Under the pieces are notes generated by a model that worked only from the letters and a program-made list of their open reading frames with translations, searched no databases and was not told the DNA's origin. 48,269 nucleotides of DNA from assembly GCA_021803345.1 (NCBI GenBank), contig JAJZLS010000060.1, forward strand, positions 1-48,269, written 5' to 3'. The stretch comes from Actinomycetes bacterium (GTDB taxonomy: Bacteria; Actinomycetota; Acidimicrobiia; Acidimicrobiales; Acidimicrobiaceae). Positions 1 through 48,269 of this stretch are shown here, one piece after another; position 1 is the first letter of the stretch, and each line of letters opens with the position of its first letter. The position numbers and the translations under genes are program-made.

Positions 1-425
1 GCCCAGGGTCGGCTGAGGCGAAACCTAACCCATCCGGCTTTAGGTACCAGAACTTCTCCCCACTTACGATTCAACTTTCTGACCGACAAGTCCCTTACGC
101 AGAAGCCTTCATTAAGACCTGCTTTTCGCCAGGTAGGATGAGAGAAATGACCTGGGTTCTTCCACCAGTTCTGAAAAGCCCTGTCTAGATCCCTTAGAGC
201 AGCTTGCTGTACCGAAGAGGAGCCTTCGGCTAACCAGGAGAAGGACTTACGGGCTTCTGTAAGTTCTCTCATCTGGGTGGCGGTACTGATTTTAGCAATA
301 CGATCAGATCGATAGAACTTTCTTTGCTCTAGTCCTAGATTATAGACAAACCGGGAATCAGAGCAGTGGCGAACTAGCACCATCTCGTTCTCTGGGTTTG
401 GGTACAATCTCTGACGGATACTCAT
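1..425 (-). CDS. tnpB: TnpB (IS605 OrfB family) RNA-guided nuclease/transposase accessory protein, N-terminal part
   Basis: The minus strand from ATG 425-423 gives an open frame of about 141 codons that leaves the window at position 1. The N-terminus reads MSIRQRLYPNPENEMVLVRH, followed by a segment with SRFVYNLGLEQRKFY, then EARKSFSWL, then SSVQQAALRDLDRAFQNWW, then FSHPTWRKAG. This is the typical helix-turn-helix and 'YNxxLeqr...QqalrdLdrAfqnfF..pkfkkk' start of TnpB/OrfB. TnpB proteins are RNA-guided DNA nucleases of IS200/IS605 elements and relatives of Cas12. The RuvC triad and zinc finger would lie outside the window, so activity cannot be judged. The reading frame is intact over all that is visible. 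Confidence 0.88.
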   Translation of the reverse strand, partial: MSIRQRLYPNPENEMVLVRHCSDSRFVYNLGLEQRKFYRSDRIAKISTATQMRELTEARKSFSWLAEGSSSVQQAALRDLDRAFQNWWKNPGHFSHPTWRKAGLNEGFCVRDLSVRKLNRKWGEVLVPKAGWVRFRLSRPW

Positions 426-447
426 ATAGTTATCTTAATTCCTGGGT

Positions 448-525
448 GTTACATCAGTTCACGGTTGTAAAAGATGTAACGGCTTCGCCGTTAGCGCCTG
501 TCCATCCCTGCCCTAAAGGACGGGG
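448..525 (-). repeat. Subterminal stem-loops of the TnpB element
   Basis: Three foldbacks lie between the element edge and tnpB. GTTACATC (448-455) pairs with GATGTAAC (473-480). TAACGGC (477-483) pairs with GCCGTTA (487-493) around a 3-base TTC loop. CCCTGCCC... (506-513) pairs with ...GGACGGGG (518-525), with one mismatch and one wobble. The first and second overlap, so they are alternatives. Such imperfect hairpins are what the transposase of this family recognises in single strands. Confidence 0.6.
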
Positions 526-543
526 CCTTTCGGCGCTCTTTAG

Positions 544-948
544 GTAACTTGCAAACAAACAGACCCCTTCGAATTTCAAGGTGTTGTAGCAGTAGCTAAT
601 TTCTTCGACCGCATCTTCGATGTTGTGCATAGGAACCAGGGTGAAAGCTCCAAAGCGGCTGGGATGCTTGGCCACCTGTTCAGCAGCGTATTCATTACAT
701 TTGCGGGCCAGGGTCCGAGCCTCGTTTGGTGGCGTAAACTGGACCCCTGGCTGGGCCACGGACGTAATTGCTGTTTCTATTCCGTGTTCATCAATAATTT
801 CAAGTGCCAATTCCGGACTCCATTCCGGATAACGCCCAACGGCTGGCCCACCTCCAGCTGCATATACCGCCTCTTTGTAAAACGGTGGAATAATGTGAAA
901 GTGTACGTCGATACGACCTGGTTCGCTCAAGTAAATTCTCCTAAGCAC
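544..948 (-). pseudogene. Amidohydrolase_2 (ACMS decarboxylase-like) gene, truncated by the TnpB element
   Basis: About 134 codons on the minus strand carry the start of an amidohydrolase-2 family protein. The metal-binding HxH of the family is in RIDVHFHIIPPFY, followed by EWSPELALEIIDEHGIETAITSVAQPG and FGAFTLVPMHNIEDAVEEI. Full-length relatives are usually around 300 residues or more and include aminocarboxymuconate-semialdehyde decarboxylase-type enzymes. Similarity stops after the Ser-Tyr at 544-549. The frame then runs through insertion-element sequence to a stop at 454. The downstream half should lie beyond the left end of the element, outside the window. A start at ATG 948 is assumed; a TTG about 20 bases further in is possible. 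Its substrate is not known. Confidence 0.8.
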
Positions 949-1055
949 CTATGGCCTGCAGTGGCCAGGGGTTTTTCTGTAATAAAATCTATTTGATCTA
1001 ATTCAGTCACTTCAAGGACTAACTTCCCAACTCAAATAAATCAATTGTTTGCTCG

Positions 1056-1469
1056 TTATGCGGTAATTTCCTTTATCTTTTGTGAGATTTCCATCCCTCT
1101 TTCGTTGGGAACAATTGATGTTTGAAGGGCCATCAATTTGGTGAGATCGCCTGTGACTTTAATCTTCCCAGCAATGAAAGCCTGCATACCGGCTTGAGCA
1201 TCTAAGTCCACGAAGATTGCCTTGGCTGTATCGTAGTCAAGCACTACGGTAACATCTGGATTTTCCAGTTCGCCCAGTTCGATTTCCAGTATTCCACTGG
1301 ATGTGTCAACATAAGTTTTGAGATCTCCTTCTTCAAATGGGAGATTTGTAACTGTCTGGTTCATTCTGATAGTTGCCGTGATTATGGTATCTGTGTCTTT
1401 GTGGGCTTCACGAATCTCTTTTGCTCTTACGATCCATTCTGGACTTAGAAACAAGAACTTTTCCACTGT
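1056..1469 (-). CDS. SCP2 sterol-binding-domain protein
   Basis: A 137-residue single-domain protein resembles the SCP-2 sterol-transfer fold: DTIITATIRMNQTVTNLPFEEGDLKTYVDTSSG, then DVTVVLDYDTAKAIFV, and a C-terminal MQAFIAGKIKVTGDLTKLMAL, which is the family's most recognisable segment. Such proteins bind hydrophobic ligands, and in actinobacteria they often accompany acyl-CoA or steroid metabolism genes. The exact ligand cannot be read from sequence. The GTG at 1469 is chosen because a GGAAGGCGG ribosome site lies just upstream; an ATG 24 bases further out would bury that site. It is divergent from gatC, and the broken amidohydrolase follows it on the same strand. Confidence 0.75.
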   Translation of the reverse strand, partial: TVEKFLFLSPEWIVRAKEIREAHKDTDTIITATIRMNQTVTNLPFEEGDLKTYVDTSSGILEIELGELENPDVTVVLDYDTAKAIFVDLDAQAGMQAFIAGKIKVTGDLTKLMALQTSIVPNERGMEISQKIKEITA

Positions 1470-1653
1470 GCCGCCTTCCATCGTGTTATTCAACTTTGAT
1501 AATAATTAGCTTTGTACAAGTCTCTGCGACGGGAGGTGAGTCTGGGGAGCGGTCATGGGTTTGGCGATCTAATTTAGCGACGGATGGCTATATTATTATG
1601 CCGGTGTGCTCTCCAACTGCCGACTCACGGTTCAAATGCCTTCCCGTACGATA

Positions 1654-1659
1654 TAGATT
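1654..1659 (+). promoter_or_regulatory. Probable -10 box for a leaderless gatCAB transcript
   Basis: TAGATT lies 7 bases before the gatC ATG (1667), the distance expected between a -10 box and +1. No Shine-Dalgarno sequence precedes the ATG. No convincing -35 is seen. This suggests the transcript starts at the A of the start codon. Confidence 0.45.
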
Positions 1660-1666
1660 GGATCTC

Positions 1667-1969
1667 ATGTCTGAGAGCATCTCTAGAAAAGAAGTAGTTC
1701 ACGTAGCCAATCTTGCACGGTTGTCCCTGAGCAGCGAGGAGGAGCTTCTCTATACTGAGCAGCTGGGAGCTATCCTCGACCATGCCAGGGATATTATGGC
1801 ATTAAAAACCGAGGAGCTGCCTCCAACCGCTCATCCTCTTGAACTCAAAAACGTGTTCCGTCCTGACGTTGTGACCCCATCAGTCGACAGAGAAGAGGTT
1901 CTTTCACAGGCGCCGGCTTCTGAGGACGGTAAGTTTTTAGTTCCCCGTATCCTTGGAGAGGCACCATGA
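1667..1969 (+). CDS. gatC: Glutamyl/aspartyl-tRNA amidotransferase subunit C
   Basis: A 100-residue protein begins MSESISRKEVVHVANLARLS and contains LLYTEQLGAILDHARDI and a C-terminal DGKFLVPRILGE, all typical of GatC. GatC is the small chaperone-like subunit that stabilises the GatA-GatB interface in the amidotransferase that converts Glu-tRNA(Gln), and in some species Asp-tRNA(Asn), to the amidated form. The start at 1667 gives the normal family length; longer upstream readings lack similarity. Its stop overlaps the gatA start (ATGA at 1966-1969), indicating translational coupling. Confidence 0.92.
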   Translation: MSESISRKEVVHVANLARLSLSSEEELLYTEQLGAILDHARDIMALKTEELPPTAHPLELKNVFRPDVVTPSVDREEVLSQAPASEDGKFLVPRILGEAP

Positions 1970-3429
1970 GCTTTTCAACTGTAGGCATGTCGGCCTCTGA
2001 GATCGCCTCCAAGGTAAGGACAGGGGAGGTCTCGGCGCTTGAAGTTGCACAAGAACATATCGATCTGATAAAACAGCATGACTCGTTATTGAACGCGTAT
2101 CTACATATCACTGAGGATCTGGCGCTTAGACAAGCAAAGAGAGTCGATGAGAAAATTAAAAATGGTGAGGACCCAGGTTTATTGGCCGGAGTCCCGATTG
2201 GCCTCAAAGACAATCTGGCTACCAGGGGAATCGCTACTACCTGTGCTTCCCAGATATTAAAAGACTGGAAGCCGCCCTATGATGCTACGGTCCTTGAGAA
2301 AATATACAAATCTGGAGCAGTGGCCATTGGTAAAACCAATCTTGATGAATTCGCTATGGGGTCATCTACTGAAAACTCTTCCTACGTGACGACCAAAAAC
2401 CCTTACGACCTGTCCCGGGTTCCAGGTGGTTCATCCGGCGGATCAGCGGCTTCTGTGGCTGCCAGATTCACTCCATTGGCATTGGGTTCTGATACCGGAG
2501 GGTCCATACGCCAACCTGCAGCCCTCTGTGGAATTGTTGGAGTGAAGCCAACTTACGGAATGGTGTCACGCTATGGCTTGTTGGCGTTTGCGTCCTCGCT
2601 CGATCAGATTGGTCCATTCGCTCACAATGTGGCGGATGCCGCACTGCTGTTGAAGGTCATTTCAGGTCACGATGATAAAGACTCCACAAGCCTTTCAGTC
2701 GACCTGCCAGATTTTACCAGTCAGGTTGGGGCGCCTATTGACGGTCTAAGGGTTGGGATTGTGACTGAGCTGATTGAGGGTGCTGCGCCGGAAGTGCGGA
2801 AAGCAGTTCTAGCGGCTGCCGGCGTCCTTGCTGCTAGCGGAGCCAAGGTTGATCATGTTTCCGTACCTGCAGTCACTTACGGGCTGTCTGCGTATTATCT
2901 GATTGCTCCGGCTGAGGCTTCATCGAATCTGGCCAGATACGATGGAGTTCGATACGGTCTCAGGATCGAGGGCCAGGACATGAATGAAACCTATGTGCTG
3001 TCCAGGACCAAGGGATTCGGTCCCGAAGTAAAGCGTCGGATCATGCTTGGTACGTTTGCTCTTTCGTCCGGCTACTATGACGCCTACTATGGACGTGCTC
3101 AGAAGGTACGGACGATGATAATCAACTCCTTCGCACAGGCATATGAGAATTTCGACGTCCTGCTTTCCCCTACTGCACCAACTACTGCCTTTGAAATAGG
3201 TGCCAAGGCTCAGGACCCCTTGTCAATGTACCTGTCAGATGTATGCACCATCCCGACCAATTTGGCAGGACATCCGGCAATGAGTGTGCCTTATGGACTT
3301 GGTGAAAATGAGATGCCGATAGGGGTTCAGGTTATGGCTCCCGCCCTTGGGGAAGCAAACATGTTCCGTATCGCTGCTGCGATTGAAAGTAAAGCTCCAG
3401 CAATTACCCGGAAGGTATTTTGGCAATGA
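1966..3429 (+). CDS. gatA: Glutamyl/aspartyl-tRNA amidotransferase subunit A
   Basis: A 487-residue amidase-signature protein of normal GatA length. It releases ammonia from glutamine for GatB. The Ser-cisSer-Lys triad is visible: Lys81 in IGLKDNLATRG, the cis-Ser in PGGSSGGSAAS (about 156), and the nucleophile Ser180 in GSDTGGSIRQPAA. The segment GVKPTYGMVSRYGLLAFASS follows, as in all GatA. The start ATG overlaps the gatC stop. gatB follows after about 37 bases on the same strand. Confidence 0.97.
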   Translation: MSFSTVGMSASEIASKVRTGEVSALEVAQEHIDLIKQHDSLLNAYLHITEDLALRQAKRVDEKIKNGEDPGLLAGVPIGLKDNLATRGIATTCASQILKDWKPPYDATVLEKIYKSGAVAIGKTNLDEFAMGSSTENSSYVTTKNPYDLSRVPGGSSGGSAASVAARFTPLALGSDTGGSIRQPAALCGIVGVKPTYGMVSRYGLLAFASSLDQIGPFAHNVADAALLLKVISGHDDKDSTSLSVDLPDFTSQVGAPIDGLRVGIVTELIEGAAPEVRKAVLAAAGVLAASGAKVDHVSVPAVTYGLSAYYLIAPAEASSNLARYDGVRYGLRIEGQDMNETYVLSRTKGFGPEVKRRIMLGTFALSSGYYDAYYGRAQKVRTMIINSFAQAYENFDVLLSPTAPTTAFEIGAKAQDPLSMYLSDVCTIPTNLAGHPAMSVPYGLGENEMPIGVQVMAPALGEANMFRIAAAIESKAPAITRKVFWQ

Positions 3430-3466
3430 TGGAATATTTGTTCTTTTTAGGATCTGGAATAAGCAA

Positions 3467-4939
3467 ATGGTAGAACTTTCGACCGTTAAACCAGAAGAAT
3501 TTATTCCAGGTTGGGAAATGGTTATAGGCCTGGAAGTCCATTGTGAGCTAAAGACTCAAACCAAGCTCTTTTGCGGTTGCCGCAACACTTTTGGAGCTGA
3601 GCCAAATACCAATGTTTGTCCGGTGTGCCTTGGGCTTCCAGGGTCACTGCCGGTAATTAATGAAAAGGCGGTTGAACTTGCAATAAGGATCGGACTGTCG
3701 CTCAATTGCGAGATTATCGAGTCTATTTTTCACCGCAAGAACTATTTCTATCCTGACATGCCCAAGGATTATCAAATCTCCCAATACGAAAGGGCGATCA
3801 ATGAGAATGGTTTTCTGGATCTTCCTATAACCGGCAAGCAGGTAAGAATCGAGCGTGCCCATATAGAGGAAGACACTGGGAAATCGACACACCTTGGCGG
3901 CGAGGGCGGGCGTATTCATGGCGCCACTCATTCACTGGTAGATTACAACCGTGCCGGTATCCCTCTGGTGGAGATTGTTTCTGCGCCGGATCTGCGAAGT
4001 TCTGATGAAGCTCGTGAATATGTAGCTGAACTTCGTTCCATACTTTTGTCCTGTGGGGCTTCTGACGGGAAAATGGAAGAGGGTTCGCTTCGCGTTGATG
4101 CAAATGTGTCGGTTCGCAGAAGTGGATCCGACCAGTTCGGAACCAGATGCGAAATCAAAAATCTAAATTCACTTAGGTCCCTGACCAGGGCAATCGCGTA
4201 CGAAGCACGTCGACAGGTGGAGCTAATTGAAAGTGGAGGAGCTGTAATTCAACAGACTCGGCATTTCAATGAAGACCAGGGGATAACCTCCGCGATGCGT
4301 TCCAAGGAAGAGGCGTACGATTACCGCTATTTCCCGGAACCAGATCTTGTTCCACTTGGTTTTACATCCGAGCAGATCGAGGAAATAAGATCACACATCG
4401 GGATGTTACCTGCGCAAAGGCGTCAGAGACTGCTTGGATTCTTTGAAGCTTCTCCTACTGAGTCGACTTACGATCAAGTTGTCACCGCGGTATCGCTTTC
4501 TTTAGATGACCTGGTGGTCGCCGCGATTGAGTCAGGGGCTGATCCCAGGTTAGCTTTGGCCAGGGCTACCAATGAGATTGCTGGCGAAATCGAAAGAATT
4601 GACAGCGTAAGTTCAACCAATTTTGCGGCACTAGTAAAGCTTGAATCAGAGGGAAAGCTGTCAGCAACCCAGGCCAAAAAGGTTCTTTCGCAGATGCTCG
4701 AAACTGGATCTTCCCCACTCGAAATTGCTAAGTCATTAGGCTTTGAAGCTCTCGATGAATCAGCGACTGAGGAATTTCTGGACCAAGTCATATCCAACTC
4801 CCCCTCCGAGTGGGAGCGGTTTAAGTTGGGCGAGGATCAACTCTCAGGTTTTTTTGTGGGACAGGTTATGAAACTTTCGAGGGGCAAAGCGGATGGCAAA
4901 GTCGTGACTGGCCTCCTTCAGGCAAAGAGGGCAATTTAG
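3467..4939 (+). CDS. gatB: Glutamyl/aspartyl-tRNA amidotransferase subunit B
   Basis: A 490-residue GatB, which phosphorylates the misacylated Glu-tRNA and transfers ammonia to it. Diagnostic segments are WEMVIGLEVHCELKTQTKLF, CGCRNTFG with NVCPVCLGLPGSLPV (zinc cysteines), FHRKNYFYPDMPKDYQISQYE, and ERAHIEEDTGKS. The C-terminal region has the YqeY/tRNA-binding tail with helical repeats. The ATG at 3467 is chosen because the protein then begins about 18 residues before the conserved block, as in relatives; upstream codons in frame overlap gatA. With gltX and tRNA-Gln in the window, the natural substrate is probably Glu-tRNA(Gln). Confidence 0.96.
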   Translation: MVELSTVKPEEFIPGWEMVIGLEVHCELKTQTKLFCGCRNTFGAEPNTNVCPVCLGLPGSLPVINEKAVELAIRIGLSLNCEIIESIFHRKNYFYPDMPKDYQISQYERAINENGFLDLPITGKQVRIERAHIEEDTGKSTHLGGEGGRIHGATHSLVDYNRAGIPLVEIVSAPDLRSSDEAREYVAELRSILLSCGASDGKMEEGSLRVDANVSVRRSGSDQFGTRCEIKNLNSLRSLTRAIAYEARRQVELIESGGAVIQQTRHFNEDQGITSAMRSKEEAYDYRYFPEPDLVPLGFTSEQIEEIRSHIGMLPAQRRQRLLGFFEASPTESTYDQVVTAVSLSLDDLVVAAIESGADPRLALARATNEIAGEIERIDSVSSTNFAALVKLESEGKLSATQAKKVLSQMLETGSSPLEIAKSLGFEALDESATEEFLDQVISNSPSEWERFKLGEDQLSGFFVGQVMKLSRGKADGKVVTGLLQAKRAI

Positions 4940-5026
4940 TAGGAAACAGAGTGTTAAAACGGGTCTTTGGGAGAGCTAATCATGCCATTTTTAGCGTTTT
5001 AGGGCGCAAGTTTATAGAGATTGGCT

Positions 5027-5032
5027 TAGTCT
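5027..5032 (+). promoter_or_regulatory. Probable -10 box for leaderless ilvD
   Basis: TAGTCT is followed by 7 bases and then the ilvD ATG at 5040. No Shine-Dalgarno sequence lies in the intervening bases, so the message probably begins at the start codon. A weak foldback (GCTAA...TTAGC) within the 100-base gap after gatB might separate the two units. No -35 is recognised. Confidence 0.4.
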
Positions 5033-5039
5033 TAGATCT

Positions 5040-6746
5040 ATGTCAAATGATGTTTCTGAGAATGTTTCCCATAATCCCCTGAAGGTTCGAAGCTACGAAG
5101 TCACCGATGGCTTTCGTAGAGCGCCAGCACGAGCGATGCTCAGGGCAGTAGGAATGACCGATGACGACTGGGACAAGTCCCAAGTAGGTGTAGCATCTTC
5201 CTGGAACGAGGTGACTCCTTGCAATTTGCCATTGGACAAGCTGGCTAAAGCCGCTAAAGAGGGTATAAGGGATGCCAATGGGTTTCCCTTTGAATTTGTA
5301 ACTATTGCTGTATCAGACGGAATAGCCATGGGCCACGAGGGAATGCGTGCGTCTCTGGTTTCAAGAGAGGTAATAGCTGATTCCGTTGAGGTAGTCATGC
5401 ACGCGGAGAGATTCGATGCCCTGGTGTCGCTGGCCGGTTGTGATAAATCGCTCCCTGGAATGCTTATGTCTGCAGCCCGGCTTAACTTGCCATCGGTATT
5501 TCTCTATGGTGGCAGTATTCTTCCCGGCCATTACAAGGACCAGACTCTGGACATTGTCTCGGTTTTTGAAGCGGTTGGCGCAGTGGGAGCCGGATCTCTT
5601 ACTGAGGAAGAGCTGTCGCTCATCGAAGTAAACGCATGTCCCACCGTTGGGAGCTGCGCAGGTATGTTCACTGCCAATACAATGGCCTCTGTGGCTGAGG
5701 CTCTAGGCATGTCTCTACCTGGTTCTGCAGCCGTCCCGGCAGTTGATGACCGACTGGCAGATTATGCATATCGATCGGGTCAAGCCGTAGTGGAGCTGAT
5801 CAAGAAGGGGATCAAAGCCAGGGACATCATGACCAAGGCAGCGTTTGAAAATGCCATATCTGTGGTTATGGCCCTTGGTGGCTCGACCAATGCGGTCCTT
5901 CATCTCCTTGCGATAGCATACGAAGCCGAGGTCGACCTGACTATAGATGACTTCAATAGAATTGCTGCAAGAGTCCCGCACCTGGCTGACACTAAACCGC
6001 ATGGCAAGTACCACATGTTTGACATCGACAGGGTCGGCGGAGTTGCGGTTGTTCTGAAACACCTTCTAGACAATGGACTCCTAAACGGGGACTGCATGAC
6101 GGTGACTGGAAAGACGATGGCGGAAAATCTGGCCGAGTTGAATCCTCCTACTCCCGATGGAGATGTAATCCATCCGCTTTCGGACCCAATCAATCCAGTT
6201 GGTGGAATTGCAATTTTGAAAGGGACCTTGGCGCCTAATGGCTCGGTCGTCAAAGTGGCCGGAATCGACACCTCTCGCTTTGAAGGAGTTGCCCGGGTGT
6301 TTGACGGTGAGGACGCAGCCATGGATGCAATTTTGGCAGGCGAAATTGAAGCCGGCAATGTGGTGGTGATCCGTTACGAGGGGCCCAAAGGGGGGCCCGG
6401 GATGCGTGAGATGCTGGCAGTAACCGGGGCAATGAAGGGTGCCGGAAGAGGTTCCGACGCAGCGCTTCTCACCGATGGCAGATTTTCAGGAGGGACTCAT
6501 GGTTTCTGTATAGGCCACGTTGCTCCCGAGGCTGTCGACGGCGGACCGATCGCATTTGTTGCCGATGGTGACAGAATTGTCATCGATGTTGACAAGCACA
6601 GCATCGACCTACTTGTGGACGACGCAGAGCTGCAGCGCCGGAAAGCAAACTGGGTGCTTCCTTCTCCCCGCTATAGCCGAGGAGCCCTGGCCAAGTTTGC
6701 AAGGTTGGTAGCGGGAGCTGATAAAGGCGCAGTGACAGAAGCCTGA
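5040..6746 (+). CDS. ilvD: Dihydroxy-acid dehydratase
   Basis: A 568-residue IlvD/Edd family dehydratase. It converts 2,3-dihydroxyisovalerate and 2,3-dihydroxy-3-methylvalerate to the 2-oxo acids of the valine/leucine and isoleucine branches. The three iron-sulfur cysteines are in [13 protein letters not shown] and [18 protein letters not shown]. The C-terminal [23 protein letters not shown] segment is characteristic of IlvD. It follows gatB by 100 bases and precedes the ilvBNC attenuator. A strong foldback at 6811-6868 probably ends its message, so ilvD and ilvB seem to be separate units. Confidence 0.97.
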
Positions 6747-6810
6747 AGCCTGAAGTATGCAGATATTTATATAAATAAAAGGATATTTGCCGCGGCAATT
6801 GGAATTTGAA

Positions 6811-6874
6811 TCTGGACTTTTTGGCGAAAAAGTGATTTTTTATCTCGCTTTGGACCAAAAAGTCCAGATTTTGT
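6811..6874 (+). terminator. Probable terminator after ilvD (14-bp perfect inverted repeat)
   Basis: TCTGGACTTTTTGG (6811-6824) is perfectly complementary to CCAAAAAGTCCAGA (6855-6868). Inner pairing is also possible (GCGA...TCGC, AAAAA...TTTTT). A short T-rich stretch (6869-6872) follows. It is best read as an intrinsic terminator for ilvD. The 30-base loop and short U-run make it weaker than a textbook case, so a processing or protective stem is possible. Confidence 0.55.
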
Positions 6875-6897
6875 AAATGAATTTGTAGAAAATGCTC

Positions 6898-6903
6898 TAT
6901 TGT
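6898..6903 (+). promoter_or_regulatory. Possible -10 box of the ilvBNC leader transcript
   Basis: TATTGT lies 8 bases before the leader-peptide ATG (6912), which fits a leaderless leader peptide as seen for leuA. No good -35 is found at 16-18 bases upstream, so the call is tentative. Confidence 0.3.
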
Positions 6904-6911
6904 TTAACTCA

Positions 6912-6947
6912 ATGAGCAGAAGTCTTTTAGTAGTAGTAATCGAATAG
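6912..6947 (+). CDS. ilvBNC leader peptide (MSRSLLVVVIE)
   Basis: An 11-codon reading frame, ATG to TAG, encodes MSRSLLVVVIE: two Leu, three consecutive Val (all GTA) and one Ile in six successive codons. These are the three end products of the pathway encoded just downstream. Its stop codon is immediately followed by the 5' arm of a stem-loop and then an intrinsic terminator. This is the classic layout of ribosome-mediated transcription attenuation, and similar leader peptides precede ilvB in other actinobacteria. No Shine-Dalgarno sequence is seen. A 7-codon frame (ATG at 6892) ends in an ATGA overlap with this start, so coupling is another option. Confidence 0.75.
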   Translation: MSRSLLVVVIE

Positions 6948-6974
6948 CGCACGACGGGATAAAACATCGTGCGC
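6947..6974 (+). promoter_or_regulatory. ilvBNC attenuator: protector stem (1:2) and alternative antiterminator arm
   Basis: GCGCACGA (6947-6954) pairs with TCGTGCGC (6967-6974), 8 perfect pairs starting at the last base of the leader stop. An alternative, mutually exclusive pairing joins CGACGGGA (6952-6959) with TCCC-A-GTCG (6984-6992), 8 pairs with one bulged A. This would consume the 5' arm and loop of the terminator. A ribosome stalled at the Val codons would block the first stem and leave the second free. A ribosome at the stop codon would cover the antiterminator arm. The pairings are seen in the sequence; the switching is inferred. Confidence 0.6.
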
Positions 6975-6980
6975 TTGTTG

Positions 6981-7003
6981 GCCTCCCAGTCGGGAGGCTT
7001 TTT
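6981..7003 (+). terminator. ilvBNC attenuator terminator
   Basis: GCCTCCC (6981-6987), a 4-base loop and GGGAGGC (6992-6998) form a perfect 7-bp GC-rich stem followed by five Ts (6999-7003). It lies 20 bases before the ilvB start, upstream of the gene it would silence, so it must be conditional. Confidence 0.85.
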
Positions 7004-7023
7004 AGTTTGTCCGGGAGTATGAA

Positions 7024-8736
7024 ATGAAGCTAACTGGGGCACAGGCACTCATAAAGAGTTTGGAAATGCAGGGTGTTGACGTGATGTTTGGTCTGCCGGG
7101 CGGTGCGATACTGCCTGTATATGACCCGATCATCGATTCGCCAATAAGGCACATCCTGGTTCGGCACGAACAGGGTGCCGGTCATATGGCGGAGGGATAT
7201 GCGCAGGCAACGGGGAGGCCGGGTGTGGCTATGGTAACCTCTGGGCCAGCCGCAACCAATATTGTCACCCCTCTGGCGGATGCTTATATGGATTCGGTCC
7301 CTATAGTGGTGATCACCGGGCAGGTTGCAACTAGTGCGATTGGAACTGACGCCTTCCAGGAAGCTGATATTACTGGAATCTCAATGAGCGTGACCAAGCA
7401 CAACTGGTTGGTCACCGACGCAAAAGACATTCCCCAGATAGTTGCGGAAGCCTTCCATGTGGCCACTACTGGTCGTCCTGGCCCGGTGCTGATTGACTTT
7501 CCAAAAGATGTGGCGACTTCGCAAATGGATTGGTACTGGCCTGAATCCGTTGATCTCCCGGGTTACCACCCAAATCTAAAGGGCCATACCAAGATGGTGG
7601 GTACCGCGGCAAAAATGATCTTAGAGGCCAAAAGGCCGGTTTTTTATGTTGGAGGCGGGGTCCTAAAGGCCCATGCCTCAGAGGCCCTTATGAATTTGGT
7701 GGAGCTGACCGGCATACCCGTTGTGACCACGCTTATGGCCCGAGGGGCATTTCCTGATGATCACCCACTGTGTTTGGGTATGCCGGGGATGCACGGAAAC
7801 TATACCGCGGTCACAGCAATGCAGAAGTCAGACCTGCTTATCGCCCTTGGTAGCCGATTTGACGATCGGGTTACCGGCAAGGTGAGTGGTTTTGCTCCTG
7901 ATGCAAAGATTATACATGTGGACATAGATCCGGCTGAGCTGGGCAAGGTGCGGCGTCCTGATGTTCCTATCGTTGGCGATGTCAGAATTGTAATAGAGGA
8001 CATCATCAAAGCGATAACGGCAGATTCGGAGACGTATCAACGAAAGGAAGATATTAGCCAGTGGATTCAAACCTTAAAGGAATGGCAGGAGAAGTATCCG
8101 CTTCGCTATAGCAATGCATCTGAAAATGGTGCCTTGAAGCCTCAGTATGTTATCGAATCACTCAGAGATCTGGCTCCAAATGACACCATAGTCACATCTG
8201 GAGTTGGACAGCATCAGATGTGGGCTTCACAGTATTGGAAGTTCAATTTCCCTTATACCTGGATAAATTCGGGAGGGCTGGGAACGATGGGATTTTCGAT
8301 CCCGGCTGCAATTGGCGCCAAGGTGGGCAAGCCGGATAAGACGGTTTGGGCAATTGACGGGGACGGCTGTTTCCAGATGACAGCTCAGGAACTCGTTACT
8401 GCGTCCATAGAGCGGATTCCGATCAAGGTTGCTTTGCTGAACAACTCCTACCTTGGTATGGTCCGTCAATGGCAGGAGATGTTTTATGATGAGCGTTATT
8501 CGGAGGTATATCTTTCGCCTGATCTTCCGGATTATGTTAAATGGTCGGAAGCAATGGGATGCGCTGCTTTCAGAGTTGACAATATGGAGGACGTGGGTCC
8601 CACAATCGAAAAGGCGAATCAGATCAACGACCGTCCTGTTGTGATCGAATTCAGAACCGACTCCAGTGAAAAAGTATTTCCCATGGTTCCCGCCGGAGCG
8701 AGTAACGACGATATTATTGTGGGACCAGAAAGCTAG
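7024..8736 (+). CDS. ilvB: Acetolactate synthase large (catalytic) subunit
   Basis: A 570-residue TPP enzyme that condenses pyruvate with pyruvate or 2-oxobutyrate, the first shared step of branched-chain synthesis. The N-terminal [13 protein letters not shown] and the catalytic Glu in [15 protein letters not shown] are present. The central FAD-binding segment includes [13 protein letters not shown]. The TPP-Mg motif [12 protein letters not shown]...[12 protein letters not shown] is at about 440-480. A GGGAG ribosome site precedes ATG 7024. It is the first structural gene behind the Leu/Val/Ile leader, 7 bases before ilvN. Confidence 0.97.
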
Positions 8737-8743
8737 GTAAGAA

Positions 8744-9328
8744 ATGAGTATTTCCTATATTCCCGGCAATGGTTCATCGCCGGACTATATAAATGACGGC
8801 AAGACAATAAATCACCATGTCCTTTCGGTTTTGGTGGAAAACAAGGCTGGGGTATTGGCCAGAATTGCACAACTGTTTTCGAGGCGCGGTTACAACATCT
8901 TTTCATTGGCTGTCGCACCGACTGACGATAGCCGGTTTTCACGGATTACGATTGTTGTCGACGTAGATTCTGTACCATTGGAGCAGATAACAAAGCAGCT
9001 TCATAAGTTGATCAACGTGATCAAGATAGCTGAATTGGACCCAGCCGAGTCAGTCGAGTGTGAACTGCTGGTTGCAACCGTAAATGCAGATATAACCGCA
9101 AGAGGTCATGTAATGGAGCTGGTGGCTCTGTTTGACGGAAAGATTATAGATGTTGGAACGGACAAATTGACCGTGCTGGTGACCGGGGAGCCGAGTCGCA
9201 TCGACGATTTTTCAGAGCTTTTGTCAAGCTTTGGAATCGTAGAGCTGCAAAGAACCGGTAGGGTGGCGCTTGCTAAGCTTGAGCGTCAGTCAAGTAAATT
9301 GAAAAACACGATTGGGAGGGTTGGCTGA
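8744..9328 (+). CDS. ilvN: Acetolactate synthase small (regulatory) subunit
   Basis: A 194-residue regulatory subunit that activates IlvB and confers feedback inhibition, normally by valine. The N-terminal ACT domain is clear ([20 protein letters not shown], then [26 protein letters not shown]). A C-terminal domain follows, with [21 protein letters not shown]. The N-terminus is about 20 residues longer than in many IlvN proteins ([19 protein letters not shown] before the ACT domain). An AGGTAAG ribosome site overlaps the ilvB stop. The stop lies one base before the ilvC start, so the operon is tightly packed. Confidence 0.95.
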
Positions 9329-9329
9329 A

Positions 9330-10355
9330 ATGGCCACTATGTACTATGAGGCAGATGCTGATGCCTCTCTGCTTGAAGGTAAGAAAGTCGCCGTTATCGG
9401 CTATGGATCTCAGGGCCATGCTCATGCGCTAAATTTGGCAGATTCCGGAGTCAATGTGGTAGTGGGGCTAAAGGAAGGTTCCAGTTCCAGAGCCAAAGCG
9501 GAGAGCGCCGGGCTCAAAGTTGCTAGCGTAGCCGAAGCTACAAGTGGAGCGGATTTGGTAATGATTCTTACTCCAGATACTGCCCAGCCCGCCATCTATG
9601 AGAAAGAGATTGCTCCAAATCTTAAAGACGGTGCTGCACTTGCTTTTGCTCACGGGTTCAACATCCGATATGAGCAGATCAAGCCATCATCTGCAGTCGA
9701 TGTGATCATGATCGCACCCAAGGGACCCGGGCACCTTCTTCGCAGAACCTACGCCGAAGGTGGTGGTATTCCTTCTTTGATAGCCGTCGCTCAGGATGCT
9801 ACCGGCAAAGCAAAAGCAGTCGCTTTGGCCTATGCGCACGCAATAGGCTCCACCAAGGCAGGCGTTCTTGAGACTACGTTTGCCGAGGAAACGGAAACTG
9901 ATCTGTTTGGAGAGCAGGTGGTCCTTTGCGGAGGCCTGGCTGCCCTGGTAACGGCTGGTTATGAGACCCTGGTGCGCAATGGCTATCAGCCTGAGTCTGC
10001 CTATTTTGAATGCCTTCACGAGCTCAAATTGATTGTGGACTTGATCTATGAGAACGGTCTTTCAGGAATGTGGTTCTCGGTTTCAGAGACAGCTGAATGG
10101 GGAGGCCTTGTCACCGGTCCAAGGATTGTAAACGATGGCGTCAAGGCAGAGATGCAAAAAGTTCTGGATGAGATTCGCAACGGTAAATTCGCAACTGAAT
10201 GGGTTGCTGAAAACAAAAACGGTCAACCCAAATTCAATCAGTTGCGCAAGGAATCTGCAGAGCATCCTATCGAAGCCGTCGGCGCAGAGCTGCGCGCGAT
10301 GATGCCGTTTATGGCGTCGGGACGTCCGGGTCTCAAAGACGTTTCTGGCGGCTGA
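9330..10355 (+). CDS. ilvC: Ketol-acid reductoisomerase, class I
   Basis: A 341-residue KARI that isomerises and reduces acetolactate or acetohydroxybutyrate with NADPH. The Rossmann motif [21 protein letters not shown] and the class I knotted C-terminal domain are visible ([21 protein letters not shown], then [17 protein letters not shown]). The length is that of the short class I form. ATG 9330 is chosen because GGGAGGG (9314-9320) sits at a suitable distance; an upstream TTG in frame lies before that site. The stop overlaps the next start (TGATG at 10353-10357). Confidence 0.96.
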
Positions 10356-11929
10356 TGACAAATGCCATCGGCGTTGACGCACTTGCAGATCTAAGCAAGG
10401 CGCGTCGACGCCATTTTGTTGAAAAAATAGACATTATCAACGCGATATATAAAGCTTATATCGTAGGGGCTGCCCTTTTGATCGCAGGTTCATTCCTAGT
10501 GGGGCTGGTCCAGTCTGCTCCCCTGGGATCCTCGGCACAGAAGGCACTCGTCAGTGATGGTCCTTTATACGTCGGACTGTTATTTGGCCTGGCAATTTTT
10601 CTTGGCTTGCGATCTGGCTCCAGAGGGGGCCCGCTGGCACTTCAAGGTGCGGACGTTAGAATGATCTTGCTCTCAGGGGTGCCAAGGTCAAAATTTCTCC
10701 GTTCCAAGGCGCTTTCCCAGGTCAGATCGATGGCGCTTCCTACCCTTTTGATTGGAGGCTTGATCGGTGGGGTAGCCCACCGGGCGCTTCAGGCCGGCAC
10801 ACTTCCTCTGGTCGTGGAAGGGGCCCTGGTTGCGTTTTTTCTTTCTTTGGTTTTATTCGGAAGCGGCTATCTTGCCTCCGGGCTAAGGCTCAACAAGTGG
10901 TTGGCATCGCTCGTAGGATTGATTATTCTGCTGGTGCCGGTATATGGAATCTGGAAGGACAGTTTGCTATTCCCCGGAGCTTGGCTCGGGGAGGTCTTTT
11001 TTAACCAATCTAAAGTTTCCAGCTCAGTGATAGCTGGCGCAATTTCTTTAGTAATTTTTGTTTTTGGACTTTACTTTATTGACCGTCTCTCGCTGGAAAT
11101 GTTGGAGAGACGGGCCAGATTAGTTGGCACCCTGCGCTTTGCCGCTACAACCCGCGACATCAGAACTGTTATTCTTCTTAGGCGGCAATTGTCAGGAGAG
11201 CGGCCTAGGAGCGGGAAGACATTTCTGAGCAATCTGAATATCGGGAACGGCATGACTGCAGCAGTTGTCAGGCGGGCCATAGCTTCGATTGAAAGGTGGC
11301 CAGTCGAGAGATATATAAGATTCTTTGTGCTGGCCATAGTGGCTGGAGTGTCAGCACGGATGACGTGGTCCGGAAGCTTCCTGCCGCTTGGGGTGGCGAT
11401 TGTGGCGCTTTTTGTAGCGGCTACCGACCTTTTGGAGCCGCTATCGCAGTTGGCTGATCGACCCGAGGCGGTGTCAGGAATCGGGGTGAAGGTTTCTAAA
11501 GTCGAAAGCCGTCTTTTGTTGGTTCCAATTATCGGAATGATAATTTTTGTTCTTATCGGCACGTTGGCAACCGTTTTTTTCAGTGGATTCGGAGTTTCTC
11601 TTCATATCGGGTTGATTTCTGCGGTTCCAATAGCTGCAACCTCCACCACCGGAGCAGCGGTAGCGATATTGAAGAAGCAGGGGTCTGCCACTACTTCGGT
11701 TTTAATGCCGGAAGTTGTTGCTCTTACGTCGGTGATTGTGGAAATTATCCCTTTTGTTATTGTGGCATGTGGGTTTGTTCCCCTAGTGGATAGTTATAAC
11801 CTTCATTCATACAATACGGGGTTGATTGATGTTACGGCAATTTCGGCTGCGTCATTTTCACTGCTCATCCCGCTGGGTGCATGGACATGGATAAGACGGC
11901 GGAATGAATTTTCTCCAAGCAAGCTTTAG
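10355..11929 (+). CDS. Multi-spanning membrane protein, ABC transporter permease component
   Basis: A 524-residue protein with about 12 hydrophobic segments, the first near 34-52 and the last near 490-515. Basic loops sit between them, for example GADVRMILLSGVPRSKFLRSKALSQVRS after segment 2, which resembles loops of actinobacterial ABC-2-like permeases. I do not recognise the family precisely. The start overlaps the ilvC stop, and an ATPase gene with its own strong ribosome site follows 13 bases later, which supports its reading as the membrane part of an ABC transporter. The cargo is unknown. Coupling to ilvC would place it under the Leu/Val/Ile attenuator, so a link to branched-chain amino acids is conceivable but unproven. 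Confidence 0.7.
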   Translation: MTNAIGVDALADLSKARRRHFVEKIDIINAIYKAYIVGAALLIAGSFLVGLVQSAPLGSSAQKALVSDGPLYVGLLFGLAIFLGLRSGSRGGPLALQGADVRMILLSGVPRSKFLRSKALSQVRSMALPTLLIGGLIGGVAHRALQAGTLPLVVEGALVAFFLSLVLFGSGYLASGLRLNKWLASLVGLIILLVPVYGIWKDSLLFPGAWLGEVFFNQSKVSSSVIAGAISLVIFVFGLYFIDRLSLEMLERRARLVGTLRFAATTRDIRTVILLRRQLSGERPRSGKTFLSNLNIGNGMTAAVVRRAIASIERWPVERYIRFFVLAIVAGVSARMTWSGSFLPLGVAIVALFVAATDLLEPLSQLADRPEAVSGIGVKVSKVESRLLLVPIIGMIIFVLIGTLATVFFSGFGVSLHIGLISAVPIAATSTTGAAVAILKKQGSATTSVLMPEVVALTSVIVEIIPFVIVACGFVPLVDSYNLHSYNTGLIDVTAISAASFSLLIPLGAWTWIRRRNEFSPSKL

Positions 11930-11942
11930 TCAAGGAGTTTTT

Positions 11943-12623
11943 ATGGCAGCGAAGTCGGTACTTGAGATAAAGAAAGTTTCAAAATTTTACGAGAAGAATC
12001 AAGTACTCAAGTCCGTCTCTTTTGACCTCAAAGAGGGCGAGATTACTGCATTGATCGGACCCAATGGCTCAGGGAAGACCTCCCTTATTAGGACTATCTC
12101 GGGGTTGGCGGACTACGACCAGGGGGAAATTTCAATATTGGGCGCTGCCGCAGGAAGTGACGACGCAAGAAGTGTGACATCTGTATCTCTGGATACGCCG
12201 ATCCTCTATGACGATATAAGCACTCTGGAACACTTGGAGTTCTCCGCTCGGATCAATGGTCAGCTCGAGTGGCTCCCCAGGGCGGAAGAGCTTTTGACGG
12301 TATTTGGTCTTCTTGAGAGAAAGGATGATTTGCCTGGCAGTTTTTCCAGGGGTCTTCGTCAAAAAGTAGCATTATGCATGGCGTTGATTAGGCCACACAG
12401 GCTTTTAGTTATTGACGAGCCTTTTGTGGGACTGGATCAAAAAGGTAAATTTGGGCTGATTGAGCAAATCAGACTCGAAGCGCAATCTGGTGTGGCCGTG
12501 CTGGTAGCCACCCATTCCGAGGAATTTCTCGCTAGCGCAACGGCAATGATTGGTATGGCTGAAGGTGAAACCGTGTATCGGGGAAAGCCTTCCAAGGAGC
12601 AATACAACAAGCTCGTAGGGTGA
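11943..12623 (+). CDS. ABC transporter ATP-binding protein
   Basis: A 226-residue nucleotide-binding subunit. Walker A is GPNGSGKTSLI (residues about 39-49). The signature is degenerate, SFSRGLRQKVALC in place of LSGGQ. Walker B is LLVIDEPFVGLD, followed by the switch His in VATHSEEFL. Start ATG 11943 is set by AAGGAG at 11932-11937; earlier in-frame starts lie inside the permease gene. It pairs with the preceding permease gene, most likely as an exporter of the ABC-2 kind. It ends the ilvBNC-linked run; only a short weak foldback (GGGG...CCCC, around 12635-12651) follows as a possible terminator. Confidence 0.88.
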   Translation: MAAKSVLEIKKVSKFYEKNQVLKSVSFDLKEGEITALIGPNGSGKTSLIRTISGLADYDQGEISILGAAAGSDDARSVTSVSLDTPILYDDISTLEHLEFSARINGQLEWLPRAEELLTVFGLLERKDDLPGSFSRGLRQKVALCMALIRPHRLLVIDEPFVGLDQKGKFGLIEQIRLEAQSGVAVLVATHSEEFLASATAMIGMAEGETVYRGKPSKEQYNKLVG

Positions 12624-12704
12624 TTTTTGTTTGGGGTGAAATATCTTCCCCGATTTCTCGCAGTGCGGTCCCTATTGGTTGTAGCCTAAAGATAAGGAGT
12701 CATA

Positions 12705-12746
12705 TTGGCCCCTCGGTCTTTAAGTGAATCCAAAAGGGGCCGTTAA
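12705..12746 (+). CDS. Short upstream reading frame coupled to the next gene
   Basis: A 13-codon frame beginning TTG (12705) has a strong AAGGAG ribosome site at 12694-12699, 5 bases upstream. It encodes MAPRSLSESKRGR and ends with TAA overlapping the next ATG (TAATG, 12744-12748). It spans a stem formed by GGCCCCT (12707-12713) and AGGGGCC (12735-12741), which holds the only ribosome-site-like sequence (AGGGG) of the following gene. Translation of the short frame would open the stem. Its existence as a translated unit is inferred. Confidence 0.4.
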   Translation: MAPRSLSESKRGR

Positions 12747-13426
12747 TGAAAATTGCTGAACTCAACGAGGTTGCATCCGGACAGATCTTTTACATGCGAT
12801 GCACCGAACATCGAGTCGATCTGGAAGCGATTAGGCGATGGTCGGACGAATTCGAATCATGGAGTGTGGAAGAACTTATTAAACGAGGCATTTGCCCAGC
12901 CTGTCCGCCATGGTATGTAGCTCAGGGTTTTCCGATACTCGATGCTGTCCACCGGGCGGGTTGGCTCGAATGCGATTGCTGCGGTACCTCCTGGAGGGTT
13001 GTTCCTGATGGCTGGGAAGCGCTCTGTGGTGATGGGTTGCTTGAAGAAGATGACGAAGCGGATGCTGAAGTTCGCTACATAGAACCAGGTATGAAGATGA
13101 CTTCCGCCCAATTTGAAATTGATATGATCAATCCAGCCGACGCTTCCCTTGACATCCTTTTTACCGCAGTGCAGCGCTGCCTTTTTGGTGGGGCAAGCTG
13201 TCTAAGTGACGAACAGGAGTTGGCCCGCGATATAGTCGTCTTCAGTTTGGAACAGGCGCTCTGGGATATGGAAAATGCCGACAGTATAGGTGACTTTGTT
13301 GCAGAAGTGCTATCGACCCTGAATCTCGAGCCGAAAAAAACTTTCCGGGTATTGAACAACGTCTTGACAACTTTTCTGGAGTTGAGAAGGATCCTGGAAA
13401 AGGTGTCAGGTAATATCAGGGAATAG
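12746..13426 (+). CDS. Unknown protein with zinc-ribbon-like cysteines
   Basis: A 226-residue soluble protein that I do not recognise. The N-terminal half has CPAC (about 49-52) and CDCCG (about 75-79) about 26 residues apart, plus an earlier Cys-His pair in MRCTEH, suggesting a zinc ribbon. A strongly acidic stretch, LLEEDDEADAEV, follows. The C-terminal half is predicted helical with no transmembrane segment. No catalytic motif is evident. The start ATG overlaps a short upstream frame. The gene is convergent with an ABC-2 exporter pair. Confidence 0.6.
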   Translation: MKIAELNEVASGQIFYMRCTEHRVDLEAIRRWSDEFESWSVEELIKRGICPACPPWYVAQGFPILDAVHRAGWLECDCCGTSWRVVPDGWEALCGDGLLEEDDEADAEVRYIEPGMKMTSAQFEIDMINPADASLDILFTAVQRCLFGGASCLSDEQELARDIVVFSLEQALWDMENADSIGDFVAEVLSTLNLEPKKTFRVLNNVLTTFLELRRILEKVSGNIRE

Positions 13427-13466
13427 CACCGATTTAAGCCAGCAAGATAGTGCAGGTATTTGGCTC

Positions 13467-14258
13467 CTAAACCCGAGATGTATCCCGTGAAAATCTCCAA
13501 ATTGCACCAGATGAAAAGATTGCCAGCCATCCAACCAGGTTTAATATCCAACTCAACCTGAATCGTCCACCAATGATTGGAAAGTGAACTAACTGATTTA
13601 GACCGTAAAGCGGAGTGAATTCGGCTGCAGTTCTTAATGAGTGTGAGAATTGACTTAAAGGGATAAACAAACCACCTCCGAAAGAAAACAGCATTAATGC
13701 AAATCCCAGTACCTGCATCACGTTCTCCGACGGCAGCAGATAACCGAGGAATAATCCAAAAGCGGTAAATAGGAGCGAGCCTATCCAAACTGCCACCCCG
13801 GTGATGATCCAGATTTCTACTGGCATGGAAGGCTGGTGGGTTACGATTCCGGCAATAAAGACAGCTAGCACCGATATAAGTCCAAGAAGCAGAGAAGTAA
13901 CCATCTTGATCGAGATGTACGACAGTGGTGACAGGGGGGTAATCCTAAGCTGTCTGCTCCATCCGAGAGCTCGTTCGACAGAGACCATTGCTCCTCCACT
14001 TGTGGTTGCAATTACGGCGCCGTACAACGCCATAGAGACCATGATGAACGCACTCAGGTTACCGTTGCCGTACCTTAGGTTTGAATAAGCCTTGTTGAGT
14101 CCAAAGATGAGGAAGAAGACAACTGGGATAACTACAGTTGAGATCAGCGTCCTTCTGTTACGCAGTATGCGCCGCGCCTCAAGTTTTATGATGCCCAGGC
14201 TGAATCCCCCAAGGGGTGGAACGGGCCTACTTAATTTTATTTCCATTGGTCTGCTCAT
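13467..14258 (-). CDS. ABC-2 type transporter permease
   Basis: A 263-residue membrane protein with six hydrophobic segments. It opens with LEARRILRNRRTLISTVVIPVVFFLIFG, the typical ABC-2 permease start, and carries ALGWSRQLRITPLSPLSYISIKM before the third segment, the coupling region of this family. The C-terminal half includes LLPSENVMQVLGFALMLFSFGGGLFIPLSQ and PLYGLNQLVHFPI, as in DrrB/YadH-like exporters. Its start overlaps the ATPase stop by four bases (14255-14258), so the two are translationally coupled. The substrate is unknown; drug or lipid efflux is common in this family. Confidence 0.88.
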   Translation of the reverse strand: MSRPMEIKLSRPVPPLGGFSLGIIKLEARRILRNRRTLISTVVIPVVFFLIFGLNKAYSNLRYGNGNLSAFIMVSMALYGAVIATTSGGAMVSVERALGWSRQLRITPLSPLSYISIKMVTSLLLGLISVLAVFIAGIVTHQPSMPVEIWIITGVAVWIGSLLFTAFGLFLGYLLPSENVMQVLGFALMLFSFGGGLFIPLSQFSHSLRTAAEFTPLYGLNQLVHFPIIGGRFRLSWILNLVGWLAIFSSGAIWRFSRDTSRV

Positions 14259-15226
14259 GGCAAAATACCTCTATTATTAGAACTGGCCCAGCTACTTTGC
14301 TGAGATTCTCCAGTTAATGCCAAAAACGCTTCTTCCAGACCAACTGAGGAAATTTCCAGATTCTTGGCATTGGTTTGCGTTAGAAGATACCTTGCAATCA
14401 GATCACTTTCGCTGCAGGTTATGGTGATCGCTTCGCCTTGGGTGACGACTTCGGTTACGCCGTCGATTGCGCTAAGAACGGATATTTCAGGGTTTGAAAG
14501 ATGAGCTCTGACCACTTTCCTTTTGCCCATGCTTTTAATTTCGACTGCTGTTCCGTCTGCGACTATTTTCCCCTTGCGCATCAAAACTACCCGATCGGCG
14601 TAGCTGTCAGCTTCCTGGAGGTAATGGGTTGCGAAAAGGATGGTTCTTCCAAGCGAAGCGTCATCTCTTATTGCCTGCCAAAACTGATGACGGCCCTCGA
14701 CATCCATTCCTTGAGTCGGTTCGTCGAGAATGATAAGTTCCGGATCTGATAGCAGAGCCATGGCAAATCTCAGTCTCTGCTGTTCACCACCGGAGCATTT
14801 GGCAACCAGTCGGTTGGCAATATCAGTGATTCCAGCTCTTTCCATAACCTCGCGGGCAGGCCTGGTGGTAACGAAGAGTTTGGATGTGTATTCCACTGTT
14901 TCTGCGACTGTCAAATCCTTGAGTAAGCCCCCATTCTGCATCACCGCAGATATTAAGCCTCGCCGAATTGCCTGAACTGGAGCTATTCCAAAAACTGAGA
15001 CCGTCCCTGAATCTGGTTTTGACAGGCCTAAAATAATGTCAATGGTGGAGGTTTTGCCTGCGCCGTTTGGCCCGAGCAGGGCAACGACTTCTCCTGGTTT
15101 TATCGCCAAGGTGACCCCATCGATTGCTTGCACATGCCGGAAATTTTTATAAATTTCTTGCAAGCGAACTGCCGGAGGAAGATGAGCGTCTTCCGCCGTT
15201 TTATGTATCTCCTCGCCTCCAACCAT
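14255..15226 (-). CDS. ABC-2 type transporter ATP-binding protein
   Basis: A 323-residue ATPase. Walker A is GPNGAGKTSTID, the signature is CSGGEQQRLRFAMAL, Walker B is LIILDEPTQGMD, and the switch His is in FATHYLQEAD. After the nucleotide-binding domain, a C-terminal region of about 100 residues (RKVVRAHLSNPE... to VGLEEAFLALTGE) matches the extra domain of DrrA/CcmA-like exporter ATPases. It is transcribed with the permease gene. It starts about 97 bases beyond the end of leuA, with a stem-loop in between. Confidence 0.92.
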   Translation of the reverse strand: MVGGEEIHKTAEDAHLPPAVRLQEIYKNFRHVQAIDGVTLAIKPGEVVALLGPNGAGKTSTIDIILGLSKPDSGTVSVFGIAPVQAIRRGLISAVMQNGGLLKDLTVAETVEYTSKLFVTTRPAREVMERAGITDIANRLVAKCSGGEQQRLRFAMALLSDPELIILDEPTQGMDVEGRHQFWQAIRDDASLGRTILFATHYLQEADSYADRVVLMRKGKIVADGTAVEIKSMGKRKVVRAHLSNPEISVLSAIDGVTEVVTQGEAITITCSESDLIARYLLTQTNAKNLEISSVGLEEAFLALTGESQQSSWASSNNRGILP

Positions 15227-15279
15227 GGTGGTAGATAGTACCAGTTACTTTGCTTGAAATCCAAAAGATTGCAACTGGT

Positions 15280-15312
15280 GTGGATGGCAGGAAGAAACTC
15301 CACGCCATCCAC
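15280..15312 (-). terminator. Stem-loop after leuA
   Basis: GTGGATGGC (15280-15288) and GCCATCCAC (15304-15312) pair perfectly over 9 bases in the gap between the leuA stop and the ABC ATPase start. There is no clean U-run on the minus strand, so termination is plausible but not certain. Confidence 0.45.
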
Positions 15313-15323
15313 CAAAAGGCTGC

Positions 15324-16868
15324 CTAGGGGCCGACTTCGCTATTTCGGGCTTCTTTCCTGGCCATTGACCGAATCAAGCGGTTTACGGCGTTGACATATG
15401 CTCGGGCGGAGGCTTCCACGACGTCTGTGGAAACACCACGACCTGATACTTTATAATCTCCGGATTCAAGACTTATGACCACTTCACCCTGTGCGTCTTC
15501 TCCGCCGGTTACCGAAGATACAGTAAAGCCAACTAGTTTCGCCTCAATTCCGGCTATTTGCTGGATGGCTTTCCCGGCAGCATCAATCATCCCGTTACCA
15601 TCTGATTTGACTTCGAATCTCTGTCCGTCTTTGGCAATTACGACTCTGGCATTTGGTGTCCCTACGGTTCCGCCAGCTACTTCCAGCTCGACTAGAGAGT
15701 AAAGGTTTCCAGCTTCGGTGCTGATCTCATCGGCAACCAAAGCCTCCAGATCCGCTTCTGTGATTTCACGCTTTCGATCTGCCAACTCTTTGAACCTGAA
15801 GAATGCCTGGTTGAGGGCCTCTCCCTGAATTTCATACCCCATATTTTTCAGTGATTCACTAAAGGCATGTCTGCCGGAATGCTTTCCCAGGACTATCTGG
15901 GATCCCTTTTGCCCCACACTTTCCGCATCAATAATTTCATAGGTTTCGCGGTCAGCAAGTACCCCATGCTGGTGTATTCCTGACTCATGCGTGAAAGCGT
16001 TCTTTCCCACTACGGCTTTGTTGTATTGGACCGGGTATCCGGTAAGGCGTGAGACGAGCCTGGATGTTCTTGCCAGCTCCTCAGTCCTGATCTGTGTCTC
16101 AAGTCCCGAAAACTGATCAGGTCGAATCTTTACTGCCATTACCACTTCTTCGAGTGCGGCATTTCCCGCTCTTTCACCGAGTCCGTTGACACACACCTCG
16201 ATTTGTCGGGCCCCGGCTTGAACCCCAGCCAGAGAGTTGGCACTTGCCAGTCCGAGATCGTTATGGCAGTGGGTTGAAATGATGTAGTCACCTTTTATTT
16301 GGGATTTGACATACTGTATCAGTGCTCCGAAGTCCCAGGGTATTCCGTAGCCTACTGTATCGGGTATGTTCAGTGTTGTGGCTCCAGCGTCAACCGCAGC
16401 CTGTAAAACCTCCAGCATGAATTCAAGCGGGGTTCTGGTTGCGTCCTGAGGAGAAAATTCCACATCTTCGGTGTGTTGGCGTGCTCGTTCCACCCCTTGT
16501 TTTGTCTCTCGAAGTACCTGCTCCGGAGTCATCTTCAGCATATGCTGCATGTGGGATGGGCTGGTTGAAATAAACACGTGGATTCTTGCCTGTTCGGCAT
16601 CCTTTAAGGCATCCCAGCATCGGTCTACATCGCTGAGGTGAGTACGGGAAAGCCCGGCTATTATCGGCCCATGAACGGTCCTGGCAATCGTCTGCACGGC
16701 ATCAAAGTCACCTTGGGACGCTACCGGAAATCCTGCTTCTATGTAATCTACATTTAGTCGGGCGAGCTGCTCTGCTATTTCAAGTTTTTCTGCGACGTCA
16801 AGGGAAATACCTGGTGACTGTTCTCCGTCTCTCAGAGTTGTGTCGAAAATAATTAATTTTTCGCCCAT
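15324..16868 (-). CDS. leuA: 2-isopropylmalate synthase
   Basis: A 514-residue LeuA of the bacterial type 1 group, condensing acetyl-CoA with 2-oxoisovalerate as the first step of leucine synthesis. IIFDTTLRDGEQSPG carries the metal and substrate residues; ISTHCHNDLGLASANSLAG has the HxH metal ligands; EVCVNGLGERAGNAALEEV follows, then GKHSGRHAF. The C-terminal 130 residues form the LeuA regulatory domain (VGTPNARVVI...). An AAAGGAAAG site precedes ATG 16868. Upstream lies an attenuator with a leucine-rich leader peptide. Confidence 0.97.
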   Translation of the reverse strand: MGEKLIIFDTTLRDGEQSPGISLDVAEKLEIAEQLARLNVDYIEAGFPVASQGDFDAVQTIARTVHGPIIAGLSRTHLSDVDRCWDALKDAEQARIHVFISTSPSHMQHMLKMTPEQVLRETKQGVERARQHTEDVEFSPQDATRTPLEFMLEVLQAAVDAGATTLNIPDTVGYGIPWDFGALIQYVKSQIKGDYIISTHCHNDLGLASANSLAGVQAGARQIEVCVNGLGERAGNAALEEVVMAVKIRPDQFSGLETQIRTEELARTSRLVSRLTGYPVQYNKAVVGKNAFTHESGIHQHGVLADRETYEIIDAESVGQKGSQIVLGKHSGRHAFSESLKNMGYEIQGEALNQAFFRFKELADRKREITEADLEALVADEISTEAGNLYSLVELEVAGGTVGTPNARVVIAKDGQRFEVKSDGNGMIDAAGKAIQQIAGIEAKLVGFTVSSVTGGEDAQGEVVISLESGDYKVSGRGVSTDVVEASARAYVNAVNRLIRSMARKEARNSEVGP

Positions 16869-16937
16869 TGGTTATCTTTCCTTTCTGCCTGCTTTAAATT
16901 AAAAAGTCATGTCTTCCACTTGGCAAACTCAACCAAC

Positions 16938-16970
16938 AAAAAACCTCCTGGCTTTTAGGCACAGGAGGTT
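16938..16970 (-). terminator. leuA attenuator terminator
   Basis: On the minus strand, AACCTCCTG (16970-16962), an 11-base loop and CAGGAGGTT (16950-16942) form a perfect 9-bp stem that runs into TTTTTT (16943-16938). It lies about 70 bases before the leuA start and so must be conditional. Confidence 0.88.
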
Positions 16971-16971
16971 T

Positions 16972-16994
16972 TGCGAGCGTACGGAGCGCTCGCA
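16972..16994 (-). promoter_or_regulatory. leuA attenuator upstream stem-loop
   Basis: TGCGAGCG (16994-16987, minus strand) and CGCTCGCA (16979-16972) pair perfectly around a 7-base loop. The stem begins one base after the leader stop codon and ends one base before the terminator stem, as in leader-peptide attenuators. I could not find a convincing antiterminator pairing by eye. Confidence 0.65.
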
Positions 16995-16995
16995 G

Positions 16996-17034
16996 CTATC
17001 CAAGAAGGAGAACAAATGCAAAGACTTTATGCAT
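16996..17034 (-). CDS. leuA leader peptide (MHKVFAFVLLLG)
   Basis: The minus strand from ATG 17034 to TAG 16996 encodes MHKVFAFVLLLG, with three consecutive Leu codons (CTC CTT CTT) placed 4 to 2 codons before the stop, preceded by Val. An in-frame ATG at 17043 would add three residues (MYA). The start at 17034 falls 8 bases after the -10 box, so the transcript would begin at its A and be leaderless. The arrangement leader peptide, stem, terminator, leuA is that of leucine-responsive transcription attenuation, known for leuA in other actinobacteria. Confidence 0.8.
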   Translation of the reverse strand: MHKVFAFVLLLG

Positions 17035-17041
17035 AGCATAC

Positions 17042-17071
17042 ATAATCACCTATCTTAGATTGAAATGTCAA
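17042..17071 (-). promoter_or_regulatory. leuA promoter
   Basis: On the minus strand, a consensus -35 TTGACA (17071-17066), 18 bases, and -10 GATTAT (17047-17042). The predicted +1 at about 17034-17036 coincides with the leader-peptide ATG. The flanking CTTGACATT is shared with the leuB promoter. Confidence 0.7.
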
Positions 17072-17150
17072 GTTTAAATTGGATTTCAATAAACTTTTTT
17101 TGGCGGAACCGTGCTTTCGGATAAATTGGGTGATTTCTTGCCTGTTGGCG

Positions 17151-18056
17151 TCAAATAACTTTCACTTCAACTGTGTCCATTTTGAGTCTGTTTTTGATGA
17201 TTTCCACTGCTATCGGATTTTTTTCCACCGCGATGAATCTGCGGCCCATTTTTTGGGCAACTGCGGCAGTAGTTCCGCTGCCTGCAAAGAAATCCAGTAC
17301 CCATGAGTCTGGCTGAGACGATGCCTCGATGATCCTTTTTAAAATTGCTTCAGGTTTCTGGGTTGGATATCCGGTTCGTTCTTTTCCGGTGGTGTGGACG
17401 ATGGTTTGCCACCATACATCCGTGGGGACCTTTCCAAGCGCTGCTTTTTCTTTGCTTACCAGGTTTGGGGCCATATAGGGGATTCGCTCAATTTGAGAAT
17501 AGTTGAAGATATGCTGTCCAAGCTGTTTGGCGTACACCAGAATGGTGTCGTGCTTTGCGGGCCATTTTTGCTTAGAGCGACCGCCGTAGTCGTATGCCCA
17601 GATAATTTCGTTCATGAAGTTATCTCTTCCAAATATTGAATCTAAGGCCACCTTGACATAATGGACTTCCCGGTAATCGAGGTGTAGGTAAAGTGTTCCA
17701 CGACCGCTAAGTAAACGGTGACATTGTTCGAGTTTTGGAAGCAGGAATCCCAAATAGTCGTCAAACGAATCGTCGTACGAATGGGAAGACACCAATGTGG
17801 TGCGGTATTTTCTTCCGCCAAATCCGATTCTGGTCGCATCGTTATCTCTCTCAGTGCGGAGCGATGAAAGTTTTTGTATGTTCCCGGTATTAAACGGGGG
17901 GTCAATATAGATCAGATCGATGCTGTCACCAGGCAGTCTGGATAATACTGATTCTGCATCTCCGTGAATAAGTAGGTCATTAGAGGCAATGAAGTTTATT
18001 TCAACCAAGGTGGCAGGTCCGCTCGTCTGTGCGCTTTCCTTGGATACCGAATCCAT
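17151..18056 (-). CDS. DNA methyltransferase, N6-adenine/N4-cytosine type, orphan
   Basis: A 301-residue AdoMet-dependent DNA methyltransferase of the PF01555 kind. The catalytic motif IV, DLIYIDPPFNTG, comes early (about residue 45-55). The AdoMet motif I, VLDFFAGSGTTAAVAQKMGRRFIAVE, is near the C-terminus. This order marks the beta-type. TGYPTQKPEAILKRII lies between them. Start ATG 18056 is chosen for the AGGTGAT site 8 bases upstream; a GTG at 18065 is possible. No restriction nuclease or specificity subunit lies nearby; the neighbours are serA and leuA. It is therefore a likely solitary methylase. Its recognition sequence cannot be predicted. Confidence 0.88.
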   Translation of the reverse strand: MDSVSKESAQTSGPATLVEINFIASNDLLIHGDAESVLSRLPGDSIDLIYIDPPFNTGNIQKLSSLRTERDNDATRIGFGGRKYRTTLVSSHSYDDSFDDYLGFLLPKLEQCHRLLSGRGTLYLHLDYREVHYVKVALDSIFGRDNFMNEIIWAYDYGGRSKQKWPAKHDTILVYAKQLGQHIFNYSQIERIPYMAPNLVSKEKAALGKVPTDVWWQTIVHTTGKERTGYPTQKPEAILKRIIEASSQPDSWVLDFFAGSGTTAAVAQKMGRRFIAVEKNPIAVEIIKNRLKMDTVEVKVI

Positions 18057-18147
18057 ATTTATCACCTGTCATTATCGCCGATTGTCCTCATGGCATGATA
18101 GCAGTTAGCAACTGAATTAGAGTTTATGGGAACAAAACGCAAAATAT

Positions 18148-18189
18148 AATCCCGCATGCAACATACCTAGATAGGCTGCATGCGGGATT
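18148..18189 (-). terminator. Terminator after serA
   Basis: AATCCCGCATGCA (18148-18160) and TGCATGCGGGATT (18177-18189) are perfectly complementary over 13 bases around a 16-base loop. On the minus strand the stem is followed by ATATTTTGCG, a short U-rich tract. It separates serA from the methyltransferase gene. Confidence 0.7.
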
Positions 18190-18244
18190 TAATACTTAAG
18201 GGCAGCTGAATCTAGCCAATAAGCTACTGAAACCCATAAGTGCG

Positions 18245-19810
18245 TTAGCAGGAGGCTAAATGTGCGTAGATGATTCCGGGTGCCGCCTCAATATCTTTTA
18301 GAACCTGGGGGGAGAGCTGGCTGTTTACCGTCAGGACCATTAGTGCGGTATTTCCCTCTTCGGATGGACCAACGGCCATTGACGAAATGGAAACTCCCGC
18401 ATCTCCCAAAATGGTAGTTACAACACCTATCCGTCCAGGGGTATCATCATTTCGGACAATCAGCATGTTGTCGGCTGGTGGAACTTCCACCTTGTGGTCG
18501 TCGATCATGACAAGCCGTGGTTCGGATTTGGGTCCTGTCAGGGTTCCAGATACGGAATGAGTTCCACAGCTTATCGTAATCAAATTCACGTAATCCTTGG
18601 CTGTGGTGGAGGTGGTCTCCTTTATGGTCAAGCCTCTGTCTTGAGCTAGCTGCGGGGCATTTACATATGACACCGGTTCATTTGTTCCAGTCCCAAACAG
18701 CCCCTTTAGCACGGAAAGGGTAAGGATCCTTGTATCATCCTCTGCCAATGCACCCTGATATTCAATATTCAACTCTTCAGGGAGTGAACGATTCAGCGAT
18801 GCTATAAACTTTCCCAATGATTCTGCCAGGTTCTGGAAAGGTCGCACGGTTTCACTGGCCTCAGCTGCATTCACATTGACAGCGAAAGGTACGAATTCGC
18901 CAGCTAGTGCCAGTTGTACCTGCTCTGCTATCTGGACTCCCGCTTTGTCCTGCGCTTCAAAAGTTGAAGCACCAAGGTGCGGGGTAACCACAACTGACGG
19001 CAACGAGAATAGCGGTGAATCAGTGCATGGCTCGGATTCAAAAACGTCTAGACCGGCACCCTGAATTTTACCTGTTGAAATAGCGTCAAAGAGAGCTTGT
19101 TCATCTACAATTCCACCTCTTGCGGTATTGATTATGCGCATCCCAGGTTTTGCTATCTCAAGCATCTCCTTCCCAATCAGTCCAGTTGTCTCTTTCGACT
19201 TTGGCAGATGGATGGAGATGAAGTCGGAAGTTCTCATTACCTCTTCCAGGGGAAGTAACTGCACGCCCATTTGCTTGGCACGATCCTTTGATACAAAGGG
19301 GTCGAAGGCTACCAGCACCATGCCAAAGGCCAGCGCCCTTTGGGCGACAAGTGCCCCAACCCGGCCTAACCCAATGATTCCCAGAGTTTTGCCATACAGC
19401 TCCACTCCTTCCCATTTGGATCTTTCCCACTTGCCATTCACGAGGGCTGTGTGGGCTTGGGGAACATTTCGCGCCTGGGCTAGAAGCAGCGCCATCGCCT
19501 GTTCTGCGGCAGAAAGTATGTTCGACTGAGGAGCATTGACCACCATGACACCCTTTTTGGTGGCATAGGGAACGTCCACGTTGTCAAGGCCTATTCCAGC
19601 TCTTCCCACTACTATCAGGTCAGTGGCTGCGTCTAAGACTTCCGGTATCACTTTTGTTGCAGACCTGATAATCAAGGCGTGTGCCCCGGGAATCTGTTCT
19701 ACAAGTTGTTCCTTGGTGAGGTTGAGAGCAACGTCCACGGTGTGGCCAGCCTGTCGTAGTTGGTCTAGGCCAGTCTCTGCGATTTCTTCGGTTACTAAAA
19801 TGCGTGCCAT
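18245..19810 (-). CDS. serA: D-3-phosphoglycerate dehydrogenase, long form
   Basis: A 521-residue SerA that oxidises 3-phosphoglycerate with NAD+ in the first step of serine synthesis. The Rossmann motif is GIIGLGRVGALVAQRALAFG. The catalytic region includes IINTARGGIVDEQAL and VVTPHLGAST. Beyond residue about 310 lie an allosteric-substrate-binding domain and a C-terminal ACT domain (NMLIVRNDDTPGRIGVVTTILGDAGVSISSM), the architecture of mycobacterial-type SerA that is serine-inhibited. The start ATG 19810 has AAGGAAA upstream. aspC lies upstream on the same strand after 212 bases with folded structure. Confidence 0.97.
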   Translation of the reverse strand: MARILVTEEIAETGLDQLRQAGHTVDVALNLTKEQLVEQIPGAHALIIRSATKVIPEVLDAATDLIVVGRAGIGLDNVDVPYATKKGVMVVNAPQSNILSAAEQAMALLLAQARNVPQAHTALVNGKWERSKWEGVELYGKTLGIIGLGRVGALVAQRALAFGMVLVAFDPFVSKDRAKQMGVQLLPLEEVMRTSDFISIHLPKSKETTGLIGKEMLEIAKPGMRIINTARGGIVDEQALFDAISTGKIQGAGLDVFESEPCTDSPLFSLPSVVVTPHLGASTFEAQDKAGVQIAEQVQLALAGEFVPFAVNVNAAEASETVRPFQNLAESLGKFIASLNRSLPEELNIEYQGALAEDDTRILTLSVLKGLFGTGTNEPVSYVNAPQLAQDRGLTIKETTSTTAKDYVNLITISCGTHSVSGTLTGPKSEPRLVMIDDHKVEVPPADNMLIVRNDDTPGRIGVVTTILGDAGVSISSMAVGPSEEGNTALMVLTVNSQLSPQVLKDIEAAPGIIYAHLASC

Positions 19811-19849
19811 ATTATCGATTTCCTTAGTTCATAAAAGAGCAGACTTAAA

Positions 19850-19993
19850 GGCTAGGAACTTTTGGACTTAGTGCCGTGTTTCCTAGCCATGAGATTAGTA
19901 GATGAGTGAACCATATTGCACTTCAGCGCCATAACTGATTACGTTTGCTTGTTGAATTTATCGTCAAGCCAAGTAGCTGAGGAATATGGTTCA
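19850..19993 (-). promoter_or_regulatory. Structured serA leader with possible Ser-rich leader peptide
   Basis: Two perfect foldbacks lie before serA. TGAACCATATT (19907-19917) pairs with AATATGGTTCA (19983-19993), 11 bp. GGCTAGGAA (19850-19858) pairs with TTCCTAGCC (19880-19888), 9 bp. Within the second, the minus strand from ATG 19890 to TAG 19852 reads MARKHGTKSKSS, ending in Ser-Lys-Ser-Ser. The 3' arm is followed by only TTT. This could be a serine-responsive leader, but the U-run is weak and no Shine-Dalgarno or promoter is evident, so the reading is tentative. Confidence 0.3.
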
Positions 19994-20022
19994 AGTATCA
20001 GATTCAGTCTTCGAGAAACACT

Positions 20023-22407
<2,385 letters not shown>

Positions 22408-22429
22408 CCGTTAGAAGTAGATCTATTGC

Positions 22430-22459
22430 AAGGGCCCCGATCGATCGATCGGGGCCCTT
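22430..22459. terminator. Bidirectional terminator, 30-bp perfect palindrome
   Basis: Positions 22430-22459 form a perfect 30-base palindrome whose outer arms are AAGGGCCCCGATCGA and its complement. It lies between the convergent serC and the M23-like gene. A short T-containing tail follows on each side. It serves both genes most likely. Confidence 0.75.
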
Positions 22460-22520
22460 AGTTAATCCAAAGTGCAGTTAGCGTTGCAGTTCTACTGTGA
22501 TTAGCTTGGTTTTTCACTGA

Positions 22521-23900
22521 TTACCACTGAGGCCATCCACTTGCAAGGGAACCTGTTGGGTTATTTTGCAATACTCCACCCGGGGATCCAAGGGATCTGA
22601 GTAGTTGAGAAAAGTTGTATCCATATGCGGTGGAGTTGGCCCCATAGAACTGGCCAGAGTATCTGGCCAATGTTTCACCTATCAGTGGCGATCCCCAGCC
22701 CGTTTCGATTCCGTCGAAACCTTCGTACATTTCACCGAGTACTGTTCCCGAGTTCACGGTTTGGCCAATGCTTACCTCGGGTCTGACGTCTTCACCCACA
22801 TAGACGATTTTTCCTGCTGCTGGGCCGCTGGTGAGCCGGTATGCAATGTATGTACCACCAGGCCATCCGCCATTATAGGTGCTAAGGACTACCCCGTTTC
22901 CGATAGCGAATATCGGTCCATATCCCGAGAAGTCCACCCCTTGGTCAATTCTCTCTGGTGATAACCCTGCTATAGCACGGAAGGGGTTGGCGTAACCTGC
23001 CGGGGATGGTCCAACGATTCCTGATGGAAGGTTCCCGGCAGAGCCAGAGGATCCGGAATTGGAAGGAGCATTTTGTATGACCTGTTGTTGAGCCGCTGCT
23101 GCTGCTGCTGCAGCTGCTGCCGCCGCAGCAGCTGCAGCGGCCTGTCTTGCCGCATTAGCCCTTGCAGCTGCCGCTGCCGCTGCCGCTGCCGCTGCTGCAG
23201 CCTGTTGTTGTTCCACTAAAGTTGCAATTGTCGAGTTTACTGAATCCAGCTGTGCTTTTTCTTGGTTTACAGTAGCCTGGGCCGCATTTTGGGCTGCAGA
23301 TACTTGTTTTAGCTGAGCTGATGCTTGAGCTTGAAGACTCTTGAGTGATCCCTGTTCCTGGTTCAGATTTTGGGTGGTGGACTGAAAGGAGGCAATCAAG
23401 TCTGACTGTGAACTGGTTACGGTATTCAGGTATTCTTGTCGAAGCGATGATTGTTCGGGATTCTCACTGATAAGGGTATAGATTGCAGTTAGATTACCCC
23501 CGGATACGTAAGAGTTGATGGCTTCGGTTGCGAGTTTCGATTTGATTGAGGCTATCTTTGTCTGATCCTGCGAGATTTGCGTTTTGGTGCTTGTGATTCG
23601 CTGGTTGATCTGGTCGAGGTTTGTCTTGGCTTGGTCATATTTGTGAACTAGTTGAGCAACTTCTGCCCCCAAGTAATTCAGTCTTGACGCAATGGCTGCT
23701 GCTTGGGCTTTTTCACTGGCAATGGACTGGGCATTGGCATTTGGGCTTGCTGGAATAATTTGTATCAGCGAAGCTGCCCCCGCCGTAAATGCCAATAGCG
23801 TTGCACTTTTTCGTAGTGGTGAAAATCGTTTCAACTTCACTTTAACGTAATTATGGTTTGGTTTCACGACCCTGAAGACTTTAGTGCCTCTGTATAGCAA
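22521..23900 (-). CDS. Secreted coiled-coil protein with poly-Ala linker and degenerate M23-like domain
   Basis: A 459-residue exported protein. A basic N-terminus is followed by a hydrophobic signal (SATLLAFTAGAASLIQIIP) and an ANA-type cleavage region near residue 57. Residues about 60-235 are a long coiled coil rich in Q, K, S and A, as in peptidoglycan-hydrolase regulators of the EnvC/PcsB kind. Two runs of mostly alanine follow (about 238-285). The C-terminal domain resembles the lysostaphin/M23 fold, but the usual metal ligands are missing: HxGxD reads IDQGVDF, and the last HxH position reads IETGW. It is therefore probably not a zinc peptidase but a binding or activating domain at the cell wall. 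The true start may be further in than 23900. Confidence 0.75.
   Translation of the reverse strand: MLYRGTKVFRVVKPNHNYVKVKLKRFSPLRKSATLLAFTAGAASLIQIIPASPNANAQSIASEKAQAAAIASRLNYLGAEVAQLVHKYDQAKTNLDQINQRITSTKTQISQDQTKIASIKSKLATEAINSYVSGGNLTAIYTLISENPEQSSLRQEYLNTVTSSQSDLIASFQSTTQNLNQEQGSLKSLQAQASAQLKQVSAAQNAAQATVNQEKAQLDSVNSTIATLVEQQQAAAAAAAAAAAAARANAARQAAAAAAAAAAAAAAAAAQQQVIQNAPSNSGSSGSAGNLPSGIVGPSPAGYANPFRAIAGLSPERIDQGVDFSGYGPIFAIGNGVVLSTYNGGWPGGTYIAYRLTSGPAAGKIVYVGEDVRPEVSIGQTVNSGTVLGEMYEGFDGIETGWGSPLIGETLARYSGQFYGANSTAYGYNFSQLLRSLGSPGGVLQNNPTGSLASGWPQW
23090..23215. repeat. GCN triplet-rich tract encoding poly-alanine
   Basis: Two blocks of repeated gct/gcc/gca triplets inside the secreted protein gene are separated by codons for Arg, Asn and Gln. 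Triplet tracts of this sort can change length by slippage in frame, giving length variation in the linker. Confidence 0.7.
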
Positions 23901-24108
23901 ATGTGTCTGTTTTTGAAAATAGAGCTCACATAAGTGTGATTCTTTTTAGATAACGTGGGTTTATACAGCTTAAATACTGATTTGGCTAAATCGATGGCTA
24001 CATATTCTACGGGCTTGCTCTAGTTTTTGCAGTGGTTATTTCTTTCTCACATTCAAAACTGTTCTTAAAAGTTGATAGAGGATGTGCAAGAAAGTTAGTA
24101 GAAAGGTA

Positions 24109-24156
24109 TATAATAGTTATAGTTGAATTTATAAGTTTATTATAGATTCAACTATA
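24109..24156 (+). promoter_or_regulatory. hsp20-hspR promoter with large inverted-repeat operator
   Basis: A consensus -10 TATAAT (24109-24114) is followed at once by TATAGTTGAAT (24118-24128) and its perfect complement ATTCAACTATA (24146-24156), separated by 17 bases. The repeat overlaps the expected start of transcription and contains TTGA...TCAA, like the HAIR element (CTTGAGT-N7-ACTCAAG) bound by HspR, but with longer spacing. Regulation by the HspR-like protein encoded downstream is the natural inference. No clear -35 is visible. Confidence 0.6.
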
Positions 24157-24195
24157 GAGATGCTGAGGCCTTCGATACTGAAGGGAGGAGAGATG

Positions 24196-24633
24196 ATGTT
24201 GATGCGTACTGATCCATTTCGTGAACTTGACAGATTTGCACAGCAAATTTGGGGAACCCCGGTAAGACCGGCGGCAATGCCGATTGATGCATACCGCCAA
24301 GGGGATCATTTCATTGCAGAATTCGATCTTCCTGGGGTTGACGAAGAGTCAATCGACCTTACCGTTGAAAAGAACATACTTACGGTCCGTGCTGAGCGCA
24401 GTCGTGTCGTAGCTCAAGAGGATGACTCAACCGAAGTCATAATTTCAGAGCGCCCGTATGGGACCTACAGCAGACAGTTGTTTTTAGGTGAAACTTTGGA
24501 TACCGACCATATAGATGCGAGTTATATAAACGGTGTTCTAACCGTCAAGATACCGATCGCTGAGACAGCCAAAGCTCGCAAAGTACAGATAAATACAGCA
24601 CCTAAAAAGAAGAGCGCAGCTCTAAGCGCGTAA
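24196..24633 (+). CDS. Small heat shock protein Hsp20
   Basis: A 145-residue alpha-crystallin family chaperone that holds unfolding proteins. The N-terminal MRTDPFRELDRFAQQIWG is typical of bacterial Hsp20. The alpha-crystallin domain spans about residues 35-130 (IAEFDLPGVDEESIDLTVEKNILTVRAER, then ERPYGTYSRQLFLGE, then YINGVLTVKIPIAE). A C-terminal I-x-I-like KVQINT follows. GGGAGG at 24183-24188 places the start at ATG 24196 or 24193. An inverted-repeat operator lies upstream and an HspR-type regulator gene lies 65 bases downstream. Confidence 0.95.
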   Translation: MLMRTDPFRELDRFAQQIWGTPVRPAAMPIDAYRQGDHFIAEFDLPGVDEESIDLTVEKNILTVRAERSRVVAQEDDSTEVIISERPYGTYSRQLFLGETLDTDHIDASYINGVLTVKIPIAETAKARKVQINTAPKKKSAALSA

Positions 24634-24644
24634 GCAATTTAGTT

Positions 24645-24673
24645 GGAGGATCGTAGAACATCTACGGTCCTCC
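24645..24673 (+). promoter_or_regulatory. Stem-loop between hsp20 and hspR
   Basis: GGAGGATCGTAGA (24645-24657) pairs with TCTACGGTCCTCC (24661-24673), 12 of 13 positions, with a 3-base loop. The following sequence is TCTTGG, not a full U-run, so this may be a partial terminator or an RNA-stability element giving less regulator than chaperone. Confidence 0.55.
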
Positions 24674-24698
24674 TCTTGGAATCGAGGGTCAGTTGAGG

Positions 24699-25022
24699 AT
24701 GACGAGATTTGAATTTCCATTTGAAAACGAGCATGCGGCAATTTATTCGGTCGGCCAGGTGGCAGAGATGCTTGGCGTGCAGCCGGCATTTTTACGGAGA
24801 TTAGACAATGAAAATCTCATTCAACCAGCCAGAAGCGAAGGAGGCCAAAGGCGATATAGCCAGTCTCAAATTCAGGCAGTTCAAAGGATCGTAGGACTTA
24901 CTTCGGAAGGATTGAACCTAGCCGGAGTGCGTAGGCTGTTGACTCTTGAAAACCAGGTCAGGGCTCTTGAACAGCAGATCAGGGAGTTTGGTGAGGATGC
25001 TGTTCAACCTCAGTTTGAATAG
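24699..25022 (+). CDS. hspR: MerR-family transcriptional regulator, HspR-like
   Basis: A 107-residue one-domain MerR protein. The winged helix reads YSVGQVAEMLGVQPAFLRRLDNENLIQPARSEGGQRRYS, and EGLNLAGVRRLLTLENQVRALEQQI is the signature of HspR, the heat-shock repressor that works with DnaK in actinobacteria. The start ATG 24699 follows GAGGG by about 10 bases. The gene is downstream of hsp20, so a self-contained feedback circuit is likely: the repressor falls off when misfolded protein occupies its partner. Another MerR regulator of the same subfamily is the only real alternative. Confidence 0.85.
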   Translation: MTRFEFPFENEHAAIYSVGQVAEMLGVQPAFLRRLDNENLIQPARSEGGQRRYSQSQIQAVQRIVGLTSEGLNLAGVRRLLTLENQVRALEQQIREFGEDAVQPQFE

Positions 25023-25032
25023 TTGTTAACTA

Positions 25033-25070
25033 TTATGAAAGAAGCACCTCAGTTGGTGCTTCTTTCATAA
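25033..25070. terminator. Bidirectional terminator between hspR and leuD
   Basis: TTATGAAAGAAGCACC (25033-25048) and GGTGCTTCTTTCATAA (25055-25070) pair perfectly over 16 bases around a 6-base loop. It lies between convergent genes and includes A/T-rich ends on both strands. Confidence 0.85.
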
Positions 25071-25099
25071 TTACATGTCTTGTTTGGCAGCCAATTTGC

Positions 25100-25693
25100 T
25101 TAGGACAGTGACGGCAGCCAGGTAGGACGCTCTGATTCAAAAGAACTTATGTCCTTTTCATATCTAAGCGATATGCCAATATCGTCCAGCCCTTCAAGTA
25201 GTCGAAACTGGGTGAAATCATCAATCGGGAAGATGGCGACGAGCCCAATGGATGGAACTGAGACTGTCTTGCTGCTTATATCGATCACTATTTCGGTCTT
25301 TGGATCTTTGAGAACCGCCTCACTGATTGCATCCACGTCTTGTTGACTCAGGACTACTGGAACCAGTCCAGCCTTGGTGGAATTGTTGCGGAATATATCT
25401 CCGAACCGTGGTGAAATAACTGCTTCAAATCCGTAATCAGTTAGAGCCCAAACCGCGTGCTCCCTGGAGGATCCGGTTCCGAAATTTGGCCCGGCAACGA
25501 TGATGTTTGCATCCTCGTAGGCTGGGTTATTTAGTACAAAGTTCGGATCTTCCCGCCATTGGGAAAACAGTCCTGCCCCAAATCCGGTTCTCTCTACCTT
25601 TTTTAGCCATTCGGAGGGAATAATCTGGTCGGTGTCGACATCGCTTCGGCCAAGCGGTAAAGCGGTACCTTTAATTTGTTTTATCGGTTGCAT
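25100..25693 (-). CDS. leuD: 3-isopropylmalate dehydratase small subunit
   Basis: A 197-residue swivel-domain subunit of isopropylmalate isomerase. PLGRSDVDTDQIIPSEWLKKVERTGFG and GPNFGTGSSREHAVWALTDYGFEAVISPRFGDIFRNNSTKAGLVPV are typical of bacterial LeuD. It acts with LeuC in leucine synthesis and, in the citramalate route, also isomerises citramalate to 3-methylmalate. An AAAGGA site precedes ATG 25693. It follows leuC after 24 bases. Confidence 0.96.
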   Translation of the reverse strand: MQPIKQIKGTALPLGRSDVDTDQIIPSEWLKKVERTGFGAGLFSQWREDPNFVLNNPAYEDANIIVAGPNFGTGSSREHAVWALTDYGFEAVISPRFGDIFRNNSTKAGLVPVVLSQQDVDAISEAVLKDPKTEIVIDISSKTVSVPSIGLVAIFPIDDFTQFRLLEGLDDIGISLRYEKDISSFESERPTWLPSLS

Positions 25694-25717
25694 AAATAGT
25701 TCCTTTCTTGGTCGAAT

Positions 25718-27115
25718 TTAGATCTGATCTGGAGTCGCAAAGTGGCCTGCCACTGCTGTTGCAGCTGCTACTGCGGGGGAAACCAAGTGGGTCCTCCCAC
25801 CTTTCCCCTGGCGCCCTTCGAAGTTCCGGTTTGAGGTGGATGCAGCCCTTTGCCCGGGAGAGAGATGATCGGGGTTCATCCCGAGACACATCGAACAACC
25901 GGCTTCTCGCCATTCGAAGCCTGCCTCTAAAAAGATCTTGTCCAGACCTTCAGCTTCAGCTTGAGCCTTTACTTTTTGAGAACCAGGTACCACTAAAGCT
26001 CTTATTCCTGGTGCTACCCGCTTTCCTTTGACCACGCCTGATGCCAGTCTCAAATCTTCGATTCGGGAATTGGTGCAGGAGCCAATAAAGACGGTGTCAA
26101 CTGATATTTCTGTAATCGGAGTACCGGCCGCAAGTCCCATGTAACTCAGAGCACGTGCAGCCGCCTCGCGCTGGGACGGTTCTAGGAAACTTTCCGGATC
26201 TGGGACTGAACCTGAAATTGGCACCACTTGGGAAGGATTTGTTCCCCATGATACATACGGAGATAACGTTGATGCATCTATCACAACCTCTTTGTCGAAC
26301 TGTGCGTCAGGATCAGTTGACAGTGACTTCCAATACTCTACTGCTTTGTCCCAGTCAGCTCCCTTTGGAGCATGAGGGCGTCCCTTTATGTACTCGAAAG
26401 TAATCTCATCCGGTGCTATCATCCCGGCCCTGGCGCCGGCCTCAATACTCATATTGCAGATTGTCATGCGACCTTCCATGGAAAGCGATCGGATCGCCGT
26501 ACCCCGGTATTCGATTACGTAGCCGATCCCGCCTCCGGTGCCAATTTCCCCTATTATTGCGAGGATGATGTCTTTAGCGGTGACGCCCGGGGGGATTTCT
26601 CCCTCTACCGTGACGGCCATGGTTCCAGGCCTGAGTTGCGGAAGGGTCTGAGTGGCTAGGACATGTTCGACTTCGGATGTTCCGATGCCAAATGCCAGGG
26701 CACCCAAAGCGCCATGAGTAGCAGTATGGCTGTCGCCGCACACAATTGTCATCCCTGGAAGGGATAGTCCTTGTTCGGGACCTATTACGTGGACAATGCC
26801 CTGGTTTTTGTCGCCCATGGGATAAAGAGTTATTCCGAATTCTTTACAATTTGTTGCAAGCACGTCAAGCTGCTTGGCTGAAATTGGATCGGATACCGGC
26901 TTGTCAATGTCGGTGGTTGGCACGTTGTGATCTGCGGTTGCAATTGTAAGATCAGGTCTTCTGACCTTTCTATTTGCCATTCGAAGACCATCAAATGCCT
27001 GTGCAGAAGTTACTTCATGAACAAGGTGAAGATCGATGTAGAGAAGTTCCGGCTCGTTTTCGCCCTTATGAGCTACGTGTGCGTCCCAAACTTTTTCGCT
27101 AAGAGTTTTGCCCAT
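25718..27115 (-). CDS. leuC: 3-isopropylmalate dehydratase large subunit
   Basis: A 465-residue aconitase-family enzyme. [22 protein letters not shown]-like active-site sequence is present ([14 protein letters not shown]). The iron-sulfur cysteines are in FIGSCTNSR and [29 protein letters not shown] closes the active site. It is full length. In this window it should serve both the leucine and the citramalate-based isoleucine branches. Upstream 27116-27313 was examined for a leader peptide and terminator; none was convincing. A TATAAG-like -10 on the minus strand near 27220 is the best promoter candidate. Confidence 0.97.
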
Positions 27116-27313
27116 TCCTGACCCCGTCTATTCGGTGATTAAGTTTCCGGTAATCCTATTCGTACTTGGTATTGGCTGGATAGGGTTCCGCCGGATAAAC
27201 AAGAATAAGAATAACTTATACCGGTATTGAAATCATAGTCGAAAACATCGATTGTTTAATGCTTCAAGTGCTTGACCTCAGGCCCAACGGATGGGTGACG
27301 GAATGGCTTGGCC

Positions 27314-27778
27314 CTAGCCGACTTTTACGATCTCCACCCTTAGCACTCCACCTGGAGACTCGTACTCGACAACCTGTCCCTCTGTTTTACCCAAAATCGC
27401 CTGGCCAAGTGGTGATGCGGGAGAGATTACCGAAACACCTGGACGTTTTTCTTCGATGGATCCAATCAGATATTGTTCGAGTTCGTCGTCGCCATCGTAG
27501 CGAAGATGAACGATGGAACCCGTGGTCACGGTCTCAGATTGTTCCTCTTCCTCAACTATTTCCGCAGATGATAAAAGAGCCTGAATTTGGCGTATTCGAG
27601 CCTCCATTTTTCCTTGGGTGTCTTTGGCCGCGTGATAGTCGCCATTTTCTTTTAGGTCGCCCAGTGCCCTTGCGGCCTCGATTGCTGCAGCAATTTCAAT
27701 CCTGCCTCTTGTAGTGAGGTCTTGCAGCTCTTCTTGTAATCGTTGATATGTTTGACGAGTTAGTTTTGTTTCGGTCAC
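27314..27778 (-). CDS. greA: Transcription elongation factor GreA
   Basis: A 154-residue GreA. The N-terminal coiled coil (TRQTYQRLQEELQDLTTRGRIEIAAAIEAARALGDLKENGDYHAAKD) carries the acidic tip DLKENGDY that enters the polymerase secondary channel and stimulates transcript cleavage. The C-terminal FKBP-like domain follows (VSVISPASPLGQAILGKTEGQVVEYE). The start is GTG 27778. TACTTT (27791-27786 on the minus strand) lies 7 bases upstream, so the message is probably leaderless. Its placement beside attenuated operons is interesting but not evidence of a link. Confidence 0.95.
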   Translation of the reverse strand: MTETKLTRQTYQRLQEELQDLTTRGRIEIAAAIEAARALGDLKENGDYHAAKDTQGKMEARIRQIQALLSSAEIVEEEEQSETVTTGSIVHLRYDGDDELEQYLIGSIEEKRPGVSVISPASPLGQAILGKTEGQVVEYESPGGVLRVEIVKVG

Positions 27779-27857
27779 GTATTACAAAGTAGTAGCTAAG
27801 ATTTATTTTGTAACTGTTGAATGGCTATGCATTGGTTTCAAAAATCGTTAAAACTAC

Positions 27858-27885
27858 TTGACATTGGGTATTTTAGACATAAAAT
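27858..27885 (+). promoter_or_regulatory. leuB-ilvE-cimA promoter
   Basis: A consensus -35 TTGACA (27858-27863), 16 bases, and -10 TAAAAT (27880-27885). The predicted start at about 27892-27896 falls at the leader-peptide TTG. CTTGACATT is shared with the leuA promoter. Confidence 0.75.
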
Positions 27886-27894
27886 TGTTTGGCT

Positions 27895-27939
27895 TTGAAT
27901 AAAAAAATAACATCTCCGCACAACGTAATTATTATCTGA
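27895..27939 (+). CDS. leuB-ilvE-cimA leader peptide, Ile-rich (ends NVIII)
   Basis: From TTG 27895 to TGA 27937-27939 the frame encodes (M)NKKITSPHNVIII. A Val codon and three successive Ile codons (GTA ATT ATT ATC) stand directly before the stop. An in-frame TTG at 27889 would add two residues. There is no ATG and no ribosome site, so initiation would be leaderless from the promoter just upstream. The stop codon overlaps the first base of a stem-loop, and an intrinsic terminator follows. Ile-specific control fits an operon containing citramalate synthase, the committed step of isoleucine synthesis here. The weak point is the TTG start. Confidence 0.62.
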   Translation: MNKKITSPHNVIII

Positions 27940-27962
27940 GCTCACGCGTATAGGTGTGAGCT
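27939..27962 (+). promoter_or_regulatory. leuB attenuator upstream stem-loop and alternative pairing
   Basis: AGCTCAC (27939-27945) pairs with GTGAGCT (27956-27962), extendable inward by a wobble and a G-C pair. The loop-side GGTG (27953-27956) can alternatively pair with CACC (27975-27978), with two more pairs beyond a bulge. This would disrupt the terminator 5' arm. The set matches the 1:2, 2:3, 3:4 layout of attenuators. Confidence 0.55.
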
Positions 27963-27968
27963 ATTTCG

Positions 27969-27994
27969 ACCGGCCACCATGTGGGCGGTTTTTT
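27969..27994 (+). terminator. leuB-ilvE-cimA attenuator terminator
   Basis: ACCGGCCAC (27969-27977), loop CAT, and GTGGGCGGT (27981-27989) form a 9-position stem with one G-G mismatch, leading into six Ts (27989-27994). It lies 34 bases before leuB, so it must be conditional. Confidence 0.8.
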
Positions 27995-28028
27995 GTTTGT
28001 TATACGGTTCTGATCTGCGAGGTTTGAA

Positions 28029-29048
28029 GTGGCAAAATATAAAGTCGGTATCATCGGCGGGGACGGAATTGGTCCAGAGGTGATTGACGAGACGCTGAAG
28101 GTAATTAAGGCTACTGGGATCGAATTGGATACCGTCAGCTACGATTTGGGAGCCGACCGCTACCTGCGCACCGGAGACGTCTTGCCGGATGCGACTTTAG
28201 AAGAGATCCGTGGACTGGACGCGGTTCTCCTCGGGGCAGTAGGGCCACCGGTTGGGTCTACTGCTGTGCCTTCTGGGATTCTCGAGCGGGGTTTGCTATT
28301 AAAACTCCGTTTTGAACTTGATCTTTTTATCAATCTTCGTCCTTTTATAACCCCCAAAGGTTGGAACCGGTTCAATATTGAACCAGTTGATATGGTGGTA
28401 ATCAGAGAGAATACCGAAGGCACCTACGCCGGTGAGGGCGGGCAGCTACGACGAGGGACGCCCTATGAGATTGCCACCCAGGGTTCTGTTAATACCAGAT
28501 TTGGAGTGGAGAGGACAGTCAGATTTGCCTTTGAGCTAGCTGCCTCGAGACCCAGAAAGCATTTGACTTTGGTGCATAAGACAAATGTGCTCACCTTTTC
28601 TGGTGATCTTTGGCAGAGGACATTTAACGAGGTAAGCAAGGAGTATCCCAGCGTTGAGATTGCCTACAACCACGTCGACGCAGCGTGTATTTATATGGTT
28701 GAATCGCCGAGCCGCTATGACGTGATCGTCACAGACAATTTATTTGGAGACATTCTTACAGACCTTTGCGGCGCGGTTTCAGGAGGAATTGGCCTTGCTG
28801 CATCGGCGAACTTAAATCCCAACCGAACCGGACCCTCGCTGTTTGAGCCGGTACACGGTGCTGCTCACGACATCGTTGGCACTGGAAAGGCAAATCCATT
28901 GGCGGCAATCCGTTCAGGAGCGCTGATGCTTGACTTCTTAGGGGAAAAAGAAGCAGCCGGGAAGATCAACAAAGTTTTGGAAGAGTTTGAAGTTCCAGCC
29001 GGGGCCACCACAGCTTCCATTGGTAACGCGATTGCCGAGAGGGTGTAA
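28029..29048 (+). CDS. leuB: 3-isopropylmalate dehydrogenase
   Basis: A 339-residue beta-decarboxylating dehydrogenase. GIIGGDGIGPEVIDE opens the protein; VVIRENTEGTYAGEGG and HKTNVLTFSGDLWQRTF carry substrate residues; VTDNLFGDILTDLCGAVSGGIGLAASANLNP is the metal-binding part; EPVHGAAHDIVGTGKANP follows. It oxidises 3-isopropylmalate for leucine. In an operon with cimA it probably also oxidises 3-methylmalate to 2-oxobutyrate for isoleucine. The start is GTG 28029, preceded by GCGAGG. ilvE follows after 3 bases. Confidence 0.95.
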   Translation: MAKYKVGIIGGDGIGPEVIDETLKVIKATGIELDTVSYDLGADRYLRTGDVLPDATLEEIRGLDAVLLGAVGPPVGSTAVPSGILERGLLLKLRFELDLFINLRPFITPKGWNRFNIEPVDMVVIRENTEGTYAGEGGQLRRGTPYEIATQGSVNTRFGVERTVRFAFELAASRPRKHLTLVHKTNVLTFSGDLWQRTFNEVSKEYPSVEIAYNHVDAACIYMVESPSRYDVIVTDNLFGDILTDLCGAVSGGIGLAASANLNPNRTGPSLFEPVHGAAHDIVGTGKANPLAAIRSGALMLDFLGEKEAAGKINKVLEEFEVPAGATTASIGNAIAERV

Positions 29049-29051
29049 AAG

Positions 29052-29975
29052 ATGCCGATTACTGAGACCGAAAAAATTTGGATGAATGGCGAGATGGTTC
29101 CGTGGCAGGATGCCAAAATTCACGTACTTACTCATGGTCTTCATTATGGGTCCGGAGTCTTTGAAGGCATCCGGGCCTATGAGACAGACAGGGGTCCGGC
29201 AATCTTCCGTCTGGAGGATCATATAAGGCGGCTGTTTAGTTCTGCCAAGATATTCATGATGGACATCCCCTTTTCCCAGGATCAGGTGATCGAAGCTTCA
29301 AAGAGTGTGGTTCGGGAAAACAATCTTGAAAGCTGTTACATGCGGCCAATTGTGTATTTGGGCTACGGGGAAATGGGGCTCAATCCACTTGCCTGCGAGG
29401 TATCAGTTGCCATTGCGGCATGGCCTTGGGGAGCGTATCTTGGCGATGAAGGCATGAAGAATGGGATTCGTCTAAAGATATCTTCTTGGCAGCGTCATCA
29501 CCCAAATGCAATGCCACCAGCCGCTAAAGGCACAGGAATGTATATGAACTCGTCGATGGCTAAGGTGGAGGCGGTAAAGGCCGGTTATGATGAGGCTGTG
29601 CTTATGTCAGCACAGGGTTTCGTATCCGAATGTACGGGTGAGAATTTATTTGTCGTGCGGAACGGGGTTCTGCTCACCCCGCCTACCTCAGCTGGTGCTT
29701 TGGAAGGGATAACCCAGTCATCGGTTATTCGCATAGCTAAGGATCTCGGTTACGAGGTTGGAGTAGAGAACCTGCTTCGAAGTGACTTGTACACAGCTGA
29801 CGAAATATTCTTATGCGGGACAGCGGCTGAAGTGGTTCCGGTCTCCTCTGTGGACGATCGAGTCACGGGGGAGGGCAAGCCCGGTGAGATGACCAAGGCG
29901 ATTCAGTCGATGTACCAGGAGGCGGTGAGAGGCCGAGTGGATCGTTATAAGGATTGGATCACCTATGTCGGCTGA
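29052..29975 (+). CDS. ilvE: Branched-chain amino acid aminotransferase
   Basis: A 307-residue class IV PLP aminotransferase performing the last step of Val, Leu and Ile synthesis. IWMNGEMVPWQDAKIHVLTHGLHYGSGVFEGIRAYET is the typical start. YLGYGEMGLNP and KGTGMYMNSSMAKVEAVKAGYDEAVLM include the PLP lysine. GFVSECTGENLFVV and FLCGTAAEVVPV complete the fold. It lies between leuB and cimA in one transcript. Its last 11 bases overlap the cimA start. Confidence 0.96.
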   Translation: MPITETEKIWMNGEMVPWQDAKIHVLTHGLHYGSGVFEGIRAYETDRGPAIFRLEDHIRRLFSSAKIFMMDIPFSQDQVIEASKSVVRENNLESCYMRPIVYLGYGEMGLNPLACEVSVAIAAWPWGAYLGDEGMKNGIRLKISSWQRHHPNAMPPAAKGTGMYMNSSMAKVEAVKAGYDEAVLMSAQGFVSECTGENLFVVRNGVLLTPPTSAGALEGITQSSVIRIAKDLGYEVGVENLLRSDLYTADEIFLCGTAAEVVPVSSVDDRVTGEGKPGEMTKAIQSMYQEAVRGRVDRYKDWITYVG

Positions 29976-31590
29976 ACATGTTCCCAATCTTCCCAAAAGT
30001 GTAGACATTTACGATACTACCCTTAGAGATGGATCGCAACAAGCTGGTCTGTCGCTTAGTGTAGATGACAAACTAAGGGTTGCCACACAGCTCGATAGTT
30101 TGGGTGTTTCCTACATCGAAGGTGGTTGGCCTGGGGCAAATCCCAAGGATGAAGAGTTTTTTAGGCGGGCTCCAGATGAACTTAAGCTGTCCACTGCCAA
30201 GTTGGTGGCCTTCGGCTCGACTCGAAGGGCTAATGCCAGGGCCGATCAAGACGCTACCTTGAAATCTTTGGTTGATGCAGGGACCGATTATGTGTGCCTG
30301 GTAGGTAAGTCCTGGGACTACCACGTGGAAAAAGCCCTGAGAACCACTCTCAAAGAGGGTGTACTTATGGTGTCGGATTCGATTCAATTCATGAAGTCGC
30401 AGGGAATCAAAGTGTTTCTGGACGCGGAGCATTTTTTCGATGGATATAAATCGAATCCTAAATTTACCAGGGATGTACTGCTCGCTGCTCAGGACAGTGG
30501 TGCCGAGGTACTGGTCTTGTGCGACACCAATGGTGGAACTTTGCCATTTGAAGTCGAGAATATAGTAGACAGGATAAGTTCAGATTTTTCCGCTCAAATT
30601 GGGGTGCACTTCCACAATGATTCCGGTTGTGCGGTGGCAAATGCACTGGCTGCGGTTAGCGTGGGTGCGACTCAGGTTCAAGGGTGTGTGAACGGTTACG
30701 GGGAGAGGACCGGAAATGCAGATCTCTCAGTGGCTATTCCAAATCTTACGCTGAAAATGGGTATTGAAACGGTTCCTCGGGAGCGGATTGAACTTATAAC
30801 AGCAGTTTCGCGCCATGTTGCGGAAATAGTCAACATAAGTCTCGATCCACAAAAGCCGTATGTGGGAAATTACGCCTTTACCCATAAGGCGGGTTTGCAT
30901 GTCAGCGCTATAGCCAGGAGAAAAGACGCATATGAGCATATATCTCCGGAAGAGGTCGGCAACGGGACAAAGTTCGTAGTTTCTGAAATGGCAGGCAAGT
31001 CGACGCTTGCCATCAAGGCAAGTGAGCTCGGACTTCAGCTTGATTCGGATGAGCTTTCCAATGTGCTTGAGCATCTCAAGGAGCTGGAGCACAGAGGCTA
31101 CCACTTTGAGGCCGCGGATGGTTCTTTGGAATTATTGATGAGAAGGGCGAGTGGTTGGGAGCAGCAGTTCTTCACCTTGGAATCCTTCAGGGTGATAACT
31201 GATCACCGTGAAGGATTTGGAGCGGTTACCGAGGCAACGGTGAAGGTTGTGGTCGATGGAAGCAGGATGATTGCCACTTCAGAGGGAAACGGACCTGTAA
31301 ACGCTCTTGACGCGGCATTGCGCAAAGCACTGGCCCCATATTTCGAAGAGCTCTCAAAGGTGCACTTGACTGACTTCAGGGTCAGGGTGCTTGATTCCTC
31401 CCTTGGCAGTGGAGCAGTGGTCCGGGTGCTGTTGGATTCTTCTGACGGCAATGACACCTGGTCCACCATGGGCGTGTCTGAAAATATTATTGATGCATCG
31501 TGGCAGGCGTTGATAGATTCTATTGTCATGGGTCTTATAAAGATTTCCGCTGGCAAAGACGGTCACGCAAAATCGCCAGTGGTCGATTAA
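29965..31590 (+). CDS. cimA: (R)-Citramalate synthase
   Basis: A 541-residue member of the LeuA/CimA superfamily. VDIYDTTLRDGSQQAGLSLSVDDKL, YIEGGWPGANPKDEEFF, VFLDAEHFFDGYKSNP and VGVHFHNDSGCAVANALAAV-like sequence (IGVHFHNDSGCAVAN) are those of the CimA group rather than LeuA. The EGGWPGxNPKD segment in particular is diagnostic. The C-terminal allosteric domain is present. It condenses acetyl-CoA with pyruvate to citramalate, opening the threonine-independent route to 2-oxobutyrate and isoleucine. No ilvA is present in the window, in keeping with this. The ATG overlaps the end of ilvE. Isoleucine feedback is usual in the family. Confidence 0.93.
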   Translation: MSAEHVPNLPKSVDIYDTTLRDGSQQAGLSLSVDDKLRVATQLDSLGVSYIEGGWPGANPKDEEFFRRAPDELKLSTAKLVAFGSTRRANARADQDATLKSLVDAGTDYVCLVGKSWDYHVEKALRTTLKEGVLMVSDSIQFMKSQGIKVFLDAEHFFDGYKSNPKFTRDVLLAAQDSGAEVLVLCDTNGGTLPFEVENIVDRISSDFSAQIGVHFHNDSGCAVANALAAVSVGATQVQGCVNGYGERTGNADLSVAIPNLTLKMGIETVPRERIELITAVSRHVAEIVNISLDPQKPYVGNYAFTHKAGLHVSAIARRKDAYEHISPEEVGNGTKFVVSEMAGKSTLAIKASELGLQLDSDELSNVLEHLKELEHRGYHFEAADGSLELLMRRASGWEQQFFTLESFRVITDHREGFGAVTEATVKVVVDGSRMIATSEGNGPVNALDAALRKALAPYFEELSKVHLTDFRVRVLDSSLGSGAVVRVLLDSSDGNDTWSTMGVSENIIDASWQALIDSIVMGLIKISAGKDGHAKSPVVD

Positions 31591-31598
31591 GAAATTTT

Positions 31599-31604
31599 TA
31601 TAAT
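31599..31604 (+). promoter_or_regulatory. -10 box upstream of the unknown 170-residue protein gene
   Basis: A consensus TATAAT sits 12 bases before GTG 31617, in the 26-base gap after cimA. A second possibility is TAGTAT (31611-31616) with a leaderless start at GTG 31623. No -35 is recognised. Confidence 0.4.
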
Positions 31605-31616
31605 TTGCGGTAGTAT

Positions 31617-32129
31617 GTGATTGTGAGCCAGCCAAATTATTATTCATCCCCTAACCACGAGAAGTCACTCGGGATGGTTGAACTTCCGGTATCGGGCCGA
31701 TGGAGTCATCCAAGATCCGGAAGAGTAACAGGTGACGTTCCTTCGTCAGGTAGATATTTTGGAACCCCAGCACCAGGAAGCGGATATTCACTCAAAATTG
31801 TCAATGACTACATCTCAAAGCTCGGGCTTGATGATCATGAGGATCACCACGATCTCATAGTAGGTTTCGGAGTTCTCGTCAGCAAGAGGGCGTCTTTGTT
31901 TGGAAGGAGTCCGTATCTGCCCGACGTTGAATTCTGCGCTAAATTATTCGGCCTGGGCGAAGATGCAAATCCTGACTTAGTTGAATTTAGAAAGATGTTT
32001 TTCAAAGGTTGCGCCCATAGCTACATCATCCAGAGACAGATAGCGGATGCGGTTCCAGATTCCACCTTGCGAATGAATATTAATCAGCTTTCTTCAGTAC
32101 AAGACCGACTGTCTCTTTTTAAACTTTGA
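31617..32129 (+). CDS. Unknown 170-residue protein
   Basis: A short soluble protein without recognised family. The first 60 residues are polar and rich in Ser, Gly, Pro and Arg (SGRWSHPRSGRVTGDVPSSGRYFGTPAPGSG), so probably disordered. The rest is predicted ordered, with an acidic-histidine patch (LDDHEDHHD) and helices around DVEFCAKLFGLGEDANPDLVEFRKMFF. Two cysteines are far apart. No signal peptide or membrane segment is seen. Codon use resembles its neighbours. It follows cimA in the same direction but has its own candidate promoter, and it converges with an acyl-CoA dehydrogenase gene 7 bases away. Confidence 0.6.
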   Translation: MIVSQPNYYSSPNHEKSLGMVELPVSGRWSHPRSGRVTGDVPSSGRYFGTPAPGSGYSLKIVNDYISKLGLDDHEDHHDLIVGFGVLVSKRASLFGRSPYLPDVEFCAKLFGLGEDANPDLVEFRKMFFKGCAHSYIIQRQIADAVPDSTLRMNINQLSSVQDRLSLFKL

Positions 32130-32136
32130 GCCACGC

Positions 32137-33324
32137 CTACTTGTCCACCCGTGGTTCACCGGGCAGTCCAAGTACTCTTTCCCCCAAAATATTCCGCATA
32201 ATCTCTGAAGTCCCTCCTTCGATGGAGTTGGCTCTCGAACGCAGATAGGCTTTGGCGATGTCGGTTTCAGTTTGCGACCTCTCGATTCCAGCTGTTTCTG
32301 GCCTTTTCATCTGATATCCGGAATAGAGTGTTGCCTCCGCCCCCAGCAGAGAGTAGCAAAAGTCGTAGATCTTTTTGTTTAGCTCAGCACTGGCCAGCTT
32401 GGTAACTGAACCTTCAGGCCCAGGATTACCCGATATTCGCATTTGTGAAGCCCTTATTGCAGTGAGTCGATTTACTTCGGCCTCGATCCATAACTGAACA
32501 AGCTGGTCTCTTTGGCTTGGAAGCCGATACTTAGATTTTTTGTAGAGCTTTATAGCGTCTTCAATCGGGCCATGACCCTGTTCGGACATCTGTCCACCAA
32601 GCGCGCTGCGTTCGTTCATCAATGTCGTTATGGCGACTTTCCAGCCTCCATTTACTTCCCCAAGCCGAAATGAATCTGGAATTTGGACATCCGTAAAATA
32701 GACTTCATTAAATTCGGCTTCTCCGGTCAGCTGTCGAAGCGGCCTGACCTCAACTCCTGGACTGTGCATGTCAACCACAAAGTAGGTAAGTCCTGCATGC
32801 TTAGCCCCAGTGGAGTCGCTTCGAGCTAGAAGCATCCCCCACCGGGCCACATGGGCAAGTGTGGTCCATACCTTCTGCCCATTTATAATCCACTGTTCAC
32901 CGTATCTGGTTGCTTTTGTCGATACCGAAGCGACGTCAGAACCCGCTCCCGGTTCGGAAAATAGCTGACACCAGATCTCTTCGCAGCTGAACATAGGTGG
33001 TAGCAGCTGCTGCGTCAGTTCCCGGCTGGCCCATGTGAGAAGAGTTGGGGCCGCCATCCCGATTCCGATAGGATTCCTGTGAAAATTCGAGGGGACTCCG
33101 GATTTGTATAAGACGTTAGCTGAGTAATCCATAAGTGCTGGAGAAAGGGATAACCCACCCAGTCCGACCGGGAAATGAATCCAGGCCAGTCCTAATTCGT
33201 ATTGTGCTTTCCAGAGTTCGGGTGGTTTTGTATTTTGGATGTCGAACCTATCAAGCAAAGCATTTATTTTGGAATCGATTAGCCTTTTTTGTTCCTCAAG
33301 GCTAGATTCTGCATTCACTGACAT
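32137..33324 (-). CDS. Acyl-CoA dehydrogenase (FadE-like)
   Basis: A 395-residue flavoprotein that desaturates an acyl-CoA. QLFSEPGAGSDVASVSTKATRYGEQWIINGQKVWTT and GWKVAITTLMNERSALGG are typical. EGGTSEIMRNILGERVLGLPGEPR is the C-terminal signature of actinobacterial FadE proteins often linked to steroid or unusual acyl side chains. Start ATG 33324 is chosen for GAGGAAA upstream; a TTG at 33342 would include that site. It is divergent from a second acyl-CoA dehydrogenase with about 150 bases between. The exact substrate cannot be assigned. Confidence 0.9.
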   Translation of the reverse strand: MSVNAESSLEEQKRLIDSKINALLDRFDIQNTKPPELWKAQYELGLAWIHFPVGLGGLSLSPALMDYSANVLYKSGVPSNFHRNPIGIGMAAPTLLTWASRELTQQLLPPMFSCEEIWCQLFSEPGAGSDVASVSTKATRYGEQWIINGQKVWTTLAHVARWGMLLARSDSTGAKHAGLTYFVVDMHSPGVEVRPLRQLTGEAEFNEVYFTDVQIPDSFRLGEVNGGWKVAITTLMNERSALGGQMSEQGHGPIEDAIKLYKKSKYRLPSQRDQLVQLWIEAEVNRLTAIRASQMRISGNPGPEGSVTKLASAELNKKIYDFCYSLLGAEATLYSGYQMKRPETAGIERSQTETDIAKAYLRSRANSIEGGTSEIMRNILGERVLGLPGEPRVDK

Positions 33325-33461
33325 CTGTCTGATTTTCCTCAATCTGGGCTATCAGCCGATAATATCAGAGATTCTTCCTGGCAGTTCGCTGTCAATTTAA
33401 AGCCATCTGGATGAATGCCAATATTTGGCGGTAATTGATTTTGCGGTGAGTTGGCATTCGG

Positions 33462-33467
33462 CTACTA
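33462..33467 (+). promoter_or_regulatory. Probable -10 box for leaderless acyl-CoA dehydrogenase transcript
   Basis: TACTAT lies 8 bases before the GTG start at 33476 and no Shine-Dalgarno sequence is present, suggesting transcription from the start codon itself. Confidence 0.4.
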
Positions 33468-33475
33468 TCGTTTAG

Positions 33476-34618
33476 GTGCGAACGTTTCAGTTGAGCGATG
33501 AATACTTAAGCTTTAGGCAATCGGTGAGGACATTTTCTGAGCAGAAGATTGCACCTCGTGCCGCCAAGGTAGACGTAGACGGGGAGTTTTGCTGGGATAA
33601 CTTTTGGGACTGCGTCAAGATGGAACTCCCGGCCCTTTGGGTGCCGGAAGATTACGGTGGTGCAGGGGCTGATCATGTGTTCCAGGCGATCATGATTGAG
33701 GAGTTGGCCAGAGTTTGCGCGTCGACGTCCCTGGCGATGCTTATTTCCAAGTTGGGGATGATACCCATACTTAACTGGGGGTCTAACTACCTAAAGGAGA
33801 AATACCTTCCCCCAATAGCGCGCGGCGAAGCTCAAGCGAGCTATTGCCTCTCTGAACCAGATGCTGGTTCCGATGTGGCCTCGATGAAAACCAGGGCAGT
33901 GAAAGATGGGGATGATTTCCTGATCACTGGAACCAAATACTGGATTACTAATGCAGGAATATCAAATACCTATACAGTCTTTGCCAAAACTGATCCTGAT
34001 GCAGGACATAGGGGTATTTCTGCTTTCTTAGTGGAAGCCGATTGGGGGGTAAAGGTTGGAAAGCTCGAGAAGAAACTCGGAGTCAGGGGTTCCCCAACCG
34101 GTGAAGTAATCTTTGACAACGTAAGAGTGCCGAAAGAGAATCTGATCGGTGAGCAAGGCCAGGGATTTTACATTGCAATGGGTACCCTTGACCGTTCAAG
34201 GCCAACAATTGGAGCTCAAGCGGTCGGAATTGCACAAGGGGCTATCGATTACGCGGCGAATTATATGAAGTCAAGGACACAGTTTGGAAAGCCAATATCG
34301 GAGTTTCAAGGGCTGCAATTCATGCTTGCTGATATGGCGACTAAGACCGAGGCAGCCCGGCTGCTGGTTTATAAAGCCTGCTCCATGGTGGACGACGATT
34401 CCGAAGGCGAACTTAGCAAAATTGGGGCAATGGCCAAGATGTATGCCTCTGACGTTGCAATGAGTGTCACCACAGATGCGGTGCAGCTGCTGGGCGGATA
34501 TGGATATACCCAGGATTTTCCTGTTGAGCGGTTCATGAGGGACGCAAAGATTACCCAGATATATGAAGGGACCAACCAAATTCAGCGAATGGTTGTGGCA
34601 AGAAGGTTGCTCAGTTGA
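33476..34618 (+). CDS. Acyl-CoA dehydrogenase, short-chain type
   Basis: A 380-residue acyl-CoA dehydrogenase. [37 protein letters not shown] is the FAD/substrate signature. [27 protein letters not shown] follows. The catalytic Glu is in [19 protein letters not shown]. This order and length fit butyryl- or isovaleryl/2-methyl-branched acyl-CoA dehydrogenases. The start is GTG 33476, probably leaderless. It may take part in catabolism of branched acyl-CoAs, but the neighbours do not settle the substrate. Confidence 0.93.
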
Positions 34619-34832
34619 GGGGTTTCAGTAAGTCGCAACATGTCTAAGCAGTTGCCGGTTCAGGTGCCGGAATTTTATCGGGGCCAGCCGGGGAGGTTCC
34701 CAAAGAATGTGGTTAAGGCTAAGGATAACCACGTGGATTAGCGATTGGAGTTTTATCAATTACTGGTGTGCGGATGCCTAGTATTACGTCCCGGAAAGCA
34801 CTCCCAGGCCTCTAATCGGCTAGCTTTGAATT
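34619..34832 (+). other. Intergenic region before gltX with weak small ORF
   Basis: The 214 bases hold a foldback GTGGTTA (34709-34715) / TAACCAC (34726-34732), a possible weak terminator without U-run. An ATG frame from 34640 to 34741 could encode 33 basic residues (MSKQLPVQVPEFYRGQPGRF and on), but it has no clear ribosome site and overlaps the foldback. TAGCTT (34821-34826) lies 6 bases before gltX GTG and may be its -10 box. Nothing else stands out. Confidence 0.35.
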
Positions 34833-36248
34833 GTGAATAGTTCTCCTCGGGTTCGATTTGCGCCCTCACCAACGGGATATTTCCATGTCGGTGGAGCGCG
34901 TACCGCACTGTATAACTGGTTGATTGCCCGGAAGTCGGGTGGAAAATTTATTCTTCGTATTGAAGACACGGACGAAGCCCGCAATGGTGAAGAGTGGGTA
35001 GACGGGATAATCTCTGCTTTGTCATGGTTGGGGATCGACTGGGACGAAGGGCCGTACAGGCAATCAGAGCGCTCTGAACTTTATTCTAAGGCTGTTAACA
35101 GACTTATTGAAGAGCGTAAGGCTTATTGGTGTGACTGTAAGCGTGAAGAGATTGACGTCAGGGCCAAAGAGCGGGGTGGTCCTCCGGGATATGACGGTCA
35201 TTGCAGGAACCTAAATAAGCCAAAGTCGCCAGGTTCAGCACTTAGGTTTGCAATTTCTCGACCTGGGTCAACGACAGTTAATGACGTAGTTAGAGGAGAG
35301 GTGGTTTTTGACCACGCCAATCTTGAGGACTTCATCATTGTTAAATCTAACGGATCTCCACTTTTTGTGCTTGCAAATGTTGTCGATGACATTAATATGA
35401 AGATAACCCACATACTCCGCGCAGAAGAGCATCTTCCGACTACCCCTAAGGCAATACTTTTGTTCAAGGCTCTGGGAGTGGAGGAGCTGCCGGTGTTTGC
35501 CCATGTGCCGGTATTAGTTAATGCTAAGAGGCAAAAGCTGTCTAAACGTAGGGATCGGGTGGCAGTGGAAGACTATCGGGATCTGGGATACCTGGCCCCT
35601 GCGATGGTCAACTATCTGGCTCTGCTAGGCTGGAGTCCCGGAGATGACCGGGAATTTTTGACTCTGGATGAATTGATCGAACTCTTTGATCTCGAAAAAG
35701 TGAACCACTCCCCGGCATTCTTTGATGAGCAAAAGATGCAGCATTTCAACGGGGTTTATATTCGGAATCTTTCCGATGAGGAATTTGTCAATTATTGCTA
35801 TCCATTTTTGGAGAAATGTGACTGGTGGACCGCCAGCGACGATCAATTATACGTATTTCGGGCAATAAGCCCTTTGGTCAAAGAGCGGGTTTCCCTGTTG
35901 GGTGAGGTTCCAGTTATGGTGGAGTTTCTCTTTACCGAGGATCTTAGGCTTCCAGAAGATCTGGTGGAGCAGGTATTACGTAAGGACGCCAAGGCCGCAT
36001 CGATTTTGGCTGATATCAGATCTATATACGAAACTATTGCGCAATTTAGTCACGATGAGCTAAACCAAGCTACAAGAAATTACTGTGAATCAATTGATAC
36101 TCCATTGCGCAAGGTGCAGGCGCCGATAAGGGTAGCGTTAACAGGGTCGAAAGTCGGGCCTCCTTTGTTTGAGTCGATTGAATTATTGGGACGGGAGACG
36201 ACTTTGAATCGCCTCGAAAAAGCTCTTCAACTAATTAACTCTAGATAG
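34833..36248 (+). CDS. gltX: Glutamyl-tRNA synthetase
   Basis: A 471-residue class I synthetase. RFAPSPTGYFHVGGARTALYNWL carries the HIGH-like motif, FILRIEDTDEAR follows, and the KMSKS-like motif is KLSKRRDRVAVEDY. The C-terminal helical anticodon-binding domain is of the bacterial GluRS kind. Because gatCAB is encoded in the same window, the enzyme may be non-discriminating and charge both tRNA-Glu and tRNA-Gln with glutamate. Genes for both tRNAs lie downstream. The start is GTG 34833, probably leaderless. Confidence 0.96.
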   Translation: MNSSPRVRFAPSPTGYFHVGGARTALYNWLIARKSGGKFILRIEDTDEARNGEEWVDGIISALSWLGIDWDEGPYRQSERSELYSKAVNRLIEERKAYWCDCKREEIDVRAKERGGPPGYDGHCRNLNKPKSPGSALRFAISRPGSTTVNDVVRGEVVFDHANLEDFIIVKSNGSPLFVLANVVDDINMKITHILRAEEHLPTTPKAILLFKALGVEELPVFAHVPVLVNAKRQKLSKRRDRVAVEDYRDLGYLAPAMVNYLALLGWSPGDDREFLTLDELIELFDLEKVNHSPAFFDEQKMQHFNGVYIRNLSDEEFVNYCYPFLEKCDWWTASDDQLYVFRAISPLVKERVSLLGEVPVMVEFLFTEDLRLPEDLVEQVLRKDAKAASILADIRSIYETIAQFSHDELNQATRNYCESIDTPLRKVQAPIRVALTGSKVGPPLFESIELLGRETTLNRLEKALQLINSR

Positions 36249-36260
36249 ATAGTCCAACAT

Positions 36261-36893
36261 ATGTGTTTACCTATTCTTGTTTTGAAGATAATCAAGCGCG
36301 TGATTATATTGCTGGTTCTGGCGGCAATTCTGTTTTTTGGATGGACTTTTGTTCAGGTTTATAAGGAGGCAAAAACCGCCAGGCCAGTTAAATCTCAAGC
36401 AATTGTGGTAATGGGATCAGCCGAATACAACGGAATCCCTTCGCGTGATTTGGCATCGAGGTTAGATGAAGCTCAGGTTTTATTTGATAAGAAATATGCT
36501 CCGAAGATATTTTTAACTGGAGGGTCAGCTCCGGGGGATCATTATTCGGAAGCCGGAGCTGGAAAAACGTATTTGGAAAAAAAGGGAGTACCTTCCAGCG
36601 CGATTATTGCGAATCCGGTAGGGCGTGACACCTGGGAATCGGTACTGTCTGTATCGAAGCTACTTTCAGCTGACAAGATTCACACAGTAATTGTAGTGTC
36701 CGATGGATTCCATCTCCTAAGGTCAACGCAGATGTTGAATTCATTGGGATACAGCACAAGCGCTGCCCCGGCTATTAACTCACCTGTTCACGGTTTACAG
36801 CTCGCTATTGATTTTGTCAGGGAGACAGTCGCGGTGTCTGCATCGAAAATCGTAGGATATAAATTCCTTTCTGTTCTTCGGCACGGTAATTGA
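36261..36893 (+). CDS. YdcF/SanA-like DUF218 membrane-anchored protein
   Basis: A 210-residue protein with one N-terminal membrane segment (IIKRVIILLVLAAILFFGWTFVQVY) and a DUF218 domain: SQAIVVMGSAEYNGIPSRDLASRLDEAQVLF, then PKIFLTGGSAPGDHYSEAGAGKTYLEKKGVPSSAI, then DTWESVLSVSKLL, then VIVVSDGFHLLRS. Family members are linked to envelope integrity in other bacteria; the biochemical activity is not well defined. It follows gltX after 12 bases, so it may be co-transcribed. Confidence 0.82.
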   Translation: MCLPILVLKIIKRVIILLVLAAILFFGWTFVQVYKEAKTARPVKSQAIVVMGSAEYNGIPSRDLASRLDEAQVLFDKKYAPKIFLTGGSAPGDHYSEAGAGKTYLEKKGVPSSAIIANPVGRDTWESVLSVSKLLSADKIHTVIVVSDGFHLLRSTQMLNSLGYSTSAAPAINSPVHGLQLAIDFVRETVAVSASKIVGYKFLSVLRHGN

Positions 36894-36929
36894 TTCACGT
36901 CGCTAAATTTAATAAGTCTGCATTGACCT

Positions 36930-37001
36930 TCGGGGGTGGTGTAATTGGCAACACAGCAGGTTCTGGTCCTGTAATTGAGGGTTCGAGTCCTTCCCCCCGA
37001 G
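36930..37001 (+). tRNA. tRNA-Gln (anticodon CTG)
   Basis: A complete 72-base cloverleaf. The acceptor is TCGGGGG/CCCCCGA (36930-36936 with 36994-37000). The D stem is GTGT/ACAC. The anticodon stem GCAGG/CCTGT holds loop TTCTGGT with CTG at 36963-36965. The T arm is GAGGG-TTCGAGT-CCTTC. The discriminator is G37001. No CCA is encoded. Confidence 0.95.
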
Positions 37002-37220
37002 CTGGCTTCCACTGGTTAATGGAAATTGTCTGAATCATTAGCCGGGTTATCTTACTCCCGAGTCCCCGGTTTCAATGATTGGCTGATTTCTGAGCATCTA
37101 AAGGCTCAACAATTGAGCGGTCCGTTGTGTGGGGATTAGCCAGATCTATTATGGCAATTTTCTCTTAGATGAACGGCTGCAGGATTCGACCGCTAAGATT
37201 GATTCTCTGATTATCGCACT

Positions 37221-37296
37221 GGCCCCATCGTCTAGAGGCCTAGGACACTACCCTCTCAAGGTAGAGACACGGGTTCGAATCCCGTTGGGGCTGCCA
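37221..37296 (+). tRNA. tRNA-Glu (anticodon CTC)
   Basis: A complete cloverleaf. The acceptor GGCCCCA (37221-37227) pairs with TGGGGCT (37286-37292), with a G-U first pair. The anticodon stem CTACC/GGTAG holds loop CTCTCAA with CTC at 37255-37257. The T arm is ACGGG-TTCGAAT-CCCGT. Discriminator G37293 and an encoded CCA (37294-37296) follow. Confidence 0.95.
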
Positions 37297-37342
37297 AACA
37301 AACTTTGGGATGGAAACTACCCTAGGTTTGAAACAGCGGTCA

Positions 37343-37376
37343 TCACAACCTGATCGATTATCGCTTCTGGTTGTGA
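37343..37376 (+). terminator. Probable terminator after tRNA-Glu
   Basis: TCACAACC (37343-37350) and GGTTGTGA (37369-37376) pair perfectly over 8 bases, followed by CATTTCCATTTT. It lies about 47 bases after the tRNA. The T-rich tail is interrupted, so it is of moderate strength. Confidence 0.5.
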
Positions 37377-37433
37377 CATTTCCATTTTGCCTCAATTCAA
37401 CCAAGATGTTTAGATGGTCGATCTGGAACCCAC

Positions 37434-38345
37434 CTAGCTGGATAGAGCGGAACACGCTGTCATGGATGTACCGTTTCCCCAGCACGTGGAAAAGCCGTCG
37501 GTATCACTGTCTGGATTTGATGGATTTGAGGTCTGGCCTTGTGGATCCAACATAGTAATCCCGTTTTTTGTGGTTAAACTGGGATTGCTATTTCCGTTTA
37601 CTGTACTTGAGTCAAATGAAGCAGTGGAATAGTTTGCCAAGGGAAGAATGGTACCGCCAGAAGTAGGAGCTTCCTCAATCCATTCAGCTGACGCCAGTGA
37701 GGATTTATAAGGAAGCGTTGTCTGCCATGAAATCCCCTTGCTTATGTTTGTGAAGGTAAGCGTCCATTCTTGAGTAGAAGTACCACCGCCATGTCTTGAA
37801 GTAGGATCATGTTTTGGAGATGTAGGTGAAGGATCAGTCAGACTTGCGGTCACGACGTTGCCAGGACTGACTTTAATGGGTATCGCAACCGGAGGATTGG
37901 GTAGAAGTTCGTACCAGGATTGATACGAGGTTGTCCCACTTGAACTGATATTTTGTTCGGTACCCAGTTGAATCAGGCTCTTGTCCACCTTGTGGCAGTT
38001 GGCATCTTGGCAGAACCCACCTATTCCTACCCACGAAGCCGAGTAGCCAGCTGTATTTGGAGAAGGTTGGGTAACGGTGGGAACTGTCCATGTTCCCGAT
38101 GCAGAGGTATAGGTAATGCCTGTTTCGAAATGAGCAACCGCATAACCCGACCAATTGGAGGTTTCTATTTCATTTCGAAGGTGTTTGACGCCGTGTCCGT
38201 TACTATTTGGTACAGGTATTACAGGTTTGCCAAATAATGGACTAGGACCAGAAGCAGCAGCCGGACTGCTTACAAGTGCGATTGTTGCTGTTAAAGAAAA
38301 GCTGAGGAGCGCCTTTAAAAGTAGGCGCTGAAAGTTGAAATTCAT
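37434..38345 (-). CDS. Secreted peptidase G1 (eqolisin, A4-like acid peptidase)
   Basis: A 303-residue exported protein. A signal peptide (KALLSFSLTATIALVSSPAAASG) is cleaved near residue 31. The mature part has the eqolisin marks: SNWSGYAV, SASWVGIGG, the catalytic Gln126 in SLIQLGTEQ, YQSWYELLP, and the catalytic Glu221 in SAEWIEEAP. Eqolisins are glutamic peptidases active at low pH, best known from fungi and also found in acid-tolerant bacteria and archaea. Start ATG 38345 follows a G-rich ribosome site (AAGGGGG); the longer frame to 38399 would bury the signal peptide behind 18 residues. It points to an acidic habitat. Confidence 0.88.
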   Translation of the reverse strand: MNFNFQRLLLKALLSFSLTATIALVSSPAAASGPSPLFGKPVIPVPNSNGHGVKHLRNEIETSNWSGYAVAHFETGITYTSASGTWTVPTVTQPSPNTAGYSASWVGIGGFCQDANCHKVDKSLIQLGTEQNISSSGTTSYQSWYELLPNPPVAIPIKVSPGNVVTASLTDPSPTSPKHDPTSRHGGGTSTQEWTLTFTNISKGISWQTTLPYKSSLASAEWIEEAPTSGGTILPLANYSTASFDSSTVNGNSNPSLTTKNGITMLDPQGQTSNPSNPDSDTDGFSTCWGNGTSMTACSALSS

Positions 38346-38399
38346 TGGTCCCGCCCCCTTACGACCTCTGACGTGTAGCGTATAGCGAGTATACTTCAC

Positions 38400-38889
38400 G
38401 GATAGCTATTTGTAATAGTTTTTTGAAGTTTGTCAGGTTCTGATTTGATTATTTGAAGACCTAGCTTTCTGAATGGAATCTGCTGTTCTGTGACCTCCCA
38501 AAGGTAGCAGTGGTGTTATTCAATGGTTCACATGAACCGCCTTGATTTATCCATGGGCAGGAGATCAATATTTTGAAGCTAGTGCATATTGTGCTAGATT
38601 TTGTAGCTCTCGTAATGATTGCCAAATCGTTCCACTAGGCGTCATTTATAAGAGTCGGTTGATTTCAAACTTATATGAAATCTGCCGTAGTTCTGAAGCG
38701 CCGGGTTCGATTGCATTGATCGACTGCAGTGACAGGTCTAAACGAAATTTATCAGTCACGAAAGGTCATAAAAATGTTTCAACTTGTTCAAATTGGTTTT
38801 TGTACAGCTAGGATCCCGTGCTCTCAACTTGAGTTACCTCCTTTTAGCTCATCAAATTGCAGCTTGATCGGATTTAGATTTTGAAAGCG
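38400..38889. other. Intergenic region between G1 peptidase and debranching enzyme
   Basis: About 490 bases without a gene I can support. It contains GATTTCA (38661-38667) / TGAAATC (38676-38682) and GGTTCA-CA-TGAACC (38525-38538), both small inverted repeats that could be operators. A possible -10 TAGATT (38875-38880) lies before the debranching-enzyme start. An 89-codon plus-strand frame at 38542-38811 looks non-coding. Confidence 0.4.
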
Positions 38890-41058
38890 ATGATTCATGT
38901 CGGGCCAGTGGAAATGACGCTTCATTACGATGATGAAGTATTCGTTTGCGATCCAAATGCCCGGTTGTCGAGCACTAAGCCTCAAGGGTACTTTATCGCC
39001 GATACCCGGTTGGCGTCTGGATATCGACTAAAGATAGGTCGAGCAGCCCCTGTATTACTTAATTCTTCCGAGGTGGCGCAAAATTCTGCTCGCTTTGAAT
39101 ACACTAACGAAGAATTCATCGATGATGAAGGCACGGTCGTTGCAGAAAACACTCTTCATCTCAGGTTGGACCGTGTTTTAGGACGTGGAGTGCACGAAGA
39201 CTACGACCTTACCAACTTCTCCAATCGTCCAATTACCCTTGTTTTAGAAGTTAGCGTGGAGTCTGACTTTGCAGACCTGTTTGACGTCAAGGAAAAACGC
39301 CTTCAGCGTAGGGGTTTGATTACGACTAATTGGGATGAAGCTACGGCAATTTTGGTGAATTCGTTTGTTAACGGTGGCTTTGTCCGTTCTATCCAATTTG
39401 AGGCGGTCTCATCCGGTGCGAAACCGGTTTACGCGAATGGTGGACTGGCCTTTTCAATTATTTTGCAACCCAATCAGACCTGGAATGCTTGTCTCATTTG
39501 GCGGCCAACTCTATCAGACCAGATTCCCCTGGCAACCAATCAAGTATGTCACGATCTACTTGGCGGGGCAAAGGAGATGGAGGCAACTGAACCTTGGATG
39601 GCAAACTCTACAAGGTTTTTTACCAGCAATCCAAATGTAAATGCAACGGTACAACAAGCTCTCGATGACCTCATTGGTCTGAGGATGCGCCTTCAACTTC
39701 CGAAATCCATGCAGAAACTCAACTCTGAAATACAAGATCAAGATCTTTGGTTACCGGCAGCTGGTATTCCCTGGTTCGTGAGCGTGTTTGGAAGAGACGC
39801 ACTGACGGTGTCTCTTCAAAGTCTTCATGTGTCGTATAAATTCGCAGAGGGCAGCCTTAAGGCACTTTCGGTATTGCAAGCTACAGAAACTGACGACGAG
39901 CGGGACATGCAGCCTGGCAAGATTGAGCATGAGTTGCGGCTTGGCGAACTGGCAGAGCTTGGTTTAGTTCCCCATACCCCTTATTACGGAACTCACGATG
40001 CTACGCCCCTATTTGTTTTGACCGCAGCTCAGACTTGGAAATGGCATGGTGATATCAGCCAACTGAATCGGATCAGGCCACACGTGGAGGCGGCACTCGG
40101 ATGGATCGATAAATATGGCGATATCGATAATGACGGACTACAGGAATATGCAACTAAGTCTTCCAGCGGATATTTTAATCAGGGATGGAAGGATGATGGC
40201 ACTGCAATAGTCCATGCAGACGGTTCATATCCTGAGCTTCCAATTGCAACTTGTGAAATCCAAGGACTCGTAGTTGCTGCAAAAAGAGCCTGGGCGGATG
40301 TGGTCTTTAACGCCTACGGAGAGAAAGGATATTCTCAGAAGTTAAATGACGAGGCGGATCGCCTATCTTATTTGATCGAGACAAAATTCTTTTGGGCAGA
40401 ACAGAACACATATTTCTTGGGTCTGGATGGAAATAAAAATCCAATTGAGTCTGTCGCGTCCAATGCGGGACAACTGCTCTATTACGAAGCCATTGAACCA
40501 GAACGAGCTGCGATACTTACAAAGCGGCTTTTTGAAGAGGATCTCTGGAGCGGATGGGGTATACGGACACTCTCGTCGATGCACCCTAGTTACAATCCAT
40601 TTTCCTATCAGACAGGTTCGGTTTGGCCTCACGACAATGTATTGATTGCCGACGGCATGCGAAAATATGGATTTGATACTGAAGCCCAACGAATCGCAAA
40701 GGCGATGTTCGACGCGGCTGAATGTTTTGTCAATCGCAGACTTCCCGAGCTGTTTTCTGGACTAAAGCGGGATGAAGCGAGTTTCCCAGTTCAGTTTCTA
40801 GGTGCTAACGTACCTCAAGCCTGGGCCTCGGGCGCAGTGGTGCATATGATTTCTATGCTTTTGGGATTAAAACCTAATGCTAAGGATGGTTTACTTGCAA
40901 TGTCCCCGGCACTTCCTGAATGGCTGGAAAAGATATCATTGTCTGGCTTGCCGCTCGGTGATAAGAGAATTGATTTTGAAGTTGAACGCATCGCCGGCAA
41001 AAATCATAACTTGAAGGTGGACTCCTATAACTCTGAGAATATTGTTTTGGAGAGTTGA
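38890..41058 (+). CDS. Glycogen debranching enzyme-like amylo-alpha-1,6-glucosidase
   Basis: A 722-residue protein in two parts. The first about 270 residues are the beta-sandwich GDE_N_bis domain (SSTKPQGYFIADTRLASGYRLKI, then EDYDLTNFSNRPITLVLEVSVESDFADLFDVKE). The rest is a six-hairpin alpha/alpha barrel (WLPAAGIPWFVSVFGRDALTVSLQSL, then QGWKDDGTAIVHADGSYPELPIATCEIQG, then NPFSYQTGSVWPHDN). Related actinobacterial proteins are annotated as debranching enzymes. The substrate may be glycogen, trehalose-type or other alpha-glucans. ATG 38890 is used; a TTG at 38881 is possible. It converges with a glycosyltransferase gene. Confidence 0.85.
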   Translation: MIHVGPVEMTLHYDDEVFVCDPNARLSSTKPQGYFIADTRLASGYRLKIGRAAPVLLNSSEVAQNSARFEYTNEEFIDDEGTVVAENTLHLRLDRVLGRGVHEDYDLTNFSNRPITLVLEVSVESDFADLFDVKEKRLQRRGLITTNWDEATAILVNSFVNGGFVRSIQFEAVSSGAKPVYANGGLAFSIILQPNQTWNACLIWRPTLSDQIPLATNQVCHDLLGGAKEMEATEPWMANSTRFFTSNPNVNATVQQALDDLIGLRMRLQLPKSMQKLNSEIQDQDLWLPAAGIPWFVSVFGRDALTVSLQSLHVSYKFAEGSLKALSVLQATETDDERDMQPGKIEHELRLGELAELGLVPHTPYYGTHDATPLFVLTAAQTWKWHGDISQLNRIRPHVEAALGWIDKYGDIDNDGLQEYATKSSSGYFNQGWKDDGTAIVHADGSYPELPIATCEIQGLVVAAKRAWADVVFNAYGEKGYSQKLNDEADRLSYLIETKFFWAEQNTYFLGLDGNKNPIESVASNAGQLLYYEAIEPERAAILTKRLFEEDLWSGWGIRTLSSMHPSYNPFSYQTGSVWPHDNVLIADGMRKYGFDTEAQRIAKAMFDAAECFVNRRLPELFSGLKRDEASFPVQFLGANVPQAWASGAVVHMISMLLGLKPNAKDGLLAMSPALPEWLEKISLSGLPLGDKRIDFEVERIAGKNHNLKVDSYNSENIVLES

Positions 41059-41092
41059 ACGGTGAAACCAGTATTTGAACCAGTTGTGAGTT

Positions 41093-42229
41093 TCACATTC
41101 CGCTGGCAGGGAGGAATGTCTCTGCGGTGTCAGTTGGGATTTTATATCCCCATCCTGGCCTATGGTCAAATCGATTAGTTGAATTTATTACTAGCGAAGG
41201 CGATGCTTTCACTGACTCTATAGTTTTTCGATAAACCAAAAGGTGCTTTGCAACCATTATCTCGCTGGAAAATCGTTGCTCAGCACTGTATCGGCATGCT
41301 GGCCGGCTTAATTGGTCCACCTTGCCTAACGAGCTTATTAGTTCTGGGAGCGAATCAGCTAAAAACCCTGTAGTCCCATGGTCCACTATTTCTGGTGCGG
41401 CTCCCAAGCTGGTTGTCACCACAGGTGTACCGCATGCCAGGGCCTCGAGCATTACCATGCCAAAGGGCTCTGGCCATGCTATGGGATTCAGTAGACATTT
41501 TGCACCGCCAAGCAGCCTCAGTTTTTCCAGCCTAGATACCTCACCCAGATACTCGATATTGCCCCCCAATCTAGGTTCCACCTGCTGGGTAAAATATTCA
41601 ATTTCGGACTTTTCGCGACATTTGGCAGCTATTAATAGGGGTGTACCTGCTGCTCTGGCAGCATCAATCGCAATGTGGACCCCTTTATCGGGACTTATTC
41701 TTCCAAGAAAAAGGGCGTAACCGCCGCTGCCATCCCCGATCGGAAATTTGCTGAAATCGAGTCCATGATGGACCACTCCAGCTAGACGAACATCTGTTGC
41801 TAACTTTGCCTGGGACTCCGAAATTGCGATGACAGGAACTTTTTTGCTTATCATTCGGTAATATTCATAGAGTCCATTTTGAAATGGGAGGTGGTTGGTT
41901 GTTACTATCGGCAAATGCGGGTAACGAGCACCAAATGATGGTCCTATTAAGGTATGGTCATGGACTATATCGAAGTGTTTGGCTATGTCGTATGCGCCAG
42001 CCACATGAAGTAGCTCGCTAAGTGTGGAATCGGTCCGGCCAACTCCTAAGGCAGTTTCGAAATGATAGGACAGATTGACAGGTGAGGTGCTGTCCCCAGT
42101 CGCAAACAGTGTCACTTCGTGGCCTGCTTTTTGAAGCCCTTGAGCCAAAGCGTCTATAACTGCTTCAGTGCCCCCATACGCTACTGGGGGAGTTTGAATC
42201 CAGGGTGGTGCAATGAGAAGGATTTTCAC
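41093..42229 (-). CDS. Glycosyltransferase family 4
   Basis: A 378-residue GT-B enzyme. The N-terminus ILLIAPPWIQTPPVAYGGTEAVIDALAQGLQKAGHEVTLFATGDS is typical of GT4. DIVHDHTLIGP and VVTTNHLPF-like sequence follow. The C-terminal nucleotide-sugar region has LFLGRISPDKGVHIAIDAARAAG and EPFGMVMLEALACGTPVVTTSLGAAPEIVDHGTTGFL with the E-x7-E motif. Donor and acceptor are unknown; relatives near debranching enzymes are often of the same glucan cluster. The start is GTG 42229 with AAAGG 9 bases upstream. Confidence 0.9.
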   Translation of the reverse strand: MKILLIAPPWIQTPPVAYGGTEAVIDALAQGLQKAGHEVTLFATGDSTSPVNLSYHFETALGVGRTDSTLSELLHVAGAYDIAKHFDIVHDHTLIGPSFGARYPHLPIVTTNHLPFQNGLYEYYRMISKKVPVIAISESQAKLATDVRLAGVVHHGLDFSKFPIGDGSGGYALFLGRISPDKGVHIAIDAARAAGTPLLIAAKCREKSEIEYFTQQVEPRLGGNIEYLGEVSRLEKLRLLGGAKCLLNPIAWPEPFGMVMLEALACGTPVVTTSLGAAPEIVDHGTTGFLADSLPELISSLGKVDQLSRPACRYSAEQRFSSEIMVAKHLLVYRKTIESVKASPSLVINSTNRFDHRPGWGYKIPTDTAETFLPASGM

Positions 42230-42567
42230 GGTGTCAGACCTTTGGGACTACGTTGAAGAAGTGGTACATCAAAACAGCATTAAGTTGATTCGACTAACAA
42301 TATGCTGCGGGTGCTATAGATGGGACATGAATTACCGACCAAAAATGGCAATGATCTTTTAGTTCCCTAAAACGATTTTTGCACACTATGAAGGGTGTCA
42401 GATATCGCCAACCAGATGTGTGCAGTCATTTTATGAATGGGAATATCTGACTTTTTCCATTATATCACATTTATGCATATACTCTCTGAGACTTTCAAGA
42501 GAGCGCTCCTGTAACATTACCTTGGGAGGGAAGAATCCTTCTCGACCCAGTATCGCCGGCGAAAGTA
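42230..42567. other. Intergenic region, no gene recognised
   Basis: The 338 bases separate the glycosyltransferase from the LeuD-like gene on the same strand. Seen are CTCTCT(N10)AGAGAG near 42482-42503 and an imperfect GAAAG...CTTTC foldback near 42560-42580 that may terminate the catabolic operon. A promoter for the glycosyltransferase is expected but not clear. Confidence 0.4.
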
Positions 42568-43080
42568 CTAATAAGTGCTTTCATTTTGCCGAATATAGGT
42601 ATTTTCCAGGTATGGCACCAGCCCGCCTGCAGAGATAATTTTCATGATGTGTTCTGGAAGAACTTGGGTATTGATTGTGATATTGGCAGTCAAGTCATTG
42701 ATCTTCCCCTGAATCGGGGATAGCTCTATTTGATCGGCCTCTTCGATGCGGTGAGTTTCCGTGCACTCCAGGACTGGAAGACCAAGGTTTACTGCGTTCC
42801 TGAAGAAAAGCCTGGAGAAGAATTCAGCAACCACCGCCCCAACTCTGAGATGTTTGAGGGCCAACACCGCCGTCTCTCGACTGGAACCTGATCCGAAATT
42901 TTTGCCGGCAACGATGATATCTCCCGGCTTGACGCTGCCTGGAAATTCCGGACGAAGATTTTCAAGACAGTGTGCAGCGTAGACCTCGACACCCTGGCGG
43001 GTATATTGTCCAATAGCCATTTGCCCGGTGTCTATATTGTCGCCAAACTTCCATACACGACCTCTTATGACAGTTTCCAT
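42568..43080 (-). CDS. LeuD/aconitase swivel-domain-like hydratase small subunit (second copy)
   Basis: A 170-residue protein of the archaeal-type LeuD/HacB/DmdB group: RGRVWKFGDNIDTGQM, then PGDIIVAGKNFGSGSSRETAVLALKHLRVGAVVAEFFSRLFFRNAVNLGLPVLE. It is clearly different from LeuD at 25100-25693 and pairs with the large subunit 10 bases upstream. In this group the substrate specificity varies (isopropylmalate, homoaconitate, dimethylmalate, citraconate/mesaconate). The operon context, with a CoA transferase and an HMG-CoA lyase-like enzyme, suggests a catabolic hydratase rather than a second leucine enzyme. Confidence 0.85.
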   Translation of the reverse strand: METVIRGRVWKFGDNIDTGQMAIGQYTRQGVEVYAAHCLENLRPEFPGSVKPGDIIVAGKNFGSGSSRETAVLALKHLRVGAVVAEFFSRLFFRNAVNLGLPVLECTETHRIEEADQIELSPIQGKINDLTANITINTQVLPEHIMKIISAGGLVPYLENTYIRQNESTY

Positions 43081-43089
43081 AGTTTGCTC

Positions 43090-44364
43090 TCAGTCTAAAA
43101 AGATCCTGGGATCAGTTATTTTTCCTGTTACAGCTGATGCTGCCACGCTAAGTGGGGAGGCAAGATATACCATCGACGAGGGATCTCCCATCCTTCCTTT
43201 GAAATTTCTGTTGGTGGAAGATATGCACCTTTCGTTTGCGCCGAGGACTCCAGAATGGCCTCCCCCGCAGGCTCCGCACCCCGCAGCGGTTATTATTGCT
43301 CCGCTTTCATACAAAATATCAAGGATCCTCTGTTTGAGGGCCTGCTGGTAGACAGTACGTGAGGCTGGACAAACAATCATCCGGATTGATGAAGACACTT
43401 TGCGGCCTTTAAGGATTAGCGCTGCTGCCACTAAGTCAGAGAGACGGCCTCCGGCACAACTCCCTATGTATGCCTGGTCAAGTTCTACCTTTTCAACCTC
43501 TTCTATCGGTGCTACGTTTTCCGGATTGTGTGGGAGGGCAATTAAAGGCCTGATCTCTTCCGTTTGGTACCGCTTGCTTTCGCAGTAGTTTGCGTCAACA
43601 TCAGGATATGCTGGCTCAAGTGATTCGAAATTGCCGGGTTCCATTTTCGTCTTTATGTAGTCAAATGTTTTGAGGTCCGGTTGTATCAGACCAGCTTTTG
43701 CTCCCCCTTCAACCGTCATGTTTGAAAGGCAAAGTCTCTGGTCTACCTCCATTTCGTCGATTGTCGATCCACTAAATTCGATTGCTCGGTAGGTAAGACC
43801 TCCATTACCAAAGTCTCCAAGAACCCTAAGGATTAAATCTTTTGCCATTACTCCATCGGGGAGGGTGCCATCGAATTTGATTTGGATGGTTTCTGGAACC
43901 TTGAACCACATTTCTCCAGTAATCAGTACGCCCAGCATCTCGGTGGAGCCGATTCCAGTCGAAAATGACCCCAAAGCTCCGCCCATTACTGTGTGGGAAT
44001 CGGTTCCCACCGTCAGCTCTCCCGGTCTTACGTAACCCTTTTCCACCATTACCTGATGGCAGATGCCTTCGTATTCGTGGAACCGGGTTATTTGGTATTC
44101 TTTAGCCCAGTTCCTCGTTAGTGTCAGGAGATCCGCCTGGAGAATAGTTGACGGGGGAGCACAATGGTCTGAAATGACTACGATACGTTCAGGAAACTTA
44201 ATCTGGTTTCCCAGGCGCCGTAATTCATGCTCTATCATTTTTGGTCCCAACGGGTCATCCATCATCGCTACGTTGGGTTGCGCCCAAACTATGTCACCGG
44301 GTGACAGATTTGAATTCCCGCTCTGTCTGGCCAAAATTTTTTCTGAAATAGTTTTTCCGCTCAT
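43090..44364 (-). CDS. LeuC/aconitase-family hydratase large subunit (second copy)
   Basis: A 424-residue aconitase-family subunit: KTISEKILARQSG, LTVGTDSHTVMGGALGSFSTGIGSTEMLGVL, and the iron-sulfur cysteines in AYIGSCAGGRLSDL and AAGCGACGGGHSG, then CISSTNRNFKGRMG. The size and motifs match the archaeal-type LeuC/HacA/DmdA group, not the 465-residue LeuC at 25718. ATG 44364 is used because relatives start at KTxSEKI; the frame extends upstream into the lyase gene. The reaction is probably hydration or dehydration of a small branched dicarboxylate. Confidence 0.85.
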   Translation of the reverse strand: MSGKTISEKILARQSGNSNLSPGDIVWAQPNVAMMDDPLGPKMIEHELRRLGNQIKFPERIVVISDHCAPPSTILQADLLTLTRNWAKEYQITRFHEYEGICHQVMVEKGYVRPGELTVGTDSHTVMGGALGSFSTGIGSTEMLGVLITGEMWFKVPETIQIKFDGTLPDGVMAKDLILRVLGDFGNGGLTYRAIEFSGSTIDEMEVDQRLCLSNMTVEGGAKAGLIQPDLKTFDYIKTKMEPGNFESLEPAYPDVDANYCESKRYQTEEIRPLIALPHNPENVAPIEEVEKVELDQAYIGSCAGGRLSDLVAAALILKGRKVSSSIRMIVCPASRTVYQQALKQRILDILYESGAIITAAGCGACGGGHSGVLGANERCISSTNRNFKGRMGDPSSMVYLASPLSVAASAVTGKITDPRIFLD

Positions 44365-44387
44365 ATTGACATTTACCTCATCTCCAT

Positions 44388-45332
44388 TTATTTGCGAAGA
44401 CTGCTGAGGCTTCCACTCAACCGTACTTTTCCTGGGAGCGGATGCCCTACCATATCCTCTGCAGCTAAGGCACATTTGATCAGTGCATCCAAGTCGATGC
44501 CAGTTTCTATCCCTAGTTCATGACATAACAAGACGAAGTCCTCAGTGGCCACGTTTCCTGCTGCCCCTTTGTGGCCAGCAAATGGACAGCCACCCATGCC
44601 GGCAATCGAGGTGTCGAAATCACTAACACCCAATGCCAGGGCTTCATAAGCATTGACCATGCCCAGACCCCTGGTGTCATGGAGGTGTAGGCTTATTGCG
44701 ATTTTCGGCCATAATTGTTGCACTGCTTCAATGGTTTGCCTGATGAGTTTTGGTGTTGCCCAGCCCATAGTGTCGAGAAGTCTGACCTGGGATACTCTTA
44801 GGTGATTCGACAGAGCAATTTCTTCGAGAATTTTTAGTAGATCCACTACCTTGGTCAATGCTAGGTCACCTTCGTAGTTGCAGCCAAAGGCGGTGGCGAC
44901 GCCGATCGACACCGAACTGATCTGGTTTTGGGAGAAATACTCTGCCCGTGTCCGAAGCTGCTGCAGGGATTCATCGATAGTGGAATTCTGATTTTTTTGA
45001 GAAAATGTGTCACTGGCCGCAACAGTAAGTCCATGTTTTATGTGAAGTTTTCCAGTCAACGTTGCTCTCTGCAAGCCTCGCATATTCAGGTAGGTTCCGG
45101 TGTAGTTCACACCTGGAAAAGTGCGGAGAGATGCAACCAAAGCTTCAGCGTCTGCCATTTGCGGAACGCGGTCCGGCCTAACGAAGGACGCGACTTCAAT
45201 GTCCTGGAGGCCAGTTTGGGCCAGTGATTCTATGAACGAAGCCTTCAAGTACGTTGGTAGGATCTGTTCTTCGAATTGGAACCCTTCCCGGGGCCCCACC
45301 TCATGAATCAGTACTTTTTTGGGAAAAGTCAC
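44388..45332 (-). CDS. HMG-CoA lyase-like enzyme
   Basis: A 314-residue TIM-barrel lyase. VLIHEVGPREGFQFEEQILPT holds the catalytic Asp/Arg region (PREGxQ), IEVASFVRPDRVPQMADAE and CNYEGDLALTKVVDL follow, then SLHLHDTRGLGMVNAYEALALGVSDFDTSIAGMGGCPFAGHKGAAGNVATEDFV with the metal HxH and the active-site Cys loop. It cleaves a 3-hydroxy-3-methylacyl-CoA to acetyl-CoA and a keto acid, as HMG-CoA lyase does; with a shorter substrate this could be citramalyl-CoA to pyruvate. GTG 45332 is preferred because AAAGGA lies about 10 bases upstream; TTG 45353 is possible. It overlaps the CoA-transferase gene end. Confidence 0.85.
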   Translation of the reverse strand: MTFPKKVLIHEVGPREGFQFEEQILPTYLKASFIESLAQTGLQDIEVASFVRPDRVPQMADAEALVASLRTFPGVNYTGTYLNMRGLQRATLTGKLHIKHGLTVAASDTFSQKNQNSTIDESLQQLRTRAEYFSQNQISSVSIGVATAFGCNYEGDLALTKVVDLLKILEEIALSNHLRVSQVRLLDTMGWATPKLIRQTIEAVQQLWPKIAISLHLHDTRGLGMVNAYEALALGVSDFDTSIAGMGGCPFAGHKGAAGNVATEDFVLLCHELGIETGIDLDALIKCALAAEDMVGHPLPGKVRLSGSLSSLRK

Positions 45333-46554
45333 CAGTTGTGTTCCTTTCTTCAACTTTTAACATTCCTCCATTTATCTGGATTACCCCGCTATGTTCCCAT
45401 TCTTCGATTTCGGCTTCAGAGTGACCAATCTCAAGTAAAATTTCCCGACTGTGCTCTCCGAGTTGTGGTGGTTGGCTGTGAACTTCAAAGTTGTCCGATT
45501 GTGTATGTATCGGCAATTTTGGCACCCTAAGAGGAGTCTCTCCGTCGGGTGTGATCTCCATCCAGAATCTACTTTGGCTTAGGTGCGGGTCATCGAGCAC
45601 ATCGCGCGGATTATTTATTGGGCCATACGCCAGGTTTTCGTCCGCCAGTTTCCGGGATGTTTCTTGGTAGCTTAGTTTTGAAACCGCGCCTGCGATAATA
45701 GGCGTTATACGGTCATGCGCTTGAACTCTTTGTCTGTTGCTTTGTAGGGTTGGATCCCGAGCCAGTTCAGGGAGATCAAGCGCCTTGCACAGACCTAGCC
45801 ACTGTTTGTTACTGGTAACCGCGATAAAAATTTGCCGCTGGTCGCAGGTGCTGAAAGCCTGATATACCCCCCATCCCATCTGTCCTCCCATAGACCTGGC
45901 CAACATTGGTTCGGGTACCTTTCCGGTCAGCTGGGTGCGAGTTGTATGTTGGCCGACCCAAAATACTGCAGTTTCGAATAATCCCGTAGTTATCATTTGA
46001 CCCTTGTTGGTTGAATGTCGCTCCAGGAGAGCAGCCAGGATCCCTAAAGTTGCGTATGTGGCGGCCCCGATATCGATAATCGACGCGCCTGCCCGAAGAG
46101 GTTGCCCTACCGGCCCGGTCATAAACGCTAATCCGGCTGCCATTTGAGCCAGCTCATCCAGAAATGGCCTTGATTGATTTGGCCCGGGTAGGAATCCTTT
46201 TATGGAGCAGTAGATGATTTTGGGATTTAGTTCGGATGCCCACTCATATCCTATTCCCCATTTGTCAAGCTGGTGGGGTGCAAAATTATCCACCACCACG
46301 TCTGATTGCTTCATCAACTCTGCAAAAATTTCGATTCCTTTGGCTGACTTAAGGTCCAAGGCGAGGCTTCTTTTGTTGCGATTGAGAAAATAGAAGGTAC
46401 TTCCAAAGTTTGGCATATTACGAGCAGCATCTCCCTGACCAGGTTGCTCGATTTTTATAACCTCGGCCCCCAAATCGGCCAGGATGAGTCCGGCACTTGG
46501 TCCAGCCACAATATGGCCGAGCTCTAAAACTTTTACTCCTTCTAAAGGTGCCAT
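45301..46554 (-). CDS. CaiB/BaiF family (class III) CoA transferase
   Basis: A 417-residue family III CoA transferase. PLEGVKVLELGHIVAGPSAGLILADLGAEVIKIEQPGQGDAARN is the N-terminal signature, NRNKRSLALDLKSAKGIEIFAELMKQSDVVVDNFAPHQLDKWGIGY follows, and the catalytic Asp lies in RPFLDELAQMAAGLAFMTGP. These enzymes move CoA between carboxylic acids, here presumably activating the acid that the downstream HMG-CoA lyase-like enzyme cleaves. The last about 30 codons run past the start of the lyase gene, so the two are coupled. Confidence 0.92.
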   Translation of the reverse strand: MAPLEGVKVLELGHIVAGPSAGLILADLGAEVIKIEQPGQGDAARNMPNFGSTFYFLNRNKRSLALDLKSAKGIEIFAELMKQSDVVVDNFAPHQLDKWGIGYEWASELNPKIIYCSIKGFLPGPNQSRPFLDELAQMAAGLAFMTGPVGQPLRAGASIIDIGAATYATLGILAALLERHSTNKGQMITTGLFETAVFWVGQHTTRTQLTGKVPEPMLARSMGGQMGWGVYQAFSTCDQRQIFIAVTSNKQWLGLCKALDLPELARDPTLQSNRQRVQAHDRITPIIAGAVSKLSYQETSRKLADENLAYGPINNPRDVLDDPHLSQSRFWMEITPDGETPLRVPKLPIHTQSDNFEVHSQPPQLGEHSREILLEIGHSEAEIEEWEHSGVIQINGGMLKVEERNTTGDFSQKSTDS

Positions 46555-46619
46555 TTATGGGGGCCTGCCCTTCTTGGATGGTTATCTGCCGAACGGAAAT
46601 TAATTCAATAAGCTTGCTT

Positions 46620-48269
46620 TTACCCTTTTCCTAACGGCGAGTCATCAACTACAACATCAATCAATACCGGGCCATCGTAAGAGAATCCCCACTTGAGGAT
46701 CTCATCCAGCTGTTCAGGAGTTTCGGCCTTTCTGGATGCAACTCCAAATCCTTTGGCAACCGAAACCAGATCTATTAGCGGGTTTGTGAGGTCTACGCCT
46801 GGGAAGATTTGAGTTTGCATTGCAAGGTGGTCATACTCCACCATTCCGGCCTTAACTGCAAGGTATTTAGAATTGTTGAATACCACTATTTTTACCGGAA
46901 GGCTTTCTCTCACTGCAGTCCAAAGGGCCTGGATCGCGAACAGTAAACTGCCGTCACCAAGTGCAGCTATCACGCAGCGGTTGGGCCAAGCCATTTGAAT
47001 ACCCAAGGCAGCAGGTAAACCCCATCCCAGCCCACCTCCGCTTGAATGAAAATAGCCTCCAGGCCGAAGTGGAAAATGTTCCAGTAATGCCGGGGACGAC
47101 CTTATGGCCTCATCAACGATGACAGTATCTTCGGGTGCATAGTACGAGAGTGCCTTTGCCAAATCTTCAGGAGTGAGTTTGTTTTTATGACTCAAGGAAC
47201 TGCTGTCTGAGTCTGGCGTAATTGATCGAGGAGGCCAGTTAAGCTTGCGCTTTTGAAGATTATCGTTATTCCACTCCACTTCGCGGTTTTCTAACAGACC
47301 GAGTAAAAGCTTCAGAACTGGACGCACTGAGGCTACGACTGGCAGCTGAGGAGGATACAGCTTTCCAACTTCCCAGGGATCTCTATGTACGTGTATTAGA
47401 AATGCGGAGGGAGGCACGTCCGGGGTTGAGACTGGCGAAAATTCGACAGACAATCTGCATCCGAGGGCCAATATGCAGTCAGAGTCGCGTACCAGGGGAT
47501 TTCTTGGTGAATACTCGCCGGCATAGGCTGGGTCGCCGGTGGATATGTTCCAGTTCAAAGCCGATCGCCGGGATTCTTGAAATACCGGTATCGAAAGCAT
47601 GTTCGCCAGTTGAGCCAAAAGTTCTGCGCTATGGGTTGACGATATTTCATCACCTGCAATAATTACGGGATTTACCGATCTGGCCAGCCTCAGTGCAATT
47701 GAGTCGATCTGGCTCGGTGACGGCCATGTATCCTCGGTGATCATAACAGGCTTTTGTAATTCGATTGAACTGGGTTCGACCTCGAGGCCGAGGATATCTT
47801 CCGGGTAGCAAAGATAAGTTGGTCCGTAAGGTGCTGTTCCTGAGACTTTAATTGCCCTGAATATTTCGTTGGTTATTTGATCCGCATGAATTCCCTGCCA
47901 TGACCATTTAGTTACCGGCGCTGCCCATTCTGCCAAGTCCGGGCCAACGCAAAAGCCATCTCTCCCTAATATCCGGGAGTGTTTGTGGGTGGCAATAGTT
48001 ACTACCGGCGAATGGTCTTTCCAGGCGTTGAAGAGTCCGGTTAGTCCATTTCCAGTCCCCACTGTCGTATGAAGATTTGCAATAGCCGGTCTTCCGGTTG
48101 CCCTGGCATAACCGTCGGCCATTCCAATCACAATGCTCTCATGAAGGCTCAGGACGTAGTGAATTTCCGGGTTGGCAATTAAAGCATCCAGAAGCGGTGC
48201 TTCAGTCGAGCCAGGTAGGCCAAAGATATATTTGATTCCCGATTCACTTAGAGCTTTGAGCAGAAGATC
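46620..48269 (-). CDS. TPP-dependent 2-oxoacid decarboxylase, benzoylformate-decarboxylase-like (partial)
   Basis: At least 549 codons, with the start beyond the window. The visible N-terminal part includes IKYIFGLPGSTEAPLLDAL and the catalytic Glu in YVLSLHESIVIGMADGYARATGRPAIANLHTTVGTGNGLTGLFNAW. The TPP-Mg motif is GDGSLLFAIQALWTAVRESLPVKIVVFNNSKYL, preceded by FHSSGGGLGWGLPAALG. The pattern is nearer to benzoylformate decarboxylase (MdlC) than to acetolactate synthase. It is the first visible gene of the operon leading to the CoA transferase, lyase and hydratase. It may decarboxylate or ligate a 2-oxoacid; substrate unknown. Confidence 0.85.
   Translation of the reverse strand, partial: DLLLKALSESGIKYIFGLPGSTEAPLLDALIANPEIHYVLSLHESIVIGMADGYARATGRPAIANLHTTVGTGNGLTGLFNAWKDHSPVVTIATHKHSRILGRDGFCVGPDLAEWAAPVTKWSWQGIHADQITNEIFRAIKVSGTAPYGPTYLCYPEDILGLEVEPSSIELQKPVMITEDTWPSPSQIDSIALRLARSVNPVIIAGDEISSTHSAELLAQLANMLSIPVFQESRRSALNWNISTGDPAYAGEYSPRNPLVRDSDCILALGCRLSVEFSPVSTPDVPPSAFLIHVHRDPWEVGKLYPPQLPVVASVRPVLKLLLGLLENREVEWNNDNLQKRKLNWPPRSITPDSDSSSLSHKNKLTPEDLAKALSYYAPEDTVIVDEAIRSSPALLEHFPLRPGGYFHSSGGGLGWGLPAALGIQMAWPNRCVIAALGDGSLLFAIQALWTAVRESLPVKIVVFNNSKYLAVKAGMVEYDHLAMQTQIFPGVDLTNPLIDLVSVAKGFGVASRKAETPEQLDEILKWGFSYDGPVLIDVVVDDSPLGKG

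Follow-up and report, generated by a model that had tools for sequence, protein, structure and literature searches.

Three leaders with branch-matched codons, a stop-anchored hairpin and a predicted terminator precede ilvBNC, leuA and leuB-ilvE-cimA in an Acidimicrobiaceae genome

In the trp, leu and ilv attenuators of E. coli, leader codons sense charged tRNA, a terminator precedes the first gene, and the switch is a strand exchange among the pairings 1:2, 2:3 and 3:4. In mycobacterial cysteine leaders, the start codon lies at or near the 5′ end of the transcript and there is no Shine-Dalgarno sequence. The same arrangement is given for the leaderless leader-peptide attenuators of Streptomyces in PMC8079986, in which IlvL and LeuL1 of S. 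lividans are both leaderless. Actinobacterial ilvB leaders carry a short uORF rich in branched-chain amino acids, with hairpins and a U-tract terminator lying between it and ilvB (PMC10272879, PMC13236596 and PMC8079986). The LVVI uORF of M. tuberculosis ilvB1 is an experimental precedent, with GUA as its bolded regulatory codon (PMC13236596). In the Corynebacterium ilvB-II motif, the uORF covers most of P1, and an antiterminator involving the 3′ shoulder of the terminator was proposed (PMC10272879). Before leuA, a leader ORF with a run of Leu codons is found in the LEU element (PMC1262725) and in S. lividans LeuL1 (PMC8079986). LEU elements were described without a terminator, their Leu codons pairing with the leuA Shine-Dalgarno sequence (PMC1262725). 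In S. coelicolor, as related in PMC1262725, ilvB did not respond to changes of its leader codons, and leuA responded in a way unlike classical attenuation. The preliminary description had taken ilv and leu attenuation to be known in some Actinobacteria, and leaders of ilvB and leuA are indeed described there (PMC1262725, PMC10272879, PMC13236596 and PMC8079986).

The window, the whole stretch of 48,269 nucleotides analysed here, contains three such arrangements. The gene calls of ilvBNC, leuA and leuB-ilvE-cimA were confirmed with NCBIfam and, as first proposed, each operon has upstream a short ORF followed by a stem-loop and a predicted intrinsic terminator, according to the window anatomy and to folding; the stem-loop begins at the stop codon of the ORF. 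The features are as follows:

6912..6947, forward strand: ilvB leader ORF MSRSLLVVVIE (ATG AGC AGA AGT CTT TTA GTA GTA GTA ATC GAA TAG; stop TAG at 6945-6947), control codons CTT TTA GTA GTA GTA ATC, conserved in relatives
6946..6975, forward strand: ilvB leader hairpin 1, AGCGCACGA / TCGTGCGCT, whose 5′ foot overlaps the stop codon
6980..7003, forward strand: predicted ilvB attenuator terminator, GGCCTCCC/GGGAGGCT plus U-run
7024..10355, forward strand: ilvB-ilvN-ilvC operon (NCBIfam)
16996..17034, reverse strand: leuA leader ORF MHKVFAFVLLLG (ATG CAT AAA GTC TTT GCA TTT GTT CTC CTT CTT GGA TAG; stop TAG), control codons CTC CTT CTT, conserved in relatives
16972..16994, reverse strand: leuA leader hairpin 1, TGCGAGCG / CGCTCGCA, from folding and relatives
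16938..16971, reverse strand: predicted leuA attenuator terminator, ACCTCCTG/CAGGAGGT plus U-run
15324..16868, reverse strand: leuA, 2-isopropylmalate synthase (NCBIfam)
27895..27939, forward strand: leuB leader ORF MNKKITSPHNVIII with a TTG start (ending AAC GTA ATT ATT ATC TGA; stop TGA at 27937-27939), control codons GTA ATT ATT ATC, conserved
27939..27962, forward strand: leuB leader hairpin 1, AGCTCACGC / GTGTGAGCT, from folding and relatives
27968..27994, forward strand: predicted leuB attenuator terminator, ACCGgCCAC/GTGGgCGGT plus U-run
28029..31590, forward strand: leuB-ilvE-cimA operon (NCBIfam)

The leader ORFs of the window have 11-14 residues and end in runs of GTA, ATT/ATC or CTN codons. 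The leuB leader has no in-frame ATG and starts with TTG (27895, or 27889), the same start as leaders in the host genus. The stretches from stop codon to terminator fold better than shuffled sequences, with z of -4.2, -4.3 and -5.0 for ilvB, leuA and leuB and none of 200 shuffles equal; for the entire leaders, z was -3.2, -4.1 and merely -2.0, 9 of 200 shuffles being equal for leuB. The covariance models of Rfam 15 gave no leader match at the gathering score in the window, where they recovered two tRNAs only, and further Rfam comparisons of the leaders returned sub-threshold matches only.

In relatives, a leader followed by a terminator was assigned by pattern upstream of ilvB in 53 of 58 cases, of leuA in 43 of 43 and of leuB in 42 of 59 (five leuB cases by hand); these patterns fix part of the terminator core and demand the T-rich tail, so that conservation of the core is partly by construction. 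Upstream of ilvB, one genome (G010) has a terminator and no leader ORF, and the pattern missed three others (G040, G047 and G060) in which terminator-like hairpins are visible; leaders are proposed in G040 and G060, none in G047. In G012, a genome of the same family, each of the three operons had a leader assigned. The leuB upstreams of G021 and G022, with a distant or partial match only, were left out. Hairpin 1 is maintained through compensatory changes in all three sets, the conservation of hairpin and terminator resting on 28 of 53 ilvB, 23 of 42 leuB and 21 of 43 leuA leaders.

Codon runs exceeded those in shuffled sequences at each operon. Runs of [ILV]4+ occurred in 45 of 57 ilvB upstreams (shuffle mean 2.0, maximum 6), LLL in 40 of 43 leuA upstreams (mean 0.9, maximum 3) and, before leuB, [IV]4+ in 15 of 58 (mean 0.5, maximum 2) and III in 8 of 58 (mean 0.1, maximum 1), these counts omitting leuB of G001 and ilvB of G007, which have 61 and 1 nt upstream. 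The reverse strand gave 0 or 1 for the three genes, and no [IV]4 run was found in the 43 leuA upstreams. No run of LLL, III, VVV, [IV]4 or [ILV]4 was present before ilvD (0/28) or leuC (0/29), which agrees with the earlier view that ilvD and leuCD appear to have no such leaders; of 30 loci taken for each control gene, the ones counted offer 280 nt or more of upstream sequence. Where several stops fitted, the choice was made by a branch-aware score, which makes codon-composition figures partly circular and leaves the codon-run and leuC/ilvD tests unaffected. The preliminary description had matched codon content to branch and held that unconserved leader codons in relatives would refute it; the codons are conserved by branch, above shuffles and reverse strand, and with biased synonymous usage.

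Measured against each genome's own leuB, leuA and ilvB genes, the leaders of 39 genomes are enriched in GTA (117 observed, 21.3 expected), ATT (63 and 25.2), CTT (73 and 37.1) and CTA (42 and 14.9). Eight GC-rich genomes of other families show the same tendency, with 13 GTA for 0.2 expected, 6 ATT for 0.2 and 6 CTT for 0.5. Since ATA is avoided in leaders (4 observed, 17.9 expected) and CTT is an ordinary Leu codon in the host genus (22 observed, 12.6 expected), the bias is not simply towards the rarest codon.

The leuB leader is patchy: it is missing in three genera of the family (g5, g6 and g7), yet the leuB-cimA distance stays at about 0.95 kb, and one assigned leuB tail (G051) has no Ile. 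Among 22 leuB upstreams from other classes (L168-L189; 61 other-class genomes matched), none had a run of four; ORFs containing a run of three were seen in two and are not leader-like. With the codons left out, a leuB-element model had matches in 141 of 298 genomes from the host's order at E<=0.01, a count that includes false matches (at least G060, G334 and G375) and the 19 genomes of the model itself. The 60 loci inspected (59 distinct, L382 being L409) comprised 40 strong matches and 20 mostly weak or odd ones. All 40 strong, non-training matches had Ile within the last 8 codons, against 9 of 80 in the other two frames, a result somewhat favoured by the choice of stop, which went by the highest I/V score in a stretch of about 20 nt; ATC (59) was more frequent than ATT (32) in these tails. 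Of the 20 weak or odd matches, 12 had an Ile tail, seven had no leader (L365-L368, L371, L372 and L374; E 0.0018-0.0064) and one, L370, had a tail that looked ilvB-type. In G040, an Ile leader lies directly upstream of cimA itself. Searched against their own genome, the three leader models each recovered their own leader, which was part of the model; apart from these, E<=1 was reached by an overlapping match on the reverse strand (R1, 0.33) and by G000:C87 (R3, 0.90), among 150 of 333 (R1), 231 (R3) and 459 (R2) first-look candidates scored.

Threonine deaminase (TIGR01127) had no match at E<=1e-60 in any of 10 host-genus genomes, including the host's own, and cimA is therefore probably the isoleucine route of this genus. 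Control of leuB by Ile codons, not Leu codons, would be logical in a setting where the LeuB enzyme works in the citramalate pathway too and threonine deaminase is apparently absent.

Two promoter-like elements lie just upstream of leaders in the window:

17042..17071, reverse strand: TTGACA-18-GATTAT before the leuA leader, a consensus match whose -10 ends 7 nt 5′ of the leader ATG
27858..27885, forward strand: TTGACA-16-TAAAAT just 5′ of the leuB leader, read from the sequence, with similar TTGACA...TAAAAT/TACAAT in host-genus upstreams

The consensus-promoter scan behind the leuA box gave 10 matches, with 15.4 expected in shuffles. Boxes resembling a -10 and ending 5-11 nt 5′ of the leader ATG were counted at 34 sites in 46 ilvB leaders (6.1 in shuffles), 18 in 32 leuA leaders (3.9) and 8 in 23 leuB leaders (2.9). 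Few of them had a -35 box (4/6 match, spacing 15-19; 2 leuB, 5 leuA and 8 ilvB leaders), and Shine-Dalgarno-like sites preceded 3 of 23 leuB, 1 of 32 leuA and 7 of 46 ilvB leaders. The leaders are probably leaderless, the transcript then beginning with the leader start codon or right beside it. Compared with the Streptomyces and mycobacterial leaderless leaders, the amino acids and genes partly differ, and the leaderless start is here a prediction from sequence.

Based on the predicted energy between the ribosome edge and the terminator, almost no structure would remain with the ribosome on the stop codon (medians of -0.8, -0.4 and -1.1 kcal/mol for leuB, leuA and ilvB), against -14.3, -16.3 and -17.8 kcal/mol when it occupies the first control codon. 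With the ribosome on the last one, hairpin 1 is already partly covered (medians of -6.6, -7.7 and -12.6). In these models, the stop-codon hairpin is the only ribosome-position-dependent structure found. Joint folding, which tends to close gaps, places the end of this hairpin 0-6 nt before the terminator stem in all 137 leaders; folded alone, the hairpin leaves mostly 0-8 nt to the start of the terminator pattern, in one case 22. Pseudoknot-free thermodynamic folding of the 137 leaders gave no conserved antiterminator that has a strand in common with the terminator. In masked folding, the stalled-minus-stop difference exceeded 0.3 in 0 of 41 leuB, 0 of 43 leuA and 1 of 53 ilvB leaders at the last control codon, and in no leuB, two leuA and no ilvB leaders at the first. 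A local alternative hairpin, ATTGG-CCTC-CCAAT, is present in some host-genus ilvB leaders and was not seen in other genera. No signal (mean z 0.14) was obtained for a LEU-like pairing between the Leu codons and the AGGAGG in the leuA terminator. The leuA leaders further differ from LEU elements by a terminator-like hairpin and T-rich tail after the leader (43/43), and no leader helix is conserved in register. Unlike in ilvB-II, hairpin 1 begins at the stop codon.

Taken with the E. coli systems, the logic is the same and strand exchange was not found. With no classical antiterminator found, the case for attenuation rests on the codons, their bias, the stop-anchored hairpin and the terminator, and on these the three operons are very probably under codon-specific, ribosome-mediated transcription attenuation, each tuned to its own branch. 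The attenuation first proposed is supported, with the qualification that its classical antiterminator was not found. The ilvBNC steps, which the branches share, would be governed by Leu and Val (and Ile) codons, leuA by Leu codons, and leuB-ilvE-cimA by Val/Ile codons, chiefly Ile. Transcription would start at or beside the leader start codon, with the ribosome trailing the polymerase through the short ORF. With ample amino acid, the ribosome would reach the stop codon and melt hairpin 1, and the terminator would halt transcription; under scarcity it would wait a few codons upstream, hairpin 1 would stay folded and termination would be reduced. We infer translation, regulation by amino acids and the manner in which the intact hairpin opposes the terminator. 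The coupling of ribosome position to termination either differs from the textbook step, or the textbook step was missed.

One possible reading, offered tentatively, is that hairpin 1 acts as an antiterminator with no strand in common with the terminator, in one design with three specificities whose Ile version follows cimA. Lying 0-6 nt from the terminator stem, the intact hairpin would sterically block closing of that stem inside the RNA exit channel, an obstacle that a ribosome standing on the stop codon would clear. This reading predicts that read-through becomes constitutive once leader translation is blocked, the reverse of the trp attenuator's response, and that induction is lost if a spacer of some 15 nt separates the two hairpins. 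It is rather unlikely that these are instead classical trp/ilv-type attenuators, in which a stalled ribosome frees a strand pairing with a terminator arm and the antiterminator was overlooked as a pseudoknot or as a short or irregular pairing. All remaining parts fit such a device, an antiterminator formed by the P1 loop and the 3′ shoulder of P2 was proposed for C. ulcerans ilvB-II (PMC10272879), and in the ilvB leader of the window a pairing with a single bulge is possible between CGACGGGA in hairpin 1 and TCCCAGTCG in the terminator. However, this strand swap is not kept in sister species or other host-genus leaders such as G003, and folding, duplex and register searches in the three sets gave neither terminator arm a conserved partner in leader, hairpin or downstream DNA.

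Action through Rho, mRNA decay or translation start rather than intrinsic termination is improbable. The terminator-less LEU element before leuA, for which action of this kind has been proposed in other Actinobacteria, and the S. coelicolor codon changes (PMC1262725) offer parallels, but here the leader is followed by a hairpin with a T-rich tail, the tail being demanded by the pattern, at a distance of 23-205 nt from where the gene match starts, in most cases too far to mask the gene start. Short ORFs are common and evidence from one genome is weak, so chance hydrophobic ORFs near ordinary terminators had to be weighed; shuffles, the reverse strand, the leuC/ilvD controls, codon bias and the non-training matches refute this as a general account and make it exceedingly improbable.

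The preliminary description considered a set of three such leaders little described. This stands for the leuB-ilvE-cimA member, no leuB/cimA leader or citramalate-route attenuator having been found in the open-licence literature, and not for ilvB and leuA, whose leaders were already known. The leuB-ilvE-cimA Ile leader and, in this class, the terminator-bearing leuA leader seem undescribed. That a classical switch structure is apparently missing also looks new and poses the question of whether a hairpin beside a terminator can control it without strand exchange. If the proposed attenuation is true, some members of an actinobacterial class would sense Leu, Val and Ile separately through three leaders of one design, and this control would extend to the citramalate route to isoleucine.

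The three leader ORFs that the preliminary description had placed before ilvB, leuA and leuB (leaders 1, 2 and 3) are present in the window sequence with the codons it named. The genes concerned, assigned by NCBIfam matches, are arranged as follows.

5040-6746: ilvD
7024-10355: ilvB-ilvN-ilvC
15324-16868, minus strand: leuA
25100-27115, minus strand: leuD-leuC
28029-31590: leuB-ilvE-cimA

The stem-loop and terminator reported after each leader are likewise borne out, the predicted folding of the stretch from stop codon to terminator surpassing that of each of 200 shuffles in 3/3 cases; for leader 3 taken at its whole length, the folding advantage over shuffles is modest (z −2.0). Promoter-like sequences lie directly upstream of leader 3 (TTGACA-16-TAAAAT) and upstream of leader 2 (TTGACA-18-GATTAT). 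The gap between ilvD and the ilvB leader contains a 15-bp perfect inverted repeat (6810-6869; ATCTGGACTTTTTGG / CCAAAAAGTCCAGAT) and then a short stretch of Ts; this is probably the ilvD terminator, so that ilvBNC would need its own promoter. Between serA and the leuA leader lies a gene resembling adenine-specific DNA methyltransferases (17151-18065, minus strand), whose best NCBIfam match falls under the cut-off. LeuB is 83% identical to an Acidimicrobiaceae MAG record, 76% to an Actinomycetes MAG and 74% to Acidithrix ferrooxidans, its best named records. Outside the window, the same genome encodes a second LeuC-like protein (G000:C82:55794-57176, 60% identity), and second LeuC copies also occur in relatives G002, G008, G017, G026 and G038.

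The three branch-specific attenuator-like leaders are a real, conserved set. Conservation of the leader codons, set beforehand as a test, was assessed across 61 genomes, made up of this one and 60 relatives; the genus contributes 10 of the 61 (this one included), other genera of the family 27 and other families of the order 24. leuB was found in 61/61 genomes at E ≤ 0.001 (only a distant match in G021, partial in G022), leuA in 43/61 and ilvB in 58/61 at E ≤ 1e-120, and upstream DNA was collected for 59 leuB, 43 leuA and 58 ilvB genes. Codon runs were counted in ORF tails (the last codons before the stop) whose stop falls 40-300 nt upstream of the gene. They are present by branch, far above shuffles: LLL in 40/43 leuA tails (shuffle mean 0.9), at least four consecutive I/L/V in 45/57 ilvB tails (2.0), and, before leuB, at least four consecutive I/V in 15/58 (0.5) and III in 8/58 (0.1). 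The reverse strand of the same upstreams gave only 0 or 1 such runs. Four consecutive I/V stand in 0/43 leuA tails and LLL in 1/58 leuB tails. None of the five run types tested occurs upstream of leuC (0/29) or ilvD (0/28), in agreement with the earlier impression that leuCD and ilvD lack leaders. Terminators were located by pattern matching, except for five leuB terminators set by hand, and stops were chosen with a score that takes the branch into account; this gave 42 leuB, 43 leuA and 53 ilvB leaders. Mean residues in their last eight codons, partly circular owing to this scoring, were L 0.31, V 1.62 and I 2.12 for leuB, L 3.47, V 0.21 and I 0.28 for leuA, and L 1.92, V 2.58 and I 0.75 for ilvB.

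In theory (Elf and Ehrenberg 2005, PMC1183508), a sensitive attenuator needs a particular synonymous choice and codons of low general use. Against a background of the leuB, leuA and ilvB genes of the same 39 genomes, leaders showed GTA 117 times (21.3 expected), ATT 63 (25.2), CTT 73 (37.1) and CTA 42 (14.9). Eight GC-rich genomes from families other than the own one gave GTA 13 times versus 0.2 expected and ATT 6 versus 0.2. The rarest codon is not always favoured (ATA, 4 seen versus 17.9 expected), and CTT is generally common in the own genus.

Boxes resembling a -10 element, with their ends 5-11 nt upstream of the leader ATG, number 34 in 46 ilvB leaders (6.1 in shuffles), 18 in 32 leuA leaders (3.9) and 8 in 23 leuB leaders (2.9), and are accompanied only rarely by -35 boxes (8, 5 and 2, respectively). 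Because such boxes greatly exceed the shuffles and Shine-Dalgarno-like sites are few (ilvB 7, leuA 1 and leuB 3 leaders), the leader ORFs are, judging by sequence, probably leaderless.

In all three leader types, a stem-loop (hairpin 1) starts within a few nucleotides of the stop codon and is upheld by compensatory change across relatives. Double changes affect 9/15 consensus pairs for ilvB (7 in hairpin 1; 28 sequences), 8/14 for leuB (5; 23 sequences) and 14/20 for leuA (9; 21 sequences). Terminator cores are near-invariant, with two C-G pairs in 28/28 ilvB and four pairs fixed in 23/23 leuB sequences, leuA less so, although the neighbouring hairpin 1 varies; part of this invariance is a product of the search patterns, and no cis partner of the cores was found. 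Folding was computed with the edge of the ribosome set 13 nt beyond the first nucleotide of the A-site codon. While the ribosome stands at the stop, hairpin 1 is predicted to be gone (medians −0.4 to −1.1 kcal/mol); waiting at the last control codon would leave it weakened (−7 to −13 kcal/mol), and waiting at the first would leave it intact (−14 to −18 kcal/mol). The element answering to ribosome position is thus predicted to be the stop-codon hairpin, just as the 2:3 hairpin of E. coli trp depends on where the ribosome stands.

This hairpin and the terminator, however, have no common strand. Since hairpin 1 is predicted to respond to the ribosome, shares no strand with the terminator and adjoins it (stem gap of 0-6 nt in joint folds of 137/137 leaders; folded alone, mostly 0-8 nt to the terminator pattern start, 22 nt once), the reading we favour, albeit tentatively and at rather low probability, is that it would act as an antiterminator through adjacency. 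Possibly a classical antiterminator exists and escaped detection. Computed folds speak against this, engagement of the terminator 5' arm shifting by at most 0.3 towards antitermination between last control codon and stop in 136/137 leaders; nor did a duplex search find a partner for either arm. No further helix is conserved in register, though the test is blind to helices whose register shifts and fails to pick up even hairpin 1.

A covariance model of 23 leuB elements, running from stop codon through terminator with control codons excluded, found a match at E ≤ 0.01 in 141/298 genomes of the order (19 being model genomes, and a few weak matches false) and at E ≤ 0.001 in 126. The strong matches examined in genomes outside the model carried Ile within eight codons upstream of the stop in 40/40 cases (9/80 in the other two frames) and the LeuB motif GDGIG downstream in 39/40. 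Another 20 loci, for the most part weak or odd matches, comprised 12 with an Ile tail, 7 with no leader and 1 with an ilvB-like one. Across the phylum sample, the leuB leader also occurs in G076, from another order of the class, and in 0/22 upstreams from other classes; it is absent from all four genera sampled of family f7.

Attenuation leaders of ilv and leu genes are known in Actinobacteria, as the preliminary description stated. Actinobacterial ilvB leaders that have terminators, and leuA leaders that have none, were reported in 2005 (PMC1262725), and in S. lividans leuA, ilvB and other genes are preceded by leaderless leaders (PMC8079986). Closest to the present leaders are the Corynebacterium ilvB-II uORF (PMC10272879) and the M. 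tuberculosis ilvB1 LVVI uORF, the importance of whose codons was shown by mutation (PMC13236596). Searches of open-licence papers yielded nothing relevant on citramalate synthase/cimA, Acidimicrobi- or actinobacterial leuB leaders. What looks new is the leuB/cimA leader and an architecture with no detectable antiterminator, the kind of leader itself being known.

cimA was detected in 57/61 genomes (E ≤ 1e-90). Among the 24 genomes of other families, 17 bear the leader before leuB, and in all of these cimA follows leuB on its strand at a distance of no more than 1.4 kb. Of the seven lacking it there, G042 has cimA 22 kb from leuB, G054 and G057 have no cimA match, and G052, G053 and G060 have cimA near leuB, yet no leader. 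In the seventh, G040, the Ile leader adjoins cimA instead (L364, G040:C96:15102-15152, tail IASIIIIS), an element relocated from leuB. Three genera of the same family (g5, g6 and g7, e.g. G013, G014 and G015; nine genomes examined) have no leuB leader though leuB and cimA lie ~0.95 kb apart, the leader having been lost while the genes stayed close. Threonine deaminase (TIGR01127) matched 28/61 genomes at E ≤ 1e-60, 12 above the curated cut-off, and 0/10 of the own genus (completeness 69-96%), for which citramalate is therefore probably the route to isoleucine. Placing leuB-ilvE-cimA behind Ile and not Leu codons makes sense, given that the citramalate pathway, too, uses LeuB.
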